From: Planctomycetaceae bacterium
Lineage (GTDB): Bacteria > Planctomycetota > Planctomycetia > Planctomycetales > Planctomycetaceae
NCBI GenBank assembly: GCA_024742875.1
Contig: JANSXP010000011.1
Coordinates: 62,001 to 126,000 of the forward strand
Reading direction: 5' to 3'
DNA length: 64,000 nt
The position numbers and the translations under genes are program-made. Shown piece by piece: positions 1 to 64,000 of the stretch (within the stretch, counting starts at the first letter, position 1; each line of letters starts with the position of its first letter). The notes under the pieces are model-generated. The model did not search any database and was not told where the DNA came from. It saw only the letters and a list, made by a program, of their open reading frames with translations.

Positions 1-410
1 CCATGATGACCCTGTTTGATGCGCCCGACCGGGAATCCAGCTGCGTGCGACGTTCTCGTACCAACACTTCGCTGCAGTCACTGGGGCTGCTCAATGAAAC
101 GCAGCGCATCGAAATGTCCCGCAAACTGGCAGAACGGCTGCTGCAGGACGAAACCGATGACAACCGCCGGATCGATCGACTGTTTTTGAAACTGGCCTGT
201 CGCGTGGCCACAGACGTGGAACGGCAGGTTTGTGAAAAACTGCTGGGCGCTATGCGACAGCGTTTTGGTGACGAACCTGATGCAGCTCGGCAATTGCTCA
301 GCACTGGTGAGAGTCCAACCAATGAAAAGCTGTCGATCGTCGAAGTGGCCGCCTGGTCTCAGGTTGTGACGGCCGTCATGGCCAGTGATGCGGCCATCGT
401 TGTCTATTAA
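1..410 (+). CDS. DUF1553 (PSD1) protein, C-terminal fragment
   Basis: This is the last ~135 residues of a gene whose start lies before the window. Visible text such as SLQSLGLLNE, the run of Arg/Leu helices and the end WSQVVTAVMASDAAIVVY match the C-terminus of DUF1553 (PSD1) planctomycete proteins, which normally carry an N-terminal PSCyt1/DUF1549 cytochrome part. The function of the family is unknown; it is exported and usually encoded directly before a DUF1501 gene, as here. The stop lies 70 bases before the DUF1501 start, so the two are probably one operon. The family call rests on the C-terminal pattern and on the neighbour. Confidence 0.72.
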   Translation, partial: MMTLFDAPDRESSCVRRSRTNTSLQSLGLLNETQRIEMSRKLAERLLQDETDDNRRIDRLFLKLACRVATDVERQVCEKLLGAMRQRFGDEPDAARQLLSTGESPTNEKLSIVEVAAWSQVVTAVMASDAAIVVY

Positions 411-480
411 CCGAACTCCTGTGCCACTTCCCCACTGCTTCCCCGCCGCCCGCCTCGGCCGACTCTCTCAGGACAACAAA

Positions 481-1980
481 ATGCTGGATCTGATTCGCGA
501 ACACGACCTGCTGCAGACACGTCGACAGCTGTTTGGCAAAACGGCTCTGGGTGTGGGCACCGCGGCTCTGTCTGGTCTGATGGGAGATGCGGCTGCGGCT
601 GGCGAGCCGGCCCTGTCGTCGGGCACGCACCATCCGGCCAAAGCCAAACGCGTCATCTACTTGTTCATGAGCGGCGGTCCCAGTCATCTGGATCTGTGGG
701 ACTACAAACCCAAACTCGTGGACATGTTCAATCAGCAGCTGCCCGATGACGTGCGTGGCGGGCAGCGCGTGACCGGCATGACGGCCAATCAGCGCAACGG
801 TCTGCCACTGTGCCCCAGCAAATACCGGTTCACCAAACGAGCCAACAATGCGGACGGTGTCTGGGTCAGTGAGTTGCTGCCCTATACGGCCAAAGTGGTG
901 GACGAACTGTGCGTCGTGCGTTCCACATTCACCGAGGCCATCAATCACGATCCGGCCATCACCTATATTCAAACGGGCAGCCAGATCCCCGGTCGCCCCA
1001 GCCTGGGAGCCTGGCTCAGTTACGGACTGGGATCGCTCAACAAAAACCTGCCGCATTATGTCGTAATGCATGCCCGCACACGGCACCCTGAGCAAAGTCT
1101 GTTCAATCGACTGTGGGGGCCGGGCTTCCTGTCTTCAGAGCACCAGGGAATTCTGATGCGCAGTCAGGGCGATCCTGTGCTTTACCTGAGCAACCCGCAG
1201 GGCGTAACGCGGCAGGATCGTCGCGCTCAGCTGGACGCGCTGGCGGCCCTGAATCAACAGCAGCACCAACGATTTGCCGATCCGGAAATCCTGTCCCGCA
1301 TCCAGCAGCATGAGATGGCGTACCGCATGCAGATGTCGGTGCCTGAACTGATGGATCTGTCCACAGAATCCGACTCCACGTTTGAACTTTATGGAGACGA
1401 TGCAAAGACACCGGGAACTTTCGCCGCCTGCTGCCTGAATGCCCGTCGACTGGCGGAGCGGGGCGTGCGCAATATTCAAATCTTCCATCGTGGCTGGGAT
1501 GCGCATGGTGGACTGCCCCGAGAACACGGCTCACAGTGCAAAGACATCGACCAGGCGTGTGCCGCTTTGATTACGGATCTGAAACAGCGCGGCATGCTGG
1601 ACGACACCCTGGTAGTCTGGGGCGGAGAGTTTGGCCGCACGGCTTATTGTCAGGGCAACCTAACCCGCGATAACTACGGCCGCGATCATCATCCGCGGTG
1701 TTTCACGACATGGATGGCGGGGGGAGGCATCAAGGCGGGTATCACCTACGGCCACACAGACGACTTCGGCTACAACATTGCCCATCCTGACGGCACCCCC
1801 ATGAGCCCTCAGCCTGACAAAGGTTCGTGGACCCCTGGAACGATGCATATCCACGACCTCAACGCGACCGTGCTGCATCTATTGGGCATCGATCATCGGA
1901 AGCTCACCTATCGCTATCAGGGACGTGACTTCCGCCTGACGGATGTCCATGGTCATGTCATTGACGACATCGTCGCGTAG
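481..1980 (+). CDS. DUF1501 family secreted protein
   Basis: A 499-residue protein. I start it at ATG 481, preceded by AGGA; an upstream in-frame GTG at 385 overlaps the previous gene and adds a non-conserved leader. The N-terminus has TRRQLFGKTALGVGTAAL, a twin-arginine-like export signal. The body shows DUF1501 features: VIYLFMSGGPSHLDLWD near residue 55, SELLPYTAKVVDELCVVRS, VVWGGEFGRTAY and GRDHHPRCFTTWMAGGGIKAG, with conserved Asp/His residues expected of the alkaline-phosphatase/sulfatase superfamily to which DUF1501 belongs. No substrate is known. It probably works with the DUF1553 protein encoded just upstream. Confidence 0.9.
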   Translation: MLDLIREHDLLQTRRQLFGKTALGVGTAALSGLMGDAAAAGEPALSSGTHHPAKAKRVIYLFMSGGPSHLDLWDYKPKLVDMFNQQLPDDVRGGQRVTGMTANQRNGLPLCPSKYRFTKRANNADGVWVSELLPYTAKVVDELCVVRSTFTEAINHDPAITYIQTGSQIPGRPSLGAWLSYGLGSLNKNLPHYVVMHARTRHPEQSLFNRLWGPGFLSSEHQGILMRSQGDPVLYLSNPQGVTRQDRRAQLDALAALNQQQHQRFADPEILSRIQQHEMAYRMQMSVPELMDLSTESDSTFELYGDDAKTPGTFAACCLNARRLAERGVRNIQIFHRGWDAHGGLPREHGSQCKDIDQACAALITDLKQRGMLDDTLVVWGGEFGRTAYCQGNLTRDNYGRDHHPRCFTTWMAGGGIKAGITYGHTDDFGYNIAHPDGTPMSPQPDKGSWTPGTMHIHDLNATVLHLLGIDHRKLTYRYQGRDFRLTDVHGHVIDDIVA

Positions 1981-2154
1981 CGTTGCTCGACGGGGTGCGC
2001 TGAGTGAGCACGGTTTCCCCGGCCACACTGTTCTGTCGAATCAACACAAAAATTGTTTTTTTGAGAAGAACATTCCGGAAGCTCGCGTTTGCGGTGCGTT
2101 ATCGAACAGAGATTCGAGTTAGCGAACGCACCGCCCCTGTCCGGAGACCCTGTC

Positions 2155-3288
2155 ATGCTCAAGACGAGTTCTGCTGCGCGCTGTTTCAAGTTTCGTAAAC
2201 AGCGCGGCTTCACGTTGATCGAACTGCTGGTGGTGATCTCGATCATCGCCACTCTCATGTCCCTGATCCTGCCCGCCGTACAGAACGCACGGGCCGCTGC
2301 ACGACAAATGCAGTGTCGCAACAACATGCGGAACGTCGGCACCGCCGTACTGGCCAACGCCACCAAACGAAAAGACCGCATTCCCGCGTACGGTCGCTTT
2401 GTCCCCATTCTGCCGTCGGGAATCACGAATCCTTCTCCCCACCAGATAGAGTGCGCGCCGCTGGGAAGTGTGAACTGGGTGGTCGACTGCCTGAGTGAAC
2501 TGGATCGTCAGGACCTGTTTGACCGCTGGGACTTTGGTGCACCGATCGGACATGCAGGCAATACGGCTCTGGGGCAGACGCATCTGACGGTACTTGCATG
2601 TCCCGACGATGACTCAGCATTCCAGCAGCCAGGTGGACTCAGCTACGTCATTTCCAGCGGATTTGCCGATATCGAAGCGGTCCGCCGTTATAAATCCACG
2701 ATCGACGCCGGCAATGTGCCAACAGAAACACAGATGCACAACTTCACCGCCATCTCTTTTGACTGGGATGAAGATGGCAACACCCCCGGCGGAACGGCGG
2801 CCCCGTTTTCTGATGCGCAAGACGAGATGGTGACGAAATCGTCGGGTGTTTCGTGGATACAGGTCGGACAAAACAACATGAGTCAGACGATGAACTCCAT
2901 CTACGATGGCGTGAGCAACACCCTGCTGCTGAGCGAAAACATCAACGCCGGCGTGATGGGCACCTGGTCCAATCCTGCGCCGAGTAACTGCACATTCATG
3001 TATGCCGTCGACGGGGATCAGGTCGACTCAACATCCTATCCGGATCCCCCACTGCCAGACGGTGTGGACAGCACACCCAACGCCATGCGATTTGCCGGGG
3101 AAGGCACGCCGTTTCCTTCGTCCAACCACCCCGGTGTGGTTAACGTGATTATGTGTGACGGTTCCGCCCGCAATATCAGCGAGAACATTGACCGTCGCGT
3201 CTATGTGCAGCTGCTGACGCCGGTTGGTGTGAAGGCGAAATGGCCAGGCCTTGTTCTGGAAGATCCGGTCAGTCAGTCAGAATTCTGA
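2155..3288 (+). CDS. DUF1559 pseudopilin-like protein (type II secretion G-like)
   Basis: A 377-residue protein from ATG 2155; the open frame reaches back to 2089 but the upstream part lacks the family pattern. The prepilin signal is [18 protein letters not shown], with the cleavage Gly at residue 18 and the +1 Phe and +5 Glu expected for prepilin peptidase processing. The family's C-terminal signature H-x9-D-G is present as [12 protein letters not shown]. These proteins are hugely expanded in Planctomycetota; they resemble type II secretion pseudopilins, but their cargo or role is not established. It stands alone between DUF1501 and CIA30 genes, so no partner can be inferred. Confidence 0.93.
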
Positions 3289-3396
3289 GTTGGTAACGGC
3301 AGCCGCCAGGTGACAATGTCACGTCACCGGAGTCATCCCGGACTGGTCGATTCTCCAGCGGGGCTACAATACGGTAGCCTCGACTGGAGATTTTTT

Positions 3397-3966
3397 ATGC
3401 CACGGTTTTGCCTTGCCTGTCTCGGATTGTTCGCCTTCCTGTCGCTGGTGCCGCAGCAGCGGCTGCTGGCAGACGAGATTCTGTTTGCTTTTGATCAGCC
3501 CAACGCCGCCGGACAATGGCAAATTGTCAACGACACGGTGATGGGAGGACGCTCGTCTGGGCAGCGGCAGATCAACGCTTATCGCAATCTGGAATTTACG
3601 GGGAACCTCTCCCTGGCCAACAACGGTGGCTTCAGTTCCATCCGCACGCGCAAAAGTGGGATGAAGCTGGATCGCGACAGCGTGATCGCGGCTCGGGTCC
3701 GCGGCGACGGCCGGGAATATAAGTTTAACGTCTACACGCAAAGCAACATGGGCGGATATTCATGGCGACAGTCTTTTCGGACGGTCAAAGACGAATGGGT
3801 CGACGTGGAGTTTCCCGTGAGCAGATTCGTAGCGACCTGGCGTGGTCGTACGTTTCGTGATCGCACTCTGGATCCTGGCCAGATCGCAGGCCTCGGATTT
3901 CTGCTGGGAGACAAAAAGCCCGGCAGCTTTAAGCTGGAAGTCGAGTCCATCAAAGTCCGCCGCTGA
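3397..3966 (+). CDS. CIA30 family secreted protein
   Basis: A 189-residue protein starting at ATG 3397, with GGAGA about 7 bases upstream and a signal peptide MPRFCLACLGLFAFLSLVPQ ending near residue 24. The mature part, with WQIVNDTVMGGRSSG, FTGNLSLANNGGFSSIRT and WVDVEFPVSRFVATWRG, is typical of the CIA30 (NADH:ubiquinone oxidoreductase intermediate-associated 30) fold, a galactose-binding-like beta sandwich. Bacterial secreted members have no proven link to complex I and may bind carbohydrate. It is the last protein gene before the selC tRNA and is a core-chromosome neighbour of the island. Confidence 0.88.
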   Translation: MPRFCLACLGLFAFLSLVPQQRLLADEILFAFDQPNAAGQWQIVNDTVMGGRSSGQRQINAYRNLEFTGNLSLANNGGFSSIRTRKSGMKLDRDSVIAARVRGDGREYKFNVYTQSNMGGYSWRQSFRTVKDEWVDVEFPVSRFVATWRGRTFRDRTLDPGQIAGLGFLLGDKKPGSFKLEVESIKVRR

Positions 3967-4234
3967 TTGTGGGCAACGCACACACCCCATTCCAGGTGAG
4001 CCACGCCAGGTGAGCCATCCCCGGCGAACGCCTTCCATCGCCAATCCCCGGGGAGCTACTGTCAATCAGGAGCCCGGTTGTGGGATCTGCGGGCAACGCG
4101 CAGCCCCAGGCCCCATGCACTGAAACGACTTTCCAGAGCGTCGCCGGGGATCACAGCCGCGGACTTACTTTTGCCCATCGAGCCTGGTAGACTGGCGCTA
4201 GCATGCGTGGTCTCACGTGACTTTTGCATGGCAG
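3967..4234. other. Intergenic region upstream of selC
   Basis: About 270 bases without a convincing gene. A 12-base unit ccaggtgagcca occurs twice in close succession near 3990-4017, and a phrase like gggcaacgc...cagcccc recurs near 4091. I see no clear promoter for the tRNA and no coding pattern. Confidence 0.5.
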
Positions 4235-4327
4235 GGAAGTGATTGCAGTCTGGTGACTGTCGCGGTCTTCAAAACCGTTGAGGTGCGTTAACCCGTGCCT
4301 GGTGGGTTCGATTCCCATCCACTTCCG
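4235..4327 (+). tRNA. selC: tRNA-Sec (anticodon UCA)
   Basis: The 93-nt sequence folds as a bacterial selenocysteine tRNA. The acceptor GGAAGTG pairs with CACTTCC, followed by discriminator G; the terminal CCA is not encoded. The D-arm has a 6-bp stem (GCAGTC/GACTGT, one G-U) closed by a 4-nt loop, a tRNA-Sec trait. The anticodon loop CTTCAAA places TCA at the anticodon. A long variable arm pairs GGTGCG with CGTGCC, and the T-arm has GGTTCGATTCC. The eighth acceptor pair is an A-C mismatch in my fold, which deserves checking. Its product would decode UGA as selenocysteine with SelA, SelB and SelD, none of which is in the window. The 3' end is the left boundary of the island. Confidence 0.92.
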
Positions 4328-4331
4328 TTTC
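4304..4331 (+). repeat. attL-like direct repeat (3' end of selC)
   Basis: The 28 bases from gggttcg to cttccgtttc span the T-loop and acceptor 3' strand of tRNA-Sec. They match 38968-38995 at 24 of 28 positions, including 17 consecutive identical bases (ccatccacttccgtttc). Integrases of genomic islands commonly use tRNA 3' ends as attachment cores and leave such a direct repeat at the far end. The exact crossover position cannot be read. Confidence 0.82.
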
Positions 4332-4439
4332 CGCTTTTCGGGCGGTCAATGATTTTGCTGACTCCCCAGTATTTTCACTGGACGCTGTGCAGTTTGGTGA
4401 CGCTAAATGTCGCCCGTTTTCTCCGCTTACCGCCGATTG

Positions 4440-4464
4440 CTGCGTAAGAATCCGCGGAGTTTTT
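4440..4464 (+). repeat. Inner 25-bp repeat, left copy
   Basis: The segment beginning ctgcgtaagaatccgcggag recurs at 38896-38920 in the same orientation with 23 of 25 matches. Here it lies about 110 bases inside the left att repeat, within the integrase remnant. It could be an integrase arm-type binding site or a duplicated piece of integrase DNA. Confidence 0.6.
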
Positions 4465-4682
4465 CCGCCCATCGTCGGTTCGCTGGCAGCTGTAAGTCGA
4501 CATGACTCCATCTCCTGAACGCAGTGTTGCTCAGCCACAGCCTCCGTATGACGCATCCATTGGCAGACAGTTCCACGTGGGAACCTTGCATCCAACGTCG
4601 TGTGACGAGTTGACCGCATGTTTCGGAACATTTTCGGGATTGGGTCTACACCAGCTTTGTCTCGAATGACGTAAGCCCGCTT
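4440..4682 (-). pseudogene. Tyrosine recombinase (integrase) C-terminal remnant
   Basis: On the minus strand this reads a fragment resembling the C-terminus of planctomycete phage-type integrases: AGVDPIPKMFRNMRSTR, then ARFPRGTVCQWM, then TEAVAEQHCVQ. In intact relatives the corresponding text is like FQNLRSTR...FPxHVVCxWIGN...AVAxxHYLQ. The tyrosine nucleophile position (HY) reads HC here, codon TGC at 4521-4523, one base from TAC. No N-terminal or core-binding domain is found upstream, so it is a truncated, catalytically dead remnant. Its end points at the tRNA about 110 bases away, the usual position of an island integrase next to attL. The family call is from pattern memory and needs a profile search. 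Confidence 0.68.
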
Positions 4683-4842
4683 CCTGAGATTTGCGTCGCC
4701 CTTCTGCCGCAGATTTGGAAACACAGGGGCTGTTGCAGACAATAATTCATGATTCGCCGTACAAATGCGAGAATGGCCTGTCTGACGAGGATAAGTCTCT
4801 TGACGGCTGAAGCTCGCCCGGCCGGAACGTGATGGGCTCGAA

Positions 4843-5541
4843 TTAGTCGACTTTCCAAACACGCACCGAGTCGAAAACGATCCGACAATTCGCCCCGCCT
4901 TTGAAGGTGAACCTCGGCCCCAATTTGTCCTTTTCGTTGATGATGGTCACCGCGTCGTGTTTGTACGTCTTGCTGTAGTCGTTGACTCCAATGGTGATCT
5001 CACCCTTCCTGTATTCGATGACCAGGTCTATCCAGTCTCCTGGCTTCAGACCTGACTCCGGCTCGGCGAACGACGGACCATCTGGCAGATTGATTCGATG
5101 ACCGCCTCCTTCAAGGTGGTTGAAGAGAATCATGTGGTGGCCAATCTGAAGAACGGGCCTGCCGGGAGCGAGTTTGTCGATTTCGAACCTGAAGCGCGTG
5201 TGGCAGACAAATGCTTCCGGGATTTGATTAAGGTGAATCACCGGTTCGAGTCCAAGGTGATGATCACGCTTCAGCACTTTCATCGCCTCTTCCTTCGATC
5301 TAAACCGTGCCGTTACAACCAGCTTTCCGTCTTTGATCTGCCTGTCGTTCTTCGGAGCTCCCCATCGTTCTCGATTGTATTCCCCGTCAAAGTCGTCCGA
5401 GTAGACGAGTGTCCCCGTTTTGAAGAGCTCAGATTTGAATGAGCTCGGATCGTCGGCCGATGCGATGACCGTGGGAAGAAGAATCGCAGACTTAGTCGCG
5501 AGGCCACGAAAAATATGGGGAAGTGGATTAGGACTCTGCAT
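4843..5541 (-). CDS. Secreted DUF1080/LamG-like beta-sandwich protein
   Basis: A 232-residue protein with a hydrophobic leader (FRGLATKSAILLPTVIASA) suggesting export. The mature part has LVYSDDFDGEYNRERWGAPKNDRQIKDGKLVVTAR, HHMILFNHLEGGGHRINLPDG and GDWIDLVIEYRKGEITIGVND. This order resembles DUF1080 (3-keto-disaccharide hydrolase-like) and other concanavalin-like sandwich proteins that open with 'DDFDG...W' and include 'W..v.ie..g..i...vnG'. It follows the large DUF1592 gene by 33 bases on the same strand and is probably the last gene of the left island operon. It may bind or cleave a sugar; the precise family is uncertain. Confidence 0.75.
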   Translation of the reverse strand: MQSPNPLPHIFRGLATKSAILLPTVIASADDPSSFKSELFKTGTLVYSDDFDGEYNRERWGAPKNDRQIKDGKLVVTARFRSKEEAMKVLKRDHHLGLEPVIHLNQIPEAFVCHTRFRFEIDKLAPGRPVLQIGHHMILFNHLEGGGHRINLPDGPSFAEPESGLKPGDWIDLVIEYRKGEITIGVNDYSKTYKHDAVTIINEKDKLGPRFTFKGGANCRIVFDSVRVWKVD

Positions 5542-5574
5542 GATATTTTTCGCTTCTATTCGTGCGAGAACTGA

Positions 5575-8500
5575 CTATTTCGTCCGAAACGCCCTACTTT
5601 GGGTCAGAGCGTGAATGAACTCGCTGACGGCGAACTCTTTGTTTTCGGCCGATCTAACGATTACGTCTGCGAGCTCTTCGTCGGTGAAACTGAACGGGCG
5701 GCCAAGGGCGTATTCGATCAGGTGTTCGGTGAAGCCGCGGGCGAACTGGTCTTCGCGTTCTGTGATGAGGTCGCGCAATTTGTAGTAATCACCAAACGCT
5801 GGTCCTTTGTGAAATGCTCCGGAGGCGTCGATCATCCAGGTCTTCCGTTTGCCAACGCCTCGGCCTTTCCCGTCTCTCGCCTGGTAACTGTCTTCCGTCC
5901 GCCACTTTCCGGCGGCGTTGAAGTTCTCCAGACCGAAGCCGATGGGGTCGATCCTGCGGTGGCAGCTTGCGCACTGGGCTTCTTCCTGGTGGGCGAGTAG
6001 TCGCTCGCGCGTGGTGAGGATCTGACCTTCGAGACGGGAAATCTGCGGCACATTGGGTGGTGCTGGAGGTGGAGGATCGTTCAACAGGTATCGCAAAACC
6101 CAGGCCCCGCGTTCAACCGGGCTGCTCACGACGCCGTCGCTGCCCATCGCATGGATGGCAGCCATGCCGAGTAGTCCGCCCCGGGGCGATTCGGCGGGCA
6201 GTTTGATTTTGCGGAACTCATCGCCGCTCACACCTTCGATGCCGTAGTAGGTAGCGAGCAGCCCGTTGACAAACACATAGTCGCTCTTCAGGAGTTTTCC
6301 CAGACGACCGTGTGCCGAACCGCGAAGCAGGTGCGCAAAGGATTCGTAAACTTCGCGGCGGCAAGCCGCACGAGTGCTTTCGTCGAAGTCGCGATAGAAC
6401 TTGACATCGAATTGAAAGAAGTCGAGGCGTTCCATATCCAGCCATTGATGAATAAAGCCCGCCACGAATTCGTCTGAACGCTCATCAGCAATCAGTCGGT
6501 TGACCTGCTGCCGAAGCACTTCGGGATGATGCAACTTGTCCTCTGCAGCGAGTTCGAACAGTTTTGCATCCGGTGGACTGCTCCACAGAAAGTAGGAAAG
6601 GCGAACGGCGAGTTCGCGATCATTGAGTTCACGTCGGGCGGCATCGTCACCAGGTTCGAAAAGATAGAGGAATCCTGGCGAAGCCAGTATGACGCTGAGC
6701 GGAGTGCGGATTGCCTCATCGAAAGAGTCGCCAGCTTTGCGGCGTGTTTCGTAGATCGCAACGAGTTGATCGATGAATTCTGCTTCCGGTTTCACTCGTC
6801 GAAAAGCCGCGTTGGCGAAGTCAGTGAGAATCACGCGAGCTTCCTGCCGCCCAGTCGAACCTGAGTTCCCGTCCAGAACCACTTGCAGCGGCGATTGCGT
6901 ATTCGATTTGGGTGCTGAATGTGGTCCTTCGAGTTCCACCCAGTCGATCCAGATGGCGGGCGGGTGGCCGTAGCCGTTCTTCTTTTTCCACTGGTTGTGC
7001 GCATCCCAGAGCGCTTTGAGATTTCCGTTATTGGGCTGCTTTTCCTGAATGGCGAACTCGCGAATCGTGTCCGTCCCAACCTCAAGTGGAATCTCAATCG
7101 TCTCCGGATTTTCGATGCTTCCGCTAACCTGATGAGTGCTGATCGCTGGCCCTTCGAGGCCCCGGTTTCTGGATTCGATCAGGCGTTGTGGATGTCCCAC
7201 CTGAATAAATCGTCGCGCGTCGGGCGTGCCCTCTACTGCTCCCACGCGGACTCGCATGACGTAGTTTCCGGTGGGAAGTTCACCTGGTGAGACGATGACG
7301 CGACCGGTTCCGTGGGCGAGCTTCAGGTAAGCTCCTCGATCACGATGCGGCAGACCGGCGTAGTGTTTGTGATAGGCCAGGTTATTGCGGTCTCCCGGCG
7401 GGTAGGCGGCGGCGGCTTTCTGTGAGTCGCGGAAACCAAAGTCTTTCGGGTCGGGCGTGCCTTCAAGCCGATCGGCAAAACTGTAGAACCACTGTGGATG
7501 CTTGATCTTCTCCTCCGTCTTGCGGATCCTGGCAATCCTGGCCTGGTTCGCAGTGGTTTTGACGGCTTCATCGACGCCCTTTTGCCAGCGAGTGAAGCGA
7601 GCGTAAGCGTCTTCGATCTCCGCGATCTCTTTTTCGTTATCCGGATTGATCGTCTGCTCCGGTTCGACGCGGACGATTTTGGATTCTATCGCCGCGGCCT
7701 CAGTGATCGGACCTTCCAGTTCCATCCAGTCGACCCAGATGGCGGGCGGCGTGCCATACCCGTTCTTCTGCTTGTGGCGATCGAACTCTTGTCTGAGACT
7801 TTTTGCCGACCTGGGCTGGCGTTCCTGAATGCCGACCGCACGCGGGACGCCTGCTCCAAATTCGACCTTGACCTCAATAATCTCCGGGTTCTCCATGGTA
7901 CCGGAGATCGGCTGTGCGCTGAGCAGTTTGGTGAAGCCGGGAGACGACACGTTGAGTTTTTTGGGATGACCAATCTCGATGAAATGTCGGGAAGGATCAG
8001 AGCCTTCCACCACACCGGCTCGGATCCTGAGCTTGTAGGTTCCCGCAGGAACGTCCTTCGGATCAGGGTGAATGTCAAAGCGCTGAACCCCGCGTGAAAG
8101 TTTCAGATAGGCACCCCGATCGTTGTGTGGAAGCTCAGCGTAGTGCTTCAGGTAGTTGTGATATCGCCGATAGGGGCTGTACAAAGCGGCAATCGCATTG
8201 ATGGGATCGCTGCCGCCATAGTCGCGAGGATCAGGTGCTCCCTTCAGAAGATCAGCCTTTCGATACTTGAGCACAGGATCGGAATCAAAGTCCGGATGCT
8301 CCTTACGAAGGGCGGCCACAATTTCTTTGTTTTCCGCCGCTGCTGCCGCCTTGTCGACTTCTTTTTTATAGGGCAGCCATTTCTCCCTGTAGGTGTCATC
8401 CAGTTTCCTGAGGATCTCCCGGTCCTTCACGTTGACCGTGTTTTCCGGCTCGACGCGGAAGACGCGGGACGGCTGATGTGGAGTCGTCTGCCGCTCAAAC

Positions 8501-9054
8501 GCTTCATCTATCGCGCTGCGTCCCAGCTTGAGATATTGCTCAAACTGATCGCTGGAGATGAACTGCGATGATCCAGCGGTGTCAAACGTCCCTGATCCAC
8601 CATCGGCGGGCAGCGTGCCGACGTCAACTTTGACTCCGGTCAGGTGTTCGATGGTGTTGCGGTACTCACGCCGGTTCAGCCGCCGCATCGTGATCTTACC
8701 GCCGGAATCCGACAGCGACTGTCGCGCAGTGACCATTGTCCGCGCAAGATCATCAAGGAAATCTGCCTTCTCGGTGTTGCCAGGCTGCTCAGAATCTTCC
8801 GGCGGCATTTCACCGGAATTCAGTGCGTTGAGGACCTTCTGCCACAGCTCCGCCTCCTCGAAAGTGGTAATGCGAAACGACAGCGTTTCCAGGTCGACCC
8901 TGCCTTCGCGCGTCTCTGAGTCGTGACAATCGAGGCAGTGAGCCTTAAAGAACGCTCGGTGGTTCTCCGGAAACCGTGCTTCACGCGGTGCGGTCTGCGC
9001 GTAGCAGGTGAAGGACGAGAAAAAGAAAAAGGTTGTAAGCAGGAAACGAGGCAT
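5575..9054 (-). CDS. DUF1592-type di-haem planctomycete cytochrome protein with internal duplication
   Basis: A 1159-residue exported protein with signal peptide FLLTTFFFFSSFTCYAQ. Domain order by motifs: PSCyt1 with haem site CLDCH at 40-44; DUF1587 (MRRLNRREYRNTIEHLTGV, about 123-141); two copies of a ~250-residue unit (200-449 and 462-711, each from RVEPE to IW(V/I)DW(M/V)ELEGP); DUF1595 about 725-790; DUF1592 (LSYFLWSSPPDAKLFEL); DUF1588 with a second haem site CASCH at about 1028; and DUF1585 at the end (EYALGRPFSFTDEE). Typical family members are 750-900 residues; the duplication explains the excess. The biochemical role is unknown. It follows its DUF1552 partner by 90 bases. Confidence 0.93.
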   Translation of the reverse strand: MPRFLLTTFFFFSSFTCYAQTAPREARFPENHRAFFKAHCLDCHDSETREGRVDLETLSFRITTFEEAELWQKVLNALNSGEMPPEDSEQPGNTEKADFLDDLARTMVTARQSLSDSGGKITMRRLNRREYRNTIEHLTGVKVDVGTLPADGGSGTFDTAGSSQFISSDQFEQYLKLGRSAIDEAFERQTTPHQPSRVFRVEPENTVNVKDREILRKLDDTYREKWLPYKKEVDKAAAAAENKEIVAALRKEHPDFDSDPVLKYRKADLLKGAPDPRDYGGSDPINAIAALYSPYRRYHNYLKHYAELPHNDRGAYLKLSRGVQRFDIHPDPKDVPAGTYKLRIRAGVVEGSDPSRHFIEIGHPKKLNVSSPGFTKLLSAQPISGTMENPEIIEVKVEFGAGVPRAVGIQERQPRSAKSLRQEFDRHKQKNGYGTPPAIWVDWMELEGPITEAAAIESKIVRVEPEQTINPDNEKEIAEIEDAYARFTRWQKGVDEAVKTTANQARIARIRKTEEKIKHPQWFYSFADRLEGTPDPKDFGFRDSQKAAAAYPPGDRNNLAYHKHYAGLPHRDRGAYLKLAHGTGRVIVSPGELPTGNYVMRVRVGAVEGTPDARRFIQVGHPQRLIESRNRGLEGPAISTHQVSGSIENPETIEIPLEVGTDTIREFAIQEKQPNNGNLKALWDAHNQWKKKNGYGHPPAIWIDWVELEGPHSAPKSNTQSPLQVVLDGNSGSTGRQEARVILTDFANAAFRRVKPEAEFIDQLVAIYETRRKAGDSFDEAIRTPLSVILASPGFLYLFEPGDDAARRELNDRELAVRLSYFLWSSPPDAKLFELAAEDKLHHPEVLRQQVNRLIADERSDEFVAGFIHQWLDMERLDFFQFDVKFYRDFDESTRAACRREVYESFAHLLRGSAHGRLGKLLKSDYVFVNGLLATYYGIEGVSGDEFRKIKLPAESPRGGLLGMAAIHAMGSDGVVSSPVERGAWVLRYLLNDPPPPAPPNVPQISRLEGQILTTRERLLAHQEEAQCASCHRRIDPIGFGLENFNAAGKWRTEDSYQARDGKGRGVGKRKTWMIDASGAFHKGPAFGDYYKLRDLITEREDQFARGFTEHLIEYALGRPFSFTDEELADVIVRSAENKEFAVSEFIHALTQSRAFRTK
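6922..8457 (-). repeat. Internal coding duplication inside the DUF1592 gene
   Basis: Two in-frame units of about 250 codons lie at 7708-8457 and 6922-7671. Shared landmarks are VEPE(N/Q)T(V/I)N, (K/E)G(A/T)PDP, LPH(N/R)DRGAYLKL, the P(A/T)G(T/N)Y..R(I/V)R(A/V)G segment, (I/V)GHP, (Q/E)(R/K)QP and NGYG(T/H)PPAIW. The copies are clearly diverged, so the duplication is old. The unit resembles a carbohydrate-binding-like beta domain but I cannot name it. Confidence 0.85.
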
Positions 9055-9144
9055 GTTGTTATTCCCGGTGATCGTCGTAGCTACGCGAGTCAGAACGTGG
9101 ACCGCAGACTGGCGACGGCGGCCACATCGGACTTCGTCGCAGGG

Positions 9145-10431
9145 TTACGCCTGCAGTTCCTTCACGACGCCTGTGCTGTCGCCGTGTCTTTCGGTGTTGA
9201 TGCCCAGGCCCTGCAGTATCGTCAGCCACACATTGCACAGCGGCGTGTCTTTCGACACGACGAGATGCTGGCCGAGCTTCAGGTTGGCTCCGCCGCCGGT
9301 GAGAATGGTTGGGCAATTGGTCAGGTAGTGGATTGAGCTGATGTTTGATCCGAAGGCCACGGCAGTGTGGTCGAAGAGACTCGATCCGTCGGCTTCCTTC
9401 GTGGCCTTGAGCTTGTCGATCAGACGGGCCAGCAATTCGCTGTGGGTCTTGTCACGCGTCTTCGAAGCCTCCATGCGTTCGCCGGGTGAGTAGTGGCTCA
9501 CATTGTGGGCGCTGGGTTTGAGATCGAGGCTTTGCAGGAGACTCTGACCCGGCATGCGATAGCTCAGCGCGCGAGTGCTGTCCGTCTGCAACGCCGCAAC
9601 GATGAGATCCTGCATGATCTCGATCTCAGCTTTCCCCTTGAGACCGGGCTTCGGTTCGTCAAGAGGAGCCTTCGCCTTTGGGACTTCGAGCCAGGCTTCT
9701 TCCTTTTTGAGGCGCGTTTCGATGTCGCGAATCCCCTGGAAGTATTCGTCGAGCTTGTCCGTGTCAGTTTTTGTCAGACCGCGCTGCACGCGTCTGGCCT
9801 GAGTAAGGACTGCGTCCAGGACGCTGCGGTTTTCGGCGATAGCGACCTGGCGTTGTTCCAGTGGCATGTCATCCGGCGAGAAAAGCTTGTGGAATACCTG
9901 AACAGGGTCGTCCTGCCCAGCGACCGGTTTGCCGCGCTGATCCCATGAGAGCGAAAGACCGGGACCGTGCCCTTCCAGACTGCTGGCGTTGAGCTGGATC
10001 GAGGAGAAGCGAGTGTCCTGCCCGAGATGTTTCGCGACGACCTGGTCAGCCGAGATGCTGTTGGCCATGTTCTGGCCGGGCACGGAATAACGATTGGCGC
10101 CTGTGAGCCAGAAGGTGCTGCCCCAGTGAGCTTCGTTGCTGAACTGGTTCGCGCATCCCTGCACCACGGTGATATCGGACTGGTGGCGGGCCAGCGGAGA
10201 CAGCCCCTCAGAGAGTTCGTATTCGCTGCCGGTACGCTCCTGGTCAGGAAACCAGGTCTCCCTGGTCACGCCGAAGCCAATGCTGAGAAAGACACAGCGC
10301 CTGGGCGGAGCGGCGGGAGTTGTTGAGGCCGCCGAAGCAAACCGACGAACGCCGATCGATTCCAGCGCCGGCAGCGCGATCAGGGCTCCCGTCCCACGTA
10401 GAATGTGACGTCGATTAAGTTGTGTTTTCAT
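9145..10431 (-). CDS. DUF1552 (HXXSHH) family protein
   Basis: A 428-residue protein starting at ATG 10431; the frame is open further upstream but the conserved N-terminus MKTQLNRRHILRGTGALIALPALESIG begins here. This leader resembles a twin-arginine signal (NRRHILRG). The body shows DUF1552 text: CVFLSIGFGVTRETWFPD, GHGPGLSLSWDQRGKPV, LDEYFQGIRDIETRL, LIVAALQTDSTRALSYRMPG, and the signature region AHNVSHYSPG, so the H-x-x-S-H-H motif is H-N-V-S-H-Y. The family function is unknown. It is a close paralogue of the protein at 40064-41356 and is followed by the DUF1592 partner. Confidence 0.93.
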   Translation of the reverse strand: MKTQLNRRHILRGTGALIALPALESIGVRRFASAASTTPAAPPRRCVFLSIGFGVTRETWFPDQERTGSEYELSEGLSPLARHQSDITVVQGCANQFSNEAHWGSTFWLTGANRYSVPGQNMANSISADQVVAKHLGQDTRFSSIQLNASSLEGHGPGLSLSWDQRGKPVAGQDDPVQVFHKLFSPDDMPLEQRQVAIAENRSVLDAVLTQARRVQRGLTKTDTDKLDEYFQGIRDIETRLKKEEAWLEVPKAKAPLDEPKPGLKGKAEIEIMQDLIVAALQTDSTRALSYRMPGQSLLQSLDLKPSAHNVSHYSPGERMEASKTRDKTHSELLARLIDKLKATKEADGSSLFDHTAVAFGSNISSIHYLTNCPTILTGGGANLKLGQHLVVSKDTPLCNVWLTILQGLGINTERHGDSTGVVKELQA

Positions 10432-10697
10432 GGCATGATCTTCCCAAAGGGCGGTGGCAATCAGTTCGCTCAGTCCAGGCGACGGATTCCAAAGCGCCTT
10501 TACATAGCCTCTTTTCTCCCGCTGCCAGCCCACGTCGGATTTAACGCGAAAATCTCATAAAACTGGAGAATTCCTCGCGCCGTCGTTGCCCCTGTTGTTC
10601 GATCGCATTCCTGAACACCGCAACATCAAGACCAGGCGCCGGATAACGTGAGTGAGCGAGTTGGATAGCGTCAATCTTCGCCTTTTTTAATGCACGT

Positions 10698-12113
10698 TTA
10701 CTTCTGAAACTCATCGAACCATGTTTGCACCTTGAGTCCAGGATGCTGATTCTTCGGGATCATCTCGGCCAGCTTCTCCTTTGTGTCTTTGTGCTCTGGC
10801 GTGCTCGCCAGGTTGGTCCATTCGTTGGGGTCGATACGGTGATCGTAAAGCTCTTCACTGCCGTCTTCGTAGCGAATGTAACGCCAGTGTTCGGTGCGGA
10901 TCGAGGTGTTGCCTTCTCCATACGAAGAAATGGCCGGCCCGCGTGGTGTTGATGGATTGGCCAATTGGGGCTTGATGGACGCACCGTCGAGCCCGTTGGG
11001 AACGTCCAGCCCAGCGAGATCAACCAGGGAGGGATACACGTCGATCAGACTCACCGGGCAGGTGCATTCGCTGCCCGCTTTGATTCCCGGACCGCAAACG
11101 ATGAAGGGAATGTGTGTGGTCTGTTCCCAGATGGCGCCTTTGCACCAGTGCTTCTTTTCTCCCAGATGCCAGCCATGGTCACTGACCAGCATGACATAGG
11201 TCTCACGCCCTCGGGGGTTTTGCCTGAGACTCTGCAGAAACCGCCCGATTTGTCGATCGACAAATGCAATCGAGGCATGGTAAGCCTGGATCGTGGAATC
11301 CCATTGATCATTGGCAACGATGTATTCGTGATCACTGAGCCCATTGTGAAGTGATTTGTGGGCATGAGTTCGAGCAAGCCGACGCGCGAATTCGGGTATG
11401 TCGTCCCAGTCGTCCACGCCGTTTGGTTCGGCGGGGCGTTGTATAGACGCAAGCGGAAACTTTTCGAACCAGGGTTTCGGCACGTGCAGCGGACGATGGG
11501 GACGAAAAAAACCAACCGTCATCAGCAGTGGTTTATCGGAGACCGTGTTCCATTGCTCGATTGCCCACTCGGCGACCTTGTAGTCGCTCATCTGTTCGTC
11601 TTTGGCATTAAGAGCGAACCCGTCGCTGGGGGCTCCTTTGGCGTTGAAGTTGTTCTTTCCTTTCGGCGGTTTGGGATCGGCTGGTTTTCTGAACAGCGAA
11701 TCCCCATGTTTGCCTGGCGTACCATGGAACACCTTTCCGCCACTGGCGACACGGTAGCCGCTGCCCATAAAGAATTGCTGCAAAGTCGGCGTTTTGACGT
11801 TCGTCTCTTCGCGGAAGCGTGCGTTGAAATAGGTACCAGTTTTGAACGGGTACACGCCGGTCATCAGACTGGTTCGCGAAGGGCGACATTGCGGTGAATT
11901 GCAATAGCCCTGCGAAAACATCATGCCTTCAGCAGCCAGGGCATCAATGTTTGGCGACTTCGCATCCGGGTGCCCGCCAAGACAGCCAATCCAGTCGTTC
12001 AGATCATCCACGATGATGAAAACGATGTCGGGGCGTTTTTCCTGCGCGAGCGAGCCTTCCTGTAACGCGGTGGATACGATTCCAATCGCAAGAATAAGTT
12101 TGTAGGTATCCAT
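10698..12113 (-). CDS. Secreted sulfatase (iduronate-2-sulfatase-like, S1 family)
   Basis: A 471-residue type I sulfatase with N-terminal export signal. Metal-binding Asp pair at DIVFIIVDDLND (29-40); formylglycine site CRPSR with Cys76 in SPQCRPSRTSLMTG; further active-site text GGKVFHG, FFRPHRPLHVP, LVSDHGWHLGEKKHWCKGAIWE and IRTEHWRYIRYEDGSEELYDH. The pattern HGWHLGE..HW.K resembles iduronate-2-sulfatase and choline-sulfatase-like S1 members. Activity requires oxidation of Cys76 to formylglycine by a sulfatase-modifying enzyme, none of which is in the window. It lies in the left island operon between another sulfatase and DUF1552. The likely substrate is a sulfated polysaccharide, by inference. 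Confidence 0.92.
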   Translation of the reverse strand: MDTYKLILAIGIVSTALQEGSLAQEKRPDIVFIIVDDLNDWIGCLGGHPDAKSPNIDALAAEGMMFSQGYCNSPQCRPSRTSLMTGVYPFKTGTYFNARFREETNVKTPTLQQFFMGSGYRVASGGKVFHGTPGKHGDSLFRKPADPKPPKGKNNFNAKGAPSDGFALNAKDEQMSDYKVAEWAIEQWNTVSDKPLLMTVGFFRPHRPLHVPKPWFEKFPLASIQRPAEPNGVDDWDDIPEFARRLARTHAHKSLHNGLSDHEYIVANDQWDSTIQAYHASIAFVDRQIGRFLQSLRQNPRGRETYVMLVSDHGWHLGEKKHWCKGAIWEQTTHIPFIVCGPGIKAGSECTCPVSLIDVYPSLVDLAGLDVPNGLDGASIKPQLANPSTPRGPAISSYGEGNTSIRTEHWRYIRYEDGSEELYDHRIDPNEWTNLASTPEHKDTKEKLAEMIPKNQHPGLKVQTWFDEFQK

Positions 12114-12164
12114 TCAATGTTCCTGACGATGCCCCGACGCGTCGGGTTTTTCTGGATTCTTCTC

Positions 12165-13607
12165 TCAGGGCTTTCGTTTCGACTTATCTGCCTTTGGAGC
12201 CGCTGCCGCAAACCTGCCAGCCTGGCGTTCGTCGGCAACGTACCACTCGTTCAAAATTGCGCTGAGTTGCTTCACTCGCTCCGGATTTCTGCTGGCGAGA
12301 TTCTCGTTCTCACCGGGATCGTTCTGCAGATCGAAGAGCTGAGGTTCGCCGCTTTGGGGCGGATACGTCATCTTTCCCGGCCTGCCGTCGTAGGTCAGCA
12401 GGAGTTTGTCATAGCCGCAGATCACCCAGCGATAAAGCAGCGACGCCTGAGGGTTCTCGATGTCGGCGATGTCGTGAGCGAATGACTCGCCGAACAGGGT
12501 ATCTCGCTCAATGGCTTTTCCGGACTTCAGTTCCTTCAGAAGATTGAGCCCCGGGAATTCGTGCGGGCCTGTTGCTCCGGCGGCGGCCAGAATGGTCGGC
12601 ACGAAATCGATTGACGAACAAAGTTCCGGGCGGTCGGCCGCCGGAATCGTTCCCGGCCAGCGGAACATGAGTGGCGTTCTCGTCCCGTGTTCATGCGGGC
12701 TGCGTTTTGAACGCACTGCGTAGCTGCCCTGTTCGGTCTGAATCCAGCCGTTATCACAGACATAGAGCACGAGCGTGTTTTCTTTGATTCCTGATTCGTC
12801 AATGTGATTGATTAGCGCGCCGCAGGTTTCATCAAACCATTCACACATCGCGTAGTACTTCGCGATTCGCTCGTGGACTCCCTTCGCTTTGTACTTCTCA
12901 AGCAGACGTGCCGGAGGAGTGTGTGGCGTGTGCGGCATGAAAGGCGCGTACCAAACGAAGAACGGCTTGTCTGCAGCCACACTTCGATCGATGAAATCCG
13001 TGACCGGCTTGAGCCCGTCCCGCCCAATTCTCAGTCCCGCATCGCCGTGTCGTCCGCGCGGATTCGGAAACCCGGCAGTCATCCCCTCCGTGAAGCCGCC
13101 TCGCTGATACGATCCTTCCCACCACTTGCCGCTCTGGTGGCTGACGTACCCCTTCTCTGCCAGCCACTTCGGCAGCGAACCGGTCTTGTCGATATGTGAG
13201 ATCAGCAGTTCCCTCGCAGGTTGGCCCGCCCTGTCAGCATGAGCCTTGTTCGCGGAAGTGTTCGCCGGGTCGTTGCCGGTGGTCTTATTCTGATGTGAAT
13301 AGAGACCAGTGATCAGCGTCATCAGCGAAGGCCGGCACAGCGCCGTCGGAACATACCCGCGCCGGAACAACGCACTTTCCGAGGCAAGCCTGTCAAGGTT
13401 CGGCGTCTCGATTTCCGGATGCCCCATGAACCCATAGTCAGTGTAGCCCTGATCGTCGGACAGAATCAAAACGACGTTGGGCGGCGAAGCAGATTCGGCG
13501 TATGCGAACGTGCAGGCAAAGAGCAGGGCACCGCGGGCAATTGTGCTGGAAGTCGTCAAGGTCAGGAATCTCCGGGGGTTGGGAATACCGGTTGTCACAT
13601 TGTGCAT
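12165..13607 (-). CDS. Secreted sulfatase with atypical CRPSL motif
   Basis: A 480-residue protein from ATG 13607, 51 bases upstream of the next sulfatase. The leader TIARGALLFACTFAYAESA is an export signal. Sulfatase features include NVVLILSDDQGYTDYGFMGHPEIETPNLDRLA, SGKWWEGSYQRGG, YAPFMPHTPHTPPARL, VCDNGW and SPHEHGTRTPLMFRWPG. The formylglycine motif reads Cys91-Arg-Pro-Ser-Leu instead of C-x-P-x-R, so recognition by the standard formylglycine-generating enzyme is in doubt. I recall similar CRPSL text in other planctomycete sulfatases, so this may be a subfamily trait rather than damage. The tail is basic (PKADKSKRKP). Confidence 0.9.
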   Translation of the reverse strand: MHNVTTGIPNPRRFLTLTTSSTIARGALLFACTFAYAESASPPNVVLILSDDQGYTDYGFMGHPEIETPNLDRLASESALFRRGYVPTALCRPSLMTLITGLYSHQNKTTGNDPANTSANKAHADRAGQPARELLISHIDKTGSLPKWLAEKGYVSHQSGKWWEGSYQRGGFTEGMTAGFPNPRGRHGDAGLRIGRDGLKPVTDFIDRSVAADKPFFVWYAPFMPHTPHTPPARLLEKYKAKGVHERIAKYYAMCEWFDETCGALINHIDESGIKENTLVLYVCDNGWIQTEQGSYAVRSKRSPHEHGTRTPLMFRWPGTIPAADRPELCSSIDFVPTILAAAGATGPHEFPGLNLLKELKSGKAIERDTLFGESFAHDIADIENPQASLLYRWVICGYDKLLLTYDGRPGKMTYPPQSGEPQLFDLQNDPGENENLASRNPERVKQLSAILNEWYVADERQAGRFAAAAPKADKSKRKP

Positions 13608-13682
13608 CTCGCACCAGATGCGTTCACGTGGAGGCCAAGGGCCGGAATTTCGCTTCGACCGACTGCGTCTCATTGCAACCGG

Positions 13683-14684
13683 TCACTTGTGGGCTTTTCC
13701 ACTTTGTGGGCTCATCTTGATCTCCTCGATCAACCATTTGGTGAATCCGAGTACGGAGTGCGGATCTGTTTCCGGGCCAACAGGTCGACCGCGGCCGTCT
13801 GCGTGCGGAAACGTGTTCAAAAAGTAGTGCATCTTTGGGTGGTGTTTGGGAAGGCCGGCCTGCCAGAATTTGTTCAACCAGTCCCGTTCCATGAACTCGT
13901 AGTACACCTTTCCTTTCCAGCGGATGGGGCCGTAGTAAAAGATGTATTCCTTGTTCTGCGCCAGCGTCCACCTGGCGCCTTTGATGACTTTTTCGGGCTT
14001 GCCCCATCCGGTCTCCAGTGGCCAGTGACGATTGAACTGGTGGCACTCGTAAGCGATCCCGTCGCAGCGATCCATGACAGGCTGGAAACGACTGTCGGTC
14101 GCGAAAAAGGAAGGCTCCTGAACCATCTGGATGAGCTTATAGTTGGGATGCTTCAGAATCCTCTGCTCATGAGCTTTTGTCAACATGGCGCGGATGTCGT
14201 CAAAGTCCTTCGCGTACAGAATGCGGGTGTCCTCTTTGAACGGGCCTGGCTTTGCATCCTTGTGGCCTCGGTTGATCGCAAGATCGTATTCGCGACAGAT
14301 CAGAATGTGATCGACCTCAGCCCCGCGTGATTCCCAGCTGCGGATAGTCCTGACCAGCAGGTTCTTTGCAGGGTTGAGATCATCTCGATTCTCACTCAGC
14401 CCCCAGTAGTGTTCAAAGAACACACGCTTCGTTCTGAAGTCTCCATCCAGCCACCCCATGACCCTGTCGAGGTTCTCGGCGACGAAGGGGTACTTCCCTT
14501 TCTGCTCAGCAAATGTCGGAGTGCCAGCCCATGAACCACCATGATTGTGTCCGTGATCCAATGCAGCCGTCCGAGGCAAAGGACGCAGTCCAACAAGCCC
14601 GTGGCTCGCGATCCTTTCTTCCGCTGCTGTATGGAACAGCGGGAGCAGAAGTGTCACCAGGAGGCCGGGTATTTTCCAATTCAT
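13683..14684 (-). CDS. Secreted protein of unknown family
   Basis: A 333-residue protein; I choose ATG 14684 over the GTG two codons upstream. The leader MNWKIPGLLVTLLLPLFHTAAEE predicts export. I do not recognise the family. Visible features: many aromatic residues, a His/Gly-rich start (LDHGHNHGGSW), FFEHYWGLSENRDDLN, VDHILICREYD, MVQEPSFFATD, IAYECHQFNRHWPLETGW and YYGPIRWKGKVYYEFMERDWLNKFWQAGLP. The buried acidic and aromatic residues in an alpha/beta-like pattern are compatible with a glycoside-hydrolase-like barrel, but this is a guess. It sits between FecR and the first sulfatase in the left operon. Confidence 0.78.
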   Translation of the reverse strand: MNWKIPGLLVTLLLPLFHTAAEERIASHGLVGLRPLPRTAALDHGHNHGGSWAGTPTFAEQKGKYPFVAENLDRVMGWLDGDFRTKRVFFEHYWGLSENRDDLNPAKNLLVRTIRSWESRGAEVDHILICREYDLAINRGHKDAKPGPFKEDTRILYAKDFDDIRAMLTKAHEQRILKHPNYKLIQMVQEPSFFATDSRFQPVMDRCDGIAYECHQFNRHWPLETGWGKPEKVIKGARWTLAQNKEYIFYYGPIRWKGKVYYEFMERDWLNKFWQAGLPKHHPKMHYFLNTFPHADGRGRPVGPETDPHSVLGFTKWLIEEIKMSPQSGKAHK

Positions 14685-14842
14685 GTTCACTGTTTCGGTC
14701 TGCCAATCGGTTGTTTTGCAAAATGCCAGTCTGATTTCAGGATATTGTGAGCAGACTCAGTGACGGTTCATACCGACCGAGAGGCTCACTTCATGCGAAT
14801 CGCCGAAGGTCCCAGCACGGACTGTGTGACGGAGTGGAAGAT

Positions 14843-16426
14843 TCACTCGGCCACCTGCCAAACCGCGCCTTCCGAGACTGAAAACGAACCCATCGTCCTC
14901 TGTTCCAGATGATTCAGCAGTCGCGTGAACTCCGCGGTTTCTTCGGCACTCGGAGTTTCCGTCAGAAACAGCGGCCACTTAGGCTGGCCCCAGAACGTTT
15001 CTTCGTAGGTTTCGCCTTCGCGTTCAACAAGCAGCAGACCGGACGTGATGTTACCGCCGACTTCTCCGAACAGGATGTCCAGCTGAACCTGATCGCCGGA
15101 CAGCTCGACCCAGTCGCTGCTGGCAAAGCCGGCGCGTGCAATCAGGCACGGTAAAGCAGGATTGTTGGTTCGTGGAATCTCAAGGCTCCTGAACGGCGAT
15201 TCTCGACGTGACCCTTCAAAGACCGGCTTGCCGTCGATCGCGACCAACAGATGATTATCAGCGTAACCCCAAAAACGATACCGACCAGGCTGCGGCGGAC
15301 GCACCGTGCCGTGATACCAAGCCATCCAGCCACCATCACGATAATACGGATCCAGACCACTGCGGTCCGCGAACTTGTGATACGCTCCAGCGATGCCTTC
15401 AAAGCCAACGCGTTCACTCCGCTTTAAGACATCAAGGCACGCTGTGTCCTGGAATTTCGATTCGACCAGCGGCAATATTGCCCCTCCAATCACATCGATG
15501 GCCCGTCTGGACTTCTGCGGCTCGCGGGACTCATCGTAACCAAACACCTGACCTGTCAGAGATCCTTCGCGCGGCGTGCTGCCAGAAAATGCCACCTCCG
15601 GCAACGCCAGGGACTCACGAGACGCACTGCGTTTCTTCAGGTTCCCGCTCCGATCAAACCGAGCGAATTCTCCTTCGTGCATCAGGTCTGCAGACGTGCC
15701 TTCGTGATCGTCGACGGAAATCTGACCATCGAGGACCAGAACTTCTGAGCCACTTGAATCGGCAGTAACAACAAAACTTGTCCCAAGATCGACAAATTTC
15801 TTCTGAGCCGTATCGACAACAAATCCCACACCCTGCGGGGGAACGACAAGTTTGACCTGTCCTTTGTGTAGCGTCACTCGCTGATTGCTTTCCAGCGTTA
15901 TGCTCAGCGGAGCCGTCGCGACCACATGCACTCCCGTTTCGCGAAACGCCAGTTCGATCAGCCCCCGCTGCATGGCTAGCTTTTCGCCAGCGAACAGCTC
16001 ACTCCCGTCGACGACAAGTGCATCACCGCCGGTCGTACCATCGCCTTCGATTTTGATTACCCGGGCGATTCCACGTTCCAGTTGAGTTGGCGAACCTTCC
16101 TGGGTTCGGAACCAACCGAATCCACCAACAACCAGTGCAGTTGCCAGCACGGCCAGCGTCAGCCAGAGAGGCACCGTGCGCCCGGCGGTAACTGAAGCGG
16201 TAGCCCCGGATACGCTTCGGATTACGTCAGCCCTCGGCGTCTGTTCTTCACCGAGGACCTCTTCTGCCGTCAGCTGCTGCCACTTCGCGTCAATCGTCGC
16301 AAGTGATCGCAACATCGCCCGAGCCTCCGAACTGCCGCGCAGCAGTTCCTCCAGCGATTCGATTTCTTCCGGAGTAATCGCGCCGTCCAGATATCGATGC
16401 AGCAGTTTGATTTCATTTTCCGTCAT
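14843..16426 (-). CDS. FecR-type anti-sigma/transmembrane regulator with PA14-like C-terminus
   Basis: A 527-residue protein. The N-terminal ~70 residues (LLHRYLDGAITPEEIESLEELL) form the short helical anti-sigma-like domain. A transmembrane helix PLWLTLAVLATALVVGGFGWF follows near 85-105. A FecR domain spans about 120-250 (GLIELAFRETGVHVVATAPL, GVGFVVDTAQKKFVDLGTSFVV). The C-terminal part has RVGFEGIAGAYHKF and PGRYRFWGYADNHLLVAIDGKPVFEG, resembling a PA14 carbohydrate-binding domain. Its start overlaps the stop of the ECF sigma gene by one base. It probably holds the sigma factor at the membrane and could sense a periplasmic ligand through the C-terminal domain; the sensing role is inference. 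Confidence 0.88.
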   Translation of the reverse strand: MTENEIKLLHRYLDGAITPEEIESLEELLRGSSEARAMLRSLATIDAKWQQLTAEEVLGEEQTPRADVIRSVSGATASVTAGRTVPLWLTLAVLATALVVGGFGWFRTQEGSPTQLERGIARVIKIEGDGTTGGDALVVDGSELFAGEKLAMQRGLIELAFRETGVHVVATAPLSITLESNQRVTLHKGQVKLVVPPQGVGFVVDTAQKKFVDLGTSFVVTADSSGSEVLVLDGQISVDDHEGTSADLMHEGEFARFDRSGNLKKRSASRESLALPEVAFSGSTPREGSLTGQVFGYDESREPQKSRRAIDVIGGAILPLVESKFQDTACLDVLKRSERVGFEGIAGAYHKFADRSGLDPYYRDGGWMAWYHGTVRPPQPGRYRFWGYADNHLLVAIDGKPVFEGSRRESPFRSLEIPRTNNPALPCLIARAGFASSDWVELSGDQVQLDILFGEVGGNITSGLLLVEREGETYEETFWGQPKWPLFLTETPSAEETAEFTRLLNHLEQRTMGSFSVSEGAVWQVAE

Positions 16427-16971
16427 CAGTCACCTCCGGCCAAAGCCAGCGTCATACAACGATGCAGCTCCATTCGAATCCTCGCGAGGAGTTGATACAG
16501 CGAACCTTCCGTTCGCTTCAGCTGCCTCGCCATTTCACGAATGGTCGTGTCCCTGCCATAGGCCGCGAGCGCCAGTTCGCCTCGCTCGCGCGGGAGTTTT
16601 TCAATGCACTGATCCAGCACTTTTAGTTGCCGCTGTCGCAATGGCAACTCCTGTGAGCCTTCTTCAACCAGCAGTTCCAGAACGTCTTCCGCCAGCACAA
16701 GCCGATCTCGCGCAAACCGCCGCCGAGCCGAAAGCAGTTCGTACCGGGCGATCAGACAGGCCCACGGACCGAATGCTGCATGGTCATCAAGCGTCGAGAA
16801 CTTCCGTAGAGCAGCGACGCTGACTTCCTGCATTACGTCGTCCGCCTCCTGAGTCTTCGGGCAGCAGGACCGCACGAAAGCCCGCAATTCGGGTTCATGC
16901 TGCAGCCACAGGCGCAGAAACGCCTCATGCGGATCAACTGGCTCGTCTTTTCGGTCGGATTCGGCTGCCAT
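16426..16971 (-). CDS. ECF sigma factor (planctomycete/verrucomicrobial type), left arm
   Basis: A 181-residue RNA polymerase sigma factor. ATG 16971 is five bases after GAGGAG, better than the ATG at 16974 or GTG at 16977. Region 2 is visible as LRAFVRSCCPKTQEADDVMQEVSVAALRKF and FGPWACLIARYELLSARRRFARD, region 4 as CIEKLPRERGELALAAYG..TTIREMARQLKRTEGSLYQLLARIRMELHRCM. It is cotranscribed with the FecR gene. It probably directs transcription of the left island operon and may autoregulate from the divergent intergenic region. It is homologous in type to the sigma factor at 17129 but clearly diverged from it. Confidence 0.93.
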   Translation of the reverse strand: MAAESDRKDEPVDPHEAFLRLWLQHEPELRAFVRSCCPKTQEADDVMQEVSVAALRKFSTLDDHAAFGPWACLIARYELLSARRRFARDRLVLAEDVLELLVEEGSQELPLRQRQLKVLDQCIEKLPRERGELALAAYGRDTTIREMARQLKRTEGSLYQLLARIRMELHRCMTLALAGGD

Positions 16972-17128
16972 CATCACTCCTCACCTGTCTGCTTCCACTC
17001 CTCCCCGAATCTGACGGAGTATTTCAGATATTGGGCCAATGATCGCTGAGGCCGCATTTCAGCCGGGATTTCGGAAATCTCAGGAATTCCTGTAATGGAT
17101 CCGGAGCCAGCGACAATACTCGGGTGCG
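16972..17128. promoter_or_regulatory. Divergent control region between two ECF/FecR operons
   Basis: This 157-base gap separates two oppositely transcribed ECF sigma genes, so it must hold both promoters. A 6-bp inverted repeat gatttc-g-gaaatc lies at 17067-17079, followed by the palindrome ggaattcc at 17083-17090. They may be operator or ECF promoter elements. I cannot assign -35/-10 boxes with confidence. Confidence 0.55.
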
Positions 17129-17656
17129 ATGGACAGTTCAGACGTAGTACAGCAGATGACACTTGAATGGACGCGGGCTCAGCCTTCGGTCCGGCGGTTT
17201 GTCAGCAGTTTCCTGCGTGATCCGGGAGCGGTCGACGATGTGCTGCAGGAAGTTGCTCTTGTCGTTGTCGAAAGATTCGAAGACTGGGATCCGACGCGGC
17301 CATTTGCTGGATGGGCGTTGGGGATCGCAAGACGTGTTGTTTCAGCTCATCTGCGACGAAAGTATCGCGAAAAAAAGATCGAGTTTTCAGACGCCATCGA
17401 CCGGGTCGCATTGTCGTTTGAGAAACTTGAGCCCCAGGCGGAGCTAATGAAGGACTCGCTGGCCGATTGTCTGGGCCAGATCCATGGGCAGAGTCACCGG
17501 TTGCTCTCGCTGCGGTACAAAGAAGGGCTGGAGCTTAAGCAGGTCGCCGAGCGACTTGGTCTGACAGCCAGCCACGTGGGCGTGATATTACATCGTGTTC
17601 GCACGGCCCTGCGTGAATGCGTCGACAATAAGCTAAGAGCGGAGGGCATGGCATGA
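17129..17656 (+). CDS. ECF sigma factor (Rhodopirellula/Verrucomicrobium family), right arm
   Basis: A 175-residue ECF sigma factor. Region 2: VRRFVSSFLRDPGAVDDVLQEVALVVVERFEDWDPTRPFAGWALGIARRVVSAHLRRK; region 4: DCLGQIHGQSHRLLSLRYKEGLELKQVAERLGLTASHVGVILHRVRTALRECV. The pattern fits the sigma-70 subfamily described from Rhodopirellula and Verrucomicrobium. Its stop overlaps the FecR start by four bases (ATGA), so the two are translationally coupled. It is the first gene of the right island operon and probably controls the sulfatase/DUF1552 genes downstream; that target set is inference. Confidence 0.94.
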   Translation: MDSSDVVQQMTLEWTRAQPSVRRFVSSFLRDPGAVDDVLQEVALVVVERFEDWDPTRPFAGWALGIARRVVSAHLRRKYREKKIEFSDAIDRVALSFEKLEPQAELMKDSLADCLGQIHGQSHRLLSLRYKEGLELKQVAERLGLTASHVGVILHRVRTALRECVDNKLRAEGMA

Positions 17657-19011
17657 GCGACATGACTCGCCAGATCGACCGCTATCTCGACGATGATCTC
17701 AGCGACAACGAAATCGCCGAATTGTTTGAGTGGATTGCAGCTGATCAGGAGAATGCAGACCAGTTTGCCCGTCAGACTCTCCTGGATCAGCATGCGAGCG
17801 AACTACTGGGCAGTGGCGACTTTCCCTTGCCCGTTCCTCCGCGACCGCAACCTCCGCTGGCAAATGCAGAATCTCGACGTCGAATTATCTGGAGCGTAGC
17901 CGCGATCGCCGCTGCCGCTCTGATTTTGCCGACGTTCCTTCCATCCGGGCACAACGGCGACCGCGTTTCGTCGGCAGACGCCGTTGCGACGATCGGGTAC
18001 ACGTCGCATGCACGCCTGACAGACGCCGAATTTTCGGCAGGAGATCCAGTCGGGACTGGCGTGTTGAATTTGGAGGTTGGCATCGTCCGACTGGACTTTG
18101 ACAACGGCGCGACGGTCACACTTCAGGGACCGGCCCGTTTCGAAATCACCAGCACCGACACTACCCGGCTGGACAGCGGTATTCTGACAGCTTCCATACC
18201 TGAGTCTGCCGTTGGGTTCGAAGTGATCACTCCGGCACTGGATGTCGTCGACCTGGGGACTGCGTTTGGTGTCTCGGTGGGAGCCGGCGGAGAAACGGAT
18301 GTCTGCGTATTCGAGGGCGAAGTCGAAGTCAGCCAGTCGGGTGGCGAACAGATGCCTCAACTGGTTCGCGAAGGAAACGCGGTCCGATCTCGACCGTCCG
18401 CCACTTCCATTGATGCCGTAGACTATGCGACCGAGCGCTACGAAGACGCCTGGCCGGTGACGTCTGGAGTGTTGCAGGCGACCGGCCTGATGAAGTTTGT
18501 TTCACCCGGTCCCGAATTTGTTCCGGGAAAGCACGAAGACAGCGGACACATTCTCGTCTTCCCTGAGCGTTCGCATGTGCTGTTGAAATCAGACCTGGAA
18601 GTCAGTGTCACGGAGCCAGGGCAGTACAGCCGCGTTCGCCGTCGTGACAAACGTCCGATCGCTTCGGGGCAGCTGGTGCGAAGTTATCTGCTGCAACTGA
18701 ATCCGATTGGTGAGTTTGGTCGCGCAGAGGTGGACGCCGCGAGAATCATCGGACAGATCACTTTTGATCGGCCGATTCTTGGTCTGATCGGCAGAACGAC
18801 CCTGCTCAACGGGACAGACGAACTGCTTGGACACCCCCTCGGTGATTACGGAGGCATCGGCCGTGGCATCGAGCCAACTCGTTCAGATGACCCGCCCGAC
18901 TCAGGTCGTGACAGCGTGGTACTCAGCGGTGATCGCCGAACACTGTCTCTTGATCTGTCTGCAAGTTCAGCCGTCGACCAGATCCGAGTCGTCGTCTCGC
19001 AACAGCAGTAA
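17653..19011 (+). CDS. FecR-domain anti-sigma/transmembrane regulator, right arm
   Basis: A 452-residue protein coupled to the preceding sigma gene. N-terminal helical domain QIDRYLDDDLSDNEIAELFEWI; transmembrane helix IIWSVAAIAAAALILPTFLP near 77-96; FecR domain about 110-245 with VGIVRLDFDNGATVTLQGPARFEI and GFEVITPALDVVDLGTAFGV. The C-terminal ~200 residues contain HVLLKSDLEVSVTEPGQYSR and SGQLVRSYLLQLNP, which read as a secreted beta domain that I cannot name; it differs from the PA14-like end of the left-arm FecR. Its predicted job is to bind and inhibit the cognate ECF factor and transmit a periplasmic signal. Confidence 0.9.
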   Translation: MSDMTRQIDRYLDDDLSDNEIAELFEWIAADQENADQFARQTLLDQHASELLGSGDFPLPVPPRPQPPLANAESRRRIIWSVAAIAAAALILPTFLPSGHNGDRVSSADAVATIGYTSHARLTDAEFSAGDPVGTGVLNLEVGIVRLDFDNGATVTLQGPARFEITSTDTTRLDSGILTASIPESAVGFEVITPALDVVDLGTAFGVSVGAGGETDVCVFEGEVEVSQSGGEQMPQLVREGNAVRSRPSATSIDAVDYATERYEDAWPVTSGVLQATGLMKFVSPGPEFVPGKHEDSGHILVFPERSHVLLKSDLEVSVTEPGQYSRVRRRDKRPIASGQLVRSYLLQLNPIGEFGRAEVDAARIIGQITFDRPILGLIGRTTLLNGTDELLGHPLGDYGGIGRGIEPTRSDDPPDSGRDSVVLSGDRRTLSLDLSASSAVDQIRVVVSQQQ

Positions 19012-19095
19012 GCTTTGAATCCGGACCACAAAAAAGCCAAAACCTGTCTCAACCTGCCCTGTCCCCTTCGATCTGCGATGACTCCGAACAGCACC

Positions 19096-20520
19096 ATGAA
19101 ACTTCGACACCCGATACAAGCGTTGATCCTCGGCTTAATGGCATTGCCCACCATCGCGACGGCCGCCGGTGACAAGCCGAACATCGTGATCATTCTTACG
19201 GACGATCAGGGTTACGCCGACGTTAGCTACAATCCTCACTCACCGTCGGAAATCAGCACGCCGAATATTGATGCCCTCGCACATTCCTCCATTATCTGCA
19301 CGCAGGGCTATACCAGCGGACACGTTTGCTCACCAACGCGTGCAGGCCTGATGACAGGTCGCTACCAGCAGCGATTTGGTGTCTATACAGCCGGGGAAGG
19401 AGGCTCAGGCGTGCCGCTGGACGAGGTGTTTATTCCTCAACGTCTGAAGCCAGCCGGCTATGTCTCCGGGGCACTCGGCAAGTGGCACCTTGGAGTGGCT
19501 CCGAAGTACCACGCCATGAAGCGAGGGTTCGATGAGTTCTACGGTTTCATGGGACGCGGAGCGCATCCGTACTTTGACCACTCTGACATGGACCACCCGA
19601 TTTATCGCGGCCTCAACCCCATCAAAGAAGAAGGCTACCTCACGACTCGAATCACGGAAGAAGCCGTTGACTTCATCGACCGCCACAAGACGGACCCGTT
19701 TTTCCTGTATGTCGCGTACAACGCAGTGCACGCTCCACCGGAGGCCCCCGAGGAAGACATCCGCAATGTCACCGGCGATGAAACACGTGACACGCTGATC
19801 GCCATGATCAAGCATCTGGACATGGGGGTTGGCGAGATTGTGAAATCACTGAAGCACCACAACATCTTCGACAACACACTGCTGATTTTTCTCACCGACA
19901 ACGGTGGCTCCAAGACCATGCACGCCAACAATGCACCACTGCGAGGCTTCAAGCAGATGGACTACGAAGGCGGCATCCATGTTCCTTTCGTTGTGTCGTG
20001 GCCCGCTCAACTGGAAGGCGGGCAAAAGTGCCATGTTCCCATGTGGTCAATCGATCTGTTCGCCACCGCTCTGGACGCCGCGGGGCTTCCGATGCCGCAG
20101 GACAAGCCTCTGGACGGCAAAAGCATCCTGCCTGCGTTGAAAGGCGAAACCGACAAACTGCACGACGAGTTCTACTGGAGTTCGGCGGGCCTGAAAGGGG
20201 CGTGGGCCATTCGTTCCGGCAATTGGAAACTGGTTGGGCAGAAAAAACGCGTCGAACTGTTCGATCTGGAAAAGGATCTCAGCGAGACCACAAACCTTGC
20301 CGGCAAACACGGCGACGTGGTTTCCCGACTTACTGAGAAGTACGACGTTTGGCTCGATGAAATGGCAGACCCGATCAGTCACCAGGCAAAACGCTGGAGT
20401 GCTGACACCCCGCCACCCGCCAGGAAGATGTCGAAAGAAGAAAAGAAAGCCGCACGCGAAAAGGCAAAGGCCAAACGCATCAAAGAGCGTGATGCAAAGA
20501 AGCCCGGCGAAACGTCTTGA
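19096..20520 (+). CDS. Secreted arylsulfatase-like sulfatase with basic tail
   Basis: A 474-residue protein from ATG 19096, which gives a clean signal peptide (MKLRHPIQALILGLMALPTI); an in-frame ATG at 19078 is an alternative and neither has a strong Shine-Dalgarno. Motifs: NIVIILTDDQGYADVSY; formylglycine site CSPTR with Cys78 in HVCSPTRAGLMTGRY; LGKWHLG; YVAYNAVHAPPEAP; FLTDNGGSKTMHANNAPLRGFK; IRSGNWKLVGQKKRVELFDLEKD. The C-terminal 30 residues are Lys/Arg-rich (KMSKEEKKAAREKAKAKR...). It is the first enzyme of the right operon, 84 bases after FecR. Confidence 0.92.
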   Translation: MKLRHPIQALILGLMALPTIATAAGDKPNIVIILTDDQGYADVSYNPHSPSEISTPNIDALAHSSIICTQGYTSGHVCSPTRAGLMTGRYQQRFGVYTAGEGGSGVPLDEVFIPQRLKPAGYVSGALGKWHLGVAPKYHAMKRGFDEFYGFMGRGAHPYFDHSDMDHPIYRGLNPIKEEGYLTTRITEEAVDFIDRHKTDPFFLYVAYNAVHAPPEAPEEDIRNVTGDETRDTLIAMIKHLDMGVGEIVKSLKHHNIFDNTLLIFLTDNGGSKTMHANNAPLRGFKQMDYEGGIHVPFVVSWPAQLEGGQKCHVPMWSIDLFATALDAAGLPMPQDKPLDGKSILPALKGETDKLHDEFYWSSAGLKGAWAIRSGNWKLVGQKKRVELFDLEKDLSETTNLAGKHGDVVSRLTEKYDVWLDEMADPISHQAKRWSADTPPPARKMSKEEKKAAREKAKAKRIKERDAKKPGETS

Positions 20521-20636
20521 TCTTCCGAATCACCCACGCTCTGCGCAGCGCGATCCAGATCGCACATTATCCCGGAGTTCCTTCTCGGATTTCGCTTTAG
20601 CGTTGCCCGTGGCCGCTGTTTCCCAGGAATCTTACA

Positions 20637-22397
20637 ATGAAACCATTGCTCACATTCTCAGTCTTCTGTCTGTCAGCACTGTCTGTGGTCAACGCTCACG
20701 CAGAGCGTCCCAACATCGTCATGTTTCTGATCGACGATCAAAACCCTTCGAGCATCGCGGCATTTGGAGGTGACACCTACACGCCGAATCTCGACCGTAT
20801 GGCGGCGGAAGGAATGAAATTCACCCGCGCGTACGTCAGCAGTTCAGTCTGTACTCCGTCTCGATACAGCTTCCTGACCGGCCGGTATGCTGGCAACTCG
20901 CACAGTAAACTGTACGCCGATGCGGTCGGTGGCCAGGACAGTCAGGGGCTGCCTGGCTTCAACGTCGCGTTAGAACGCGACAACATGAACGTTGGCAACG
21001 TTCTTCGTGAAGCCGGCTATACCACGGGGTTCGTCGGAAAGTTTCACCTCGGATCCCGCCTGGATTTCCCCGAGTTGTACAAAGGAAAAAAGGGGTACAT
21101 CAAGATTTCGAAAGATGCGCGTCCCGGACCGGAAACGTCGGCTCAATACGCGCACAACGAACGCTGGATGCGTCGTTATCTGGAAACGCTTGGCTTTTCC
21201 TGGGCGAAGAACGTTTACCCGGAAAATCTGGGTCGGCCCTATAACTCGCACAATGCAGAGTGGACCACGGCGGCAGCACTGGAGTTCATTGAAGAGAACA
21301 AAGATGGCCCATTCTACCTTCATCTTTGCAGCACTCTACTGCACGGCCCGGACAAATCCTGGCGAAAATCCATGGACCACCCGCTCGTCACTGGTGAAGG
21401 AGAGGTTCGAACCCTGCCCGAAGTGATGACTCCACGCGCTGAGCTGCTTCGAACAATCGCTGAGAAGGGCTTCGACCCGGACAGCCATGTGGCTGGTGAA
21501 GCGTGGATCGATGATTCGCTCGGGGCGATTCTGCGAAAGCTGAAGGCGCTGGGAATCGACGACAACACGCTGGTGATCTTCGCACCCGATCATGGTCGCG
21601 ATGGAAAAGCATCCGTCTTTTCACACGGTGGTTGCCAGGTCCCCATGATCATGCGGTGGCCCAATGGAATTCCCGCAGGACAGGAGTGTGAGGAGCTGGT
21701 GCAGAATATCGATCTCGTCCCCACGTTCTTCGATCTGGCGCAAGCCACCAAACCAGAAGCGTACCGGATCGATGGCCGAAGTCTCACGCCCCTGCTGCAG
21801 AATGGAACATCCGAGAACTGGCGGGATCACCTCTATCTCGAAATGGGAGCCGCGCGGGCAACGGTCACGAAAGACTGGTCCTACATTTCCGTCCGGTACA
21901 CCACAGAGCAAATCGCTGCCATCAAAAAAGCGAAGCCGGAAAACTTACCTCGAGCCATGTCCTACATCGGCCGTCTGGGCATCGGAGTGCGAGGAGCAGA
22001 CCACCCCGGCTTCTTCGACGAAGATCAGCTCTACGATCTGAAGAACGACCCCAAAGAGCGGAAGAACCTCGCCGACAACAGGAAATACGCGACTCGCCTG
22101 AACGAGATGCGATCTCACATGAAGCAATATCTCGATGCGATTGGTCGACCATTCGGCGAATTTATCCCGGGAGGGAACGCTGCCCTCCCCGGCCAGATCG
22201 ACAGGCAGGTTGAAGTTGTTAAGCAGATTCAAATCAAGGGCAAGGACGTTTCTGTACCGAAAGCTCTGAAGGGACGGCAGGAGGCGACCGCTGAGCCAGC
22301 GGTCGAAGAAAACAATGGGAAGAAAGCGGCGCGGCAAGCCCGAAGAAAGGCCCGACAGGAAGGCAAATCAGACAGCCGGAAAAACCCAGGGAGATAG
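20637..22397 (+). CDS. Secreted sulfatase with basic tail
   Basis: A 586-residue type I sulfatase. Signal peptide MKPLLTFSVFCLSALSVVNAHA; metal site NIVMFLIDDQNPSSIAAFGG; formylglycine motif CTPSR with Cys72 (SSSVCTPSRYSFLTGRYAG); then FVGKFHLGSRL, FYLHLCSTLLHGPDKSW, LVIFAPDHGRDGKASVFSHGGCQVPMIMRWP and LYDLKNDPKERKNLA. It is longer than average because of an insertion around residues 130-260 and a basic C-terminus (KKAARQARRKARQEGKSDSR). It precedes DUF1552 by 48 bases in the right operon. The substrate is not readable from sequence. Confidence 0.92.
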   Translation: MKPLLTFSVFCLSALSVVNAHAERPNIVMFLIDDQNPSSIAAFGGDTYTPNLDRMAAEGMKFTRAYVSSSVCTPSRYSFLTGRYAGNSHSKLYADAVGGQDSQGLPGFNVALERDNMNVGNVLREAGYTTGFVGKFHLGSRLDFPELYKGKKGYIKISKDARPGPETSAQYAHNERWMRRYLETLGFSWAKNVYPENLGRPYNSHNAEWTTAAALEFIEENKDGPFYLHLCSTLLHGPDKSWRKSMDHPLVTGEGEVRTLPEVMTPRAELLRTIAEKGFDPDSHVAGEAWIDDSLGAILRKLKALGIDDNTLVIFAPDHGRDGKASVFSHGGCQVPMIMRWPNGIPAGQECEELVQNIDLVPTFFDLAQATKPEAYRIDGRSLTPLLQNGTSENWRDHLYLEMGAARATVTKDWSYISVRYTTEQIAAIKKAKPENLPRAMSYIGRLGIGVRGADHPGFFDEDQLYDLKNDPKERKNLADNRKYATRLNEMRSHMKQYLDAIGRPFGEFIPGGNAALPGQIDRQVEVVKQIQIKGKDVSVPKALKGRQEATAEPAVEENNGKKAARQARRKARQEGKSDSRKNPGR

Positions 22398-22445
22398 CAG
22401 GCCCACTCATTTTCTGAACAACGCCGGAGAGCAAGAGGCGATTGA

Positions 22446-23735
22446 ATGACCAAAAGACTTAATCGACGCACCATGCTGCGTGGAGCCGGCGGTGCACTAC
22501 TTGCGCTGCCGTATCTGGATGCCATGGCGGCACCCACAAAGGTGTCCGAGGTGCCGATGCGGATGGCGTGTGTTGGCTTGAACTTCGGACTGGTGCCGCA
22601 GTTGTTCTTTCCGGGGCAGACAGGACCGGGCTACGAGTTGACGGACCGGCTCCAGCCATTGGCGAAATTCAGAAAGGACTTCACTGTCTTCTCCGGACTG
22701 GATCATGGGGTGAATGCTCAGGGAGGACACGGGGGCGTACACGCTTTTCTGTCCGGAGTTCTTTCAAAGAACTCCGCGGGGATGCCGGAAGCAAATATCA
22801 GCATCGACCAGAAAGCCGCCCAATTGGTGGGAGCCAGGACGCGGTACTCTTCTATGCAGCTGGCCAGCGGAAACGATCCAAACAACCAGATTTCATGGAA
22901 CGGTGCAGGAGTCGCCATTCCACCAGTCTCGAACGTTGAGACCATCTTTCGACTTCTGTTTCAGAAACTCGACCCCAGTCTCCGCGACAACACTCGGGCT
23001 GAGCTTGCCGCGCGGACCAGCATTCTTGATCTCGTCAAAACGGATGCCGATTACCTGCGACGAAAGGTGGGGACACACGACCGACGGAAGCTTGACCGAT
23101 ACTTCGATGCGGTTCGATCCGTGGAAAGACGACTTGTGCAATCGAGCCAGTGGCTGGACAAGCCTAAGCCAGTCGTGGACTACTCGCTGCCTGCCGGTGC
23201 CAACCGTCTGGACTTCATCGATCGTGTCCCCCTGTACTACGACCTGATGAGCCTCGCGCTACAGACAGATTCGACTCGCGTAATCACCCTGGCTCTGGCC
23301 GACATCGGAGCCAACTACGGCGGATTCGATATCAGTCGCGGCTATCATCAACTGCCTCCTCATGGCAAAGTGCCCGAAGACAGCACTGAGCTGTCGATCA
23401 TTGAGCGTTTTCACATGGAACAACTGGCCCGGTTCCTGACGCAGCTCAAGTCGGTCGATGAGCCGAACGGAAAGACGTTGCTCGACAACTGCATGGTCCT
23501 GTTTGGTTCGGGCATGGGAAATGCGAGCTCCCATTCCAATAAGAACCTGCCACTGTTGCTCGCCGGCGGTGATTTCCGACACGGTGAGCACAGGTCGTAC
23601 TTTATGGACGAGGAAAAGAAGAATGCTTCTCCTGCCGGCAATCTGTTTGTCTCGATGTTGCAGCGTTTTGGCGTCGAGACAGACACCTTCGGTACAGCCA
23701 CGACCACTCTGACCGGGCTGGAGGTGCGCGGGTGA
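22446..23735 (+). CDS. DUF1552 family protein with degenerate HXXSHH motif
   Basis: A 429-residue protein with AGAGG upstream of ATG 22446 and a twin-arginine-like leader (LNRRTMLRGAGGALLALPYL). Family text: MACVGLNFGLVPQLFFPGQTGPGYELTDRLQPL, FTVFSGLDHGVNAQGGHGGVHAFLSG, KLDRYFDAVRSVERRL, MSLALQTDSTRVITL and VLFGSGMGNASSHSNKNLPLLLAGG. The name-giving H-x-x-S-H-H site reads GYHQLPPHGK, so the Ser and the first of the paired His residues are replaced by Pro. The stop overlaps the DUF1592 GTG start (GTGA), a coupled pair. Its function is unknown. Confidence 0.92.
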   Translation: MTKRLNRRTMLRGAGGALLALPYLDAMAAPTKVSEVPMRMACVGLNFGLVPQLFFPGQTGPGYELTDRLQPLAKFRKDFTVFSGLDHGVNAQGGHGGVHAFLSGVLSKNSAGMPEANISIDQKAAQLVGARTRYSSMQLASGNDPNNQISWNGAGVAIPPVSNVETIFRLLFQKLDPSLRDNTRAELAARTSILDLVKTDADYLRRKVGTHDRRKLDRYFDAVRSVERRLVQSSQWLDKPKPVVDYSLPAGANRLDFIDRVPLYYDLMSLALQTDSTRVITLALADIGANYGGFDISRGYHQLPPHGKVPEDSTELSIIERFHMEQLARFLTQLKSVDEPNGKTLLDNCMVLFGSGMGNASSHSNKNLPLLLAGGDFRHGEHRSYFMDEEKKNASPAGNLFVSMLQRFGVETDTFGTATTTLTGLEVRG

Positions 23736-26347
23736 CAGCAACCAACGCACAAACGTCGTCCAACCGGGCAGGTTCCTCTTTGTCGCAGAAACGCAACAGA
23801 TGGCCCGTAAGAACGGGCACTGCGGCTGTATTGATTCTCGTCGCGTTCGCAAACGTTGCCCAGGCGGATCACGAGAGTCTCAATCCACAGGTTGCCACCT
23901 ACTTCCAGCGGTATTGTCATCGCTGCCACGGCGAATCCACTCAGAAGGGCGACCGCCGGCTGGATCTCTTCCCGCAAACGATAGAGGCTGACAGCGACGC
24001 GGCCACGCTGCTGGAAGAAGCGCTTGATGCGATCAATCGGGGCGACATGCCACCTCGGGAAGACGGAGTGACTCAACCGCCCGCTGCCGAAACAGGCACG
24101 GTTGTCGCGGCTCTCTCCGATTACCTCTCAGGAATATCAGACGCCCAATCCCCCCGATCGACCGTGATGAGGCGGCTCAATCGATTCGAGTACGTCAACA
24201 CGATGCGAGACCTCCTGGGACTTCGTCGCGAGTTCTTTGATTCAACGTCCGACTTTCCGGCTGACGCGCATCAACACGGCTTTGACAACAACGGGGAAGC
24301 ACTCACGCTGTCGGACGATCAGCTGCAACGTTATCTGGAAGTTGCTGAAGCATCACTTGATGCGGCCGCCTTCTTTGATACGGAACGCCCGAAGACTCAG
24401 CAGTGGCGTTACACGGGGAGAGATTTCAACGGAGTTGCAGCGTACGAACGAGCTCCGGTCACCTGGCGGCTTATTGTTAACGGTAAGTACGTGGAGATCG
24501 GGCATGGACAACCCAGCGAACGGCACCCCAACTACGTCCCGGCATTCGCGAAGCAGGGTGGGGTCCCGGCTGACGGATGGTACACAATCCGAGTGAAAGC
24601 GGCGGCAGCCAACCGGCTGGACCACGGCTACGATCACAGCGAGTTTGATCGCTTCAAAACCCAGCAGCTGAAGATGGCCCTGTGGATTGCTCCCAGCGCT
24701 ATGCTTCTTGATAAGAACGCAGCCGATCAGCGGCAACTGCTCGAAGTGAGGGATCTGCCTGATGATCAGCCAGACGTGTTGACAAAACGAGTCTGGCTTA
24801 GCAGAGGAGCCATTCCGTTCGTCAGCTGGACAAATGGCATCAGTTCCAAGGGCAACATTCGCCGAGTCGCTGAGAAACACCACCCGGAAGTGATCCGCGC
24901 AACGAAGACGCAGCGAGATGCGGCAAAGCTGGGAAATCCTGAGGCGAAGGCGCTGGTCGAAGCACTTGCGCAGAATGAAAACAATCGTTTGCTTTCGGAT
25001 GTCTACCACGGACCTCGCATTCGCGTCTGGAGTATGGACATTGACGGTCCGGAGTTTGACCATTGGCCCCCCGTCAGCCATCAACTTCTGTTCGGCGATG
25101 TGACCGATGCTTCCCGGGTCGATATTGATCGCACAGTCGCGAAGTTTGCCAGCCGCGCATTCCGTCGCCCAGTGCCACCTGCAGAAGTCCAGCACTACGT
25201 GGCGTTTATTCGCGGCCGAATGAAAAACGGTGCCGGACACGCAGAAGCACTGAAACTCGGGCTGGCGGCCGTCCTGGCATCACCGCGGTTTCTGTACCTC
25301 GACGAAGGCAACGACGAAGCCGATTCGAAACTCACGGCATTCGAAATGGCCACACGTTTGTCTTATTTTCTGTGGAGCAGTACTCCTGATGAGCAACTGC
25401 TGGCAGCAGCTGCGAATGGGGACCTCAATACGCGTGAAGGTCTGGCACAACAGGTGGAACGCCTGCTTCAAAGCGACAAAGCGGACGCCTTCGTCGAGCA
25501 CTTCACTGATACGTGGCTGCGTATCAACACACTCGGCTCCATGCCGCCGGACCCGAAAGCTTTCGGAGCGTATTACCGAGACCGGCTTGAGAATCTCTTC
25601 AAGAGGGAAACGCGACTGTTCTTTGGCGACCTGGTCAAAACAAACGGTTCGATCGTGAACCTGCTCGACAGCGACTACACATTCGTCAACGATGCTCTGG
25701 CCACGCATTACGGCATCGACAACGTTCAGGGGGAACACTTCCGCAAGGTCGCGTTTCAGCCGAGACATCGACGTGGCGGTCTGCTGGGCCACGGCAGCAT
25801 CCTCACGCTTTCCGCGAACGGCATTGAGACGTCTCCGGTCGTGCGGGGCGTGTGGGTTCTGGAGAACATCCTGGGCACTCCGCCTCCCCCGCCTCCGCCC
25901 GACGTCCCCGCGATCGAGCCGGACACACGAGGCACCACAACAATTCGCGAACAACTCAGGAAACATCGCACCGTCGCGGCCTGTGCCGACTGCCACCGCA
26001 GGATTGACCCGGCTGGTTTTGCTCTGGAGTTTTTCGATCCGATCGGCGGCTTCCGCACTCACTATCCCGGACGCGGCAAACGCCCCACCGTGGATGGTTC
26101 CGGCCAGTTGCCCACAGGCGAACGGTTCGACGACGAACGCGGCCTGAAGAAGCTTCTGCTTGCTCGCAAAGATCGATTTGCGGAAACTCTGGCAAAGAAA
26201 CTGCTGACTTACGCAACCGGTCGGGCGATGACCTTCCGAGATCAACCGGAGATCAAACGCATCGCCGCCGAATCCGCCAAAGACGGGTACAGACTTCGGG
26301 ACCTGGTTGTCAGGATTGCAACCAGTGAGACCTTCGGCAGACGGTAG
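23732..26347 (+). CDS. DUF1592-type di-haem planctomycete cytochrome protein
   Basis: An 871-residue protein beginning with GTG, overlapping the DUF1552 stop. A membrane anchor or signal GTAAVLILVAFANVAQA lies at about 29-45. Haem motif CHRCH at 62-66 (PSCyt1), DUF1587 near 145 (MRRLNRFEYVNTMRDLLGL), DUF1595 (FASRAFRRPVPPAEVQHYV), DUF1592 (MATRLSYFLWSSTPDEQLL), DUF1588 (GGLLGHGSILTLSANGIETSPVVRGVWVLENILGTPPPPPPPDV is the shared region, shown here by its start and end) with a second haem site CADCH before RRIDPAGFALEFFD, and DUF1585 at the end. Probably a periplasmic electron-transfer or enzyme subunit working with DUF1552; neither reaction nor partner is proven. Confidence 0.93.
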   Translation: MTATNAQTSSNRAGSSLSQKRNRWPVRTGTAAVLILVAFANVAQADHESLNPQVATYFQRYCHRCHGESTQKGDRRLDLFPQTIEADSDAATLLEEALDAINRGDMPPREDGVTQPPAAETGTVVAALSDYLSGISDAQSPRSTVMRRLNRFEYVNTMRDLLGLRREFFDSTSDFPADAHQHGFDNNGEALTLSDDQLQRYLEVAEASLDAAAFFDTERPKTQQWRYTGRDFNGVAAYERAPVTWRLIVNGKYVEIGHGQPSERHPNYVPAFAKQGGVPADGWYTIRVKAAAANRLDHGYDHSEFDRFKTQQLKMALWIAPSAMLLDKNAADQRQLLEVRDLPDDQPDVLTKRVWLSRGAIPFVSWTNGISSKGNIRRVAEKHHPEVIRATKTQRDAAKLGNPEAKALVEALAQNENNRLLSDVYHGPRIRVWSMDIDGPEFDHWPPVSHQLLFGDVTDASRVDIDRTVAKFASRAFRRPVPPAEVQHYVAFIRGRMKNGAGHAEALKLGLAAVLASPRFLYLDEGNDEADSKLTAFEMATRLSYFLWSSTPDEQLLAAAANGDLNTREGLAQQVERLLQSDKADAFVEHFTDTWLRINTLGSMPPDPKAFGAYYRDRLENLFKRETRLFFGDLVKTNGSIVNLLDSDYTFVNDALATHYGIDNVQGEHFRKVAFQPRHRRGGLLGHGSILTLSANGIETSPVVRGVWVLENILGTPPPPPPPDVPAIEPDTRGTTTIREQLRKHRTVAACADCHRRIDPAGFALEFFDPIGGFRTHYPGRGKRPTVDGSGQLPTGERFDDERGLKKLLLARKDRFAETLAKKLLTYATGRAMTFRDQPEIKRIAAESAKDGYRLRDLVVRIATSETFGRR

Positions 26348-26357
26348 AGGACACGAA

Positions 26358-27644
26358 ATGCAAAAACGACTCGACCGTCGCTTATTTCTCGGGGGCACTG
26401 GTGCTGGCCTCGCGCTGCCGATGCTGGAATCACTGCAACCTGCTGCGAACGCCGGTGAATCGATCACCGAAAACAGGGCTCCAGCGCGTCGGTTTGTGTG
26501 CGTCGCACCAGACTACGGTGTTTACCCGCCGGCCTTCTTTCCGGAGCAGACCGGACGTGACTACGAGATGCCCGCCACACTGAAGATGATGGCCCGGCAT
26601 CGGCAGGACATGTCGGTGTTCTCGTATCTCGATCATCCCGGCGTCGGCGGCGGACACGCCTGCACGCGTACGTTTCTCAATGGGCTCAAAGCCGGCGACG
26701 CTGGCACAGACCGCAATCGACTGGTTTCCCTCGATCAGGTCATCGCTCGCAGGATCGGCATGGAGAACCGGTTTCCGGCTCTGGTGACAGGAAACGGGGC
26801 TCCCATTTCATTCACCGAAGCTGGAATCCCTGTGCCGTCCGTGCCGACGCCCGATCGATTCTTCAACCTGCTGTTCGTTGATGAGGACGCGAAGACCAAA
26901 GACCGCCAGCGTCAGGCGCTCGGCGACAACGCCAGCATCCTCGACGTGCTGCTGGAGGATTCACGGTCGCTTCAGCCGAAGCTCGCTTCACAGGATCGGG
27001 TTAAGCTGGACGAGTACCTGACCGCCGTCCGCGAAACAGAACGCAAACTGACGCGTCGCAAAGACTGGATCGATATCCCCAGGCCGAAAGTCAAACCGCC
27101 GAAGCGGGACGAAGACGTCTACGAGCAGAGCGTTTATCCGTACGACATGTCTTTGTTCTTCGAAATCATGGTCCTCGCCCTGCAGACCGAGTCCACCCGT
27201 GTGCTGACGTATCAGATGCCGGGCGGCAACCGCATGTTTCCGTTCGACGGGATTACCATGGGCTACCACACGCTGACGCACCACGGCAAGGACCCGGAAA
27301 AAGCAGGCCAGATTCAGATCATTGATCGTTACTACCTGACACAGCTCGCCAGCCTCATTGATCGGCTGAAGACAACCAAAGATCGGGAAGGTCGGCCGCT
27401 GCTGGACAGCACGGTCGTCCTGTTCGGAAGTGGTATGGGCAACGCCAGCTCGCACAGCAGCCGCGACGTGCCGGTGCTGGTCGCGGGCGGAGGACTGAAG
27501 CACGGCCACCACCACTCATTCCCGAAGGACAACAATCAGGGGACACCACTCTCGAATCTGTATGTGACGCTGCTGCGACAGTTCGGCATGGAAACGGATC
27601 GATTTGCGAGCAGCGCGGGTGATCTCGATCATCTGATGACATGA
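26358..27644 (+). CDS. DUF1552 (HXXSHH) family protein
   Basis: A 428-residue protein from ATG 26358 with GAGG upstream, ten bases after the previous stop. Leader LDRRLFLGGTGAGLALPMLE is twin-arginine-like. Motifs: RFVCVAPDYGVYPPAFFPEQTGRDYEMP, SVFSYLDHPGVGGGHACTRTFLNG, KLDEYLTAVRETERKL, MVLALQTESTRVLTYQMPGG and FGSGMGNASSHSSRDVPVLVAGG. The signature is GYHTLTHHGKDPEK (H-x-x-T-H-H), close to the consensus. It begins the second DUF1552/DUF1592 pair of the right arm. Family function is unknown. Confidence 0.93.
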   Translation: MQKRLDRRLFLGGTGAGLALPMLESLQPAANAGESITENRAPARRFVCVAPDYGVYPPAFFPEQTGRDYEMPATLKMMARHRQDMSVFSYLDHPGVGGGHACTRTFLNGLKAGDAGTDRNRLVSLDQVIARRIGMENRFPALVTGNGAPISFTEAGIPVPSVPTPDRFFNLLFVDEDAKTKDRQRQALGDNASILDVLLEDSRSLQPKLASQDRVKLDEYLTAVRETERKLTRRKDWIDIPRPKVKPPKRDEDVYEQSVYPYDMSLFFEIMVLALQTESTRVLTYQMPGGNRMFPFDGITMGYHTLTHHGKDPEKAGQIQIIDRYYLTQLASLIDRLKTTKDREGRPLLDSTVVLFGSGMGNASSHSSRDVPVLVAGGGLKHGHHHSFPKDNNQGTPLSNLYVTLLRQFGMETDRFASSAGDLDHLMT

Positions 27645-27730
27645 CACCGACGTCGCCAGACTTGTGGGCACCCTGATCTGAACGCGAAACACCACCAATC
27701 AGTAAGACACAGACTTTCCCGGACGTGGCT

Positions 27731-30148
27731 ATGATTCGCCTGGCATGCATTATCCTTGCACTGTGTCAGCCTGTTTGCGTGCATCCGTCACGGCTTGTCG
27801 CGGACGACTCGCAGACTCAACTGCAGGCGTTCTTACAGAAGCACTGCGTCAGTTGCCACGGCGACTCGGAACAGCAGGCCGACCGACGGCTTGACGACGT
27901 GTCGTTCGACTTTTCGAAACCGCGCAACGGTGAGTTACTACAGGATGCGCTGGACCAGTTGAATCTGGGCCAGATGCCGCCGGAAGATGAACCACAGCCA
28001 ACTCCCGCAGAAACGCGAGAGATCGTCGCACTTCTGACAACGACGGTCGCCAAAGCCCGGGAAGCTGCTCGCAGTCACTCGGCCGGACGCGTGGTGCTGC
28101 GGAGGCTGAACAGAACAGAGTACCGTAATACGGTCCGCGATCTGTTTCGGCTGGACATGACGGACTTTGATCCGACCGTTGCGTTTCCGGCTGATGACTC
28201 GGTGGAAGGGTTCGACAACATTGGAGAGGGCCTTTTGACTTCGGACTTTCTGCTGGCCCAGTATCTGGATGCGGCTGAGCAGGTCATCGAGAAGGCGATC
28301 CGTCCAGGTGCACAACCAACGATTGAGCAAATCATTGCCGAAGGCGATGCCATCCACGGCGGAGGCCATGCGGACCAGCGAGGATTTAAGCGGGCACTTG
28401 TCCGTGATCAGTTCACGCGGGCGTATGTTAAGCGCAAGTATGCCGGCGTTCCGGCCGACGGCGAGTACGTGCTGCGAGTCACAGCAAACACGGTCCGCTG
28501 GCGAGACCACCGGTTTGATCTGGAGGGACTCGGCTATGACTCGTCCGAACCACCGCGAATTCGCGTTCTGGTGACGAATCGCCGGCTGGGAGTTGTCTCG
28601 ACCAGAACCTATGGCGAATACGAGATCCGTGACGGAGAGCCGATCGACATCGAGGTGCGCGGCTTCCTGCAGCAGGGCTACGAGTTCGCTGTGGAATGGG
28701 CGAACGGTCCGCGCGGTTCGCAGAAGCGAATCATGCGCAAGGTCTTTCCAAAGTATCTGCCCGAAGATACGGTGGAGCTCGCGCGAAACCCGGTCGAGAT
28801 GTATCTGGGGGCGGCCCCGGAACTGAGGCTGCATCGCCTGGAACTGGAAGGCCCGTTTTACGAACAGTGGCCGCTGCCCGGATTCGCTCGCTTCTTCGAC
28901 GACGTTCCGGCAAGTCCGGGCAAAGACGATTTGCACCGCTGCCTGACTCGCTTCACATCCATCGCCTGGCGACGTCCCGCGGATCCGCAGTCCCTCAATC
29001 GCTACCTGAACCTGGCGACCACACGTTTCGAACAGACGGGTGACTTCTGGCAGTCCGCGAAACTCGCCATGAGGGCGATACTTGCTTCTCCCGGATTCCT
29101 GTACCTGGTCGAAGCGAATGCCGCCAACAGCGATCGAGAACTGGACGAGTACGAACTGGTCACACGGCTGTCGTACTTTCTGTGGAGCTCAATGCCGGAT
29201 GACACACTTCTCGCACTGGCGGCCAGAGGCGAATTATCAACTCCGGACGTTCTGAGCGGGCAGGTCGAGCGGATGCTGGACGATCCCAAAGCGGCCGCCT
29301 TCACGGAGAACTTTCCCGGCCAGTGGCTGGGAATGCGTCGGCTCGGTTCCATGCCACCTGACCCCGCCACTCACAAAGCCTACTACGCTGACAACCTCGA
29401 ATCGGCCATGCGGGAAGAAACACGCCGGTTCTTCAACCACGTCCTGAGAGAGAACACAAGTGTGCTCAGGTTTGTCGATGCTGACTATACGTTTTTGAAT
29501 GCCGCGCTTGCTCGTCACTACGGAATTGAGGGCGTCGCCGGCGACAACTTCCGGCAGGTCGCTCTCCGGCCGAAACATCGTCGCGGAGGTTTGCTCGGCC
29601 ATGGCAGCATTCTCACGCTCACTTCCAACGGCGTGGAGACGCAGCCAGTCGTCCGCGGGATCTGGGTCCTTGAAAATCTTCTGGGTACGCCGCCATCTGC
29701 TCCGCCACCGGACGTGCAACCCGTCGAGCCAGACACCCGCGGCGTCAGGACAATCCGCGAACTGATGGCCAGGCATCGGACAATCGAGACCTGCAATGAG
29801 TGCCACCGGAAGATCGACCCCATCGGCCTGGCGATGGAAAATTTCGATCATCTCGGGCGGTTTCGTGACCGTTACTCGAAGCATGCCCGCATCGACCCGT
29901 CTGGAGAAATGCCCGATGGATCAAGATTTGACGGACCAGACGGCATTCGCGCCTACCTGCTCGCTCGCCCCGGACAATTCACAGGATGTCTTACGGAAAA
30001 GCTGATGACCTACGCCGTAGGGCGACGTCTGGCATTTGCTGATCGTGGCGACGTCGACGCGATCGTTTCAGCGGTGGGAGACACAGGCTATGGTTTCCGA
30101 GACCTCATCAAACTGATTGTCGCCAGCCGCGTATTTCACATGAAGTAG
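27731..30148 (+). CDS. DUF1592-type di-haem planctomycete cytochrome protein
   Basis: An 805-residue protein; ATG 27731 gives a short signal peptide (MIRLACIILALCQPVCV), with a GTG two codons earlier as alternative. Haem motif CVSCH at 39-43; DUF1587 (LRRLNRTEYRNTVRDLFRL); DUF1595 (FTSIAWRRPADPQSLNRYL); DUF1592 (LVTRLSYFLWSSMPDDTLLAL); DUF1588 with HGSILTLTSNGVETQPVVRG and second haem site CNECH before RKIDPIGLAMENFD; DUF1585 (EKLMTYAVGRRLAFADRGD). It shares strong C-terminal similarity with the protein at 23732 but the central 170-380 region differs. It is partner to the DUF1552 gene 86 bases upstream. Confidence 0.93.
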   Translation: MIRLACIILALCQPVCVHPSRLVADDSQTQLQAFLQKHCVSCHGDSEQQADRRLDDVSFDFSKPRNGELLQDALDQLNLGQMPPEDEPQPTPAETREIVALLTTTVAKAREAARSHSAGRVVLRRLNRTEYRNTVRDLFRLDMTDFDPTVAFPADDSVEGFDNIGEGLLTSDFLLAQYLDAAEQVIEKAIRPGAQPTIEQIIAEGDAIHGGGHADQRGFKRALVRDQFTRAYVKRKYAGVPADGEYVLRVTANTVRWRDHRFDLEGLGYDSSEPPRIRVLVTNRRLGVVSTRTYGEYEIRDGEPIDIEVRGFLQQGYEFAVEWANGPRGSQKRIMRKVFPKYLPEDTVELARNPVEMYLGAAPELRLHRLELEGPFYEQWPLPGFARFFDDVPASPGKDDLHRCLTRFTSIAWRRPADPQSLNRYLNLATTRFEQTGDFWQSAKLAMRAILASPGFLYLVEANAANSDRELDEYELVTRLSYFLWSSMPDDTLLALAARGELSTPDVLSGQVERMLDDPKAAAFTENFPGQWLGMRRLGSMPPDPATHKAYYADNLESAMREETRRFFNHVLRENTSVLRFVDADYTFLNAALARHYGIEGVAGDNFRQVALRPKHRRGGLLGHGSILTLTSNGVETQPVVRGIWVLENLLGTPPSAPPPDVQPVEPDTRGVRTIRELMARHRTIETCNECHRKIDPIGLAMENFDHLGRFRDRYSKHARIDPSGEMPDGSRFDGPDGIRAYLLARPGQFTGCLTEKLMTYAVGRRLAFADRGDVDAIVSAVGDTGYGFRDLIKLIVASRVFHMK

Positions 30149-30193
30149 TGTCTGTCGGAAGCTCTTCCACGAAACAGCAACAAAGACTGCACA

Positions 30194-31528
30194 ATGCGAT
30201 TCACCAGCGTCCTGACCGGAATTCTGATTTGGGGAGCCGCAGCGTTCGCTCAGGCGGACGGATTGAGCACGAAGACACGGCCGAACATCATCTTCATCAT
30301 GGTCGATGACCTGGGCCGGGACTGGGTGAGCTGTTATGGCTCGAAGCACCAGACCCCCGGTGTCGACCGGCTGGCCAAAGAGGGCCTGCGTTACACCACC
30401 GCGTGGTGCACTCCAACCTGCACACCCACACGTGTGACTCTGCTGACTGGCCAGTATCCGTTTCGGCACGGATGGGTGCAGCACTACGATGTCCCGCGCT
30501 GGGGCGGTGCAGGGCTGGACTGGAACAAACACACAACCTTCGCCTCCGCAATCCGGGAAGCAGGCTATGCGACGGGTATCGGCGGCCAGTGGCAGATCAA
30601 CGACCTCCGCTCTCAGCCGGATGCCTTGAACCGCCACGGCTTCGACGAGCATTGCGTCTGGACGGGAGCCGAACAGGGCCAACCGGAAACTGCAGCACGC
30701 TACGCCAACGGGCGCGTGATAACGAACGGCAAACGCGAGACGGTGCCCTATGGACCAGACGCCGTCAACGATTTCGCCATCGACTTCGTGCGGCGGCACA
30801 AAGACGAGCCGTTCCTGTTCTACTATCCGATGCTGCTCGCTCGCGGCCCGTTTGGTTCGACTCCGCTCAACAAAGACAGGCCACCCACCGAGCCGGCCGA
30901 GCATTACGCCGGCTACGTGACCGACATGGACCGCCTTGTCGGTCGCCTGATCGACGCCGTGGACAAATGCGGCATTCGCGACAGAACCATGATCGTCTTC
31001 ACCGGAGACAACGGCTCATCAGTCGCCGGGACGCTCAATGATGAACCTTACAACAGGGGGAAAGGTCAGCGAGCGGACTGGGGCGTGCACGTACCATTCA
31101 TCGTTCGGGCTCCATTTCTGATTTCGCAGCCGGGTCTCTATTCGACTGACCTCGTTGATTTCACAGATATCTACCCGACGTTCATTGAACTGGCCGGGGC
31201 GAGACTTCCGGAAGGCGTCACGCTGGACGGCACGTCACTCGTCCCAGGCCTTTCCGGCGACGAAGACCCATTCAAAAAACGCAACTGGATCTTCTCGCAG
31301 ATGGGCGACTTCCGCATGGTCCGCGACTGGCAGTTTCTCCTCGACAATCAGGAAGGCTGCTACCGCCTTGAAGACGACCCGCTGCAAACGAAGAATCTCT
31401 TCACATCAAAGGAACGTATCGTCCCCGGTCGCCGAGCCCGCCTGCAGAAGATCCTTGACCGGTTCCCGGCCAATGGGCCCGCCCCGTTTCCGGAGTTTCA
31501 GAAAAAGTATCCGACGGCCGCTCCATGA
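30194..31528 (+). CDS. Secreted arylsulfatase-like sulfatase
   Basis: A 444-residue type I sulfatase. Signal peptide MRFTSVLTGILIWGAAAFAQ; NIIFIMVDDLGRDWVSCYG; formylglycine motif CTPTR with Cys76 in TPTCTPTRVTLLTGQYP; then IGGQWQINDLRSQPD, FYYPMLLARGPFGSTP, VFTGDNGSS, GVHVPFIVRAP and MVRDWQFLLDNQEGCYRLEDDP. In the usual 'GKWHLG' position it reads GGQWQIN, so the conserved Lys is replaced by Gln, a difference in a residue normally contacting the sulfate. It is the third sulfatase of the right arm. Confidence 0.9.
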   Translation: MRFTSVLTGILIWGAAAFAQADGLSTKTRPNIIFIMVDDLGRDWVSCYGSKHQTPGVDRLAKEGLRYTTAWCTPTCTPTRVTLLTGQYPFRHGWVQHYDVPRWGGAGLDWNKHTTFASAIREAGYATGIGGQWQINDLRSQPDALNRHGFDEHCVWTGAEQGQPETAARYANGRVITNGKRETVPYGPDAVNDFAIDFVRRHKDEPFLFYYPMLLARGPFGSTPLNKDRPPTEPAEHYAGYVTDMDRLVGRLIDAVDKCGIRDRTMIVFTGDNGSSVAGTLNDEPYNRGKGQRADWGVHVPFIVRAPFLISQPGLYSTDLVDFTDIYPTFIELAGARLPEGVTLDGTSLVPGLSGDEDPFKKRNWIFSQMGDFRMVRDWQFLLDNQEGCYRLEDDPLQTKNLFTSKERIVPGRRARLQKILDRFPANGPAPFPEFQKKYPTAAP

Positions 31529-31719
31529 TCTTTGTCCGTCGGTCTCACAGAAAGGCGATCAAGCCCTTTGCTGAATCACCGTCCTGACTATCTCGACAGA
31601 CGACCGCTGTTCGTGACCGTCTCGCCAGGATTCTCGACTCGAACCGCAGGACGTTTCGTTTCTGTTCTTTATCCCCCTTTCGCAGGCCGGCTCACGGCAG
31701 CGTTGACAGACACTGGACC

Positions 31720-33519
31720 ATGGCAAAACACAGATTACTTAACTTCACATCAGTGATGGCTTTGGTATTGGTCACCCTGGCTGCTGATGCCGCTGAACGG
31801 CCGCCCGCGCCAGATGGCATTGGGCAATTATCGACAGCACCAAAACTCTTCCCGGGCGGAGTCGACGATCAGGGGCGAGCATATTTGCTCAACGGACAGT
31901 CAGCCAGTGGCGGCAAACTGATCCTGACGGCAAGCAATGGATTCTTCGACAACGGAACCTGCCGCGCCCGTGGTGAATCTTCGCTGCCAAAAGCTGGCGA
32001 CGACGATCTCATCAAGCCGAACTTCGCAGTGCTGGACCAGTGGAAACGAACGGATGGCACGCTGCGGTGGCACCTGTGGCTGTCAAAGCCTGGCCAAATC
32101 CACTTCTCGGTCAATATGGGAATTGGAAAAGACGAGGCGGGATCCCAATTGAAGGTCACGTTTGCTGGTGAGACTCGCACGGTGACCACCACGGCATCAA
32201 CGTCAGGCAATCCTCAACCCTGGGATTTGACATTTGATGCAATGAACGCCGGCGAGCACACGATCACTCTGGCCGCCTCCAGCATCAGAAATCCCCGATC
32301 TGGTGTTGGTGAACTGCACACGATCGACGCCTACGGCCCTGCAATCCACGACGCGCAGCTGCTTCGAGCCCGTTGGCGCCCGGCAGCCGTGCATGGTGGG
32401 TACTCCTGTTCGTCGATCGACCAAAGCCGAATGTGGGTCATGACCACGCGAAGCACGACAGACTTCAGCAGCTACTCCCCCATCACCACTCCCTTCGGAT
32501 ACTACGGCACTTCGTTCGATGCGGATCGACGAGCCAGAGGTGGATTCAATTTCTCAATGTGGGCGGCACGGGCCGGAGCAGAAATCCCTCCCGTGGAACA
32601 GATGCCGCATCTTTTGGCCGCTGGATCGCCGGAAGCAGAATTCAGCGGATTCGGCCACGAGGGCTCCGGCGTCAAGTTGCGAGGCTGGACCCCCATGCCC
32701 GACCGACCGAAGGTCTGTGTACAGGCTCTGCGTGTCGAAACCGAGGGGAGCTACGACACATATAGCGGCTATTTCTGGGACCATCCCGGCAAAGGCTGGA
32801 AACTGTACGCCGTCGGTCGCAAATGGAATGGTGGTGAGACGCGAACGCACCTTTCCCCCGGATCATTCTGCGAAGTGCCGGGACCACCTCACGTCCAGCG
32901 GTCAGGCGACATGGTTCGGGAAATTCGCCGCAGAGGGTGGCAATACAGCGACGGTCAGTGGCACGCGATGGATACCTTCCAGTGTAAATCAAAGGGCCCC
33001 GCGAATAAGTTCTGGCACACCACCCGCGACGGTGAATTCGCCATGAGCACAGGGGGAATGCGGTTTTACAACTTCGAAAAGCCATCGAGCCCCTCGACAC
33101 CGACACCGTCACCGGAGTTTCTTTCCCCTGCTGCCACTCGCCAGCTTTTTCAGCGACCCGCTGATATCAGCCGCATAGAAACGACCGAAGCCGGAATGAC
33201 GAATGCCACCATCAACATTTTCATGGCTCGCGCCGGAACGAACGGGCGAGCCACAATCTACTATGGTGAATCAGACTGCCTGACGTTTGCAAAACGAAAA
33301 CTCCACGGCACCGAGCAACGATCGAAGGTCAGCCAATCGACACAGGCCGACGGCCGCTCATGGTCCCACAGTGCTTCGTTGAATTCCCTCAATGACGGCA
33401 ATAACCTTTTCACCCTAACCGGTTTAAAATCGGGAACGCCCTATTACTACCGAGTGCTGGTGATCAACGACCACGGGCAGACCTGGGCATCCCAGACAAA
33501 CAGCTTTCAAACTCGATGA
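31720..33519 (+). CDS. DUF5077/DUF3472 secreted protein with fibronectin-III-like end
   Basis: A 599-residue exported protein with leader LLNFTSVMALVLVTLAADA. Residues about 60-200 (WHLWLSKPGQIHFSVNMGIGKDEAGSQ) match a DUF5077-like ligand-binding sandwich. A DUF3472-like part follows (GGYSCSSIDQSRMWVMTT, FGYYGTSFD, GGFNFSMWAA, YDTYSGYFWDHPGKGWKLYAVGRKW). The last ~90 residues (DGNNLFTLTGLKSGTPYYYRVLVINDHGQ) read like a fibronectin type III domain. DUF3472 proteins are often found near polysaccharide-degradation genes. Its stop overlaps a possible early start of the next gene by four bases. The domain names are from memory and should be checked by profile. Confidence 0.82.
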   Translation: MAKHRLLNFTSVMALVLVTLAADAAERPPAPDGIGQLSTAPKLFPGGVDDQGRAYLLNGQSASGGKLILTASNGFFDNGTCRARGESSLPKAGDDDLIKPNFAVLDQWKRTDGTLRWHLWLSKPGQIHFSVNMGIGKDEAGSQLKVTFAGETRTVTTTASTSGNPQPWDLTFDAMNAGEHTITLAASSIRNPRSGVGELHTIDAYGPAIHDAQLLRARWRPAAVHGGYSCSSIDQSRMWVMTTRSTTDFSSYSPITTPFGYYGTSFDADRRARGGFNFSMWAARAGAEIPPVEQMPHLLAAGSPEAEFSGFGHEGSGVKLRGWTPMPDRPKVCVQALRVETEGSYDTYSGYFWDHPGKGWKLYAVGRKWNGGETRTHLSPGSFCEVPGPPHVQRSGDMVREIRRRGWQYSDGQWHAMDTFQCKSKGPANKFWHTTRDGEFAMSTGGMRFYNFEKPSSPSTPTPSPEFLSPAATRQLFQRPADISRIETTEAGMTNATINIFMARAGTNGRATIYYGESDCLTFAKRKLHGTEQRSKVSQSTQADGRSWSHSASLNSLNDGNNLFTLTGLKSGTPYYYRVLVINDHGQTWASQTNSFQTR

Positions 33520-33548
33520 TTCTTTGCACTTTAGAACGTTGTGCTGAC

Positions 33549-35438
33549 ATGTTGCCCCGAACCGTCGCATTTGTCGTTTTTCTAACGACCGCCACTGCTG
33601 TTGCACAGCCGCGCTGGAGCGATCTGTATGAGCCGCGGGTGTTTAACGACATGCCGGTTCGCGTGATGAAGCCATTTGGCTTTGACGGCACTGAAAAGTA
33701 TCCGGTCATCGTTTCGCTGCATGGTGCTGGTGGCAAAGGGACAAACAACCAGAAGCAATTGAAGGACTGGAATCGGCAACTTGCCGAGCCTCAGCGCAGA
33801 AAGAACTTCCCCTGTTATGTCGTGGCACCGCAGGTTCCGGAATTATGGGATGCCCAGGACCTGGAAAGCATTCAGGCTCTAATCAGGACGCTGCCATCGG
33901 TCGACATGAACCGCATCTACGTCATGGGACATTCGATGGGCGGTCACGGCACATACATCTTCATTCAGCTCGCTCCGGACTACTTCGCCGCCGCAGCACC
34001 GTCGGCAGGAAGCGGGCTCAAACGCACCCGCCCCTTTGTCGATCCCGCCAAATTCAAAGACCTGCCGATCTGGGCGTTTCATGGAGATCGTGACGGAGTT
34101 TGCCCTGTCGAAAAGGACGTGAAGATCTTCGAAGGCATGAAGCAACTTGGCGGCAACATGAAGTTCACAATCTGGAAGGGGGACAATCACGGAGTCTCAG
34201 GAAAGATGATTCCAGGTGCGGACAACGGCACGACGCAGTTCAGCGGCAGTCGATGTGATCCCGAACCTGATTTCATGACGTGGTTGTTTTCTCAAGCCAG
34301 AAAGAACGACCAGCCTTCAAAGCAGACATCAGCGTGGACGAAGCACGTTGTTGTCGCCAAAGCAGGCAGCATGATTAACTCTGCCGTTGCCAGTGACTTC
34401 GACGGCGACGGTATGATCGACGTCCTGTCATCATACGACGGGCGTGTCACCCTGCTGAAAGGACCTTCCTGGAAACCTCACACACTGCACATCTTCGATC
34501 CAAACAACTCCCGCAACAAACCGCGAACGAGCTGCATTCACAGTTGCCTGATGGATGTGGACAATGATGGCGACCTCGACTTCTGCGGCTCCAACAACAC
34601 GGTTTTCTGGCTTGAGTGCCCTGACGATCCGTTCTCCGGCAAACCGTGGACATACCGCACGATCGATGATCAGATCCTTGGCACCCATTGCCTGATCACC
34701 GGCGACGTTGATGGAGACGGACGAGTCGACCTGATTGCCAATTCCGGCCGGCCGCCGGAGACAACCGCCATTCCGTATTCACTCACCTGGCTTTCGGTCC
34801 CCACAAGTGTTCACTCCGTTGCGAGCTGGCCTCGACACGTTTTTGCAGACCGGGATGCTCCAGGTGGCTCGCATTACACCAGCATCGGCGACATCAACAA
34901 TGACGGTCGTGCGGACATCGCGTGCGCCGCGAAAGGGGGTGAAGGCTTCCCCGACGGCGAATGGTTTGCGTGGTGGGAACAGCCTGAAAATGCCACAGCC
35001 CCCTGGACGAAACACGTTCTTGCCGACAACCAGTCAGGTGCAACCAACATCCACTCTGTCCATGTGGATCAGGATCAGCACATCGATTTTGTCGCCACGC
35101 GAGGACATGGCAGTGGCGTTCTTTGGTTCCAAGGTCCGGAATTCCACGCCATCGAAATCGACCCTGACATTGCCGGTCCGCATTGTCTGGCGACTGTGGA
35201 TCTGGACGGTGACGGCGACATTGATATTGCCACGTGCGGTCGAGACAGCACCGGCACCGCCGTCTGGTATGAGAACTCAGGAACCGGCAGCTTTACCAGA
35301 CATCTCGTCGGCGTTTACCAGGGAGCCTATGATATTCGCGCCACTGACATGGACGGCGACAGAGATCTCGACCTTCTGATCGCAGGCCATGGGAACAACA
35401 ATATCGTCTGGTACGAGAATCGAATTCACGCGAATTAG
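33549..35438 (+). CDS. Esterase-FG-GAP/VCBS repeat fusion protein
   Basis: A 629-residue protein. ATG 33549 gives a clean signal peptide (MLPRTVAFVVFLTTATAVAQ); an ATG at 33516 overlapping the previous stop adds 11 residues. Residues 20-255 form an alpha/beta hydrolase of the phospholipase/carboxylesterase or CE1-like kind: VSLHGAGGKG (oxyanion region), nucleophile Ser129 in GHSMGG, Asp in FHGDRDGVCP, His in KGDNHGVSG. Residues ~265-629 hold FG-GAP/VCBS-like repeats with Asp-rich loops (DFDGDGMID, DVDNDGDLD, DVDGDGRVD, DINNDGRAD, DLDGDGDID, DMDGDRDLD) likely binding calcium in a beta-propeller. The fusion suggests a surface- or glycan-targeted esterase, perhaps removing acyl groups from polysaccharide; that is inference. 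Confidence 0.9.
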   Translation: MLPRTVAFVVFLTTATAVAQPRWSDLYEPRVFNDMPVRVMKPFGFDGTEKYPVIVSLHGAGGKGTNNQKQLKDWNRQLAEPQRRKNFPCYVVAPQVPELWDAQDLESIQALIRTLPSVDMNRIYVMGHSMGGHGTYIFIQLAPDYFAAAAPSAGSGLKRTRPFVDPAKFKDLPIWAFHGDRDGVCPVEKDVKIFEGMKQLGGNMKFTIWKGDNHGVSGKMIPGADNGTTQFSGSRCDPEPDFMTWLFSQARKNDQPSKQTSAWTKHVVVAKAGSMINSAVASDFDGDGMIDVLSSYDGRVTLLKGPSWKPHTLHIFDPNNSRNKPRTSCIHSCLMDVDNDGDLDFCGSNNTVFWLECPDDPFSGKPWTYRTIDDQILGTHCLITGDVDGDGRVDLIANSGRPPETTAIPYSLTWLSVPTSVHSVASWPRHVFADRDAPGGSHYTSIGDINNDGRADIACAAKGGEGFPDGEWFAWWEQPENATAPWTKHVLADNQSGATNIHSVHVDQDQHIDFVATRGHGSGVLWFQGPEFHAIEIDPDIAGPHCLATVDLDGDGDIDIATCGRDSTGTAVWYENSGTGSFTRHLVGVYQGAYDIRATDMDGDRDLDLLIAGHGNNNIVWYENRIHAN

Positions 35439-35771
35439 CGATTGCGTCGTGCCATTCCGGCGCCCTTACCGCATCAACCGATAAACCAGTGATGTTGCGT
35501 GAGATTGGGTTGTGGCCTGTCCGCGAACGCATCGAAGTGGACAGTGGATGAGCCGCGTTACTGTCGGTATCAGGACATCATTTCCATGATGGCCATGATC
35601 TGATTCACGGTCTTACGATGATATCGCTATCCTAAGGGTCAGGCTCGTCCTGTTCAAACCAACTCTTTGGTTCTGCCGGGCCAATCTTCAGACACGCTGG
35701 TCTCTGGCTGTCAGCTGTTGAAATTCAAGTCGCGGCAATGATTCGTTAGTCAGAGGCAGCTGGAGAACACA
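35439..35771. other. Intergenic region, no gene seen
   Basis: 333 bases between the esterase fusion and the SASA/beta-lactamase fusion. An antisense open frame crosses the first 90 bases but lacks convincing start or similarity. The only recognisable element is GGAG about 8 bases before the next ATG. Confidence 0.5.
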
Positions 35772-38495
35772 ATGTTGAACATCCATTCTTTAAGAGCGAA
35801 CCGACCAGCATCGCCGATCAGGTTTCTGATCCTTCTGACGTTGTGGTTAACACCTTCTGTGGCTAAGGCGGATGTTGGACTTCCCACAATCTTTTCCAGC
35901 AATATGGTGCTTCAACGGGAGTTGGCGGTGCCTGTTTGGGGGACTGCTGACCCGGGCGAAGACGTCACAGTGAGGTTTGCAGGGCAGTCCAAACAGACCA
36001 CAGCAGATGCAGATGGAAAGTGGATGGTGCGGCTGGATCCACTGGCAACTTCCCACAGGAAACAGACTCTGCTTGTCGAAGGAAAGAATCGGCTGGAACT
36101 TTCCGGTGTACTGGTCGGCGAAGTCTGGCTGTGCAGCGGGCAGTCGAACATGGCCGATTCGTTCAGCTCCAGCAAGAATCGATTCATCGAACCAGAGTAT
36201 TTCGAGAAGGGTCTGGCTCAAATGCGAGTCTCCACTCGGCACGGCTGGACGGGCATCGACGAAAAAACGCAGCGGTCAGTCTCTCGCGTTGGATTCTACT
36301 TTGGCGAAAAACTGTACCGAGAACTGCAGGTCCCGATCGGTTTGATCCTGCGATACAACTCCGGGACACCGATCCAGGCATGGATCCCGAAAGACGATTC
36401 GGAGATCATTCGAAAACGACTTGGCATCCCCGAAGGCTGGAATGATATTCAGGAGAATCGAAATCCAGGGGTTCAGTTCGCCGACAAAATTGAACCGATC
36501 ATTCCCGTTTGTTTTCGGGGAGTGATTTGGTACCAGGGTGAGCGGAATGCCAAAACGCAGACAGGCCATGAATATCGCCATCTGCTGCCCTTTATGATCG
36601 ACAATTGGCGCCAGCTGTTCGCACGTCGTGCCGGAGTGCCCGTACGAAAGTTCCCTTTTTACTACGTTCAGGTTCCCACTCAGGATGCCACCGGAGAATG
36701 GCCGTGGCTGCGAGACGCTATGCGTCGCGCGCTGGCGACCACCCAGAACACCGGAATGGCCGTCTTTTATGACCACGGCCCCAGCCTGCATCCTCATGAC
36801 AAGCGTTATGCCGGAGAACGGCTGGCTCTTTGGGCACTTGCGAAAGACTACGGCAGATCGAAGCTGGAATATTCGGGGCCGTTGTTGAAGAGCGTCGAAT
36901 TCCGCGGCAATACGGCGCGACTTTTCTTCGACCATGTCGCAGGGGGACTCAGGAACCCTGCCGGCGATGAGACAAGCCTGGACTTTTTTGAAATCGCCGG
37001 TGAAGACGCAAAGTACGTTACAGCGAACGCAAAGATCGTCGGCGACCAGGTTCATGTGACCAGTCCCAGCATCGCCAACCCGAAATTCGTGCGATATCTG
37101 TTCCGCAAAGAACAACCTGACCCGGCCATCAGTCTTGTGAATTCAGCCGGGCTGCCCGCGTCGAGTTTCATGACGGATGACTTCAAACCACCGCGGGAAC
37201 CAATCACTCAGCGGCCACCAAACAGACAACTGACCGAAGCGGAAATGGCGGCACGCAAAGCGGATCGAATCGCAAGGCGAGAAGCTCGGAACGCCCCTGC
37301 CACCACAAAGGAGTTACCCGGAAAGCCATCGTCAGGCAAAGCCATGAAAACACAGGACGCTGCTTTGCCTGCGGAAGCAGATGGACCTGCGCCGGAAGTT
37401 GTGGATTTGTCTTCTGAAGATATTTCCTACGCCAAAGAGCAGCATCTTCCCGATCTCGAACGACCATTCCTCGATGCGACTCCGGAGGACATGGCGGACG
37501 GAATCGAGGTTGGCGAACTTGGCACCGATAGCGGTGACAGGGAGATGATCGTGGCATTCGCTCGAGAAATCGCCGCTGGTAAGCACGGAGATGTCGACAG
37601 CCTGTTGATTCATCACGACGGCCGATTGATTTTTGAATCGTACTTTCGCCGCGGGCGAGCCAACTATCCTCACTACCAAATGTCGATCACAAAATCCTAC
37701 ACGGCGATGGCGCTGGGCCGCGCCATTCAACTTGGCCGTTTGAAGATGTCCGACCTGAATCGACCTGTGCTCGACTTTCTGAAGGACATCGACCGAAGCA
37801 ATCTCGCCACTGGCAGCCACACGATCACTTTGAACGACGCCTTGAACATGCACTCGGGGATTCGCGTCGACAAAGCAACTGTCGCGAACCTTCGAAAATC
37901 GGCGAGCACGTTGAAGGGACAGGGACAGATTCAGGCGTACCTTGAATACACGGCTCCGATCACGAAAGAGTCCAGACAATACAAGTATCAGTCATCTGAC
38001 CCGTCGATCGTGATGCAGGTGATTGAATCCGTCGTGCCGGGATCAGCGCGTGAATTCATCCAGAAAGAACTGCTCAAGCCAATGGGAATTTCCAATTTTG
38101 GCTGGCAGGATGACGTGAGCGGTCTGCCGAAATCAGCTGCTGGCAGCAGCATGAGATCTCGCGACATGATCAAGTGGGGGATGCTGGTACAGAACCGCGG
38201 CGAGTGGGACGGCGAGCGATTGATCCCGGCCGAGTTCGTACAGCGGGCGACTTCCAGAATCCACACAAATCCGCAGGACACGTCATACGGCTACTTTTGG
38301 TGGCGTCATGATGTCGAAGTGCAGGGAAAGACGTACGACCTAAAATCAGGCCGCGGTGCTGGTGGCCAATTTATCATGATGATTGACGAATTGGATCTGA
38401 TTATGGCCGTCACATCTCACAACAAAGGAATGGGCAACATGCTGAATACTGCCCCACAGCGGGTCATTCCTGCGATGCTTTCCACGGCTCCCTGA
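35772..38495 (+). CDS. Sialate O-acetylesterase (SASA)-beta-lactamase/serine hydrolase fusion
   Basis: A 907-residue exported protein with GGAG before ATG 35772. The first half is a SASA-type SGNH esterase: PTIFSSNMVLQRELAVPVWGTADPGE, nucleophile Ser125 in VWLCSGQSNM, GLILRYNSGTPIQAWIP, GVIWYQGERNA and HPHDKRYAGERLALWALAK. A basic linker follows near 480-530 (ARKADRIARREARNA). The second half is a class C beta-lactamase-related serine hydrolase with S-I-T-K (Ser638, Lys641), ALNMHSGIRVD, YKYQSSDPSIV (Tyr-x-Ser/Asn-like) and YGYFWWRHD. Both halves look catalytically complete. The pair could remove two kinds of ester from a decorated polysaccharide; substrate unknown. Last gene of the island's right arm, about 470 bases from attR. 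Confidence 0.92.
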   Translation: MLNIHSLRANRPASPIRFLILLTLWLTPSVAKADVGLPTIFSSNMVLQRELAVPVWGTADPGEDVTVRFAGQSKQTTADADGKWMVRLDPLATSHRKQTLLVEGKNRLELSGVLVGEVWLCSGQSNMADSFSSSKNRFIEPEYFEKGLAQMRVSTRHGWTGIDEKTQRSVSRVGFYFGEKLYRELQVPIGLILRYNSGTPIQAWIPKDDSEIIRKRLGIPEGWNDIQENRNPGVQFADKIEPIIPVCFRGVIWYQGERNAKTQTGHEYRHLLPFMIDNWRQLFARRAGVPVRKFPFYYVQVPTQDATGEWPWLRDAMRRALATTQNTGMAVFYDHGPSLHPHDKRYAGERLALWALAKDYGRSKLEYSGPLLKSVEFRGNTARLFFDHVAGGLRNPAGDETSLDFFEIAGEDAKYVTANAKIVGDQVHVTSPSIANPKFVRYLFRKEQPDPAISLVNSAGLPASSFMTDDFKPPREPITQRPPNRQLTEAEMAARKADRIARREARNAPATTKELPGKPSSGKAMKTQDAALPAEADGPAPEVVDLSSEDISYAKEQHLPDLERPFLDATPEDMADGIEVGELGTDSGDREMIVAFAREIAAGKHGDVDSLLIHHDGRLIFESYFRRGRANYPHYQMSITKSYTAMALGRAIQLGRLKMSDLNRPVLDFLKDIDRSNLATGSHTITLNDALNMHSGIRVDKATVANLRKSASTLKGQGQIQAYLEYTAPITKESRQYKYQSSDPSIVMQVIESVVPGSAREFIQKELLKPMGISNFGWQDDVSGLPKSAAGSSMRSRDMIKWGMLVQNRGEWDGERLIPAEFVQRATSRIHTNPQDTSYGYFWWRHDVEVQGKTYDLKSGRGAGGQFIMMIDELDLIMAVTSHNKGMGNMLNTAPQRVIPAMLSTAP

Positions 38496-38967
38496 TCGGG
38501 CGCCTCACCAGCGGAACCGCCGCAACGCCATTCGGTTCGCAGCCATTCGGAATCGTGAACGTGTGCGAAACGAGTGTCACGGTCTCTGCTACCCCCGCCG
38601 GCAGGACTCAAAGTACGAAAAAGCGATTAACCCGATTTCAGTCTGTAATCGTTTCGTATTGTAAGCTGTTTCTCTTGAGGAGTTTTCGACATGACTGCCT
38701 GCCCTCAAATTCGTTCTGCGCTGCTGCGAACCTCTGCCTTTGCGACGCAGTCGGCTGGCACGCTCAGCGCGAGCCTCAGAGAGTCGATCGCATCAAGCAG
38801 TTCGATGGGCAACCTGGCCACATCACGGGCTGACTGATCAACCGACCGGATCAGTTGCCAGGCTGCATGTACCACCAGATCACGATTCCCGACGTCTGCG
38901 TAAGAATCTGCGGAGTTCTTCTGTTCCGTTTCGGGCTCACCAATAACAACACTCGCGAAACGGACGG
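38496..38967. other. Right end of island, mostly non-coding
   Basis: No confident gene. A 48-codon frame at 38691-38837 (MTACPQIRSALLRTSAFATQ...) has gaggag 8 bases upstream of its ATG but no recognisable similarity. The opposite strand has an open frame ending at 38705 that reads through the att repeat and the 25-bp repeat. It may contain decayed mobile-element sequence. Confidence 0.45.
38896..38920 (+). repeat. Inner 25-bp repeat, right copy
   Basis: This segment, beginning ctgcgtaagaatctgcggag, matches 4440-4464 at 23 of 25 bases in the same orientation. It lies about 48 bases inside the right att repeat. Presence just inside both ends of the island fits an integrase arm-type site or a duplicated integrase-gene scrap. 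Confidence 0.6.
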
Positions 38968-38995
38968 GGGTTCGGAAGCCATCCACTTCCGTTTC
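38968..38995 (+). repeat. attR-like direct repeat of the selC 3' end
   Basis: Reads gggttcg, four mismatched bases, then ccatccacttccgtttc, the last 17 bases being identical to 4315-4331. The matching part covers the 3' half of tRNA-Sec (T-stem remnant and acceptor strand) plus four bases beyond the tRNA. No other tRNA parts are present, so it is not a second tRNA gene. It defines the right boundary of the proposed ~34.7-kb island. Confidence 0.82.
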
Positions 38996-39123
38996 TACGT
39001 TTCTGTCTTTCCAACTCCAGCGATTTTGCTCATTCGCTGCCGCGAACGCTCGTCGCTGAGCAGTATGGTAACGCAGCCCAGCGCATCTTCAGTGAGTCTC
39101 GAACGACTCGATTGAGCAATCGC

Positions 39124-39540
39124 TCACATTCCGTGCGCAGGCTGCTCGCTCCGTTCACTCCGCCGACGATGATGCCACCACAGCAGGGCGTTAAGAGCCA
39201 GCAGCGGCGCCCACAACACCCAGTGGAGGATGATCATCCAGCGGGTGCCGCGCCCATTGTCTTTGGCGTCCCCCCACCACCGCAGAGAAGCGCGGGGAAC
39301 CCGAGCATCAATCCAGCCGGAGAACTCTTTCTTCTTCATCGGTTCGAAGTGCACGATGACCGGCCACCAGGGGCGCTGTGGACGCGTAACGCTGTCCATC
39401 TCAATCAGCCAGCCGATGGGGTGCGAGTAGATCGACACCCGCCCCTGCGCCGACATGACACGAAACCGGCTCAAGACGGTCAGCAGGACAACGACCAGCA
39501 GTACCAGACGGGCGGCAAGTCGAAACAGGATCCAGATCAC
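39124..39540 (-). CDS. Small two-helix membrane protein
   Basis: A 138-residue protein from GTG 39540, with AGGAG eight bases upstream, better supported than the start further upstream. It has an N-terminal transmembrane helix (ILFRLAARLVLLVVVLLTVL) and a second near the C-terminus (MIILHWVLWAPLLALNALLWW) followed by a basic end (HHRRRSERS). The middle is Trp/Pro-rich (RPQRPWWPVIVHFEP). It resembles small paired-helix membrane proteins common in planctomycetes, of unknown function. It is the first gene outside the right boundary of the island, so before integration it would have stood near selC. Confidence 0.7.
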   Translation of the reverse strand: MIWILFRLAARLVLLVVVLLTVLSRFRVMSAQGRVSIYSHPIGWLIEMDSVTRPQRPWWPVIVHFEPMKKKEFSGWIDARVPRASLRWWGDAKDNGRGTRWMIILHWVLWAPLLALNALLWWHHRRRSERSEQPAHGM

Positions 39541-40063
39541 AGTGTGTGCTCCTTTGTCGCAACTTTTCGTTGATGACACCTTCTGCGGCACGTTAGCCGC
39601 ATCGTTCCTCCAGGATGCTGTGAGCTCTGCTGCCGTCTGCGCGGCAAATCCACTTCGGCAATGGTATCAGTTGCTGGGCCCATCAGTCGCCGGTGCCAAC
39701 AATCGCTGATCAGATTGCCCTTCTGAGTTTCTTCTCGTGCCATATCCCGTAGGTCACACAACGCGGCGTGATGGCTGCTGGGAACGAAATTCTGCCATCA
39801 GCGCGGCTGTTCTGAAGACTGTAACAGACTGTTCCCGTTCAACGGGAACAGTCTGTTACAGTTCAACGGGAAATGCTCACTCCAACAGAACGCAGCAGAA
39901 AATGATGAGATGGCAGTGACCAGTTCGTACAATAGGCGGAAGGCGCGGCCTGCAGGCCAAATGACCAGGCAGGGAAATCAGATGACAACACCTCGAAACA
40001 GCGGCATCAGACGCCCACCAGGCGAAAATTAAGGCAAAACGCGACAACTCCTGAGAACGCTTT
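39541..40063. other. Intergenic region with perfect palindrome
   Basis: About 520 bases without a credible gene. It holds the 45-nt palindrome described separately and a short palindrome ggcctgcaggcc near 39948. It separates the divergent membrane-protein gene and DUF1552 gene, so promoters for both are expected here. Confidence 0.55.
39818..39862. repeat. Perfect 22-bp inverted repeat (45-nt palindrome)
   Basis: Arms 39818-39839 and 39841-39862 are exact reverse complements around a single central c, with inner arm text tgttcccgtt / aacgggaaca. The inner unit gttcaacgggaa recurs directly after the right arm at 39861-39872. Without a T-run it is not a standard terminator. It could be an operator, a transposon end, a REP-like element or a cruciform site. 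Confidence 0.9.
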
Positions 40064-41356
40064 ATGACAAATCACGTTAACCGCAGGCATCTGCTGCGCG
40101 GCGCTGGCGCGCTAATCGCATTGCCTGGGCTGGAGTCGATTGGCTTCCGCCGATCGGCTTCGGCCGCAAAGAAGTCGCCGCCGCAACCAGACAAACGTCT
40201 GGTCTTTCTGGGGCTGGGGTTTGGGGTGACACAGGAGACGTGGTTTCCTGACGTCGAACAAACGGGAGCCGAATACAGGCTGCCGGAAGGGCTCAAGCCG
40301 CTGGCACGACACAGGAACGACTTTACGGTCGTGCAGGGCTGCGCGAATCAGTTCAGCAATGAGGCCCACTGGGGAAGCACGTTCTGGCTGACCGGTGCCA
40401 ATCGTTTCGCCGTGCCCGGCCAGAACATGTCCAACAGCATCTCCGCCGATCAGGTGGCCGCGCAGCATTTCGGTCAGACGACACGTTTTTCGTCCATTCA
40501 GCTGAACAGCACAGATGGCAGTTCGTCAGGTCATGGCCCTGGTCTCTCCCTGGCCTGGGACCAGCGCGGAAAGCCTGTTGCAGGTTTCAACAATCCGGTG
40601 CACGTGTTTCACAGGCTGTTCTCCGCCGACGACATGCCACTGGAGCAGCGACAGGCGGCCATCGCCGAAGACCACAGTGTGCTGGATGCCGTCCTCACGG
40701 ACGCCCGTCGTGTCAAGCGCGGTCTTTCCGGAACCGACAGGCAGAAACTGGAGGAGTACTTTCAGGGCATCCGCGACATCGAGAAACGACTGAGCAGGGA
40801 CGAACAATGGCTCGAGATCCCCAAAGCCAGACCGCCCCTGGACGAACCCGGGCCGAGTCTGAAAGGACGCGAAGAAATTGCCGTCATGTACGACCTGATT
40901 GTCGCCGCGCTGCAGACGGACAGCACACGTGTGATGACGTATCGCATGCCAGGTCAAAGTCTTCTGCAGAGTCTCGGCGTCTCACTGGGCGCCCATAACG
41001 TCAGCCATTACTCTCCGGGAGAACGCATGCAGGCTTCCCAGACGCGCGACCAGACTCACTGCGAGCTGCTGGCCGGCCTGATCGACAGGCTCAAAGCCAC
41101 AAAAGAGGAAGATGGATCAAGTCTCTTTGACCATGTAGCGCTGGCCTTCGGTTCCAATATCAGCTCAATCCACTACCTGACAAACTGTCCCACAATTCTC
41201 ACAGGCGGCGGAGCCAGTCTGAAGCTGGGTCAGCATCTCGTCCTGCCGCAGGACACGCCGCTGTGTAATGTCTGGCTGACGATGCTGCAGGGCCTGGGCA
41301 TCAGCGTGGAACAACACGGTGACAGCACGGGGGTTGTCAAACAGCTGCAGGCTTAG
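40064..41356 (+). CDS. DUF1552 family protein, paralogue of island copy
   Basis: A 430-residue protein with twin-arginine-like leader VNRRHLLRGAGALIALPGLE. It aligns along its whole length with the protein at 9145-10431: shared segments include QFSNEAHWGSTFWLTGANR, SDADDMPLEQRQ-like text, AALQTDSTR, FGSNISSIHYLTNCPTILTG and the variant signature HNVSHYSPGERM. It is the chromosomal (outside-island) counterpart. Its original DUF1592 partner may be the pseudogene at 44952, now separated by another DUF1552/DUF1592 pair. Family function is unknown. Confidence 0.93.
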   Translation: MTNHVNRRHLLRGAGALIALPGLESIGFRRSASAAKKSPPQPDKRLVFLGLGFGVTQETWFPDVEQTGAEYRLPEGLKPLARHRNDFTVVQGCANQFSNEAHWGSTFWLTGANRFAVPGQNMSNSISADQVAAQHFGQTTRFSSIQLNSTDGSSSGHGPGLSLAWDQRGKPVAGFNNPVHVFHRLFSADDMPLEQRQAAIAEDHSVLDAVLTDARRVKRGLSGTDRQKLEEYFQGIRDIEKRLSRDEQWLEIPKARPPLDEPGPSLKGREEIAVMYDLIVAALQTDSTRVMTYRMPGQSLLQSLGVSLGAHNVSHYSPGERMQASQTRDQTHCELLAGLIDRLKATKEEDGSSLFDHVALAFGSNISSIHYLTNCPTILTGGGASLKLGQHLVLPQDTPLCNVWLTMLQGLGISVEQHGDSTGVVKQLQA

Positions 41357-41423
41357 CGCGGCTGCCACCGTGAATGGGTGGGGCGACAGGCCCCCTAAAC
41401 ACATTGCAACAGAGGGTAAAAAC

Positions 41424-42647
41424 ATGAAAAGACGGACTGTTCTTTCGGGGGCTGGCGTAGCCCTGCTGCTGCCTCGCATGGAAAGCCTGGGCCAGGTGAG
41501 TGAGACACATCCTCCGCGTCGCCTGCTGACCATTGTGAATCATCTCAGTTTTTATCAGCCGGAACTGATACCGGAGTCAGACGGCGCCTTCGGCAATGCC
41601 CCCTCCCTCCTGGACGCCCTCTCCGATCACTTCGAGCACCTGAAAGTCTTCAGCGGTCTGGCCAACCCGGCTGTTCAAAACGGTTTCGGTCACACGCCGT
41701 GCGTTGGCATTCTCTCCGGTTATTTCAACAAGCTTGAGCGTCGCAACCGTCTGTCGATTGACCAGGCGATCGCGGATCTGATTGGCGGTGACACACGATT
41801 CAAGTCACTCGTGTTTCAGGCGGGGGAGAACCTTAACTTCTCTCAGATCTCATGGGACCGGCACGGCCTGCCGGTGAAGCAGATCGACTCACCACGCCGA
41901 ATTTTTAATCTGCTCTTTCAGGTCGACGAGAAACACGCGACACAGAAACAGGTGCTTGCCGAAGACCGCAGCATTCTTGACGCGCTGTTTCAGCAGGCCA
42001 GGTCGATGAAGAAGCGTCTGAACGCCACTGACCGTGCAAAGCTGGATGAATACCTGACATCGGTTCGCGAAGTGGAGCAAACGGTGAAACGCCGCGAGTA
42101 CTGGGCTGACCGTGACAGGCCGCAGGTGGATTACGAACTGGCTGACTTTGACCGCAGGTCAGTGGATGACTACGTTGCCACTCTGCTGGACCTGGCGGTT
42201 CTGGCACTGGAAACCGATTCGACGCGTGCCGTCACGGTACAGATCCCCTTCTGGGAAGGCTTCCGGGAGTCGGAACTGAGCGGCAACTATCACGATCTGT
42301 CTCACCACGGCCAAAAGCCCGAAAAGATCAAAAAGCTGCTCATGATGGAGCACGCCATCCTCACACGGATCTGCGACGCTCTGGGAACGATGAAGCGGCG
42401 CAGCGCCGGCCACAGTTCGGTTTTCGACCAAACGACCGTGCTACTGACGGCGTCGATGGGCAGCGCAAACGCCCACAACTTTGACGACCTGCCGGCGCTC
42501 GTGTTCGACGGCCGCATGAAGAAGACTGGCCACTGGCAGAAGCGGGATATGCCCATGAGCAACCTGTACCTTGGCTTGCTGCAGATGTTTGGCGCCGAAC
42601 AGGATCGTTTCGGAGAAAGCACTTCGGCCCTGGAGGTACTGGCATGA
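41424..42647 (+). CDS. DUF1552 (HXXSHH) family protein
   Basis: A 407-residue protein. ATG 41424 follows AGAGGGT by eight bases; the longer frame from 41319 overlaps the previous gene. Leader MKRRTVLSGAGVALLLPRME is short and twin-arginine-like. Motifs: LLTIVNHLSFYQPELIPES, LKVFSGLANPAVQNGFGHTPCVGILSG, KLDEYLTSVREVEQTV, LAVLALETDSTRAVTV and the canonical signature YHDLSHHGQKPEK. It lacks the usual SGMGNASSH form, reading ASMGSANAHNFDDLPALVFDG. Its stop overlaps the DUF1592 start by four bases. Confidence 0.92.
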   Translation: MKRRTVLSGAGVALLLPRMESLGQVSETHPPRRLLTIVNHLSFYQPELIPESDGAFGNAPSLLDALSDHFEHLKVFSGLANPAVQNGFGHTPCVGILSGYFNKLERRNRLSIDQAIADLIGGDTRFKSLVFQAGENLNFSQISWDRHGLPVKQIDSPRRIFNLLFQVDEKHATQKQVLAEDRSILDALFQQARSMKKRLNATDRAKLDEYLTSVREVEQTVKRREYWADRDRPQVDYELADFDRRSVDDYVATLLDLAVLALETDSTRAVTVQIPFWEGFRESELSGNYHDLSHHGQKPEKIKKLLMMEHAILTRICDALGTMKRRSAGHSSVFDQTTVLLTASMGSANAHNFDDLPALVFDGRMKKTGHWQKRDMPMSNLYLGLLQMFGAEQDRFGESTSALEVLA

Positions 42648-44944
42648 TGCGACTGTGCTGGCCCCTGCTACTACTGAGCTTCCTTCCGCCGGGAAATCTC
42701 CGCGCCGATTCAGAACTGCAGAAGTTCTTCAGGCAAAACTGCATCAAGTGTCATGGCCCCGAAGACCCACAGGGCGACGTACGACTGGACGGTTCTGTCG
42801 ACATACTGACAGCCAGCACAGAGTTGCTGGAAACGATCACATCTCTGATCGAGGCGGGTGAGATGCCTCCGGAAGGGAGCCCGCAGCCCTCACCCGAAAC
42901 AGTCACAAAGATCACGCATCTGCTGCAGCAGCAGATTCTCGCTCAGCGGCCGGCCAACCCTCTCAGGCGACTCACTCGCGTCGAATACACAAACGCACTG
43001 CACGATCTGTTTGGTATCGAGTTTGACCTGTTCAACCTGCTGCCACCGGATCATGTCGAGCACGGTTTCGACCGGTTCGGAGACGCACAGCTCATGTCTC
43101 CGCACCAGCTGATGGCTTATCTGACGACTGCTCGCTTCGTTTCTGAACGCCTGCTGCCTGATGCGCGTCCCAACACGCAGACATGGGAATTCGATGTGCG
43201 ACATTTTCACGGCAGCAGGAACTTTGCAACCGGAGGTGGCGGAGATTATCGTGACGGCGACGAATATGTGCTCACCGGATTCCGCCCTTACCGCAGTAAT
43301 CTTCATCTCTCCATTGATCCGGAAAGGCACGATCAATTTGTCATCCCGGCTTTCGGCGTGTACCGGCTGGAAGTGAAAGCTCGCGCGACCAGTTCCCGGG
43401 AAGATGAGGTCATCGGCATCAATCTGGGCGATGGTCGACATCCAACCAGTTTCCGAAGTATCCGGCGGATCCCGATGCCGCACGGGGCAGACGGTTTTAC
43501 GACTCAGCTCACTCTCAGGGCGGGCGACCAGCCAGGCTTCACCTTCGACAGCGCTCGCGTGCCGGGGCGGAGTCTGGCCAAAAAACCGCACAAGGGGCCC
43601 GATCTTCGATTCTCATCGGTCAGGCTGACCGGCCCGCTGGCAGAGGAGTGGCCTGCGCCCGCGATGCGGGCGATTCTGCCGCAGCCAAACATGCCTCCCG
43701 GGGAACTGGTCGACCATCTTGCCATGCTGCTGACGCAGCGCCCGCTGTCCGTGGAGGACCGGGCGAGATTTGTGAAGATCGGCCGGCAGCAGCAAACTCG
43801 CGGGGCATCCCAGGTGGCCGTCGCCCGCAGCCTGCTGACCGCTCTGCTGAGCTCGCCGCATTTCCTGTTCAAAGCCGAGTCGCCTGAGCTCACCGACGTT
43901 GAGCGGGCCTATCGTCTTTCGTGGTTCCTCTGGAATTCCGTTCCCGATGCTGCACTTCTCACCGCAGCAGAATCGGGCGAATTGCGGCAGAATCCGATGG
44001 CACAGGTGGAACGGATGCTGAGCGACGCCAAAGCGGGGCGGTTCGTCGACGACTTCACTCGTCAGTGGCTGCAGCTCGAGAAGGTCGACAACTTCGGGCC
44101 GGACGTGCGCGTGTTCAAGGATGTTCGCCGCATGACGGTGGATTCGATGAAACGCGAAGCGCGGGAACTCTTCCGCCACCTGCTGGAGAACGGGCTGAGC
44201 ATGGAACATTTCATTGACTCGAACTTTGTCATGGCGAACGACCGCCTGGCTCGATTCTACGGTCTGCCGTCTGTCGCGGGTGATGGATTTGTGCCGGTGA
44301 CACTTCCGGAAACAAGCGAACGTGGCGGACTTGTCGCTCAGGCCGGTTTTCTCAAATTGACGTCGACCGACTTCGCAACGTCGCCCATCCACCGCGGCTC
44401 GTGGATCCTCAGGAATCTGTACAATGAGAAGATCGATCCGCCGGCCGACGTGTTGATCAAAGAGCCTGATATTCGAGGCACAACGACCGTCCGTGAGGCC
44501 ATTCTTAAACACCAGGAACTCAAAAGCTGCGCACGATGTCACTCGAAGATCGATCCGCTCGGTTTTGCCCTGGAATATTACGACCCGGTCGGGCGCAAGC
44601 GCGATCAGTATCGCCACGTGGAGGAAGTTCCGGCTGACGACGAGGCCACCACATTTACAAAGAAGATCAAATTCACCCGAGCTCCGATTCATGCAGCGAT
44701 GAAACTTCCCGGCGGTCGCCAGGTGTATGACATGCTCTCGCTGAAAGCAGCCCTGATGGAAGACAAAGAACGGATCCTCAAAGGCATCATTGGAAAACTC
44801 GTCAGCTACGCTCATGGAAGGGAAGTGACGCGTGCCGACCGCGGGCACGTCGACGCCATTTTTGAGTCCGTCGCCAAAGAAAATTTCTCTTTGCGCGCCG
44901 CCATCCACGCGATTGTTGCTCACCCTGCATTCGGTCGGAAATAG
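42644..44944 (+). CDS. DUF1592-type di-haem planctomycete cytochrome protein
   Basis: A 766-residue exported protein (MMRLCWPLLLLSFLPPGNLRA). Haem site CIKCH at 33-37; DUF1587 (LRRLTRVEYTNALHDLFGI); central beta-rich part with GGGGDYRDGDEYVLTGFRPYRSN; DUF1592 (AYRLSWFLWNSVPDAALL); DUF1588 with GGLVAQAGFLKLTSTDFATSPIHRGSW and a second haem site CARCH before SKIDPLGFALEYYD; DUF1585 at the end (KLVSYAHGREVTRADRG). It is coupled to its DUF1552 partner by an ATGA overlap. It is the least similar of the set to the island copies and is the intact pair of this locus. Confidence 0.93.
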   Translation: MMRLCWPLLLLSFLPPGNLRADSELQKFFRQNCIKCHGPEDPQGDVRLDGSVDILTASTELLETITSLIEAGEMPPEGSPQPSPETVTKITHLLQQQILAQRPANPLRRLTRVEYTNALHDLFGIEFDLFNLLPPDHVEHGFDRFGDAQLMSPHQLMAYLTTARFVSERLLPDARPNTQTWEFDVRHFHGSRNFATGGGGDYRDGDEYVLTGFRPYRSNLHLSIDPERHDQFVIPAFGVYRLEVKARATSSREDEVIGINLGDGRHPTSFRSIRRIPMPHGADGFTTQLTLRAGDQPGFTFDSARVPGRSLAKKPHKGPDLRFSSVRLTGPLAEEWPAPAMRAILPQPNMPPGELVDHLAMLLTQRPLSVEDRARFVKIGRQQQTRGASQVAVARSLLTALLSSPHFLFKAESPELTDVERAYRLSWFLWNSVPDAALLTAAESGELRQNPMAQVERMLSDAKAGRFVDDFTRQWLQLEKVDNFGPDVRVFKDVRRMTVDSMKREARELFRHLLENGLSMEHFIDSNFVMANDRLARFYGLPSVAGDGFVPVTLPETSERGGLVAQAGFLKLTSTDFATSPIHRGSWILRNLYNEKIDPPADVLIKEPDIRGTTTVREAILKHQELKSCARCHSKIDPLGFALEYYDPVGRKRDQYRHVEEVPADDEATTFTKKIKFTRAPIHAAMKLPGGRQVYDMLSLKAALMEDKERILKGIIGKLVSYAHGREVTRADRGHVDAIFESVAKENFSLRAAIHAIVAHPAFGRK

Positions 44945-44951
44945 CATTGCC

Positions 44952-45976
44952 ATGAATCCTGCCCACCGACTTTCTCCCCCATTGGCTCGCCCGTTCATTC
45001 AGTTCGCCGTCACGACCGCCGTGCTTTGCGCTTGCGCTCAGGCGGCGCCTCCCGCAGCACGGTTTCCGCAACAACACCGGGCCTTTCTCTCTGCACACGG
45101 CTTCGATTGCCACAGCGCCGAGTTGCAGGAAGGCAACGTCGACCTTGTAGCGCTGCCCTTCCACATCACCACGCTCCAGCAGGCAGAACTGTGGCAAAAG
45201 GTACTGAACGCAGTGAACTCCGGCGAGATGCCGCCGAAAGATGCAAATCCGCCCGGCAGCAATGAGAAGACCGACTTCCTCGACGACCTTGCTCAGACGA
45301 TGGTCGCTGCACGCAGGGCCCTGTCAGACTCTGGTGGCAGAATCAGTATGCGACGGCTCAACCGGCGTGAGTACTGCAACACGATCGCACATCTGACGGG
45401 GGTCAAAGTCGATGTGAGTGCACTGCCCGCCGATGGCGGGGCCGGAACATTCGACACGGTTGGGGCATCGCAGTTCCTTTCCAGCGACCAGTTTCAACAG
45501 TATCTCAAACTGGGTCGTCAGGCGATTGATGAAATGTTCGAAAAAGAGTGGGCCCGGCAGGCCGGGCCACGAGTCTTTCGCGTCGAACCGGAAACAACCG
45601 TCGATCCCCGGAGTCTCCGGAGTCTGCAACAGCTGGAGGCAACTCAGGAACGGTTCTTCGCTGGAAAGCCCAGGTGGACAAAGCCGCAGCCGCTGCAAAG
45701 AACCGGGACATCATGGCCGCAATTCCTGACGAGAATCCGAGGCTGGATCTGTCGTCGTGGCCGTCCGCATCGGCCTTCCTGTTCTACCGTCACGCCCACA
45801 AACTGATCGGAGCGCCCGATCCCAAAAAGTTTGGCTTCAAAGATGACAACGACGCCACGTTTTCCTTTCAGGGGGGATACTCCCGAAAACATGCGTACCT
45901 GAGCCTGCCGCCCAACGACGGACCGCACAACGGCGCATCGGCACAACAAGAATGGACTATGTGGCGCCCGGATTGA
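44952..45976 (+). pseudogene. Frameshifted, truncated DUF1592 gene
   Basis: The reading frame from ATG 44952 encodes a close relative of the first ~230 residues of the protein at 5575-9054 (for example LTGVKVDVSALPADGGAGTFDT and QYLKLGRQAIDEMFE). Near 45650-45665 the similarity jumps to another frame, which continues RWKAQVDKAAAAAKNRDIM and APDPKKFGF before stopping at 45976. About 850 residues of the C-terminus, including the second haem domain, are missing. The first haem motif is also damaged: HGFDCH instead of C-x-x-C-H. I read it as a decaying paralogue. Confidence 0.88.
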
Positions 45977-46004
45977 TCGCCGCTGATCGCCGTCGGCGAT
46001 GGCC

Positions 46005-46032
46005 GCATGAAAATCGTCGCATGAAAATCGTC
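46005..46032 (+). repeat. 14-bp tandem duplication
   Basis: gcatgaaaatcgtc occurs twice head to tail just after the pseudogene. A small local duplication with no evident role. Confidence 0.8.
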
Positions 46033-46080
46033 GCCTAACGATCGCATTAACCGTTTCACGGTGCCGTTTGACGCGTTCTG

Positions 46081-47550
46081 TCAGGGTTTCGACTTTCGCT
46101 TTTTCGCATCAAAGTCCGGATGTCGCTGCCTGCGTTCTGCCGTAATGGAGTTTGAAGTCGGTGCGTCGATCAGGCCCCAGTCCTTTTCATGACTGATCAC
46201 CGGCACGGCTGGAAACAGGCTGCCGGTCGGGCGCTGCGCAGCCCCGCGCTGCATAAACTCACCGAGATCCTTTCGCGTTGTGGTCGCCAGCCCCATGAGT
46301 TGGCGCACGATGTTTGGATGTTCCGCCGCCACATTGGTGCTCTCCGCAGGGTCTGTTTCCAGGTTGTAAAGGACGGGTTGCTGCAGACTGGCGAACCGCC
46401 TGTTTTTGTCCCAGAAGGGGGTCTGTTTTTTCTCTCGCGGCAGATGCAGCTTCCACTGATCCTGACGGATCGCCTGCAGGTTTTCGCAGTTGTAATACAA
46501 AAACGGCTGCCCTGGCGATCGTTTCAGGGACTGCCCGCTCAACAAAGGCAGCAGGCTTTCGCCATCGTAGATCCGCCCCGTCGGAAGGGCGGCGCCCATC
46601 GCCGCGGAAAATGTGGGAAACACGTCCATTGCATTCACGCTCGTTTCGCAGACACCCGGTGATGAGATCTTTGCCGGCCAGTGGACGATAAAGGGCACGC
46701 GGTGTCCGCCTTCAAACGTCACATACTTGGTCCCGCGATAGGGCCTGGCATACTTATTGGCCGTGGGACCATTGTCCGATGTGAACACCACAATCGTATT
46801 TTCTGCCAGCCCCGCCTCCTGCAGCGCGGTCATCATCTGTCCTACACTCCAGTCCAGTTCCTGCATGACGTCCCCACGAGTACCGTCTTGGGACGTCCCT
46901 TGAAACGCCTTGCCCGCCTGAAAGGGAGTGTGCGGATAGTTGTGCGCGTAGTACAAAAAGAACGGCTCACCACTGCGACCGTGCTCGGCAATGATCTTTG
47001 TGACACGCGTTGTGTACAGCTGCGTCAGTCGATCAAGCGGCGTTTCTGCAAACACGCGTTCCTCGTCATCAAAAAACTCAGGAGAGTGAGCGAAGTTGCA
47101 CGGCATGCCATAGTAATGTTCAAACCCCTGAGCTCGTGGGAGGAATTCGGGCTCCGTGCCGAGATGCCACTTGCCAACCATGTGGGTGGCGTAGCCCTGA
47201 CGCCGGAACTGCTCGGCCAGCGTGATTTCGTCCGGGTGCAGTCCCAGAAACCAGTGTGCCTTCCGGTTGGGATTGATTCCCAGGTACATGCCGCAGCGCT
47301 GCGGGTAGGCGCCCGTCAAAAACGCGGCCCGCGACGGAGAGCAGATCGACGCTGCCGTATGAAAATCCGTGAAGCGTATTCCCTGGGCGGCCAGTCGATC
47401 GATGTGCGGCGTCCTGACGTTTTCGGCGCCATAGCAGCCAACATCGGAAAATCCGAGATCGTCGGTCAGCATGAAGATCACGCTGGGCGGACGCTCATCA
47501 CCAGCAGCTGACAGGCACAGCAGGACAGTCAGAATGAGGAACGGCTTCAT
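46081..47550 (-). CDS. Secreted arylsulfatase-like sulfatase
   Basis: A 489-residue type I sulfatase with signal peptide MKPFLILTVLLCLSAAG. Metal site VIFMLTDDLGFSDVGCYG; formylglycine motif CSPSR with Cys70 in ASICSPSRAAFLTGAYPQR; then MVGKWHLGTEPEFLPRAQGFEHYYGMP, YYAHNYPHTPFQ, VFTSDNGPTANKYARPYRGTKYVTFEGGHRVPFIVHWP and IRQDQWKLHL. This order matches arylsulfatase A/N-acetylgalactosamine-6-sulfatase-like enzymes. The tail is basic (DAKKRKSKP). It lies outside the island, downstream of and on the same strand as the next sulfatase. Confidence 0.93.
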   Translation of the reverse strand: MKPFLILTVLLCLSAAGDERPPSVIFMLTDDLGFSDVGCYGAENVRTPHIDRLAAQGIRFTDFHTAASICSPSRAAFLTGAYPQRCGMYLGINPNRKAHWFLGLHPDEITLAEQFRRQGYATHMVGKWHLGTEPEFLPRAQGFEHYYGMPCNFAHSPEFFDDEERVFAETPLDRLTQLYTTRVTKIIAEHGRSGEPFFLYYAHNYPHTPFQAGKAFQGTSQDGTRGDVMQELDWSVGQMMTALQEAGLAENTIVVFTSDNGPTANKYARPYRGTKYVTFEGGHRVPFIVHWPAKISSPGVCETSVNAMDVFPTFSAAMGAALPTGRIYDGESLLPLLSGQSLKRSPGQPFLYYNCENLQAIRQDQWKLHLPREKKQTPFWDKNRRFASLQQPVLYNLETDPAESTNVAAEHPNIVRQLMGLATTTRKDLGEFMQRGAAQRPTGSLFPAVPVISHEKDWGLIDAPTSNSITAERRQRHPDFDAKKRKSKP

Positions 47551-47626
47551 TGTCAGAGCCTAAAGAGTGCGACGATTGGCCACGGCCGGGGATTCTGTTT
47601 CGTCCGGCAAAGAATGAATGCGTGTG

Positions 47627-49759
47627 TCAGCGGCCGTCGCTGTTGCCTGCCGACACCACATCTCCCTGCGGATACTCATCGAGCACTGTTCCGTCAAACT
47701 GAAAATCATCGGCCGTGATGTGCCCCCAGCCACCCGTTGATTTGTCGACCACTTTAATGAACAGTTTCTGACCGGTGTAGGGCGTCAGATCCCATTCCCG
47801 CTCCTGCATCACCTGATCTCTCACACCTTGAGTCGACTGCACCTGCCGTCCGTCCGCCCGGCAAAGTGCCACGTACACATCCGGCCCGTTTCCGCCTCCC
47901 ACGCGAAACGTCATCCTGCCTGGTTCCGGCACAAACAGGGGCGAGATGATCACCCCCGTTTGCGCGTCCTGGCCTTTTTTCGCGTCAGCCGAGGGTTCCA
48001 GCGTCGTGAGGTAAAATTTGCCCTGCTTGTTGTATTCTCCCCTGTTGTGGAAGAAACGATCGCGACGGCCAATCAGGTGGCCAAACTGACCGGCAGCAAT
48101 CTTCCACGGAGCCAGCTGACCGGATTCAAAATCGAACGACGCACTGCGGCCGCTGGGGGCTGCGGCCGTCTTTTTTGCCGGCCGGCCCTGACGCGGCTTT
48201 TTCGCAGAAGGGGAGGGCCGCGGCCTGTAATCGGCCAGCACGGACTGCATTTCCTTAACCACGTCGGGGTGTTCACGATAGACATTTCGGGTCTGACGAA
48301 TGTCCGCTTCCAGATCGTACAGCTGAGCGGGCGGGGCGTCTTTTCTGATGCGACCATCTTCAATGTCGCTGTTGACTGACCCCACAAAACTGGCGGCCGC
48401 AGGTCCGGCGAATGTGTGATCCTTCGGTTTCTTCCCTCCGAACCCTCCACTTCCCTGTCGGGGAATGTACATCCACCGCCCCTTGCGAACGGACAGATGC
48501 GTCCCCTTGTGAGGGGCCAGCACCAGATGATCACGGATCGGCTCCAAAGGCTCCTCCACAAAGGCGGGCAGCATGTTGACGCTGTCAATCTGCTGCGTTC
48601 CAGGCAGCTGCTCACCGGTCAGCGCAGCAAACGTGGCCAGCATGTCGACGTTTCCCATCAGCTGTCGGGACACCGTGCCGGCCGGGACGTGACCTGGCCA
48701 GCGAACGATCATCGGCACTCGATGGCCCCCCTCCCAGACACCAAATTTAAAACCCAGCAGGTCGCCGTTCTGACGATGGTCTGCCTCAAAGGCGGCCTGG
48801 CCGCCCAAATTGAACATACCACCGTTGTCACTGGTAAAAATCACCAGCGTGTTGTCGCTGAGTCCGTTGTCGTCAAGACACGTCATCACTTCCCCAACAA
48901 TCCAGTCCAGTTCGTGAATGAAGTCGCCGTACAGACCGCATTGACTGGTTCCCTGAAACCGCTTGGCGGGTGTGAAGGGGTGATGAATGTTGGTCGTCGC
49001 CAGATAAAGAAAAAACGGTCCGTCTTTCCGCGCGTTGATCCACTGCACCGACTTCTTTGCCAATGTTGTTCCCACCTGGTAATCATTGAACAGCTCGTGG
49101 GCCTGCCGAGCGCCGCCGAATGCATTGGCACTGCGATTGGCCGCCTCGGGCGGTATGGGAGTGATCGGTGTGGCGTTTTTTGCCCCCCGCCCCAGATAGA
49201 CAAGCGGGTCGCTGGGGTCGCTGCCCACCACGCGGTCGTTTTCCACGTAGACATACGGCGGTGCGCTGTTCACCACCGGCATGCCAAAGTAGTAGTCAAA
49301 GCCGAGATCCTGCGGGCCGGGCCGCAGCGGCTCCTGCCAGAGATTCCTGTTGCGGCCGAAACCCAGATGCCACTTGCCGATGACGGCCGTGTCATAACCG
49401 GCCGCCTGAAACACATCCGCGATCGTGGTGCGCTCTGTATCCACAAGCAGCTGCGACGTGATGGGCGCCGGTCCCCACACACCTCGACCATCACTGGCCC
49501 GCACCGGGTACTGCCCAGTCAGCAGCGCGTATCGCGATGGTGTGCAGACCGCCGACACCGAGTGCGCGTCAGTAAATCGACGCCCTTCGGCAGCCAGCCG
49601 ATCAATGTGAGGCGTGCGAACTTTGGTTGCCCCATAACATCCCAGATCGCCATAGCCCAGATCATCGGCGAAGATCAGCACAACATTGGGGGGCGCCTCC
49701 TGAGCCGCACAGGGCAGGGCGAGCAGTACGCCCCAGACAATCGCAACAGTCGTTTTCAT
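47627..49759 (-). CDS. Secreted sulfatase with C-terminal accessory domain
   Basis: A 710-residue protein from ATG 49759 with signal peptide MKTTVAIVWGVLLALPCAAQ. Sulfatase domain about 22-520: NVVLIFADDLGYGDLGCYG, formylglycine motif CTPSR with Cys72, IGKWHLGFGRN, YLATTNIHHPFTP, FTSDNGGMFNLGG, GVWEGGHRVPMIVRWPG, LYDLEADIRQTRNV. After a Lys/Pro-rich linker (RPSPSAKKPRQGRPAKKTAAA), residues ~545-700 form a second domain starting SFDFESGQLAPWKIAAGQFG and containing GRMTFRVGGGNGPDVYVAL and WDLTPYTGQKLFIKVVDKSTGGWGHITADDFQF, a jelly-roll pattern often found in glycan-binding modules. This suggests substrate anchoring. Confidence 0.92.
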   Translation of the reverse strand: MKTTVAIVWGVLLALPCAAQEAPPNVVLIFADDLGYGDLGCYGATKVRTPHIDRLAAEGRRFTDAHSVSAVCTPSRYALLTGQYPVRASDGRGVWGPAPITSQLLVDTERTTIADVFQAAGYDTAVIGKWHLGFGRNRNLWQEPLRPGPQDLGFDYYFGMPVVNSAPPYVYVENDRVVGSDPSDPLVYLGRGAKNATPITPIPPEAANRSANAFGGARQAHELFNDYQVGTTLAKKSVQWINARKDGPFFLYLATTNIHHPFTPAKRFQGTSQCGLYGDFIHELDWIVGEVMTCLDDNGLSDNTLVIFTSDNGGMFNLGGQAAFEADHRQNGDLLGFKFGVWEGGHRVPMIVRWPGHVPAGTVSRQLMGNVDMLATFAALTGEQLPGTQQIDSVNMLPAFVEEPLEPIRDHLVLAPHKGTHLSVRKGRWMYIPRQGSGGFGGKKPKDHTFAGPAAASFVGSVNSDIEDGRIRKDAPPAQLYDLEADIRQTRNVYREHPDVVKEMQSVLADYRPRPSPSAKKPRQGRPAKKTAAAPSGRSASFDFESGQLAPWKIAAGQFGHLIGRRDRFFHNRGEYNKQGKFYLTTLEPSADAKKGQDAQTGVIISPLFVPEPGRMTFRVGGGNGPDVYVALCRADGRQVQSTQGVRDQVMQEREWDLTPYTGQKLFIKVVDKSTGGWGHITADDFQFDGTVLDEYPQGDVVSAGNSDGR

Positions 49760-50034
49760 CACTCGCACTTTCGTTGCGCCTTTCCGGCAGTCTTTTGCGG
49801 CCGAACTGTTTCAGCAGGCTGCTTTGATGGGTCCGGCAGCCCCAATCGGAAATCGTCGGCCCGGTCGGGCCATTCGGGCCATTCGGGCCATTCGCTCACC
49901 AGCTCCACCTGTGAAAGATCCCAGGGCTCAGGTCCAGTCGCCGTTTTGAGCCGGAGCAACGAGTCAGAGACAAAAGGCACACCTGGCCACACGCTGTTCT
50001 GCGACACCCGTTGACCAGATTTTCCATCGGACAC
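49759..50034 (-). CDS. Possible small ORF coupled to sulfatase
   Basis: A 91-codon frame whose stop overlaps the sulfatase start (TGATG). It reads ...LSQVELVSEWPEWPEWPDRADDF..., with a three-fold E-W-P repeat from the tandem gggccattc units. No family is recognised and no good start is seen, so it may be the tail of a lost gene or non-coding. Confidence 0.28.
   Translation of the reverse strand: MSDGKSGQRVSQNSVWPGVPFVSDSLLRLKTATGPEPWDLSQVELVSEWPEWPEWPDRADDFRLGLPDPSKQPAETVRPQKTAGKAQRKCE
49867..49893. repeat. Three tandem 9-bp units
   Basis: gggccattc is repeated three times without gaps. It encodes an E-W-P triplet repeat on the minus strand if translated. Probably a slippage product. Confidence 0.85.
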
Positions 50035-50364
50035 AAGAAATGTCGAGGATGGATTGCGACACGCGTTTAACGATTTGCGACACGCCAGTTCTCAGCCAAA
50101 GGGCACAAAATGGCACGTGCAGGTGCCCATCCAGCGCCAAACGGGCGCCGCACAACGAAGCGAAATCCGGGCCGATAGTGCGCCAGCACGAGGCAGGTTG
50201 TGGAGAGCACCAGAAGAATCCCGCACAGGGTCAGCGTTAGCGGGAACAACCAGACTGGAGTTTCTCTCGCCCGTATTGAAGCTCCGAAGCATCCAACCCT
50301 TTGCTCGGGTGACTGTGCGGAATAGAGCTGGTAGAGCGAAAACCGAGAGCTTGACTGCGGCAAT
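50035..50364. other. Intergenic region, no confident gene
   Basis: A minus-strand open frame here contains one hydrophobic stretch (WLFPLTLTLCGILLVLSTTCLVLA), possibly a remnant of a small membrane protein, but without clear start or similarity. No RNA gene or terminator is evident. Confidence 0.4.
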
Positions 50365-51843
50365 CTAGAAGCGGCGTTCCAGCTGGATCATCGTCTCAGA
50401 GCGGAAGCCACCATTGTTGATCAGCGGAATGACGTGCCCCGCTCTGACGTGCCAGGAATCGGCCAGCTGCAGCTGCAGACCAAACGTCATGTTGAGCCAC
50501 GTGGGCTGAGGATCAATATCCTGCAGATCGGCCACCACGGCGGTGTCTGCGTCTCCAAAGAATCCCCCGACGGTTCCGCCGGGAGCCGTGGACGGCGTCA
50601 ATGCAGTTGTCGCCCGAAACTCCAGGACGCCCGACAGACTTCGGATCCATGCGCCGCGCGGCTGACGGTACATCTGCCAGCCCACCTGAGCATCCAGTGA
50701 GGCCAGAATCGATTCCCGGTAACTGCCAAAACGCCCGGACTCCGGAGCAAACACCAGAAAGGAGGGTTGCTCTTCAAAGAAGAAATCATCGTCATCGACA
50801 GGCACATCCAGCTGCGTGTGCAGCTGAAAAAAGACGTTCTCTGCCGGGGCTGCCAGAAACGCGAGAAATGGAATGATATTCAGCGTCTCATTGGTGATCG
50901 TGTAGTTAACATCGGCCAGATTGCCTTTGACATCACCGGCAATGGGGATACTCAGTCCCACACCACCGGACAACAGATAATTGCGTTCCTCCGCCAGGAT
51001 CTGCTTGTAGATCACGGACAGGTTCCCAAAAACTTCCCGCGATGCGGACTGCGAAGTCGTTGGGCCAAAGATGGGGTCTGTCAGCTGGCTGCCCGTTGAC
51101 GGTGCACTGATCATCGGCAGGCGAAATTCCAGCGACGCGTCCTCACCGACCGTCAGAAACTCGGCACCGATCGTGGTCACAAATACGGACTCACGACGAC
51201 TGAACTGTCCGAGACTGGGGTTGGAGCTGTCTGCAATTTCCGCGCGGAACAACTCATGAAAATAGTGCGTCTGCACAAAAATTCGGTGCCGCGGAATCGG
51301 GCTGAAGTTGTCGGAAATTTTCAGCCTCGGCCCACCGCCAATCATGGGGTTCTGGATTTCTCCAGGGATCGGACTGAGGATCTCCGGAGAACCAAGGTTG
51401 GCGCCAGCGACCTGCGGCAAAACGAATGAGAGCGCCGGAGGTGTCTGGAAGAAATCGCCAAACATGTTGGGCGCGCGAGCAAGTCGGATGCGACCGCGCG
51501 AGGCACTCGCTGATCGCCTGCGGCTGGCCAGAGAGGAAGGTCGACGTCCCGCGGCCGATGTCGCTCCGGATCGCTGTGGCGTGCCGGCTGATGGCCCGGT
51601 GGGTGCCGTCGCGTCAGACGGAGAACGGGGAGTAGCCGGTGACGCCGCCTGCGGTCGAGCGGGACCTGGTGGCGCCGTGCGTGGAACGGGGCTGCGTTCG
51701 TCCGGCTGACCAAACTGCGGGGTCAGCAGACGGATTCCCGGATTGGAATCTTGCGGTGGGGGGGGCTGTGCGCTGCACTCCACCAGGCAAAACGTCAGCA
51801 CACAAAAGACGACGCGCGCGGATGTGAGTGGTTTGTATCGCAC
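50365..51843 (-). CDS. Probable outer-membrane beta-barrel protein
   Basis: A 492-residue protein. The leader SARVVFCVLTFCLVECSA could be a signal peptide or lipobox (VECS). Residues ~25-125 are Pro/Ser/Arg-rich and low in complexity. From ~130 on the sequence alternates polar and hydrophobic residues in short strands (HRIFVQTHYFHELFRAEI, ESVFVTTIGAEFLTVGEDASLEFRLPM, NYLLSGGVGLSIPI, MTFGLQLQLADSWHVRAGHVIPL) and ends in LERRF, a terminal aromatic as in many outer-membrane proteins. No close family is recognised. It is downstream of the kinase gene on the same strand. Confidence 0.78.
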   Translation of the reverse strand: MRYKPLTSARVVFCVLTFCLVECSAQPPPPQDSNPGIRLLTPQFGQPDERSPVPRTAPPGPARPQAASPATPRSPSDATAPTGPSAGTPQRSGATSAAGRRPSSLASRRRSASASRGRIRLARAPNMFGDFFQTPPALSFVLPQVAGANLGSPEILSPIPGEIQNPMIGGGPRLKISDNFSPIPRHRIFVQTHYFHELFRAEIADSSNPSLGQFSRRESVFVTTIGAEFLTVGEDASLEFRLPMISAPSTGSQLTDPIFGPTTSQSASREVFGNLSVIYKQILAEERNYLLSGGVGLSIPIAGDVKGNLADVNYTITNETLNIIPFLAFLAAPAENVFFQLHTQLDVPVDDDDFFFEEQPSFLVFAPESGRFGSYRESILASLDAQVGWQMYRQPRGAWIRSLSGVLEFRATTALTPSTAPGGTVGGFFGDADTAVVADLQDIDPQPTWLNMTFGLQLQLADSWHVRAGHVIPLINNGGFRSETMIQLERRF

Positions 51844-52076
51844 AAAACTGGCCCCTGAATATCCCTCAATACTCTGTTTCTTCGGTCGGGAAATTCAGGG
51901 CAGGAACCCAATTCGCCAGAGATGTCAAACCGGTCTGGCGATTCCAGTCCCGGTCGGTCACAGTCGTCACAACTCTTACGCTGACGCCGACACGTCCATC
52001 GCCACAACGCGAGCTTCGGCAGAATCTGCCGCTTCAATTCTCACAGCAGCTGTGGCGATTCAGGCGGCGATACTCC

Positions 52077-54506
52077 TCAGGGGCTGAGAAACTCATCAAT
52101 CAGTTCGCGTGCTTCATCGCGCAGCTGAAGCAGTTCCCCATCATCCGGCGTGCGCTGCAGAGCGGCTGTAGCCGTCTGCAGTACGGTATTCAGCAGCAGG
52201 GAAGCCGCCGCATCGTTCTTTCGATCGAGCTCAACCATTGCCAGCCGCAGGCGCGCGTCCAGCAGGAGAATGATGGTGGCATCGCCCGCCTGTTCCTGAT
52301 GCACCCGAGTCAGACCTGCCAGAGCTGCCGTGAGCTCTTCAAAGGCCGCATCCATCTGTCCGTCTTCCTGCAGCAGGGAGGCGAGATTCATGCGAGCGAC
52401 GGACGCGTCCACCGTGTAGTCGGTGACACTGGGGTTCTCCCGGGCAAGCTTTCGCAGTTCCGCTGTCGCCGTGCGATAGCTGTCAATTGCCGACGTCAGA
52501 TCACCGGACTCTGCCAGCAGGTCCCCGCGCAGCCGCAGACACAGCGCCAAACGCGAGCGATTCTCAAGGATTTCCGGAGCTTCGGTCACGGTACGACGAA
52601 ACGCCTGTTCGGCGCGATCGATGTACTCCAGTGCGGCGGCTGTCTCCAGTTCATCAAGTGCGAGGTTGCACAGATTGTAGTAACCCATTCCCAGATCCCG
52701 ACGGGTTTCAAAGTGCTCGGCTTTTGCCAGAATCGTCTCACGTCGCTGCTGAGACTGCAGCATCAGGTCCATCGCTTTCGCTGTCTCACCTCGTTCCCGT
52801 TCAATGATACCCAGATTCATCTGGCTGCTGGCAACAAGTCGCTGCAGTCGCGGATCGTCGGTGCGCCGATCAACAATGGCCAAACGCACCTCCAGCGCCC
52901 GTCCGGCTGTCTTCAGGGCAGCGTCCGCTTCGCCGGTCAGCATCTGAATGCGGCTCAGCGCAGACAGTGTGTCCGCAAAAGACTCCGGCAACTCGTCAGA
53001 ATCGGGTGACTCTTCCAGCAGCAGTTCCTGAAGCTCGAGAGCCTGCGTCAGCGCCTCATCGGCCACACTCAGATCCGGATTCACAGCCTCTTCAATCAAA
53101 CCAACGCGAAACAGGGTGGCCGCAAATTCCTCTCGCAGTGAGGCGTCTTCACGACGTTCCGCCAGGAACCTCCGGTAGTACTCCAGGGCGTCACGCAGGA
53201 GTTCCTTCTGCAGCGGCTGCAGTCCCGGCTGATTCAACAGCCGATCTTCACTGACGCGGGTGAAATAACGGTCCACTGCCTGCCTGGCCATGGCGTAGTT
53301 TCGAATGGCGGCCTGCTTCTGCCGTTCTGACTCACGCAGGTTGCTTTCCGACTCGGCCGCCCGACGTTCGGCCAGCAGCGCGAGACGAGTGGAGACAACA
53401 GTCCCTGCTACCAGCGATCCGACAAAAGCCGCCAGGAGAGCTGCCACCGTGCGATTGCGCAGACACCACCGCCACATCGCCGTGAGGCGACCCGTCGGAC
53501 GGGCCACCACCGGACGCCCCTGCACAAACCGCTGCAGATCCTCCGCGAGGGCCTGGGCTGAAAAATAGCGCTGCCGTGGTTCCTTCGACAGGCACTTCAG
53601 ACAGACAGTTTCGATGTCGCGAGGCACACTGGGATTCAGGTCTCGCGGCGACACGGGCTGCTGCCGGACCACCTGGTCCAGTGTTTCCAGTGTGCTGGCC
53701 GCCTGAAACGGGGGGCGGCCGGTCAGCAGGAAATAGAGAATCGCACCCAGCGAGTAGATATCAGTGCCGGGGCCCTGCAGGTCGGTTCTGCCTGTCGCCT
53801 GCTCGGGCGCCATGTAGCCAGGTGTTCCCAGAATCTGACCGCTTTGCGTGAGGTTGTCGGAAGACTCAATCGACTTCGCCAGGCCGAAGTCCGTCACCAT
53901 CGGCTGGCCTTCACGGGACAGCAGCACATTCTCCGGCTTGAGATCCCGATGAATGATGCTCTTCTGATGGGCATATCCCACGGCCTGACTGACTTCAAAA
54001 CACAGACGCGCCGCTTCCTTCGGAGGCAGCGGTCCGCCGGCCGCCTTTTCTTTCAGATTGGGACCTTCAATCAGCTGCATGGCATAGAAGTGCTGACCGT
54101 CCACTTCCCCAATTTCATAAATGGGGACGATGCCGGGATGCTGCAGCTGCGCGGCGGCTTCGGCTTCGATATAGAACCGCCGTATGTCCGCTTCGTCCGC
54201 CAGCGCGCCTCCCAGGACCATCTTGAGAGCCACGATACGCTTCAGTCGCGTTTCCCGCGCCCGAACAACAACCCCCATTCCCCCCCGCGCAATCTCCTCA
54301 ATGATCTCATAGCCACCAAAGACACGCGGCGAGATCGGGGGCGGTTCGGACGCAGCAGCGGCGGCACCACCATCCGTTTCCTGACGAAACAGGGCTGGCG
54401 ATGAGGCGGTGATTTCCGGTGCTGCGGTGTCCGGTGAGTCAGAGGGAGTCTCTGTGCCGGGCACACGCCAGCGATCCGGATCTGATTCATCCGAGGCCCT
54501 GGGCAT
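52077..54506 (-). CDS. Ser/Thr protein kinase with transmembrane helix and TPR-like tail
   Basis: An 809-residue protein. Kinase domain about 66-330: glycine loop IARGGMGVV, Lys95 in VALKMV, catalytic HRDLKPEN at 186-193, DFG at 206-208, APE at 233-235. All key residues are present. A transmembrane helix VAALLAAFVGSLVAGTVVS follows near 363-381, so the kinase is cytoplasmic and the tail extracytoplasmic. Residues ~430-800 are helical repeats rich in Ala/Leu (for example LGIIERERGETAKAMDLML and LRGDLLAESGDLTSAIDSY), consistent with tetratricopeptide repeats. The start lies three bases after the stop of the caspase/vWA gene, so both are in one operon and may act together. Confidence 0.95.
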   Translation of the reverse strand: MPRASDESDPDRWRVPGTETPSDSPDTAAPEITASSPALFRQETDGGAAAAASEPPPISPRVFGGYEIIEEIARGGMGVVVRARETRLKRIVALKMVLGGALADEADIRRFYIEAEAAAQLQHPGIVPIYEIGEVDGQHFYAMQLIEGPNLKEKAAGGPLPPKEAARLCFEVSQAVGYAHQKSIIHRDLKPENVLLSREGQPMVTDFGLAKSIESSDNLTQSGQILGTPGYMAPEQATGRTDLQGPGTDIYSLGAILYFLLTGRPPFQAASTLETLDQVVRQQPVSPRDLNPSVPRDIETVCLKCLSKEPRQRYFSAQALAEDLQRFVQGRPVVARPTGRLTAMWRWCLRNRTVAALLAAFVGSLVAGTVVSTRLALLAERRAAESESNLRESERQKQAAIRNYAMARQAVDRYFTRVSEDRLLNQPGLQPLQKELLRDALEYYRRFLAERREDASLREEFAATLFRVGLIEEAVNPDLSVADEALTQALELQELLLEESPDSDELPESFADTLSALSRIQMLTGEADAALKTAGRALEVRLAIVDRRTDDPRLQRLVASSQMNLGIIERERGETAKAMDLMLQSQQRRETILAKAEHFETRRDLGMGYYNLCNLALDELETAAALEYIDRAEQAFRRTVTEAPEILENRSRLALCLRLRGDLLAESGDLTSAIDSYRTATAELRKLARENPSVTDYTVDASVARMNLASLLQEDGQMDAAFEELTAALAGLTRVHQEQAGDATIILLLDARLRLAMVELDRKNDAAASLLLNTVLQTATAALQRTPDDGELLQLRDEARELIDEFLSP

Positions 54507-54509
54507 GAG

Positions 54510-57500
54510 TTACTCAGTCGGTATCAGCAGACCATTGTCGCTGGACACCGGAACGATCACGGGAGTGAGTGTGTGAAGTGCGTCCTGCTCCACGTCTTCT
54601 CTGAGGATAAACTCCAGTGTTCCATTCGCCAAGGGGATCCCGTCGGAAGGCTGGAATTCAAAGACAGTGGAAACCACCCGGTTGTCACGATCGGTCCGCT
54701 GTCGACGCACAAAGGCCACCGGTTTCGGCGTCGCCAGCTGTATCACGAGGGAATCGACTCCCGGCGAACCAGCGCCGTGCTGCTCCACCACCGTCAGCCG
54801 AGCCAGCTGGCGATCGGCGATGACATAAACCATCACACCATTGATCCCCGCAGGCGTTTTCACCAGAGGCTGCGCGTCCGGCAGCGGCTTCAGTTGCGAA
54901 AGTGCGAGCTGATCGACAGGCGGCGCCCGTTGCGGTCGGACAAACAGTCGCACTTCGGCTTGTTTCGCATCGGCGGGCCAGTTGCCGGCCGTTATTCCCA
55001 CGGCTGGCACGGGCGTGCCCGGCAGCCATCCGAACGCGTCGCAGTCATAGGATTCTCCGACGCTGCGTCCCATCTCGTCAAGAGGCGTCAGACGCACGTG
55101 CAGACTCGTCGGTCGTGCCGGCAACCCACCACGCGGGTCCTGAACAGAAACGACCAGCTGGGCCGCCTGATCCTTCACGCGGACAGCCTGAGTCGCACAT
55201 TGCAGACCGGAATCACGCCCCGTGCCGGTCTCCGTCAGTTCCGACCACCGAGGAGTCCCGGTTGTCCAGCGGGGGACTTCCAGACGACGCCCATCATCAC
55301 TGAGTTTCCATTTCAGCGCTTCGCCACCGTGCAGAAGGAACTTTGCGGTCGCCTCGCCCATGTTGAGGGAAACCTGTTCGGCGCCCGCATCTACGGAAAC
55401 GGTCACATCACGCCCGGGAGCAGAACTCACCAACTCACCGCTGGCACGACGCAGCACAAATTCGTCGGACTCCATCAGCCCCGACAGCGAAGAAAGCAGC
55501 TCTGTCAGATCGCTGGCTGTTTGAAACTGACCACCGCTGGCTCTGGCGATCGTCTGGAATTCCGATTCCGCCTGTCCGGCTTCTGCCCGCGAAATCTGAT
55601 AGCCAACGATATCCACCCGCACGCCCTCCGGCAGTGCACCGAGCACATCCTGCAACGTCCGCTTTCTGGCCGCTGAGGGATTGGTCTGTCGATTCACACC
55701 ATCCGTGAGCACAACCACACGACGTCCCCTCCGCACGTCCTCAGATTCCAGTGCGCTGAAGGCGTCGGTCAAAGCGAGGTACAGCGGCGTTTCGCCCCAG
55801 GGACGCAGACTGGCCAGCAAAGGCGCAACGGACTCCAGTGTGCCGGCATCAAAGCGCCCCACGGGCAGCGCCATCTCGACATCGTCCCAGGGCCTCAAAT
55901 CACCGGGAACACTGTGAAGATAGCCATCATTGATCAGCATCTGCTGTGGGTTCTGCGGATTCCAGCCGACACGATGACCAAAAAACATCAGGCCCAAACG
56001 TGACGTGGCTTTCGCCGCCTGCCCATGCAGCAGATGGGACAGGGCCCGCAAACCCACCTGAAACCGCGTCTGCTCGCTGCCCGCCACTTCGGCGCGCACA
56101 GCGGTCGCCATACTCTGAGAGCAGTCAAAGATCACGACAATTGACTGACCGGCCGCCGCCTGTCCCTGCACATCCACGGTGGCTGCTCTGACGGCCGGCA
56201 TCTGCATTGACGACTCGGCACCTCCTGCCCGACTCACCAGCACCGGCTCGCGAATCATGTTGCCCCGAAGATTGGCAACGGCAAAGACCTCGGACGACGC
56301 CTTGAGAATTCCGGCTTCCGTGAGACGCAGACGCCCCGTCAGATCGGCTGCCATCGCTCCGGTTTGCGGAATCAGAGGCAATGGCTCGGCATTAGACAGG
56401 ACGGTGTTGTCGGCATCGGCAAAGTACAAACTGCCGGCCAGCGGACTCATGCCAAATCGCTCCAGCGGACCGTTGGAGCGCACATGCACATCCACGGCAT
56501 CAAGCTGCGTCGAACCCAGCAGCAGCACACTGCTGGTCCTGACATTCAGGCCTTCGGTCAGCAGGCGGCGGCGGCGATTCAGCAGCCGGTTCATGTCAAT
56601 CAGCTCTCGCTGCAATGCAACAGACTCACCCTGCTGCCCTCGAAAAGACGTCAGCAGGCGCGTGGTCGTTTCCGCAAAGTAGGGCTCACCGCCCGCCACA
56701 GCCGGGCCGTAGAAGTCATCGAGCGTTCGCTGGCACAGATCCAGCGTCTGCACGTCGCGATCCAGCCGCTGCCGAGCGGCAATCGTGTTGACAAACCCGC
56801 TGGGGACAAAGAGCGGTGCAATCAGCCTCAAACGGAACTCAGAATTGATCAGCTGCTGCCGGTACTCGCTGATCTCCGGCTGACTGCCGTTCAGAGCGCT
56901 GCGGCACGAATCGTAAATCTGCTGCAGTTCCACGCGAAACTGCAGTGTTCCCGCCTGTGCCATCAGACGACCGGTATCCGTATCACGCTCCGCCGAACTG
57001 TTCTGCACGGCCAGCAGATTCTGCACGAGCGCTTCTTCCTCAGGCGAGCGTCCCGTTTCCTGCCCGCGCCCGTCGCCCTCTGTCAGGTCTGTGTTGCTTG
57101 CGCGGGCGGCGATGGCCTCATCCAGCCGGCTGCGCAGCTGCTGCCGCTGCGCGGCCCCGGTGGTACCGCTGACCGGATCGGCAGCCGGCAGCAATGGCAA
57201 CTCCAAAAGGGCGCGCGCCCGCTGAATGTCTCTGGTACTGGCGGTCATATCGCGCAGCAGAATAGCGTACTCCGCATTCAGTTCGTCGTGATGGGATCGG
57301 AGTTGCTGCTGCACCTGGGCGGTTGGAGTGGTGAATGGCAGGACGGCCAGACTGGCCAGCTGCGAACGACTGTCACTCAATCCGGCCGCCAGACGGTGTG
57401 TGGACTCCATCAATTCCAGCAACTGTTCGCTGGACGATTCTGCAGACGCTGCTTTCCAGCGAGTCCACCACACCAGTTCCGACAGCGAGGTTGCCAGAGC

Positions 57501-59171
57501 GTGGACCGCCTCTCGGGTCCTGTCGGATCTGTCTGCCGCCAGCCGATAAGCATCGGCCGCGGTGCGGAACCCGTCCCGCGCGTTGCGTCCGGTCAGCAGG
57601 GCGTCCTCAGCCTGGCGACGAGAGGCGTCTGCCAGGTTCAGTTGCGAAACACACCAGGGAAGGCGGCCGGCCGGAATGTCGTTCCAGGTGGATTCGGCAA
57701 GCGCCCGTGTGGTGATCGCCTCCCGAACCAGGCCGGAGAATTTCCAGCACGCGCTGCCCTTCTGCTGCGACAGCAGCGAGGCAAACTGGAAGGTGGGGGA
57801 TAGCGCGCGGTCGGAGTCGGCAGGAATCTGCTGCATCGCACGCGCCAATTCGCCGGCGGTCGCCGCACTGGCGGCCGCCACTGTGGCCAGTCGCACACTG
57901 TCGGAGCGGTCTTCACGAGTTGCTGCCGCCAGCTCAGCTTCCAGATGGCTCATCTTCAAGCTGAGTTGACTGGACTCTATCGCCGCCTCGGTCCGGCAGG
58001 CGGCGCCGCTTTGCACCAGCTTTTCCAGACGCAGCAAACGGGCCTGAATACCGGCCCAGGCAACTGGCAGGGCTATCTGCGGCTGCTCGGCGGCAAGCGT
58101 TTCATAACGACTCCACAGCGATTCCAGGTCGGCAGCCGGACCGTCTGTCAGCGGCTTGACAGTGGGATGCGGCAGTTCTGTCGAAACCCAGCTCACGATG
58201 TAGTCATCGCCTGGGCTGAGATCGCCGCTGATAAGCTGAACCGTCTGCCCGAGACCATACACCGACCGCGCATACCCCGAGACATTCTGCGTTACGAAGG
58301 CGGTCAGTTCCCGCAGTGAGACATAGTGGTCTCCGTTGCCTGTGGGATGGCGGTCTGCACCGCCCCGCAGCCCTTCTACGAAGTAGTAGCCGAAGCTGCT
58401 CTGGTGACGACTGCCAAGACCCAGTGACTGTTCGCCCGTGCTGCACGAAGTCATCACCGTAAGATTTTTCACCGGCTCAGCCTGCAGCTCTGAGCGCACC
58501 GCCTCGACAAATCGATTGGTGACCTCAGCGCGATGCCAGTTGGCAACGTGCCGATGGCAGTCTATGACCAGCATGACGGGACAGGATTCAGATCCACGAC
58601 TGGAAACAACCTGCTCCACAACATCCGCAAATGGAACCCAGGTTGTCGAATCCAGCGGTGACGCGCCCGGTGGAATCAAAGCCGGACGGCCGGACGGATC
58701 AGTGTCCACATGCAGGCTGAGATACACGATGAACGGCTCATCGTTCCGGACTGAGCGACCTGCCGCCCGCGACAGTCGATCCAGTTCTGCAAGGAACTGT
58801 TCACGACTGTCAATCCCCTCGGTGGCGTCAAACAGAGTCAGCGTATCCGCATCAAGATGACGCAGTGCCTGCAGATCCTCGAACGCCCAGCCATTGGGTT
58901 GAAACGGGGCTTCGTACTGCGTGGCCATGATGGCCACCACCGGCGTTTGACGGGGACGAAACCTCATCAGCCAGACAAATCCCAGGGTCATGCCCAGCAG
59001 CAGAGCAACGGACACGACCGATCGGGTCATCGTCCGCCAGGGACGCGTTGCGCCGCGCTGCCGGGCGGACCGCTTCTGCCAGCGATGCTTCACGGAGCGG
59101 CCCGATCGCGTGCGACCACGCCAGTCCGCGCGACCGGATTTCGCATTCTCGTTCTGGCGTCCGCCTGACAT
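54510..59171 (-). CDS. Giant membrane-anchored caspase-like/von Willebrand A protein
   Basis: A 1553-residue protein. A basic N-terminus is followed by a transmembrane helix (SVVSVALLLGMTLGFVWLM, ~51-69). Residues ~75-320 resemble a caspase (C14) domain: His154 in FIVYLSLHV, Cys205 in LVIDCHRH, then VMTSCSTGEQSLG, SSFGYYFVEGLRGGAD and YVSLRELTAFV. A long coiled, helical middle (~340-900) follows. A von Willebrand A domain begins near 1005, with MIDAS D-C-S-Q-S (Asp about 1014), GETPLYLALTDAF and RRVVVLTDGVN; beta-rich domains complete the end. It may be a processed surface protein or a signalling hub. Caspase activity is not proven; the motifs deviate from FSGHG/LDACHSG. Confidence 0.85.
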   Translation of the reverse strand: MSGGRQNENAKSGRADWRGRTRSGRSVKHRWQKRSARQRGATRPWRTMTRSVVSVALLLGMTLGFVWLMRFRPRQTPVVAIMATQYEAPFQPNGWAFEDLQALRHLDADTLTLFDATEGIDSREQFLAELDRLSRAAGRSVRNDEPFIVYLSLHVDTDPSGRPALIPPGASPLDSTTWVPFADVVEQVVSSRGSESCPVMLVIDCHRHVANWHRAEVTNRFVEAVRSELQAEPVKNLTVMTSCSTGEQSLGLGSRHQSSFGYYFVEGLRGGADRHPTGNGDHYVSLRELTAFVTQNVSGYARSVYGLGQTVQLISGDLSPGDDYIVSWVSTELPHPTVKPLTDGPAADLESLWSRYETLAAEQPQIALPVAWAGIQARLLRLEKLVQSGAACRTEAAIESSQLSLKMSHLEAELAAATREDRSDSVRLATVAAASAATAGELARAMQQIPADSDRALSPTFQFASLLSQQKGSACWKFSGLVREAITTRALAESTWNDIPAGRLPWCVSQLNLADASRRQAEDALLTGRNARDGFRTAADAYRLAADRSDRTREAVHALATSLSELVWWTRWKAASAESSSEQLLELMESTHRLAAGLSDSRSQLASLAVLPFTTPTAQVQQQLRSHHDELNAEYAILLRDMTASTRDIQRARALLELPLLPAADPVSGTTGAAQRQQLRSRLDEAIAARASNTDLTEGDGRGQETGRSPEEEALVQNLLAVQNSSAERDTDTGRLMAQAGTLQFRVELQQIYDSCRSALNGSQPEISEYRQQLINSEFRLRLIAPLFVPSGFVNTIAARQRLDRDVQTLDLCQRTLDDFYGPAVAGGEPYFAETTTRLLTSFRGQQGESVALQRELIDMNRLLNRRRRLLTEGLNVRTSSVLLLGSTQLDAVDVHVRSNGPLERFGMSPLAGSLYFADADNTVLSNAEPLPLIPQTGAMAADLTGRLRLTEAGILKASSEVFAVANLRGNMIREPVLVSRAGGAESSMQMPAVRAATVDVQGQAAAGQSIVVIFDCSQSMATAVRAEVAGSEQTRFQVGLRALSHLLHGQAAKATSRLGLMFFGHRVGWNPQNPQQMLINDGYLHSVPGDLRPWDDVEMALPVGRFDAGTLESVAPLLASLRPWGETPLYLALTDAFSALESEDVRRGRRVVVLTDGVNRQTNPSAARKRTLQDVLGALPEGVRVDIVGYQISRAEAGQAESEFQTIARASGGQFQTASDLTELLSSLSGLMESDEFVLRRASGELVSSAPGRDVTVSVDAGAEQVSLNMGEATAKFLLHGGEALKWKLSDDGRRLEVPRWTTGTPRWSELTETGTGRDSGLQCATQAVRVKDQAAQLVVSVQDPRGGLPARPTSLHVRLTPLDEMGRSVGESYDCDAFGWLPGTPVPAVGITAGNWPADAKQAEVRLFVRPQRAPPVDQLALSQLKPLPDAQPLVKTPAGINGVMVYVIADRQLARLTVVEQHGAGSPGVDSLVIQLATPKPVAFVRRQRTDRDNRVVSTVFEFQPSDGIPLANGTLEFILREDVEQDALHTLTPVIVPVSSDNGLLIPTE

Positions 59172-59221
59172 GACTTGCGACCTCTGAAAACCGATTGCCC
59201 AGGATCAGGCTGGGCGTCCAA

Positions 59222-61027
59222 CTACCGTTCGTCAAGTGGACGAGCCGCCTGACGGACACTGCGATCCAGGACACGAATCAGAAACAGTCGATCCCGCGTC
59301 ACAAAGACGGGGCTGCACGTTCCGATGTCTGCCGTCTTTAACACCTCACGCAGTTTGGCGCTGGGCACCTCGCTGATCGGTACCAGCCCCGAGGTGCGAA
59401 TTCTCAGTCGCGACTTGTCGACATTGACCATGGGGTCAGGCACGCGGCGATTCACCAGTCGCCAGATCTCATTCATCATCGCCAGATCCCGCTCACGTTC
59501 GACATCGGTCGTCTGCAGTTCCATTTGCTCCCAGCTGACGTGCAGTTCGCCCGAAGGTTTTCCTGCGTTTGATCGCGCGGGGATCGGTTGCCTCACTTCG
59601 GCTGAGACCATCTGGATGCGAGAGTCTGCACTGCGTGGAGGTGTCGCCACCGGCACGGCCTGCAGTGGTTCCTGCTCACGCACGGCCAGCTGCAGCTGAT
59701 CACGAAATTCGTACTCGGCACTGGCGGCTGCCACGAGAGCTTTCTGCTCCGCCTCCTGTCGAAAGCGTTCCGCCAGAAAGGACCGAAGCATCGCTTTCTT
59801 GCGGGTCAGCGGCAAAGTGGGATCGATGGTCGCATACCACTCGGTCACCAGTTCATTCACTTCGAGGGGGTCACCCGTTTGAACGGTTCCGGAGCCGATC
59901 GGCCCTGTTGCTTGACGTGCTGCCTTACGACCGCCGTGAGGGTCAGTCACATTGTTCTCAAGATCGCCGCCTCCAATACTGTGTCCCGTTGGGGCTGTCT
60001 GGCGGGTGGACGTGGCTGCCACTGGCGGTGCGGGCTGCCCCCTGGCGGGCCGTGCTGCGGGAGGCACGTCACTGGTGACGATGGCTGCAGGTTGATGGTT
60101 TGATCGGACGGATGCAGGCTGGGCGCTGGTCGTCGGGCCCCCGCTCTCGGGCGCTGTAAATTCTCGATCGGCCTTTGATTTGGCCGCTGATGTGGCCCAG
60201 TCTTCAGGTGGCGGCGGCCCCTCAATTTCCGGGACCGGAACGGTGATATCGGGCCCGCAGTAAGTCAGGGCGATCCTGGCCACCCGGCGAATTCTGGCAG
60301 AAGGTTCCCGCGGACAGCAATCGTCGCCCTGATCGTCTGACATCTCCCGCAGGCGGGCTCGGATTCGCGGACTGCAGCAGGCCCCGTTTTTGCAGAATGT
60401 GCACGGCTGCCCGGCCGCCTCTTTGACGGCCTTCACCGCGGCGTACCTGACATCTTCGGTGCAGTCATCCATGGCCGCCAGCAGGGCGTCCTCCACTTCG
60501 GGGTAACATCCTCCACAGCCAATCGACGCCAGATAATTCAGAGCCAGAATCTTTTGCTGAGCCTGATCTTCTTCCTGTTTGATTTTGGCGGCTGCCGCCA
60601 CAGCCGGACTGGGTGACTCCAGATTTTCGGGACTGCTGACCGGTGAAACGGGGGGAGGTCCCTGTGCTCCAGGGAACGCCGTTTCCAGGGCAGGGAACAT
60701 GCGGTGCACGAGTCGCCGCAGGGCACCAAACCCCTCGACGGTGTGCTGCTTGCACTGATCGATCCCCAGAAACTGGGGCAGTGTGGGCGGTGGACCGACG
60801 GCTGGTGCCGCGGCGATGTAGACATCCGCAGGACCGGCCGCTGCCGCGGGAGCCACGGCTGATGCCCCCGTATTTCCGGAAGTCGCACAACCGGTGATCG
60901 CTGTGAAAAGCAGCAGCACGGTCAGACAAAGCGCTCGCGACGGGAAAACGGGCGCACGCTTAAGCGGCACCGCTGCGGAGACAGTGAACCAGCCCACCTT
61001 TCCTATCTTAGCAATGCGCGGAATCAT
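59222..61027 (-). CDS. Lipoprotein with HEAT-like segment and Cys pairs
   Basis: A 601-residue protein from ATG 61027, preceded by AGGGGGA. Signal with lipobox LFTAITGC near residue 46 predicts a lipid-anchored protein. Residues ~150-260 have an alpha-helical repeat (EVEDALLAAMDDCTEDVRYAAVKAVKEA) typical of HEAT repeats, interspersed with Cys pairs (GCGGC, CTFCKNGACC, DDCC). A disordered Pro/Ala region follows (~270-380), then helical text (NELVTEWYATIDPTLPLTRKKAMLRSFLAERFR). The family is not recognised, but the architecture is common in planctomycetes. It is in line with the caspase/vWA gene, 50 bases upstream of it. Confidence 0.82.
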   Translation of the reverse strand: MIPRIAKIGKVGWFTVSAAVPLKRAPVFPSRALCLTVLLLFTAITGCATSGNTGASAVAPAAAAGPADVYIAAAPAVGPPPTLPQFLGIDQCKQHTVEGFGALRRLVHRMFPALETAFPGAQGPPPVSPVSSPENLESPSPAVAAAAKIKQEEDQAQQKILALNYLASIGCGGCYPEVEDALLAAMDDCTEDVRYAAVKAVKEAAGQPCTFCKNGACCSPRIRARLREMSDDQGDDCCPREPSARIRRVARIALTYCGPDITVPVPEIEGPPPPEDWATSAAKSKADREFTAPESGGPTTSAQPASVRSNHQPAAIVTSDVPPAARPARGQPAPPVAATSTRQTAPTGHSIGGGDLENNVTDPHGGRKAARQATGPIGSGTVQTGDPLEVNELVTEWYATIDPTLPLTRKKAMLRSFLAERFRQEAEQKALVAAASAEYEFRDQLQLAVREQEPLQAVPVATPPRSADSRIQMVSAEVRQPIPARSNAGKPSGELHVSWEQMELQTTDVERERDLAMMNEIWRLVNRRVPDPMVNVDKSRLRIRTSGLVPISEVPSAKLREVLKTADIGTCSPVFVTRDRLFLIRVLDRSVRQAARPLDER

Positions 61028-61113
61028 CGCGCGAATTCCCCCTAATCGTTGGCGTCGTGCCAAGAAGTACTATCGGTACAATCGGCACCCCACTTAACGG
61101 CAGGGGCGACTAT

Positions 61114-64000
61114 CTAGCGCAGGTCAAGGTCGACCCTGTGTCGTGCGGGCGGTGGTGCAACTGTGACATCCGCCTGTTTTTCGCGTTTGAGTCCTCGGAC
61201 AACAGCGAACGCCGTCAGCGTGTACTTTCCAACTCGGACATCCTTCAGCCAGAAATTTCCCAACTCATCGGTCACGACCGGCTCTGGGACAGGCAGTTGC
61301 TGCTGGTTCTCCGAGGCTGGGGCATTGGGATCGGCCGGCTCCTCGAGCGCGGGCGGCGCGAGGGAAATCCTGCATCCTGCCACGGGCTGCCCGCCGTAGA
61401 GAATGGTTCCGCGAATGTCGTTGACAGCTTCGGCCTCCATCCGGGCAGCCTGCTCAGCGGAAATGACACGGATGGCACGCCGGAGCGGAACACTGCGATT
61501 CCCCGCTCGATCTGTCGCCTGCAGCAGAACGATGGCCGGGCCTGGCGTCAGACCGGTCGTGTCCGCTGTGCCCACCCACCGACCGTCCGTCAGTTGCAGT
61601 GGCACCGGGGCGGGTGTCTCCAGCATGGTCCGAGAATCTGCTGCGGCAAAACCGGCAAGCACCTGCTCAATGCCGCTGGAATCTCCATCGCTGCCGCTGG
61701 CGACGACCATCAACGGTGCGCCCACTGCGACGCGTTCTGCGGGAACTGTCCCCAATTGGGTCAATCGTGGCGGCGAGCCGTCAAAACACAAAGGCACCGC
61801 AGAACTCCAGACCGTGCGGTCCGCCATCCGCAGTTGCGCCAGCAGGTTGACATTCGAGCGAAATCGTGCGACCGGCAGTTCAACGACCAAAGGAGCCACA
61901 CGAGAGCCGAGTCGGAAATCACCGTCATCCGTCAGGCCGTCCCACAGCACCTGAATGGACTGCGTGTTACGAACGATCAACGGCTCATCGTCGGCGAGTT
62001 CACGGTCCCGATTGGCGTCAATACCCAGCGCGAGCTGATCGTCGGCTGTGCCAGGAAACCCGGGCGGCGCTGCCACGTCCAGTGAAACAGAAATGGATGC
62101 TGCTGGAGCCGCGATGGCCGCTTGTGGTGCGGGATCCAGAATGCTTACAGCGAGGGTCTGGTCGTCCGGCAGCAGGCGACCATCTCCGCCGACCTCGTTC
62201 AGCAGCCAGGCAAAGGCGCGATGGTGCCCATTAACAGACAGCTCGACAACCGACTGACCTGCCGCGGGCGTTGCCCGCAACTGCACAGAGTCTTGTTGGC
62301 CGCTCAGGGTCCCGGCGATCACTCCCGTAGCGCCGGCAGGACGAAATCCCAGCTCCAGCCGCACGGACTCTGAGGGCAGCCGCTGGGCATCTTCTGCAGC
62401 AACCTCCACAATCACTTCGCCGGTCAGCGGGTCACGACGAGCCTGCGCCTTCAGAAATCGGCGAGGGTGCTGGACGGCGACAGGAAAGTGAAACATGCTG
62501 ATGGTGCCATTTCGTTTATCTGTCAGGCTGAGAATCAATCCGTGGTCAACGGCGACGGCAGGAATCGGTTCCGACGTCACGGCCGGCTCGGCCTCTGATT
62601 CCGTGGGCTCCGCCGTTCCCGCAGATTCATCGGCCGATGATTCGGCGGGCGAAGCCTCTCCGGTTTCAGGGAGTACAAAAGGAAGGGCGACTGTCTGCCT
62701 GGCTGCCAGGCTCACGTCCGCAACGGCCAGCGGCTGCGGCTCAGCGTGATTTTTGCGCCACGCCAGCCCCGCCTCGATGGACATAGCGAACGATGGCAGA
62801 TCAGGCAGTGGGCCTGCTGCCGCGAGCAACTCAGCCTGCAGGACCGTTGCAAAGTCCACTTGCGATTGCAGCTGAAAGGCAAACGCGGTCGTTGTATTGG
62901 GAAACGCACTCAAAAGGGTTGGGCGTCTCTGATCGACAGTCCCCGGTGTCCCGGTCAGCCGGGGAAGCACCGAATGCTCCCGGGGAATTTCCAAAGGCAC
63001 GTCAAACCGATAATTCTGATCTGCCGTCTGCAGCCGCAGGGTCAACCACGTTGGCTCTGTTGTTCCGGCGACACAGGTTAACGTGAGAGGCACGTTTCGG
63101 CGGCCCCCCGCTGGGACAATTACGGTCGGCACAGACAGCAGAGGATCAGCGTCCAGAGGGTAGGCGCCGCGTTCCAGCAGGCGGACGAGTTCATCAATGC
63201 GTGGCTGATCGGACGAATCGCGATTGACCGCATGGGCACGCAGCAGATCCTGCAGTTCCCGCTGACGCTCACGCTGACGCATGCGACCGGACCTGCGGAC
63301 ACGTTGCGCGGTGACGGTCTGAAATCCCGGACTGCTTTCCAGGCGAATGCGGCCTTCATCCACTTCCGTCATCATCCTGACCGCAACCTCTTTGGTCCCG
63401 GGGTTCAGCAGCTGCACCGGCAGCCGAACAGTGTCTCCCACGGCAAGAGGCACCATGACCGGCAGTTCGACTTTCAGCAGAGGGTCCAGACTGGCTGCCG
63501 CCTGATCAGACAACTGCGCATGGAGATGATCGACCTCGAATGACGGAGCGTCCTGCAGGGCCAGCTTGACTCGTTCCAGCTGCAGCCGAGTCTGGGCCGA
63601 CTGCAGTGTCTGCTGCTGCAACTGCGACAAAGAGGGGCTCAACGGCAGCTCGACACGACTGGTTTGAATGACGGGCAGCAGTGCGAGGGCTGAGGTCAGT
63701 GACAGTTCGGACAGACGTTGAGTCGGCCCGGTGGCCAACCGTTCAGCCGGCCGTTCGTCAGAGTACGAACGGCGAACTTCTGCGGCCAGCCGACTGTGCA
63801 TCGACCGCAGACCGCGGGCGAACTGGTTCCATCCAGAAGCGTCGGCATCCTGCCCAAGCGCATGATATTGCTCGTCCAGCCGTGCGTACTGCTCGTCAAG
63901 TTCGACGTGTCCCAGAGTCATCAGACGACAGCGCAGCAATTCCAGTTCCGCATGCTGGCGAATGATGTCAGCCGGCAGACGCGTGCGACTGACTTCTCTG
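61114..64000 (-). CDS. Large secreted multi-domain protein, 5' end outside window
   Basis: At least 961 codons are open, continuing past the window end; the TTG at 63939 is not a real start because the frame stays open upstream (text ADIIRQHAELELLRCRL). Visible parts: a helical start, then beta-sandwich segments (DTVRLPVQLLNPGTKEVAVRMM, GRRNVPLTLTCVAGTTEPTWLTLRLQ), an Ala/Glu/Ser-rich linker (~400-440 of the visible part), an Ig-like VQLRATPAAGQSVVELSVNG part, and a final carboxypeptidase-regulatory-like domain (GTILYGGQPVAGCRISL ... LGNFWLKDVRVGKYTLTAFAV). No enzyme motif is seen. Likely cell-surface; first in line of the minus-strand cluster to the kinase. Confidence 0.8.
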   Translation of the reverse strand, partial: REVSRTRLPADIIRQHAELELLRCRLMTLGHVELDEQYARLDEQYHALGQDADASGWNQFARGLRSMHSRLAAEVRRSYSDERPAERLATGPTQRLSELSLTSALALLPVIQTSRVELPLSPSLSQLQQQTLQSAQTRLQLERVKLALQDAPSFEVDHLHAQLSDQAAASLDPLLKVELPVMVPLAVGDTVRLPVQLLNPGTKEVAVRMMTEVDEGRIRLESSPGFQTVTAQRVRRSGRMRQRERQRELQDLLRAHAVNRDSSDQPRIDELVRLLERGAYPLDADPLLSVPTVIVPAGGRRNVPLTLTCVAGTTEPTWLTLRLQTADQNYRFDVPLEIPREHSVLPRLTGTPGTVDQRRPTLLSAFPNTTTAFAFQLQSQVDFATVLQAELLAAAGPLPDLPSFAMSIEAGLAWRKNHAEPQPLAVADVSLAARQTVALPFVLPETGEASPAESSADESAGTAEPTESEAEPAVTSEPIPAVAVDHGLILSLTDKRNGTISMFHFPVAVQHPRRFLKAQARRDPLTGEVIVEVAAEDAQRLPSESVRLELGFRPAGATGVIAGTLSGQQDSVQLRATPAAGQSVVELSVNGHHRAFAWLLNEVGGDGRLLPDDQTLAVSILDPAPQAAIAAPAASISVSLDVAAPPGFPGTADDQLALGIDANRDRELADDEPLIVRNTQSIQVLWDGLTDDGDFRLGSRVAPLVVELPVARFRSNVNLLAQLRMADRTVWSSAVPLCFDGSPPRLTQLGTVPAERVAVGAPLMVVASGSDGDSSGIEQVLAGFAAADSRTMLETPAPVPLQLTDGRWVGTADTTGLTPGPAIVLLQATDRAGNRSVPLRRAIRVISAEQAARMEAEAVNDIRGTILYGGQPVAGCRISLAPPALEEPADPNAPASENQQQLPVPEPVVTDELGNFWLKDVRVGKYTLTAFAVVRGLKREKQADVTVAPPPARHRVDLDLR

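Follow-up and report, generated by a model that had tools for sequence, protein, structure and literature searches.

Our analysis indicates, with a probability of roughly 0.85, that the segment at 4304-38995 of the window is a decayed, CIME-like tDNA island at the 3' end of selC, inserted by a tyrosine integrase of a Planctomycetota family and holding gene clusters of a type found in its genus. The window is the whole 64,000-nt stretch analysed (Planctomycetaceae bacterium, GCA_024742875.1, contig JANSXP010000011.1, 62,001-126,000 of the forward strand), and the 34.7-kb segment is bounded by selC-derived repeats at both ends.

The integration target is the tRNA-Sec gene at 4235-4327 on the forward strand (anticodon TCA), recognised by ARAGORN and by Rfam (RF01852, 77.8 bits at 4235-4326), whose 3' end forms part of the left attachment site. 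As the initial annotation had claimed, this 3' end recurs at the far side of the segment. The left copy (attL, 4304-4331, forward strand) and the right copy (attR, 38968-38995, forward strand), the latter corresponding to a displaced selC 3' fragment, match at 24 of 28 positions, 17 of which are consecutive and make up an identical core at 4315-4331 and 38979-38995. The genome search suggested for this core located the 17-mer at exactly two places in the organism's own 8.18-Mb genome, both in the window, plus a third place with 2 mismatches, so that exact copies are limited to the two ends of the segment and not dispersed. Distal copies of the selC 3' end also accompany two other elements that possess a full-length integrase, as an 88-base repeat with 86 identical bases 42.7 kb away in G052 and as 26 exact bases 32.1 kb away in G050, and both repeats begin within 1 base of the T-arm position where the repeat of the window begins. 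No distal selC repeat of at least 12 exact bases was present in G001 and G004 within the 35 and 79 kb searched. In the selC surroundings retrieved from six congeners, in some cases with a short downstream stretch, neither flank was found adjoining selC, and neither an empty site nor the same insertion was found. The 14 kb to the left of the window have matches in all seven congeners, located in G004 at a distance from its selC, and the part of the window from 49.8 to 64 kb shows short matches only.

Just inside the left repeat, where a tyrosine-recombinase remnant had been proposed, an ORF on the reverse strand (4269-4862) overlaps the 3' part of selC and preserves a tyrosine integrase in its C-terminal portion only. 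Though this ORF gave zero Pfam matches at E 0.001, its nature was borne out through relatives, since tblastn aligned it to integrases of two congeners, G003 and G005, with 49% and 48% identity over 96 aa, and a profile match covered 4311-4712 (E 1.4e-21). In the alignment (A1), roughly 285 N-terminal residues present in the relatives have no match in the remnant, and the catalytic Tyr is replaced by Cys. The remnant clusters in the tree with the G003 and G005 integrases (support 97), which are intact and lie beside selC in the same position and orientation, and a partial one is found in G001. Integrases of this family occur at eight of 29 selC loci (five full length and three partial, those of the window, G001 and G016), convergent with selC, within a downstream stretch that spanned about 1.5 kb for 26 of the loci and 117-572 bases for the other three. 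These 29 loci, all scoring at least 62 bits, are the 30 tRNA-Sec loci minus one (L051 of G044, 49.9 bits), and the count shows that insertions in Planctomycetota have used selC repeatedly. The family also lies beside tRNA genes of 13 isotypes, is widespread in Planctomycetota with records found almost wholly from this phylum, and has the 3' end of the integrase gene facing a tRNA 3' end at 64 of the 80 loci compared. Using the G003 protein as query, no relatives were found in phage and plasmid collections; 54 loci with relatives are located in viral contigs.

A second pair of direct repeats, absent from the initial annotation, is situated just inside both ends of the segment. These 26-bp sequences match at 24 of 26 positions, the left one (4440-4465, forward strand) beginning 112 bp beyond the end of selC and within the frame of the remnant, and the right one (38896-38921, forward strand) lying 46 bp before the distal repeat. 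With no more than 3 mismatches allowed, the own genome contains two occurrences, and a reversed-pattern control yielded none. We read these inner repeats as putative integrase arm sites. Repeat pairs are similarly placed in five further elements of this integrase family, of which one is statistically weak, and the spacing is alike in all six elements compared. The inner repeats of G052 and G050 exceeded every random pair of their nulls (up to 200 pairs), as did those of two G004 elements, and the inner repeat of a tRNA-Ala element of the own genome does no better than match the 95% level of the corresponding null, two other pairings of this element (C33b and C33c) showing nothing at the expected place. 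By our own count, the inner repeat of the window misfits the motif of the other family members at 2 mismatches, and neither that motif nor the window's repeat is present with the nearest intact integrases, those of G003 and G005. That the distal and inner repeats are chance or dispersed repeats and no island exists could be argued from a core of just 17 identical bases, from the 4 differing positions of 28 and from the occurrence of the same kinds of genes to either side of the right boundary. However, both repeats are limited genome-wide to the ends of the segment, the layout is like that of other family elements, and for 300 stretches of 60 bases drawn at random from the window the longest exact repeat elsewhere in the window measured 9-16 bases, never reaching 17; we consider this explanation very improbable.

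For the decayed island that we favour, the following sequence of events is proposed. A tyrosine integrase would have inserted an element into the selC 3' end, and recombination within the shared 17-bp core, as judged from the sequence, would have made selC complete again at the left and displaced the original 3' end to the right. Both cis-acting ends persist, attL and attR each with its inner repeat. The integrase gene has decayed, with most of its coding sequence and the catalytic tyrosine gone, which leaves the element incapable of moving on its own. The data show the two ends, the remnant, the integrase family and the counterparts of the cargo; where the crossover took place, that the inner repeats act as arm sites and when the cargo entered are points that we infer.

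The interior of approximately 33.7 kb is made up of sulfatase, PSCyt/PSD and DUF1552 clusters, disposed in two divergent arms around two pairs of ECF sigma and FecR genes. According to Pfam, the reverse-strand arm encodes a 232-aa protein without match, a PSCyt/PSD (DUF1592-type) protein and a DUF1552 protein (4843-10533), a block with a counterpart in contig C63 of G003; two sulfatases (10698-13673), the second with no match to C-x-P-x-R in its first 200 residues in a motif scan; an ORF without Pfam match (13683-14690); and a FecR-domain protein with an ECF-type sigma factor (14843-16977). Divergently, on the forward strand, follow a second ECF-type sigma factor and FecR-domain protein (17129-19011), two sulfatases with counterparts in G003 and G006 (19015-22397), the succession DUF1552-DUF1592-DUF1552-DUF1592-sulfatase (22446-31528), whose order recurs in congeners away from selC, and a final group (31720-38495) comprising a DUF3472 protein, a hydrolase-like and FG-GAP protein, and a 907-aa SASA esterase and beta-lactamase-type protein. 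Altogether, Pfam identified five sulfatases and one SASA esterase domain among the 21 ORFs of the interval, and no phage, primase or transfer genes; phage structural genes, present in the G052 element, were thus not among them. Glycoside hydrolase, lyase and transporter families were likewise absent from these 21 ORFs, which consequently do not combine a glycoside hydrolase or lyase with an uptake system as a polysaccharide utilisation locus does.

The cargo is less exotic than first supposed, with congener counterparts off selC, similar genes past the right end and a near-normal composition. The GC content of the segment (56.6-57.1%) is near that of its surroundings (58.2-61.5%) and its tetranucleotides are not distinct, and the 22 own-genome loci that served as baseline are skewed towards integrase neighbourhoods; the proposed GC and tetranucleotide comparison was uninformative, and composition was rejected as a test of foreignness. 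Sulfatase content was also discarded as an island marker, since the own genome holds 153 sulfatase matches (150 of 213 candidates scored) and sulfatase, DUF1552 and DUF1592-type genes continue to the right of the boundary, at 40064-49768, so that the initial annotation overstated how far the cargo distinguishes the interval. What survives of the island originally described is an integrase-type insertion with both ends, supported by the distal selC 3' fragment, the decayed integrase like those beside selC in congeners and the family-like second repeat pair. The portrayal of the whole 34.7 kb as one foreign polysaccharide-degradation island finds no support in the near-flank composition, the counterparts off tRNA genes and the lack of glycoside hydrolases and transporters among the 21 ORFs.

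Two accounts of how the cargo came to lie between these ends can be weighed. At just short of even odds, the integrase might have brought in no more than a small or phage-like element that decayed to its two ends, the sulfatase/PSCyt clusters entering later via ordinary recombination between chromosomal loci. Consistent with such a course, cargo counterparts are found at other congener loci, on contig stretches that bear neither selC nor another tRNA gene (contig C63 of G003; an operon in G001 and G002, with parts in G005 and G007; parts in G006), and the cluster of the window looks like a merger of two such congener-type clusters. Three other family elements with a distal repeat found, in the own genome and in G004, are only 7.2-9.0 kb long, and none of the 80 family loci bears a cargo-like gene on its element side, within a stretch of median 4.4 kb that is below 1 kb in 18 of them. 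Yet no phage or primase fragments accompany the remnant among the 21 ORFs, and the cargo fills the space neatly, with 9 bases between the start of the homology to C63 and the leftmost cargo gene's stop. It is also conceivable, though we would place it appreciably below even odds, that the cargo was already in the element at integration, as a selC island that took the entire sulfatase cluster along, perhaps from one species of the genus to another. The position of the cargo between two matched ends speaks for this, as does the last cargo gene, with a close counterpart in one of seven congeners only (83%, G003) and at most about 45% in the other matches listed, together with an integrase-less segment of the same genome that holds chromosomal-type genes between tRNA-Ala repeat copies; the counterparts on stretches without tRNA genes and the non-foreign composition weigh against it. 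In that tRNA-Ala segment a convincing right inner repeat was not found, and a third repeat copy shares just the last 4 tRNA bases and 75 bases downstream.

More speculatively, and in our opinion improbably, the decayed island could be a still-mobilisable CIME, with core and arm sites still present at its ends, which an incoming element with an intact selC integrase, such as those of two congeners, could excise and carry along with its 34-kb sulfatase/PSCyt cluster; chromosomal clusters would then spread in Planctomycetota caught between tRNA-targeting ends. The integrase-less tRNA-Ala segment also suggests clusters caught between element ends. Overall, a tyrosine-integrase family with 13 tRNA isotypes and a repeated attachment-site layout provides a handle for finding island ends in Planctomycetota even where the integrase has decayed, and the spread of sulfatase/PSCyt clusters on such elements becomes testable.

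The selC islands of enterobacteria have the same target tRNA and the same 3' footprint as this segment, and differ in phylum and cargo. In the literature searched, mainly at abstract level and with subscription journals thinly covered, no description of selC islands or of this integrase family in Planctomycetota was found, and the string 'planctomycet' is absent from the available text of the Islander paper (PMC4383910). With the tDNA islands of Islander, as described in that text, the segment shares a full tRNA gene at one end (here selC, by ARAGORN and Rfam), a like-oriented fragment from the 3' part of that tRNA gene at the opposite end, tyrosine integrase sequence by the tRNA and a length within 2-200 kb. 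The integrase here is, by contrast, a broken C-terminal remnant without the catalytic Tyr, and Islander rejected candidates without an integrase open reading frame (PMC4383910). Like a CIME, as far as the accessible account goes (PMC5704250), the segment keeps attL and attR, in sequence as a core pair plus an inner repeat pair, and has lost integration and transfer genes, the integrase being broken and no transfer gene appearing in the 21 Pfam-scanned ORFs; full-length selC-side integrases are present in congeners. It differs from a CIME in its metabolic cargo, in a parent not traced to a particular ICE or IME, and in a cis-mobilisation that is here putative. In Verrucomicrobia, the consulted part of one study (PMC5615132) reports that sulfatase genes frequently have PSCyt-domain genes in their vicinity; the PSCyt/PSD-sulfatase sets described there are gene neighbourhoods, whereas the set analysed here occupies a tRNA-flanked segment.

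The initial annotation had proposed a genomic island at selC, and this proposal stands in part: the segment at 4304–38995 is a real tRNA-Sec island, but its integrase has decayed and its cargo is ordinary for the genus. The tRNA gene was called at 4235–4327, and direct comparison bore out the repetition of its 3' end at 38968–38995, where 24 of 28 positions are equal, 17 of them consecutive. When 300 stretches of 60 bases were drawn at random from the window, their longest exact matches elsewhere in it ranged from 9 to 16 bases, short of 17 in every case. The genome-wide search that had been suggested for the 17-base core (8,183,757 bases, 168 contigs) returned only two exact places, both inside the window, with one additional place at 2 mismatches.

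A recombinase remnant had also been noted just inside the left copy, and this reading holds. The corresponding ORF (4269–4862, minus strand) gave no match in a Pfam search; tblastn against the selC neighbourhoods of congeners found its relatives in the matching place. In congeners G003 and G005 these relatives are 435-codon open genes in convergent orientation to selC, and they carry an integrase SAM-like domain. The remnant aligns to residues 286–381 of the G003 protein, and where five intact integrases all have His-Tyr it has His-Cys. A profile built from these five matched 4311–4712 (E 1.4e-21), and a FastTree tree with 82 rows placed the remnant, which occupies just 34% of the columns, in a group with the integrases of G003 and G005 (support 97). 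Some integrase frames (L113:11512–12825, L108:7221–8573, L099:1946–3247 and window 4269–4862) extend into the tRNA gene, and the antisense strand of the tRNA 3' end therefore encodes their C-terminal residues.

A tRNA-Sec search of 58 genomes yielded 30 loci; 29 of these scored at least 62 bits and were used. A family integrase adjoins selC in eight of them within the downstream stretch covered (∼1.5 kb in 26 loci; 117, 492 and 572 bases in the other three), five full-length (G003, G005, G013, G050, G052) and three partial (the window, G001, G016). Ten genomes were searched for a second, distal copy of the selC 3' end, which was detected in three: the window, G052 (an 88-base repeat, 86 identical, 42,676 bases away) and G050 (26 bases exact, 32,090 bases away), and the repeats all begin at the same T-arm position to within one base. 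No distal repeat of at least 12 exact bases was found in G001 (35 kb searched) or G004 (79 kb searched), and only 0.6–5.8 kb were searchable in G013, G003, G005, G002 and G007. The G052 element, encoding an S24 repressor, a terminase and a Mu-type portal, is a prophage. The G050 element has genes for a DUF3987 protein, for type I restriction and for an ImpB-type protein. In G003 the intact integrase adjoins a TIR protein (L086:125–715; weak ThsB_TIR match), possibly a defence gene.

With the five intact integrases as queries, a scan of genome contigs found 122 loci, of which 80 were kept; the G003, G005, G013 and G050 loci recur among these 80. Nearly all the records are named Planctomycetota or groups within, with one Bacteroidales and two 'bacterium'. 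In 64 of the 80, the integrase 3' end has a tRNA gene no more than 300 bases away, in convergent orientation every time; the others comprise 13 without such a tRNA and three at a contig edge. The isotypes were Leu (10), Val (9), Glu (8), Sec (7), Asn (6), Ser (6), Arg (4), Gln (4), Met (3), Ala (2), Lys (2), Phe (2) and Ile (1). The integrase tree requires 38 isotype changes versus a shuffled mean of 48.7, a value as low being reached in none of 200 shuffles, which indicates that tRNA targets change often, yet non-randomly. Elsewhere in the own genome, family members occur beside tRNA-Ala (C33), beside tRNA-Arg (C35, two internal stops) and on C140. The family is present at 54 viral-contig loci; the G003 integrase as query matched no phage or plasmid record.

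Comparison of the two inner ends revealed a second, direct repeat pair of 26 bp (4440–4465 and 38896–38921; 24/26 identical). With up to 3 mismatches allowed, its first 22 bases were located twice in the own genome and once (at 2 mismatches) across seven congeners; a reversed-pattern control was located nowhere. The window's repeat scored 21 against a null maximum of 17. The inner ends of G050 and G052 likewise have a direct repeat in common, with scores of 20.5 against 16.5 and 16.0 against 15.5 (nulls of at most 200 random pairs). Elements of G004 scored 18 (null maximum 15) at tRNA-Leu and 13 (12) at tRNA-Asn, and the own-genome tRNA-Ala element scored 11, equal to the 95% level of its null; two other pairings tried there gave nothing at the expected position. 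Spacings, as bases past the tRNA end/bases before the distal repeat, were 112/46 in the window, 113/40 in G052, 134/39 in G050, 113/46 in the tRNA-Ala element, and 111/48 and 95/54 in the G004 tRNA-Leu and tRNA-Asn elements. These sequence comparisons suggest that the inner repeats are putative integrase arm sites. A family motif, picked post hoc after G052 and G050 were seen (G050 being among the loci counted), was present no more than 350 bases from the tRNA in 42 of the 64 loci; in a control stretch it was present in 4 of 64. Counting against the arm-site reading, the window's repeat differs from this motif, and G003 and G005 show neither.

The cargo comprises five sulfatases (C-x-P-x-R motif in four), three DUF1552 and three PSCyt/PSD (DUF1592-type) proteins, two ECF sigma factors with FecR-domain partners, and DUF3472, hydrolase-like/FG-GAP and SASA/beta-lactamase-type proteins. 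The own genome holds 153 sulfatase matches. Counterparts in G003 (66–85% DNA identity) are scattered across 10.3–74.1 kb of the 137-kb contig C63, on which neither a tRNA gene nor a family integrase was found; left-arm blocks keep the orientation of the window and right-arm blocks are inverted, so that all lie on one strand. G001 and G002 have the order FecR-DUF1552-DUF1592-DUF1552-DUF1592-sulfatase, which is covered in part in G005 and G007; G006 holds other parts (69–84% protein identity); 4862–19009 was compared with retrieved loci only, chiefly of G003. The window's cluster therefore resembles a fusion of two types of cluster found in congeners. The congener stretches retrieved around these counterparts contained no tRNA gene. 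Cargo-like genes were absent from the element side of all 80 family loci (median stretch covered 4.4 kb), which we counted against a mobile cargo; sulfatase-like matches at three loci all lay beyond the tRNA. The compositional comparison suggested earlier did not set the interval apart by tetranucleotide profile, its GC content being 56.6–57.1% versus 58.2–61.5% around.

To the left of the window, 14 kb of sequence have matches in every one of the seven congeners; in the single-contig genome G004 these lie far from selC. The right flank (49.8–64 kb) gave only short DNA matches in the seven, 605 bases at most and fewer than the cargo. Around selC in six congeners the window's flank genes had no counterparts beyond distant paralogs, and no empty site was definable there. 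The right flank (49800–64000) encodes a kinase-TPR protein, a 1553-aa ORF with a weak VWA match and a CarboxypepD_reg ORF. At 40064–45806, a second DUF1552-DUF1592 pair parts a truncated DUF1592-type ORF (44832–45806) from its DUF1552 partner; both parts are adjacent on G007 contig C244, and the module thus looks interrupted in the window. A 45-base inverted repeat (39818–39862, 98% match to its own reverse complement) is possibly a terminator.

A parallel array follows tRNA-Ala on contig C33 of the same genome (L315:57–14941), with two segments and repeat copies between and after them. The first is an integrase + Prim-Pol element (7.6 kb), after which the final 15 bases of the tRNA recur together with 113 further bases. 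The second (7.1 kb) has a kinase-WD40 gene, an ECF sigma gene, an arm-like repeat 114 bases in and no family integrase; the third repeat copy, which follows it, has just the final 4 bases of the tRNA in common, plus 75 beyond. The array resembles the selC case, with a weaker right end. According to the available sections of the papers concerned, sulfatase genes lie near PSCyt genes in freshwater Verrucomicrobia (PMC5615132), islands were called through composition or codon usage in Porphyra-associated Planctomycetes (PMC4807772), and a Rhodopirellula expression study, in whose available text 'island' is absent, lists a DUF1552 gene among stress-regulated genes (PMC2754498). Of the Islander criteria, as far as the accessible text gives them (PMC4383910), the segment shows all but an intact integrase, and by its sequence it would fit the CIME definition in the accessible part of PMC5704250.
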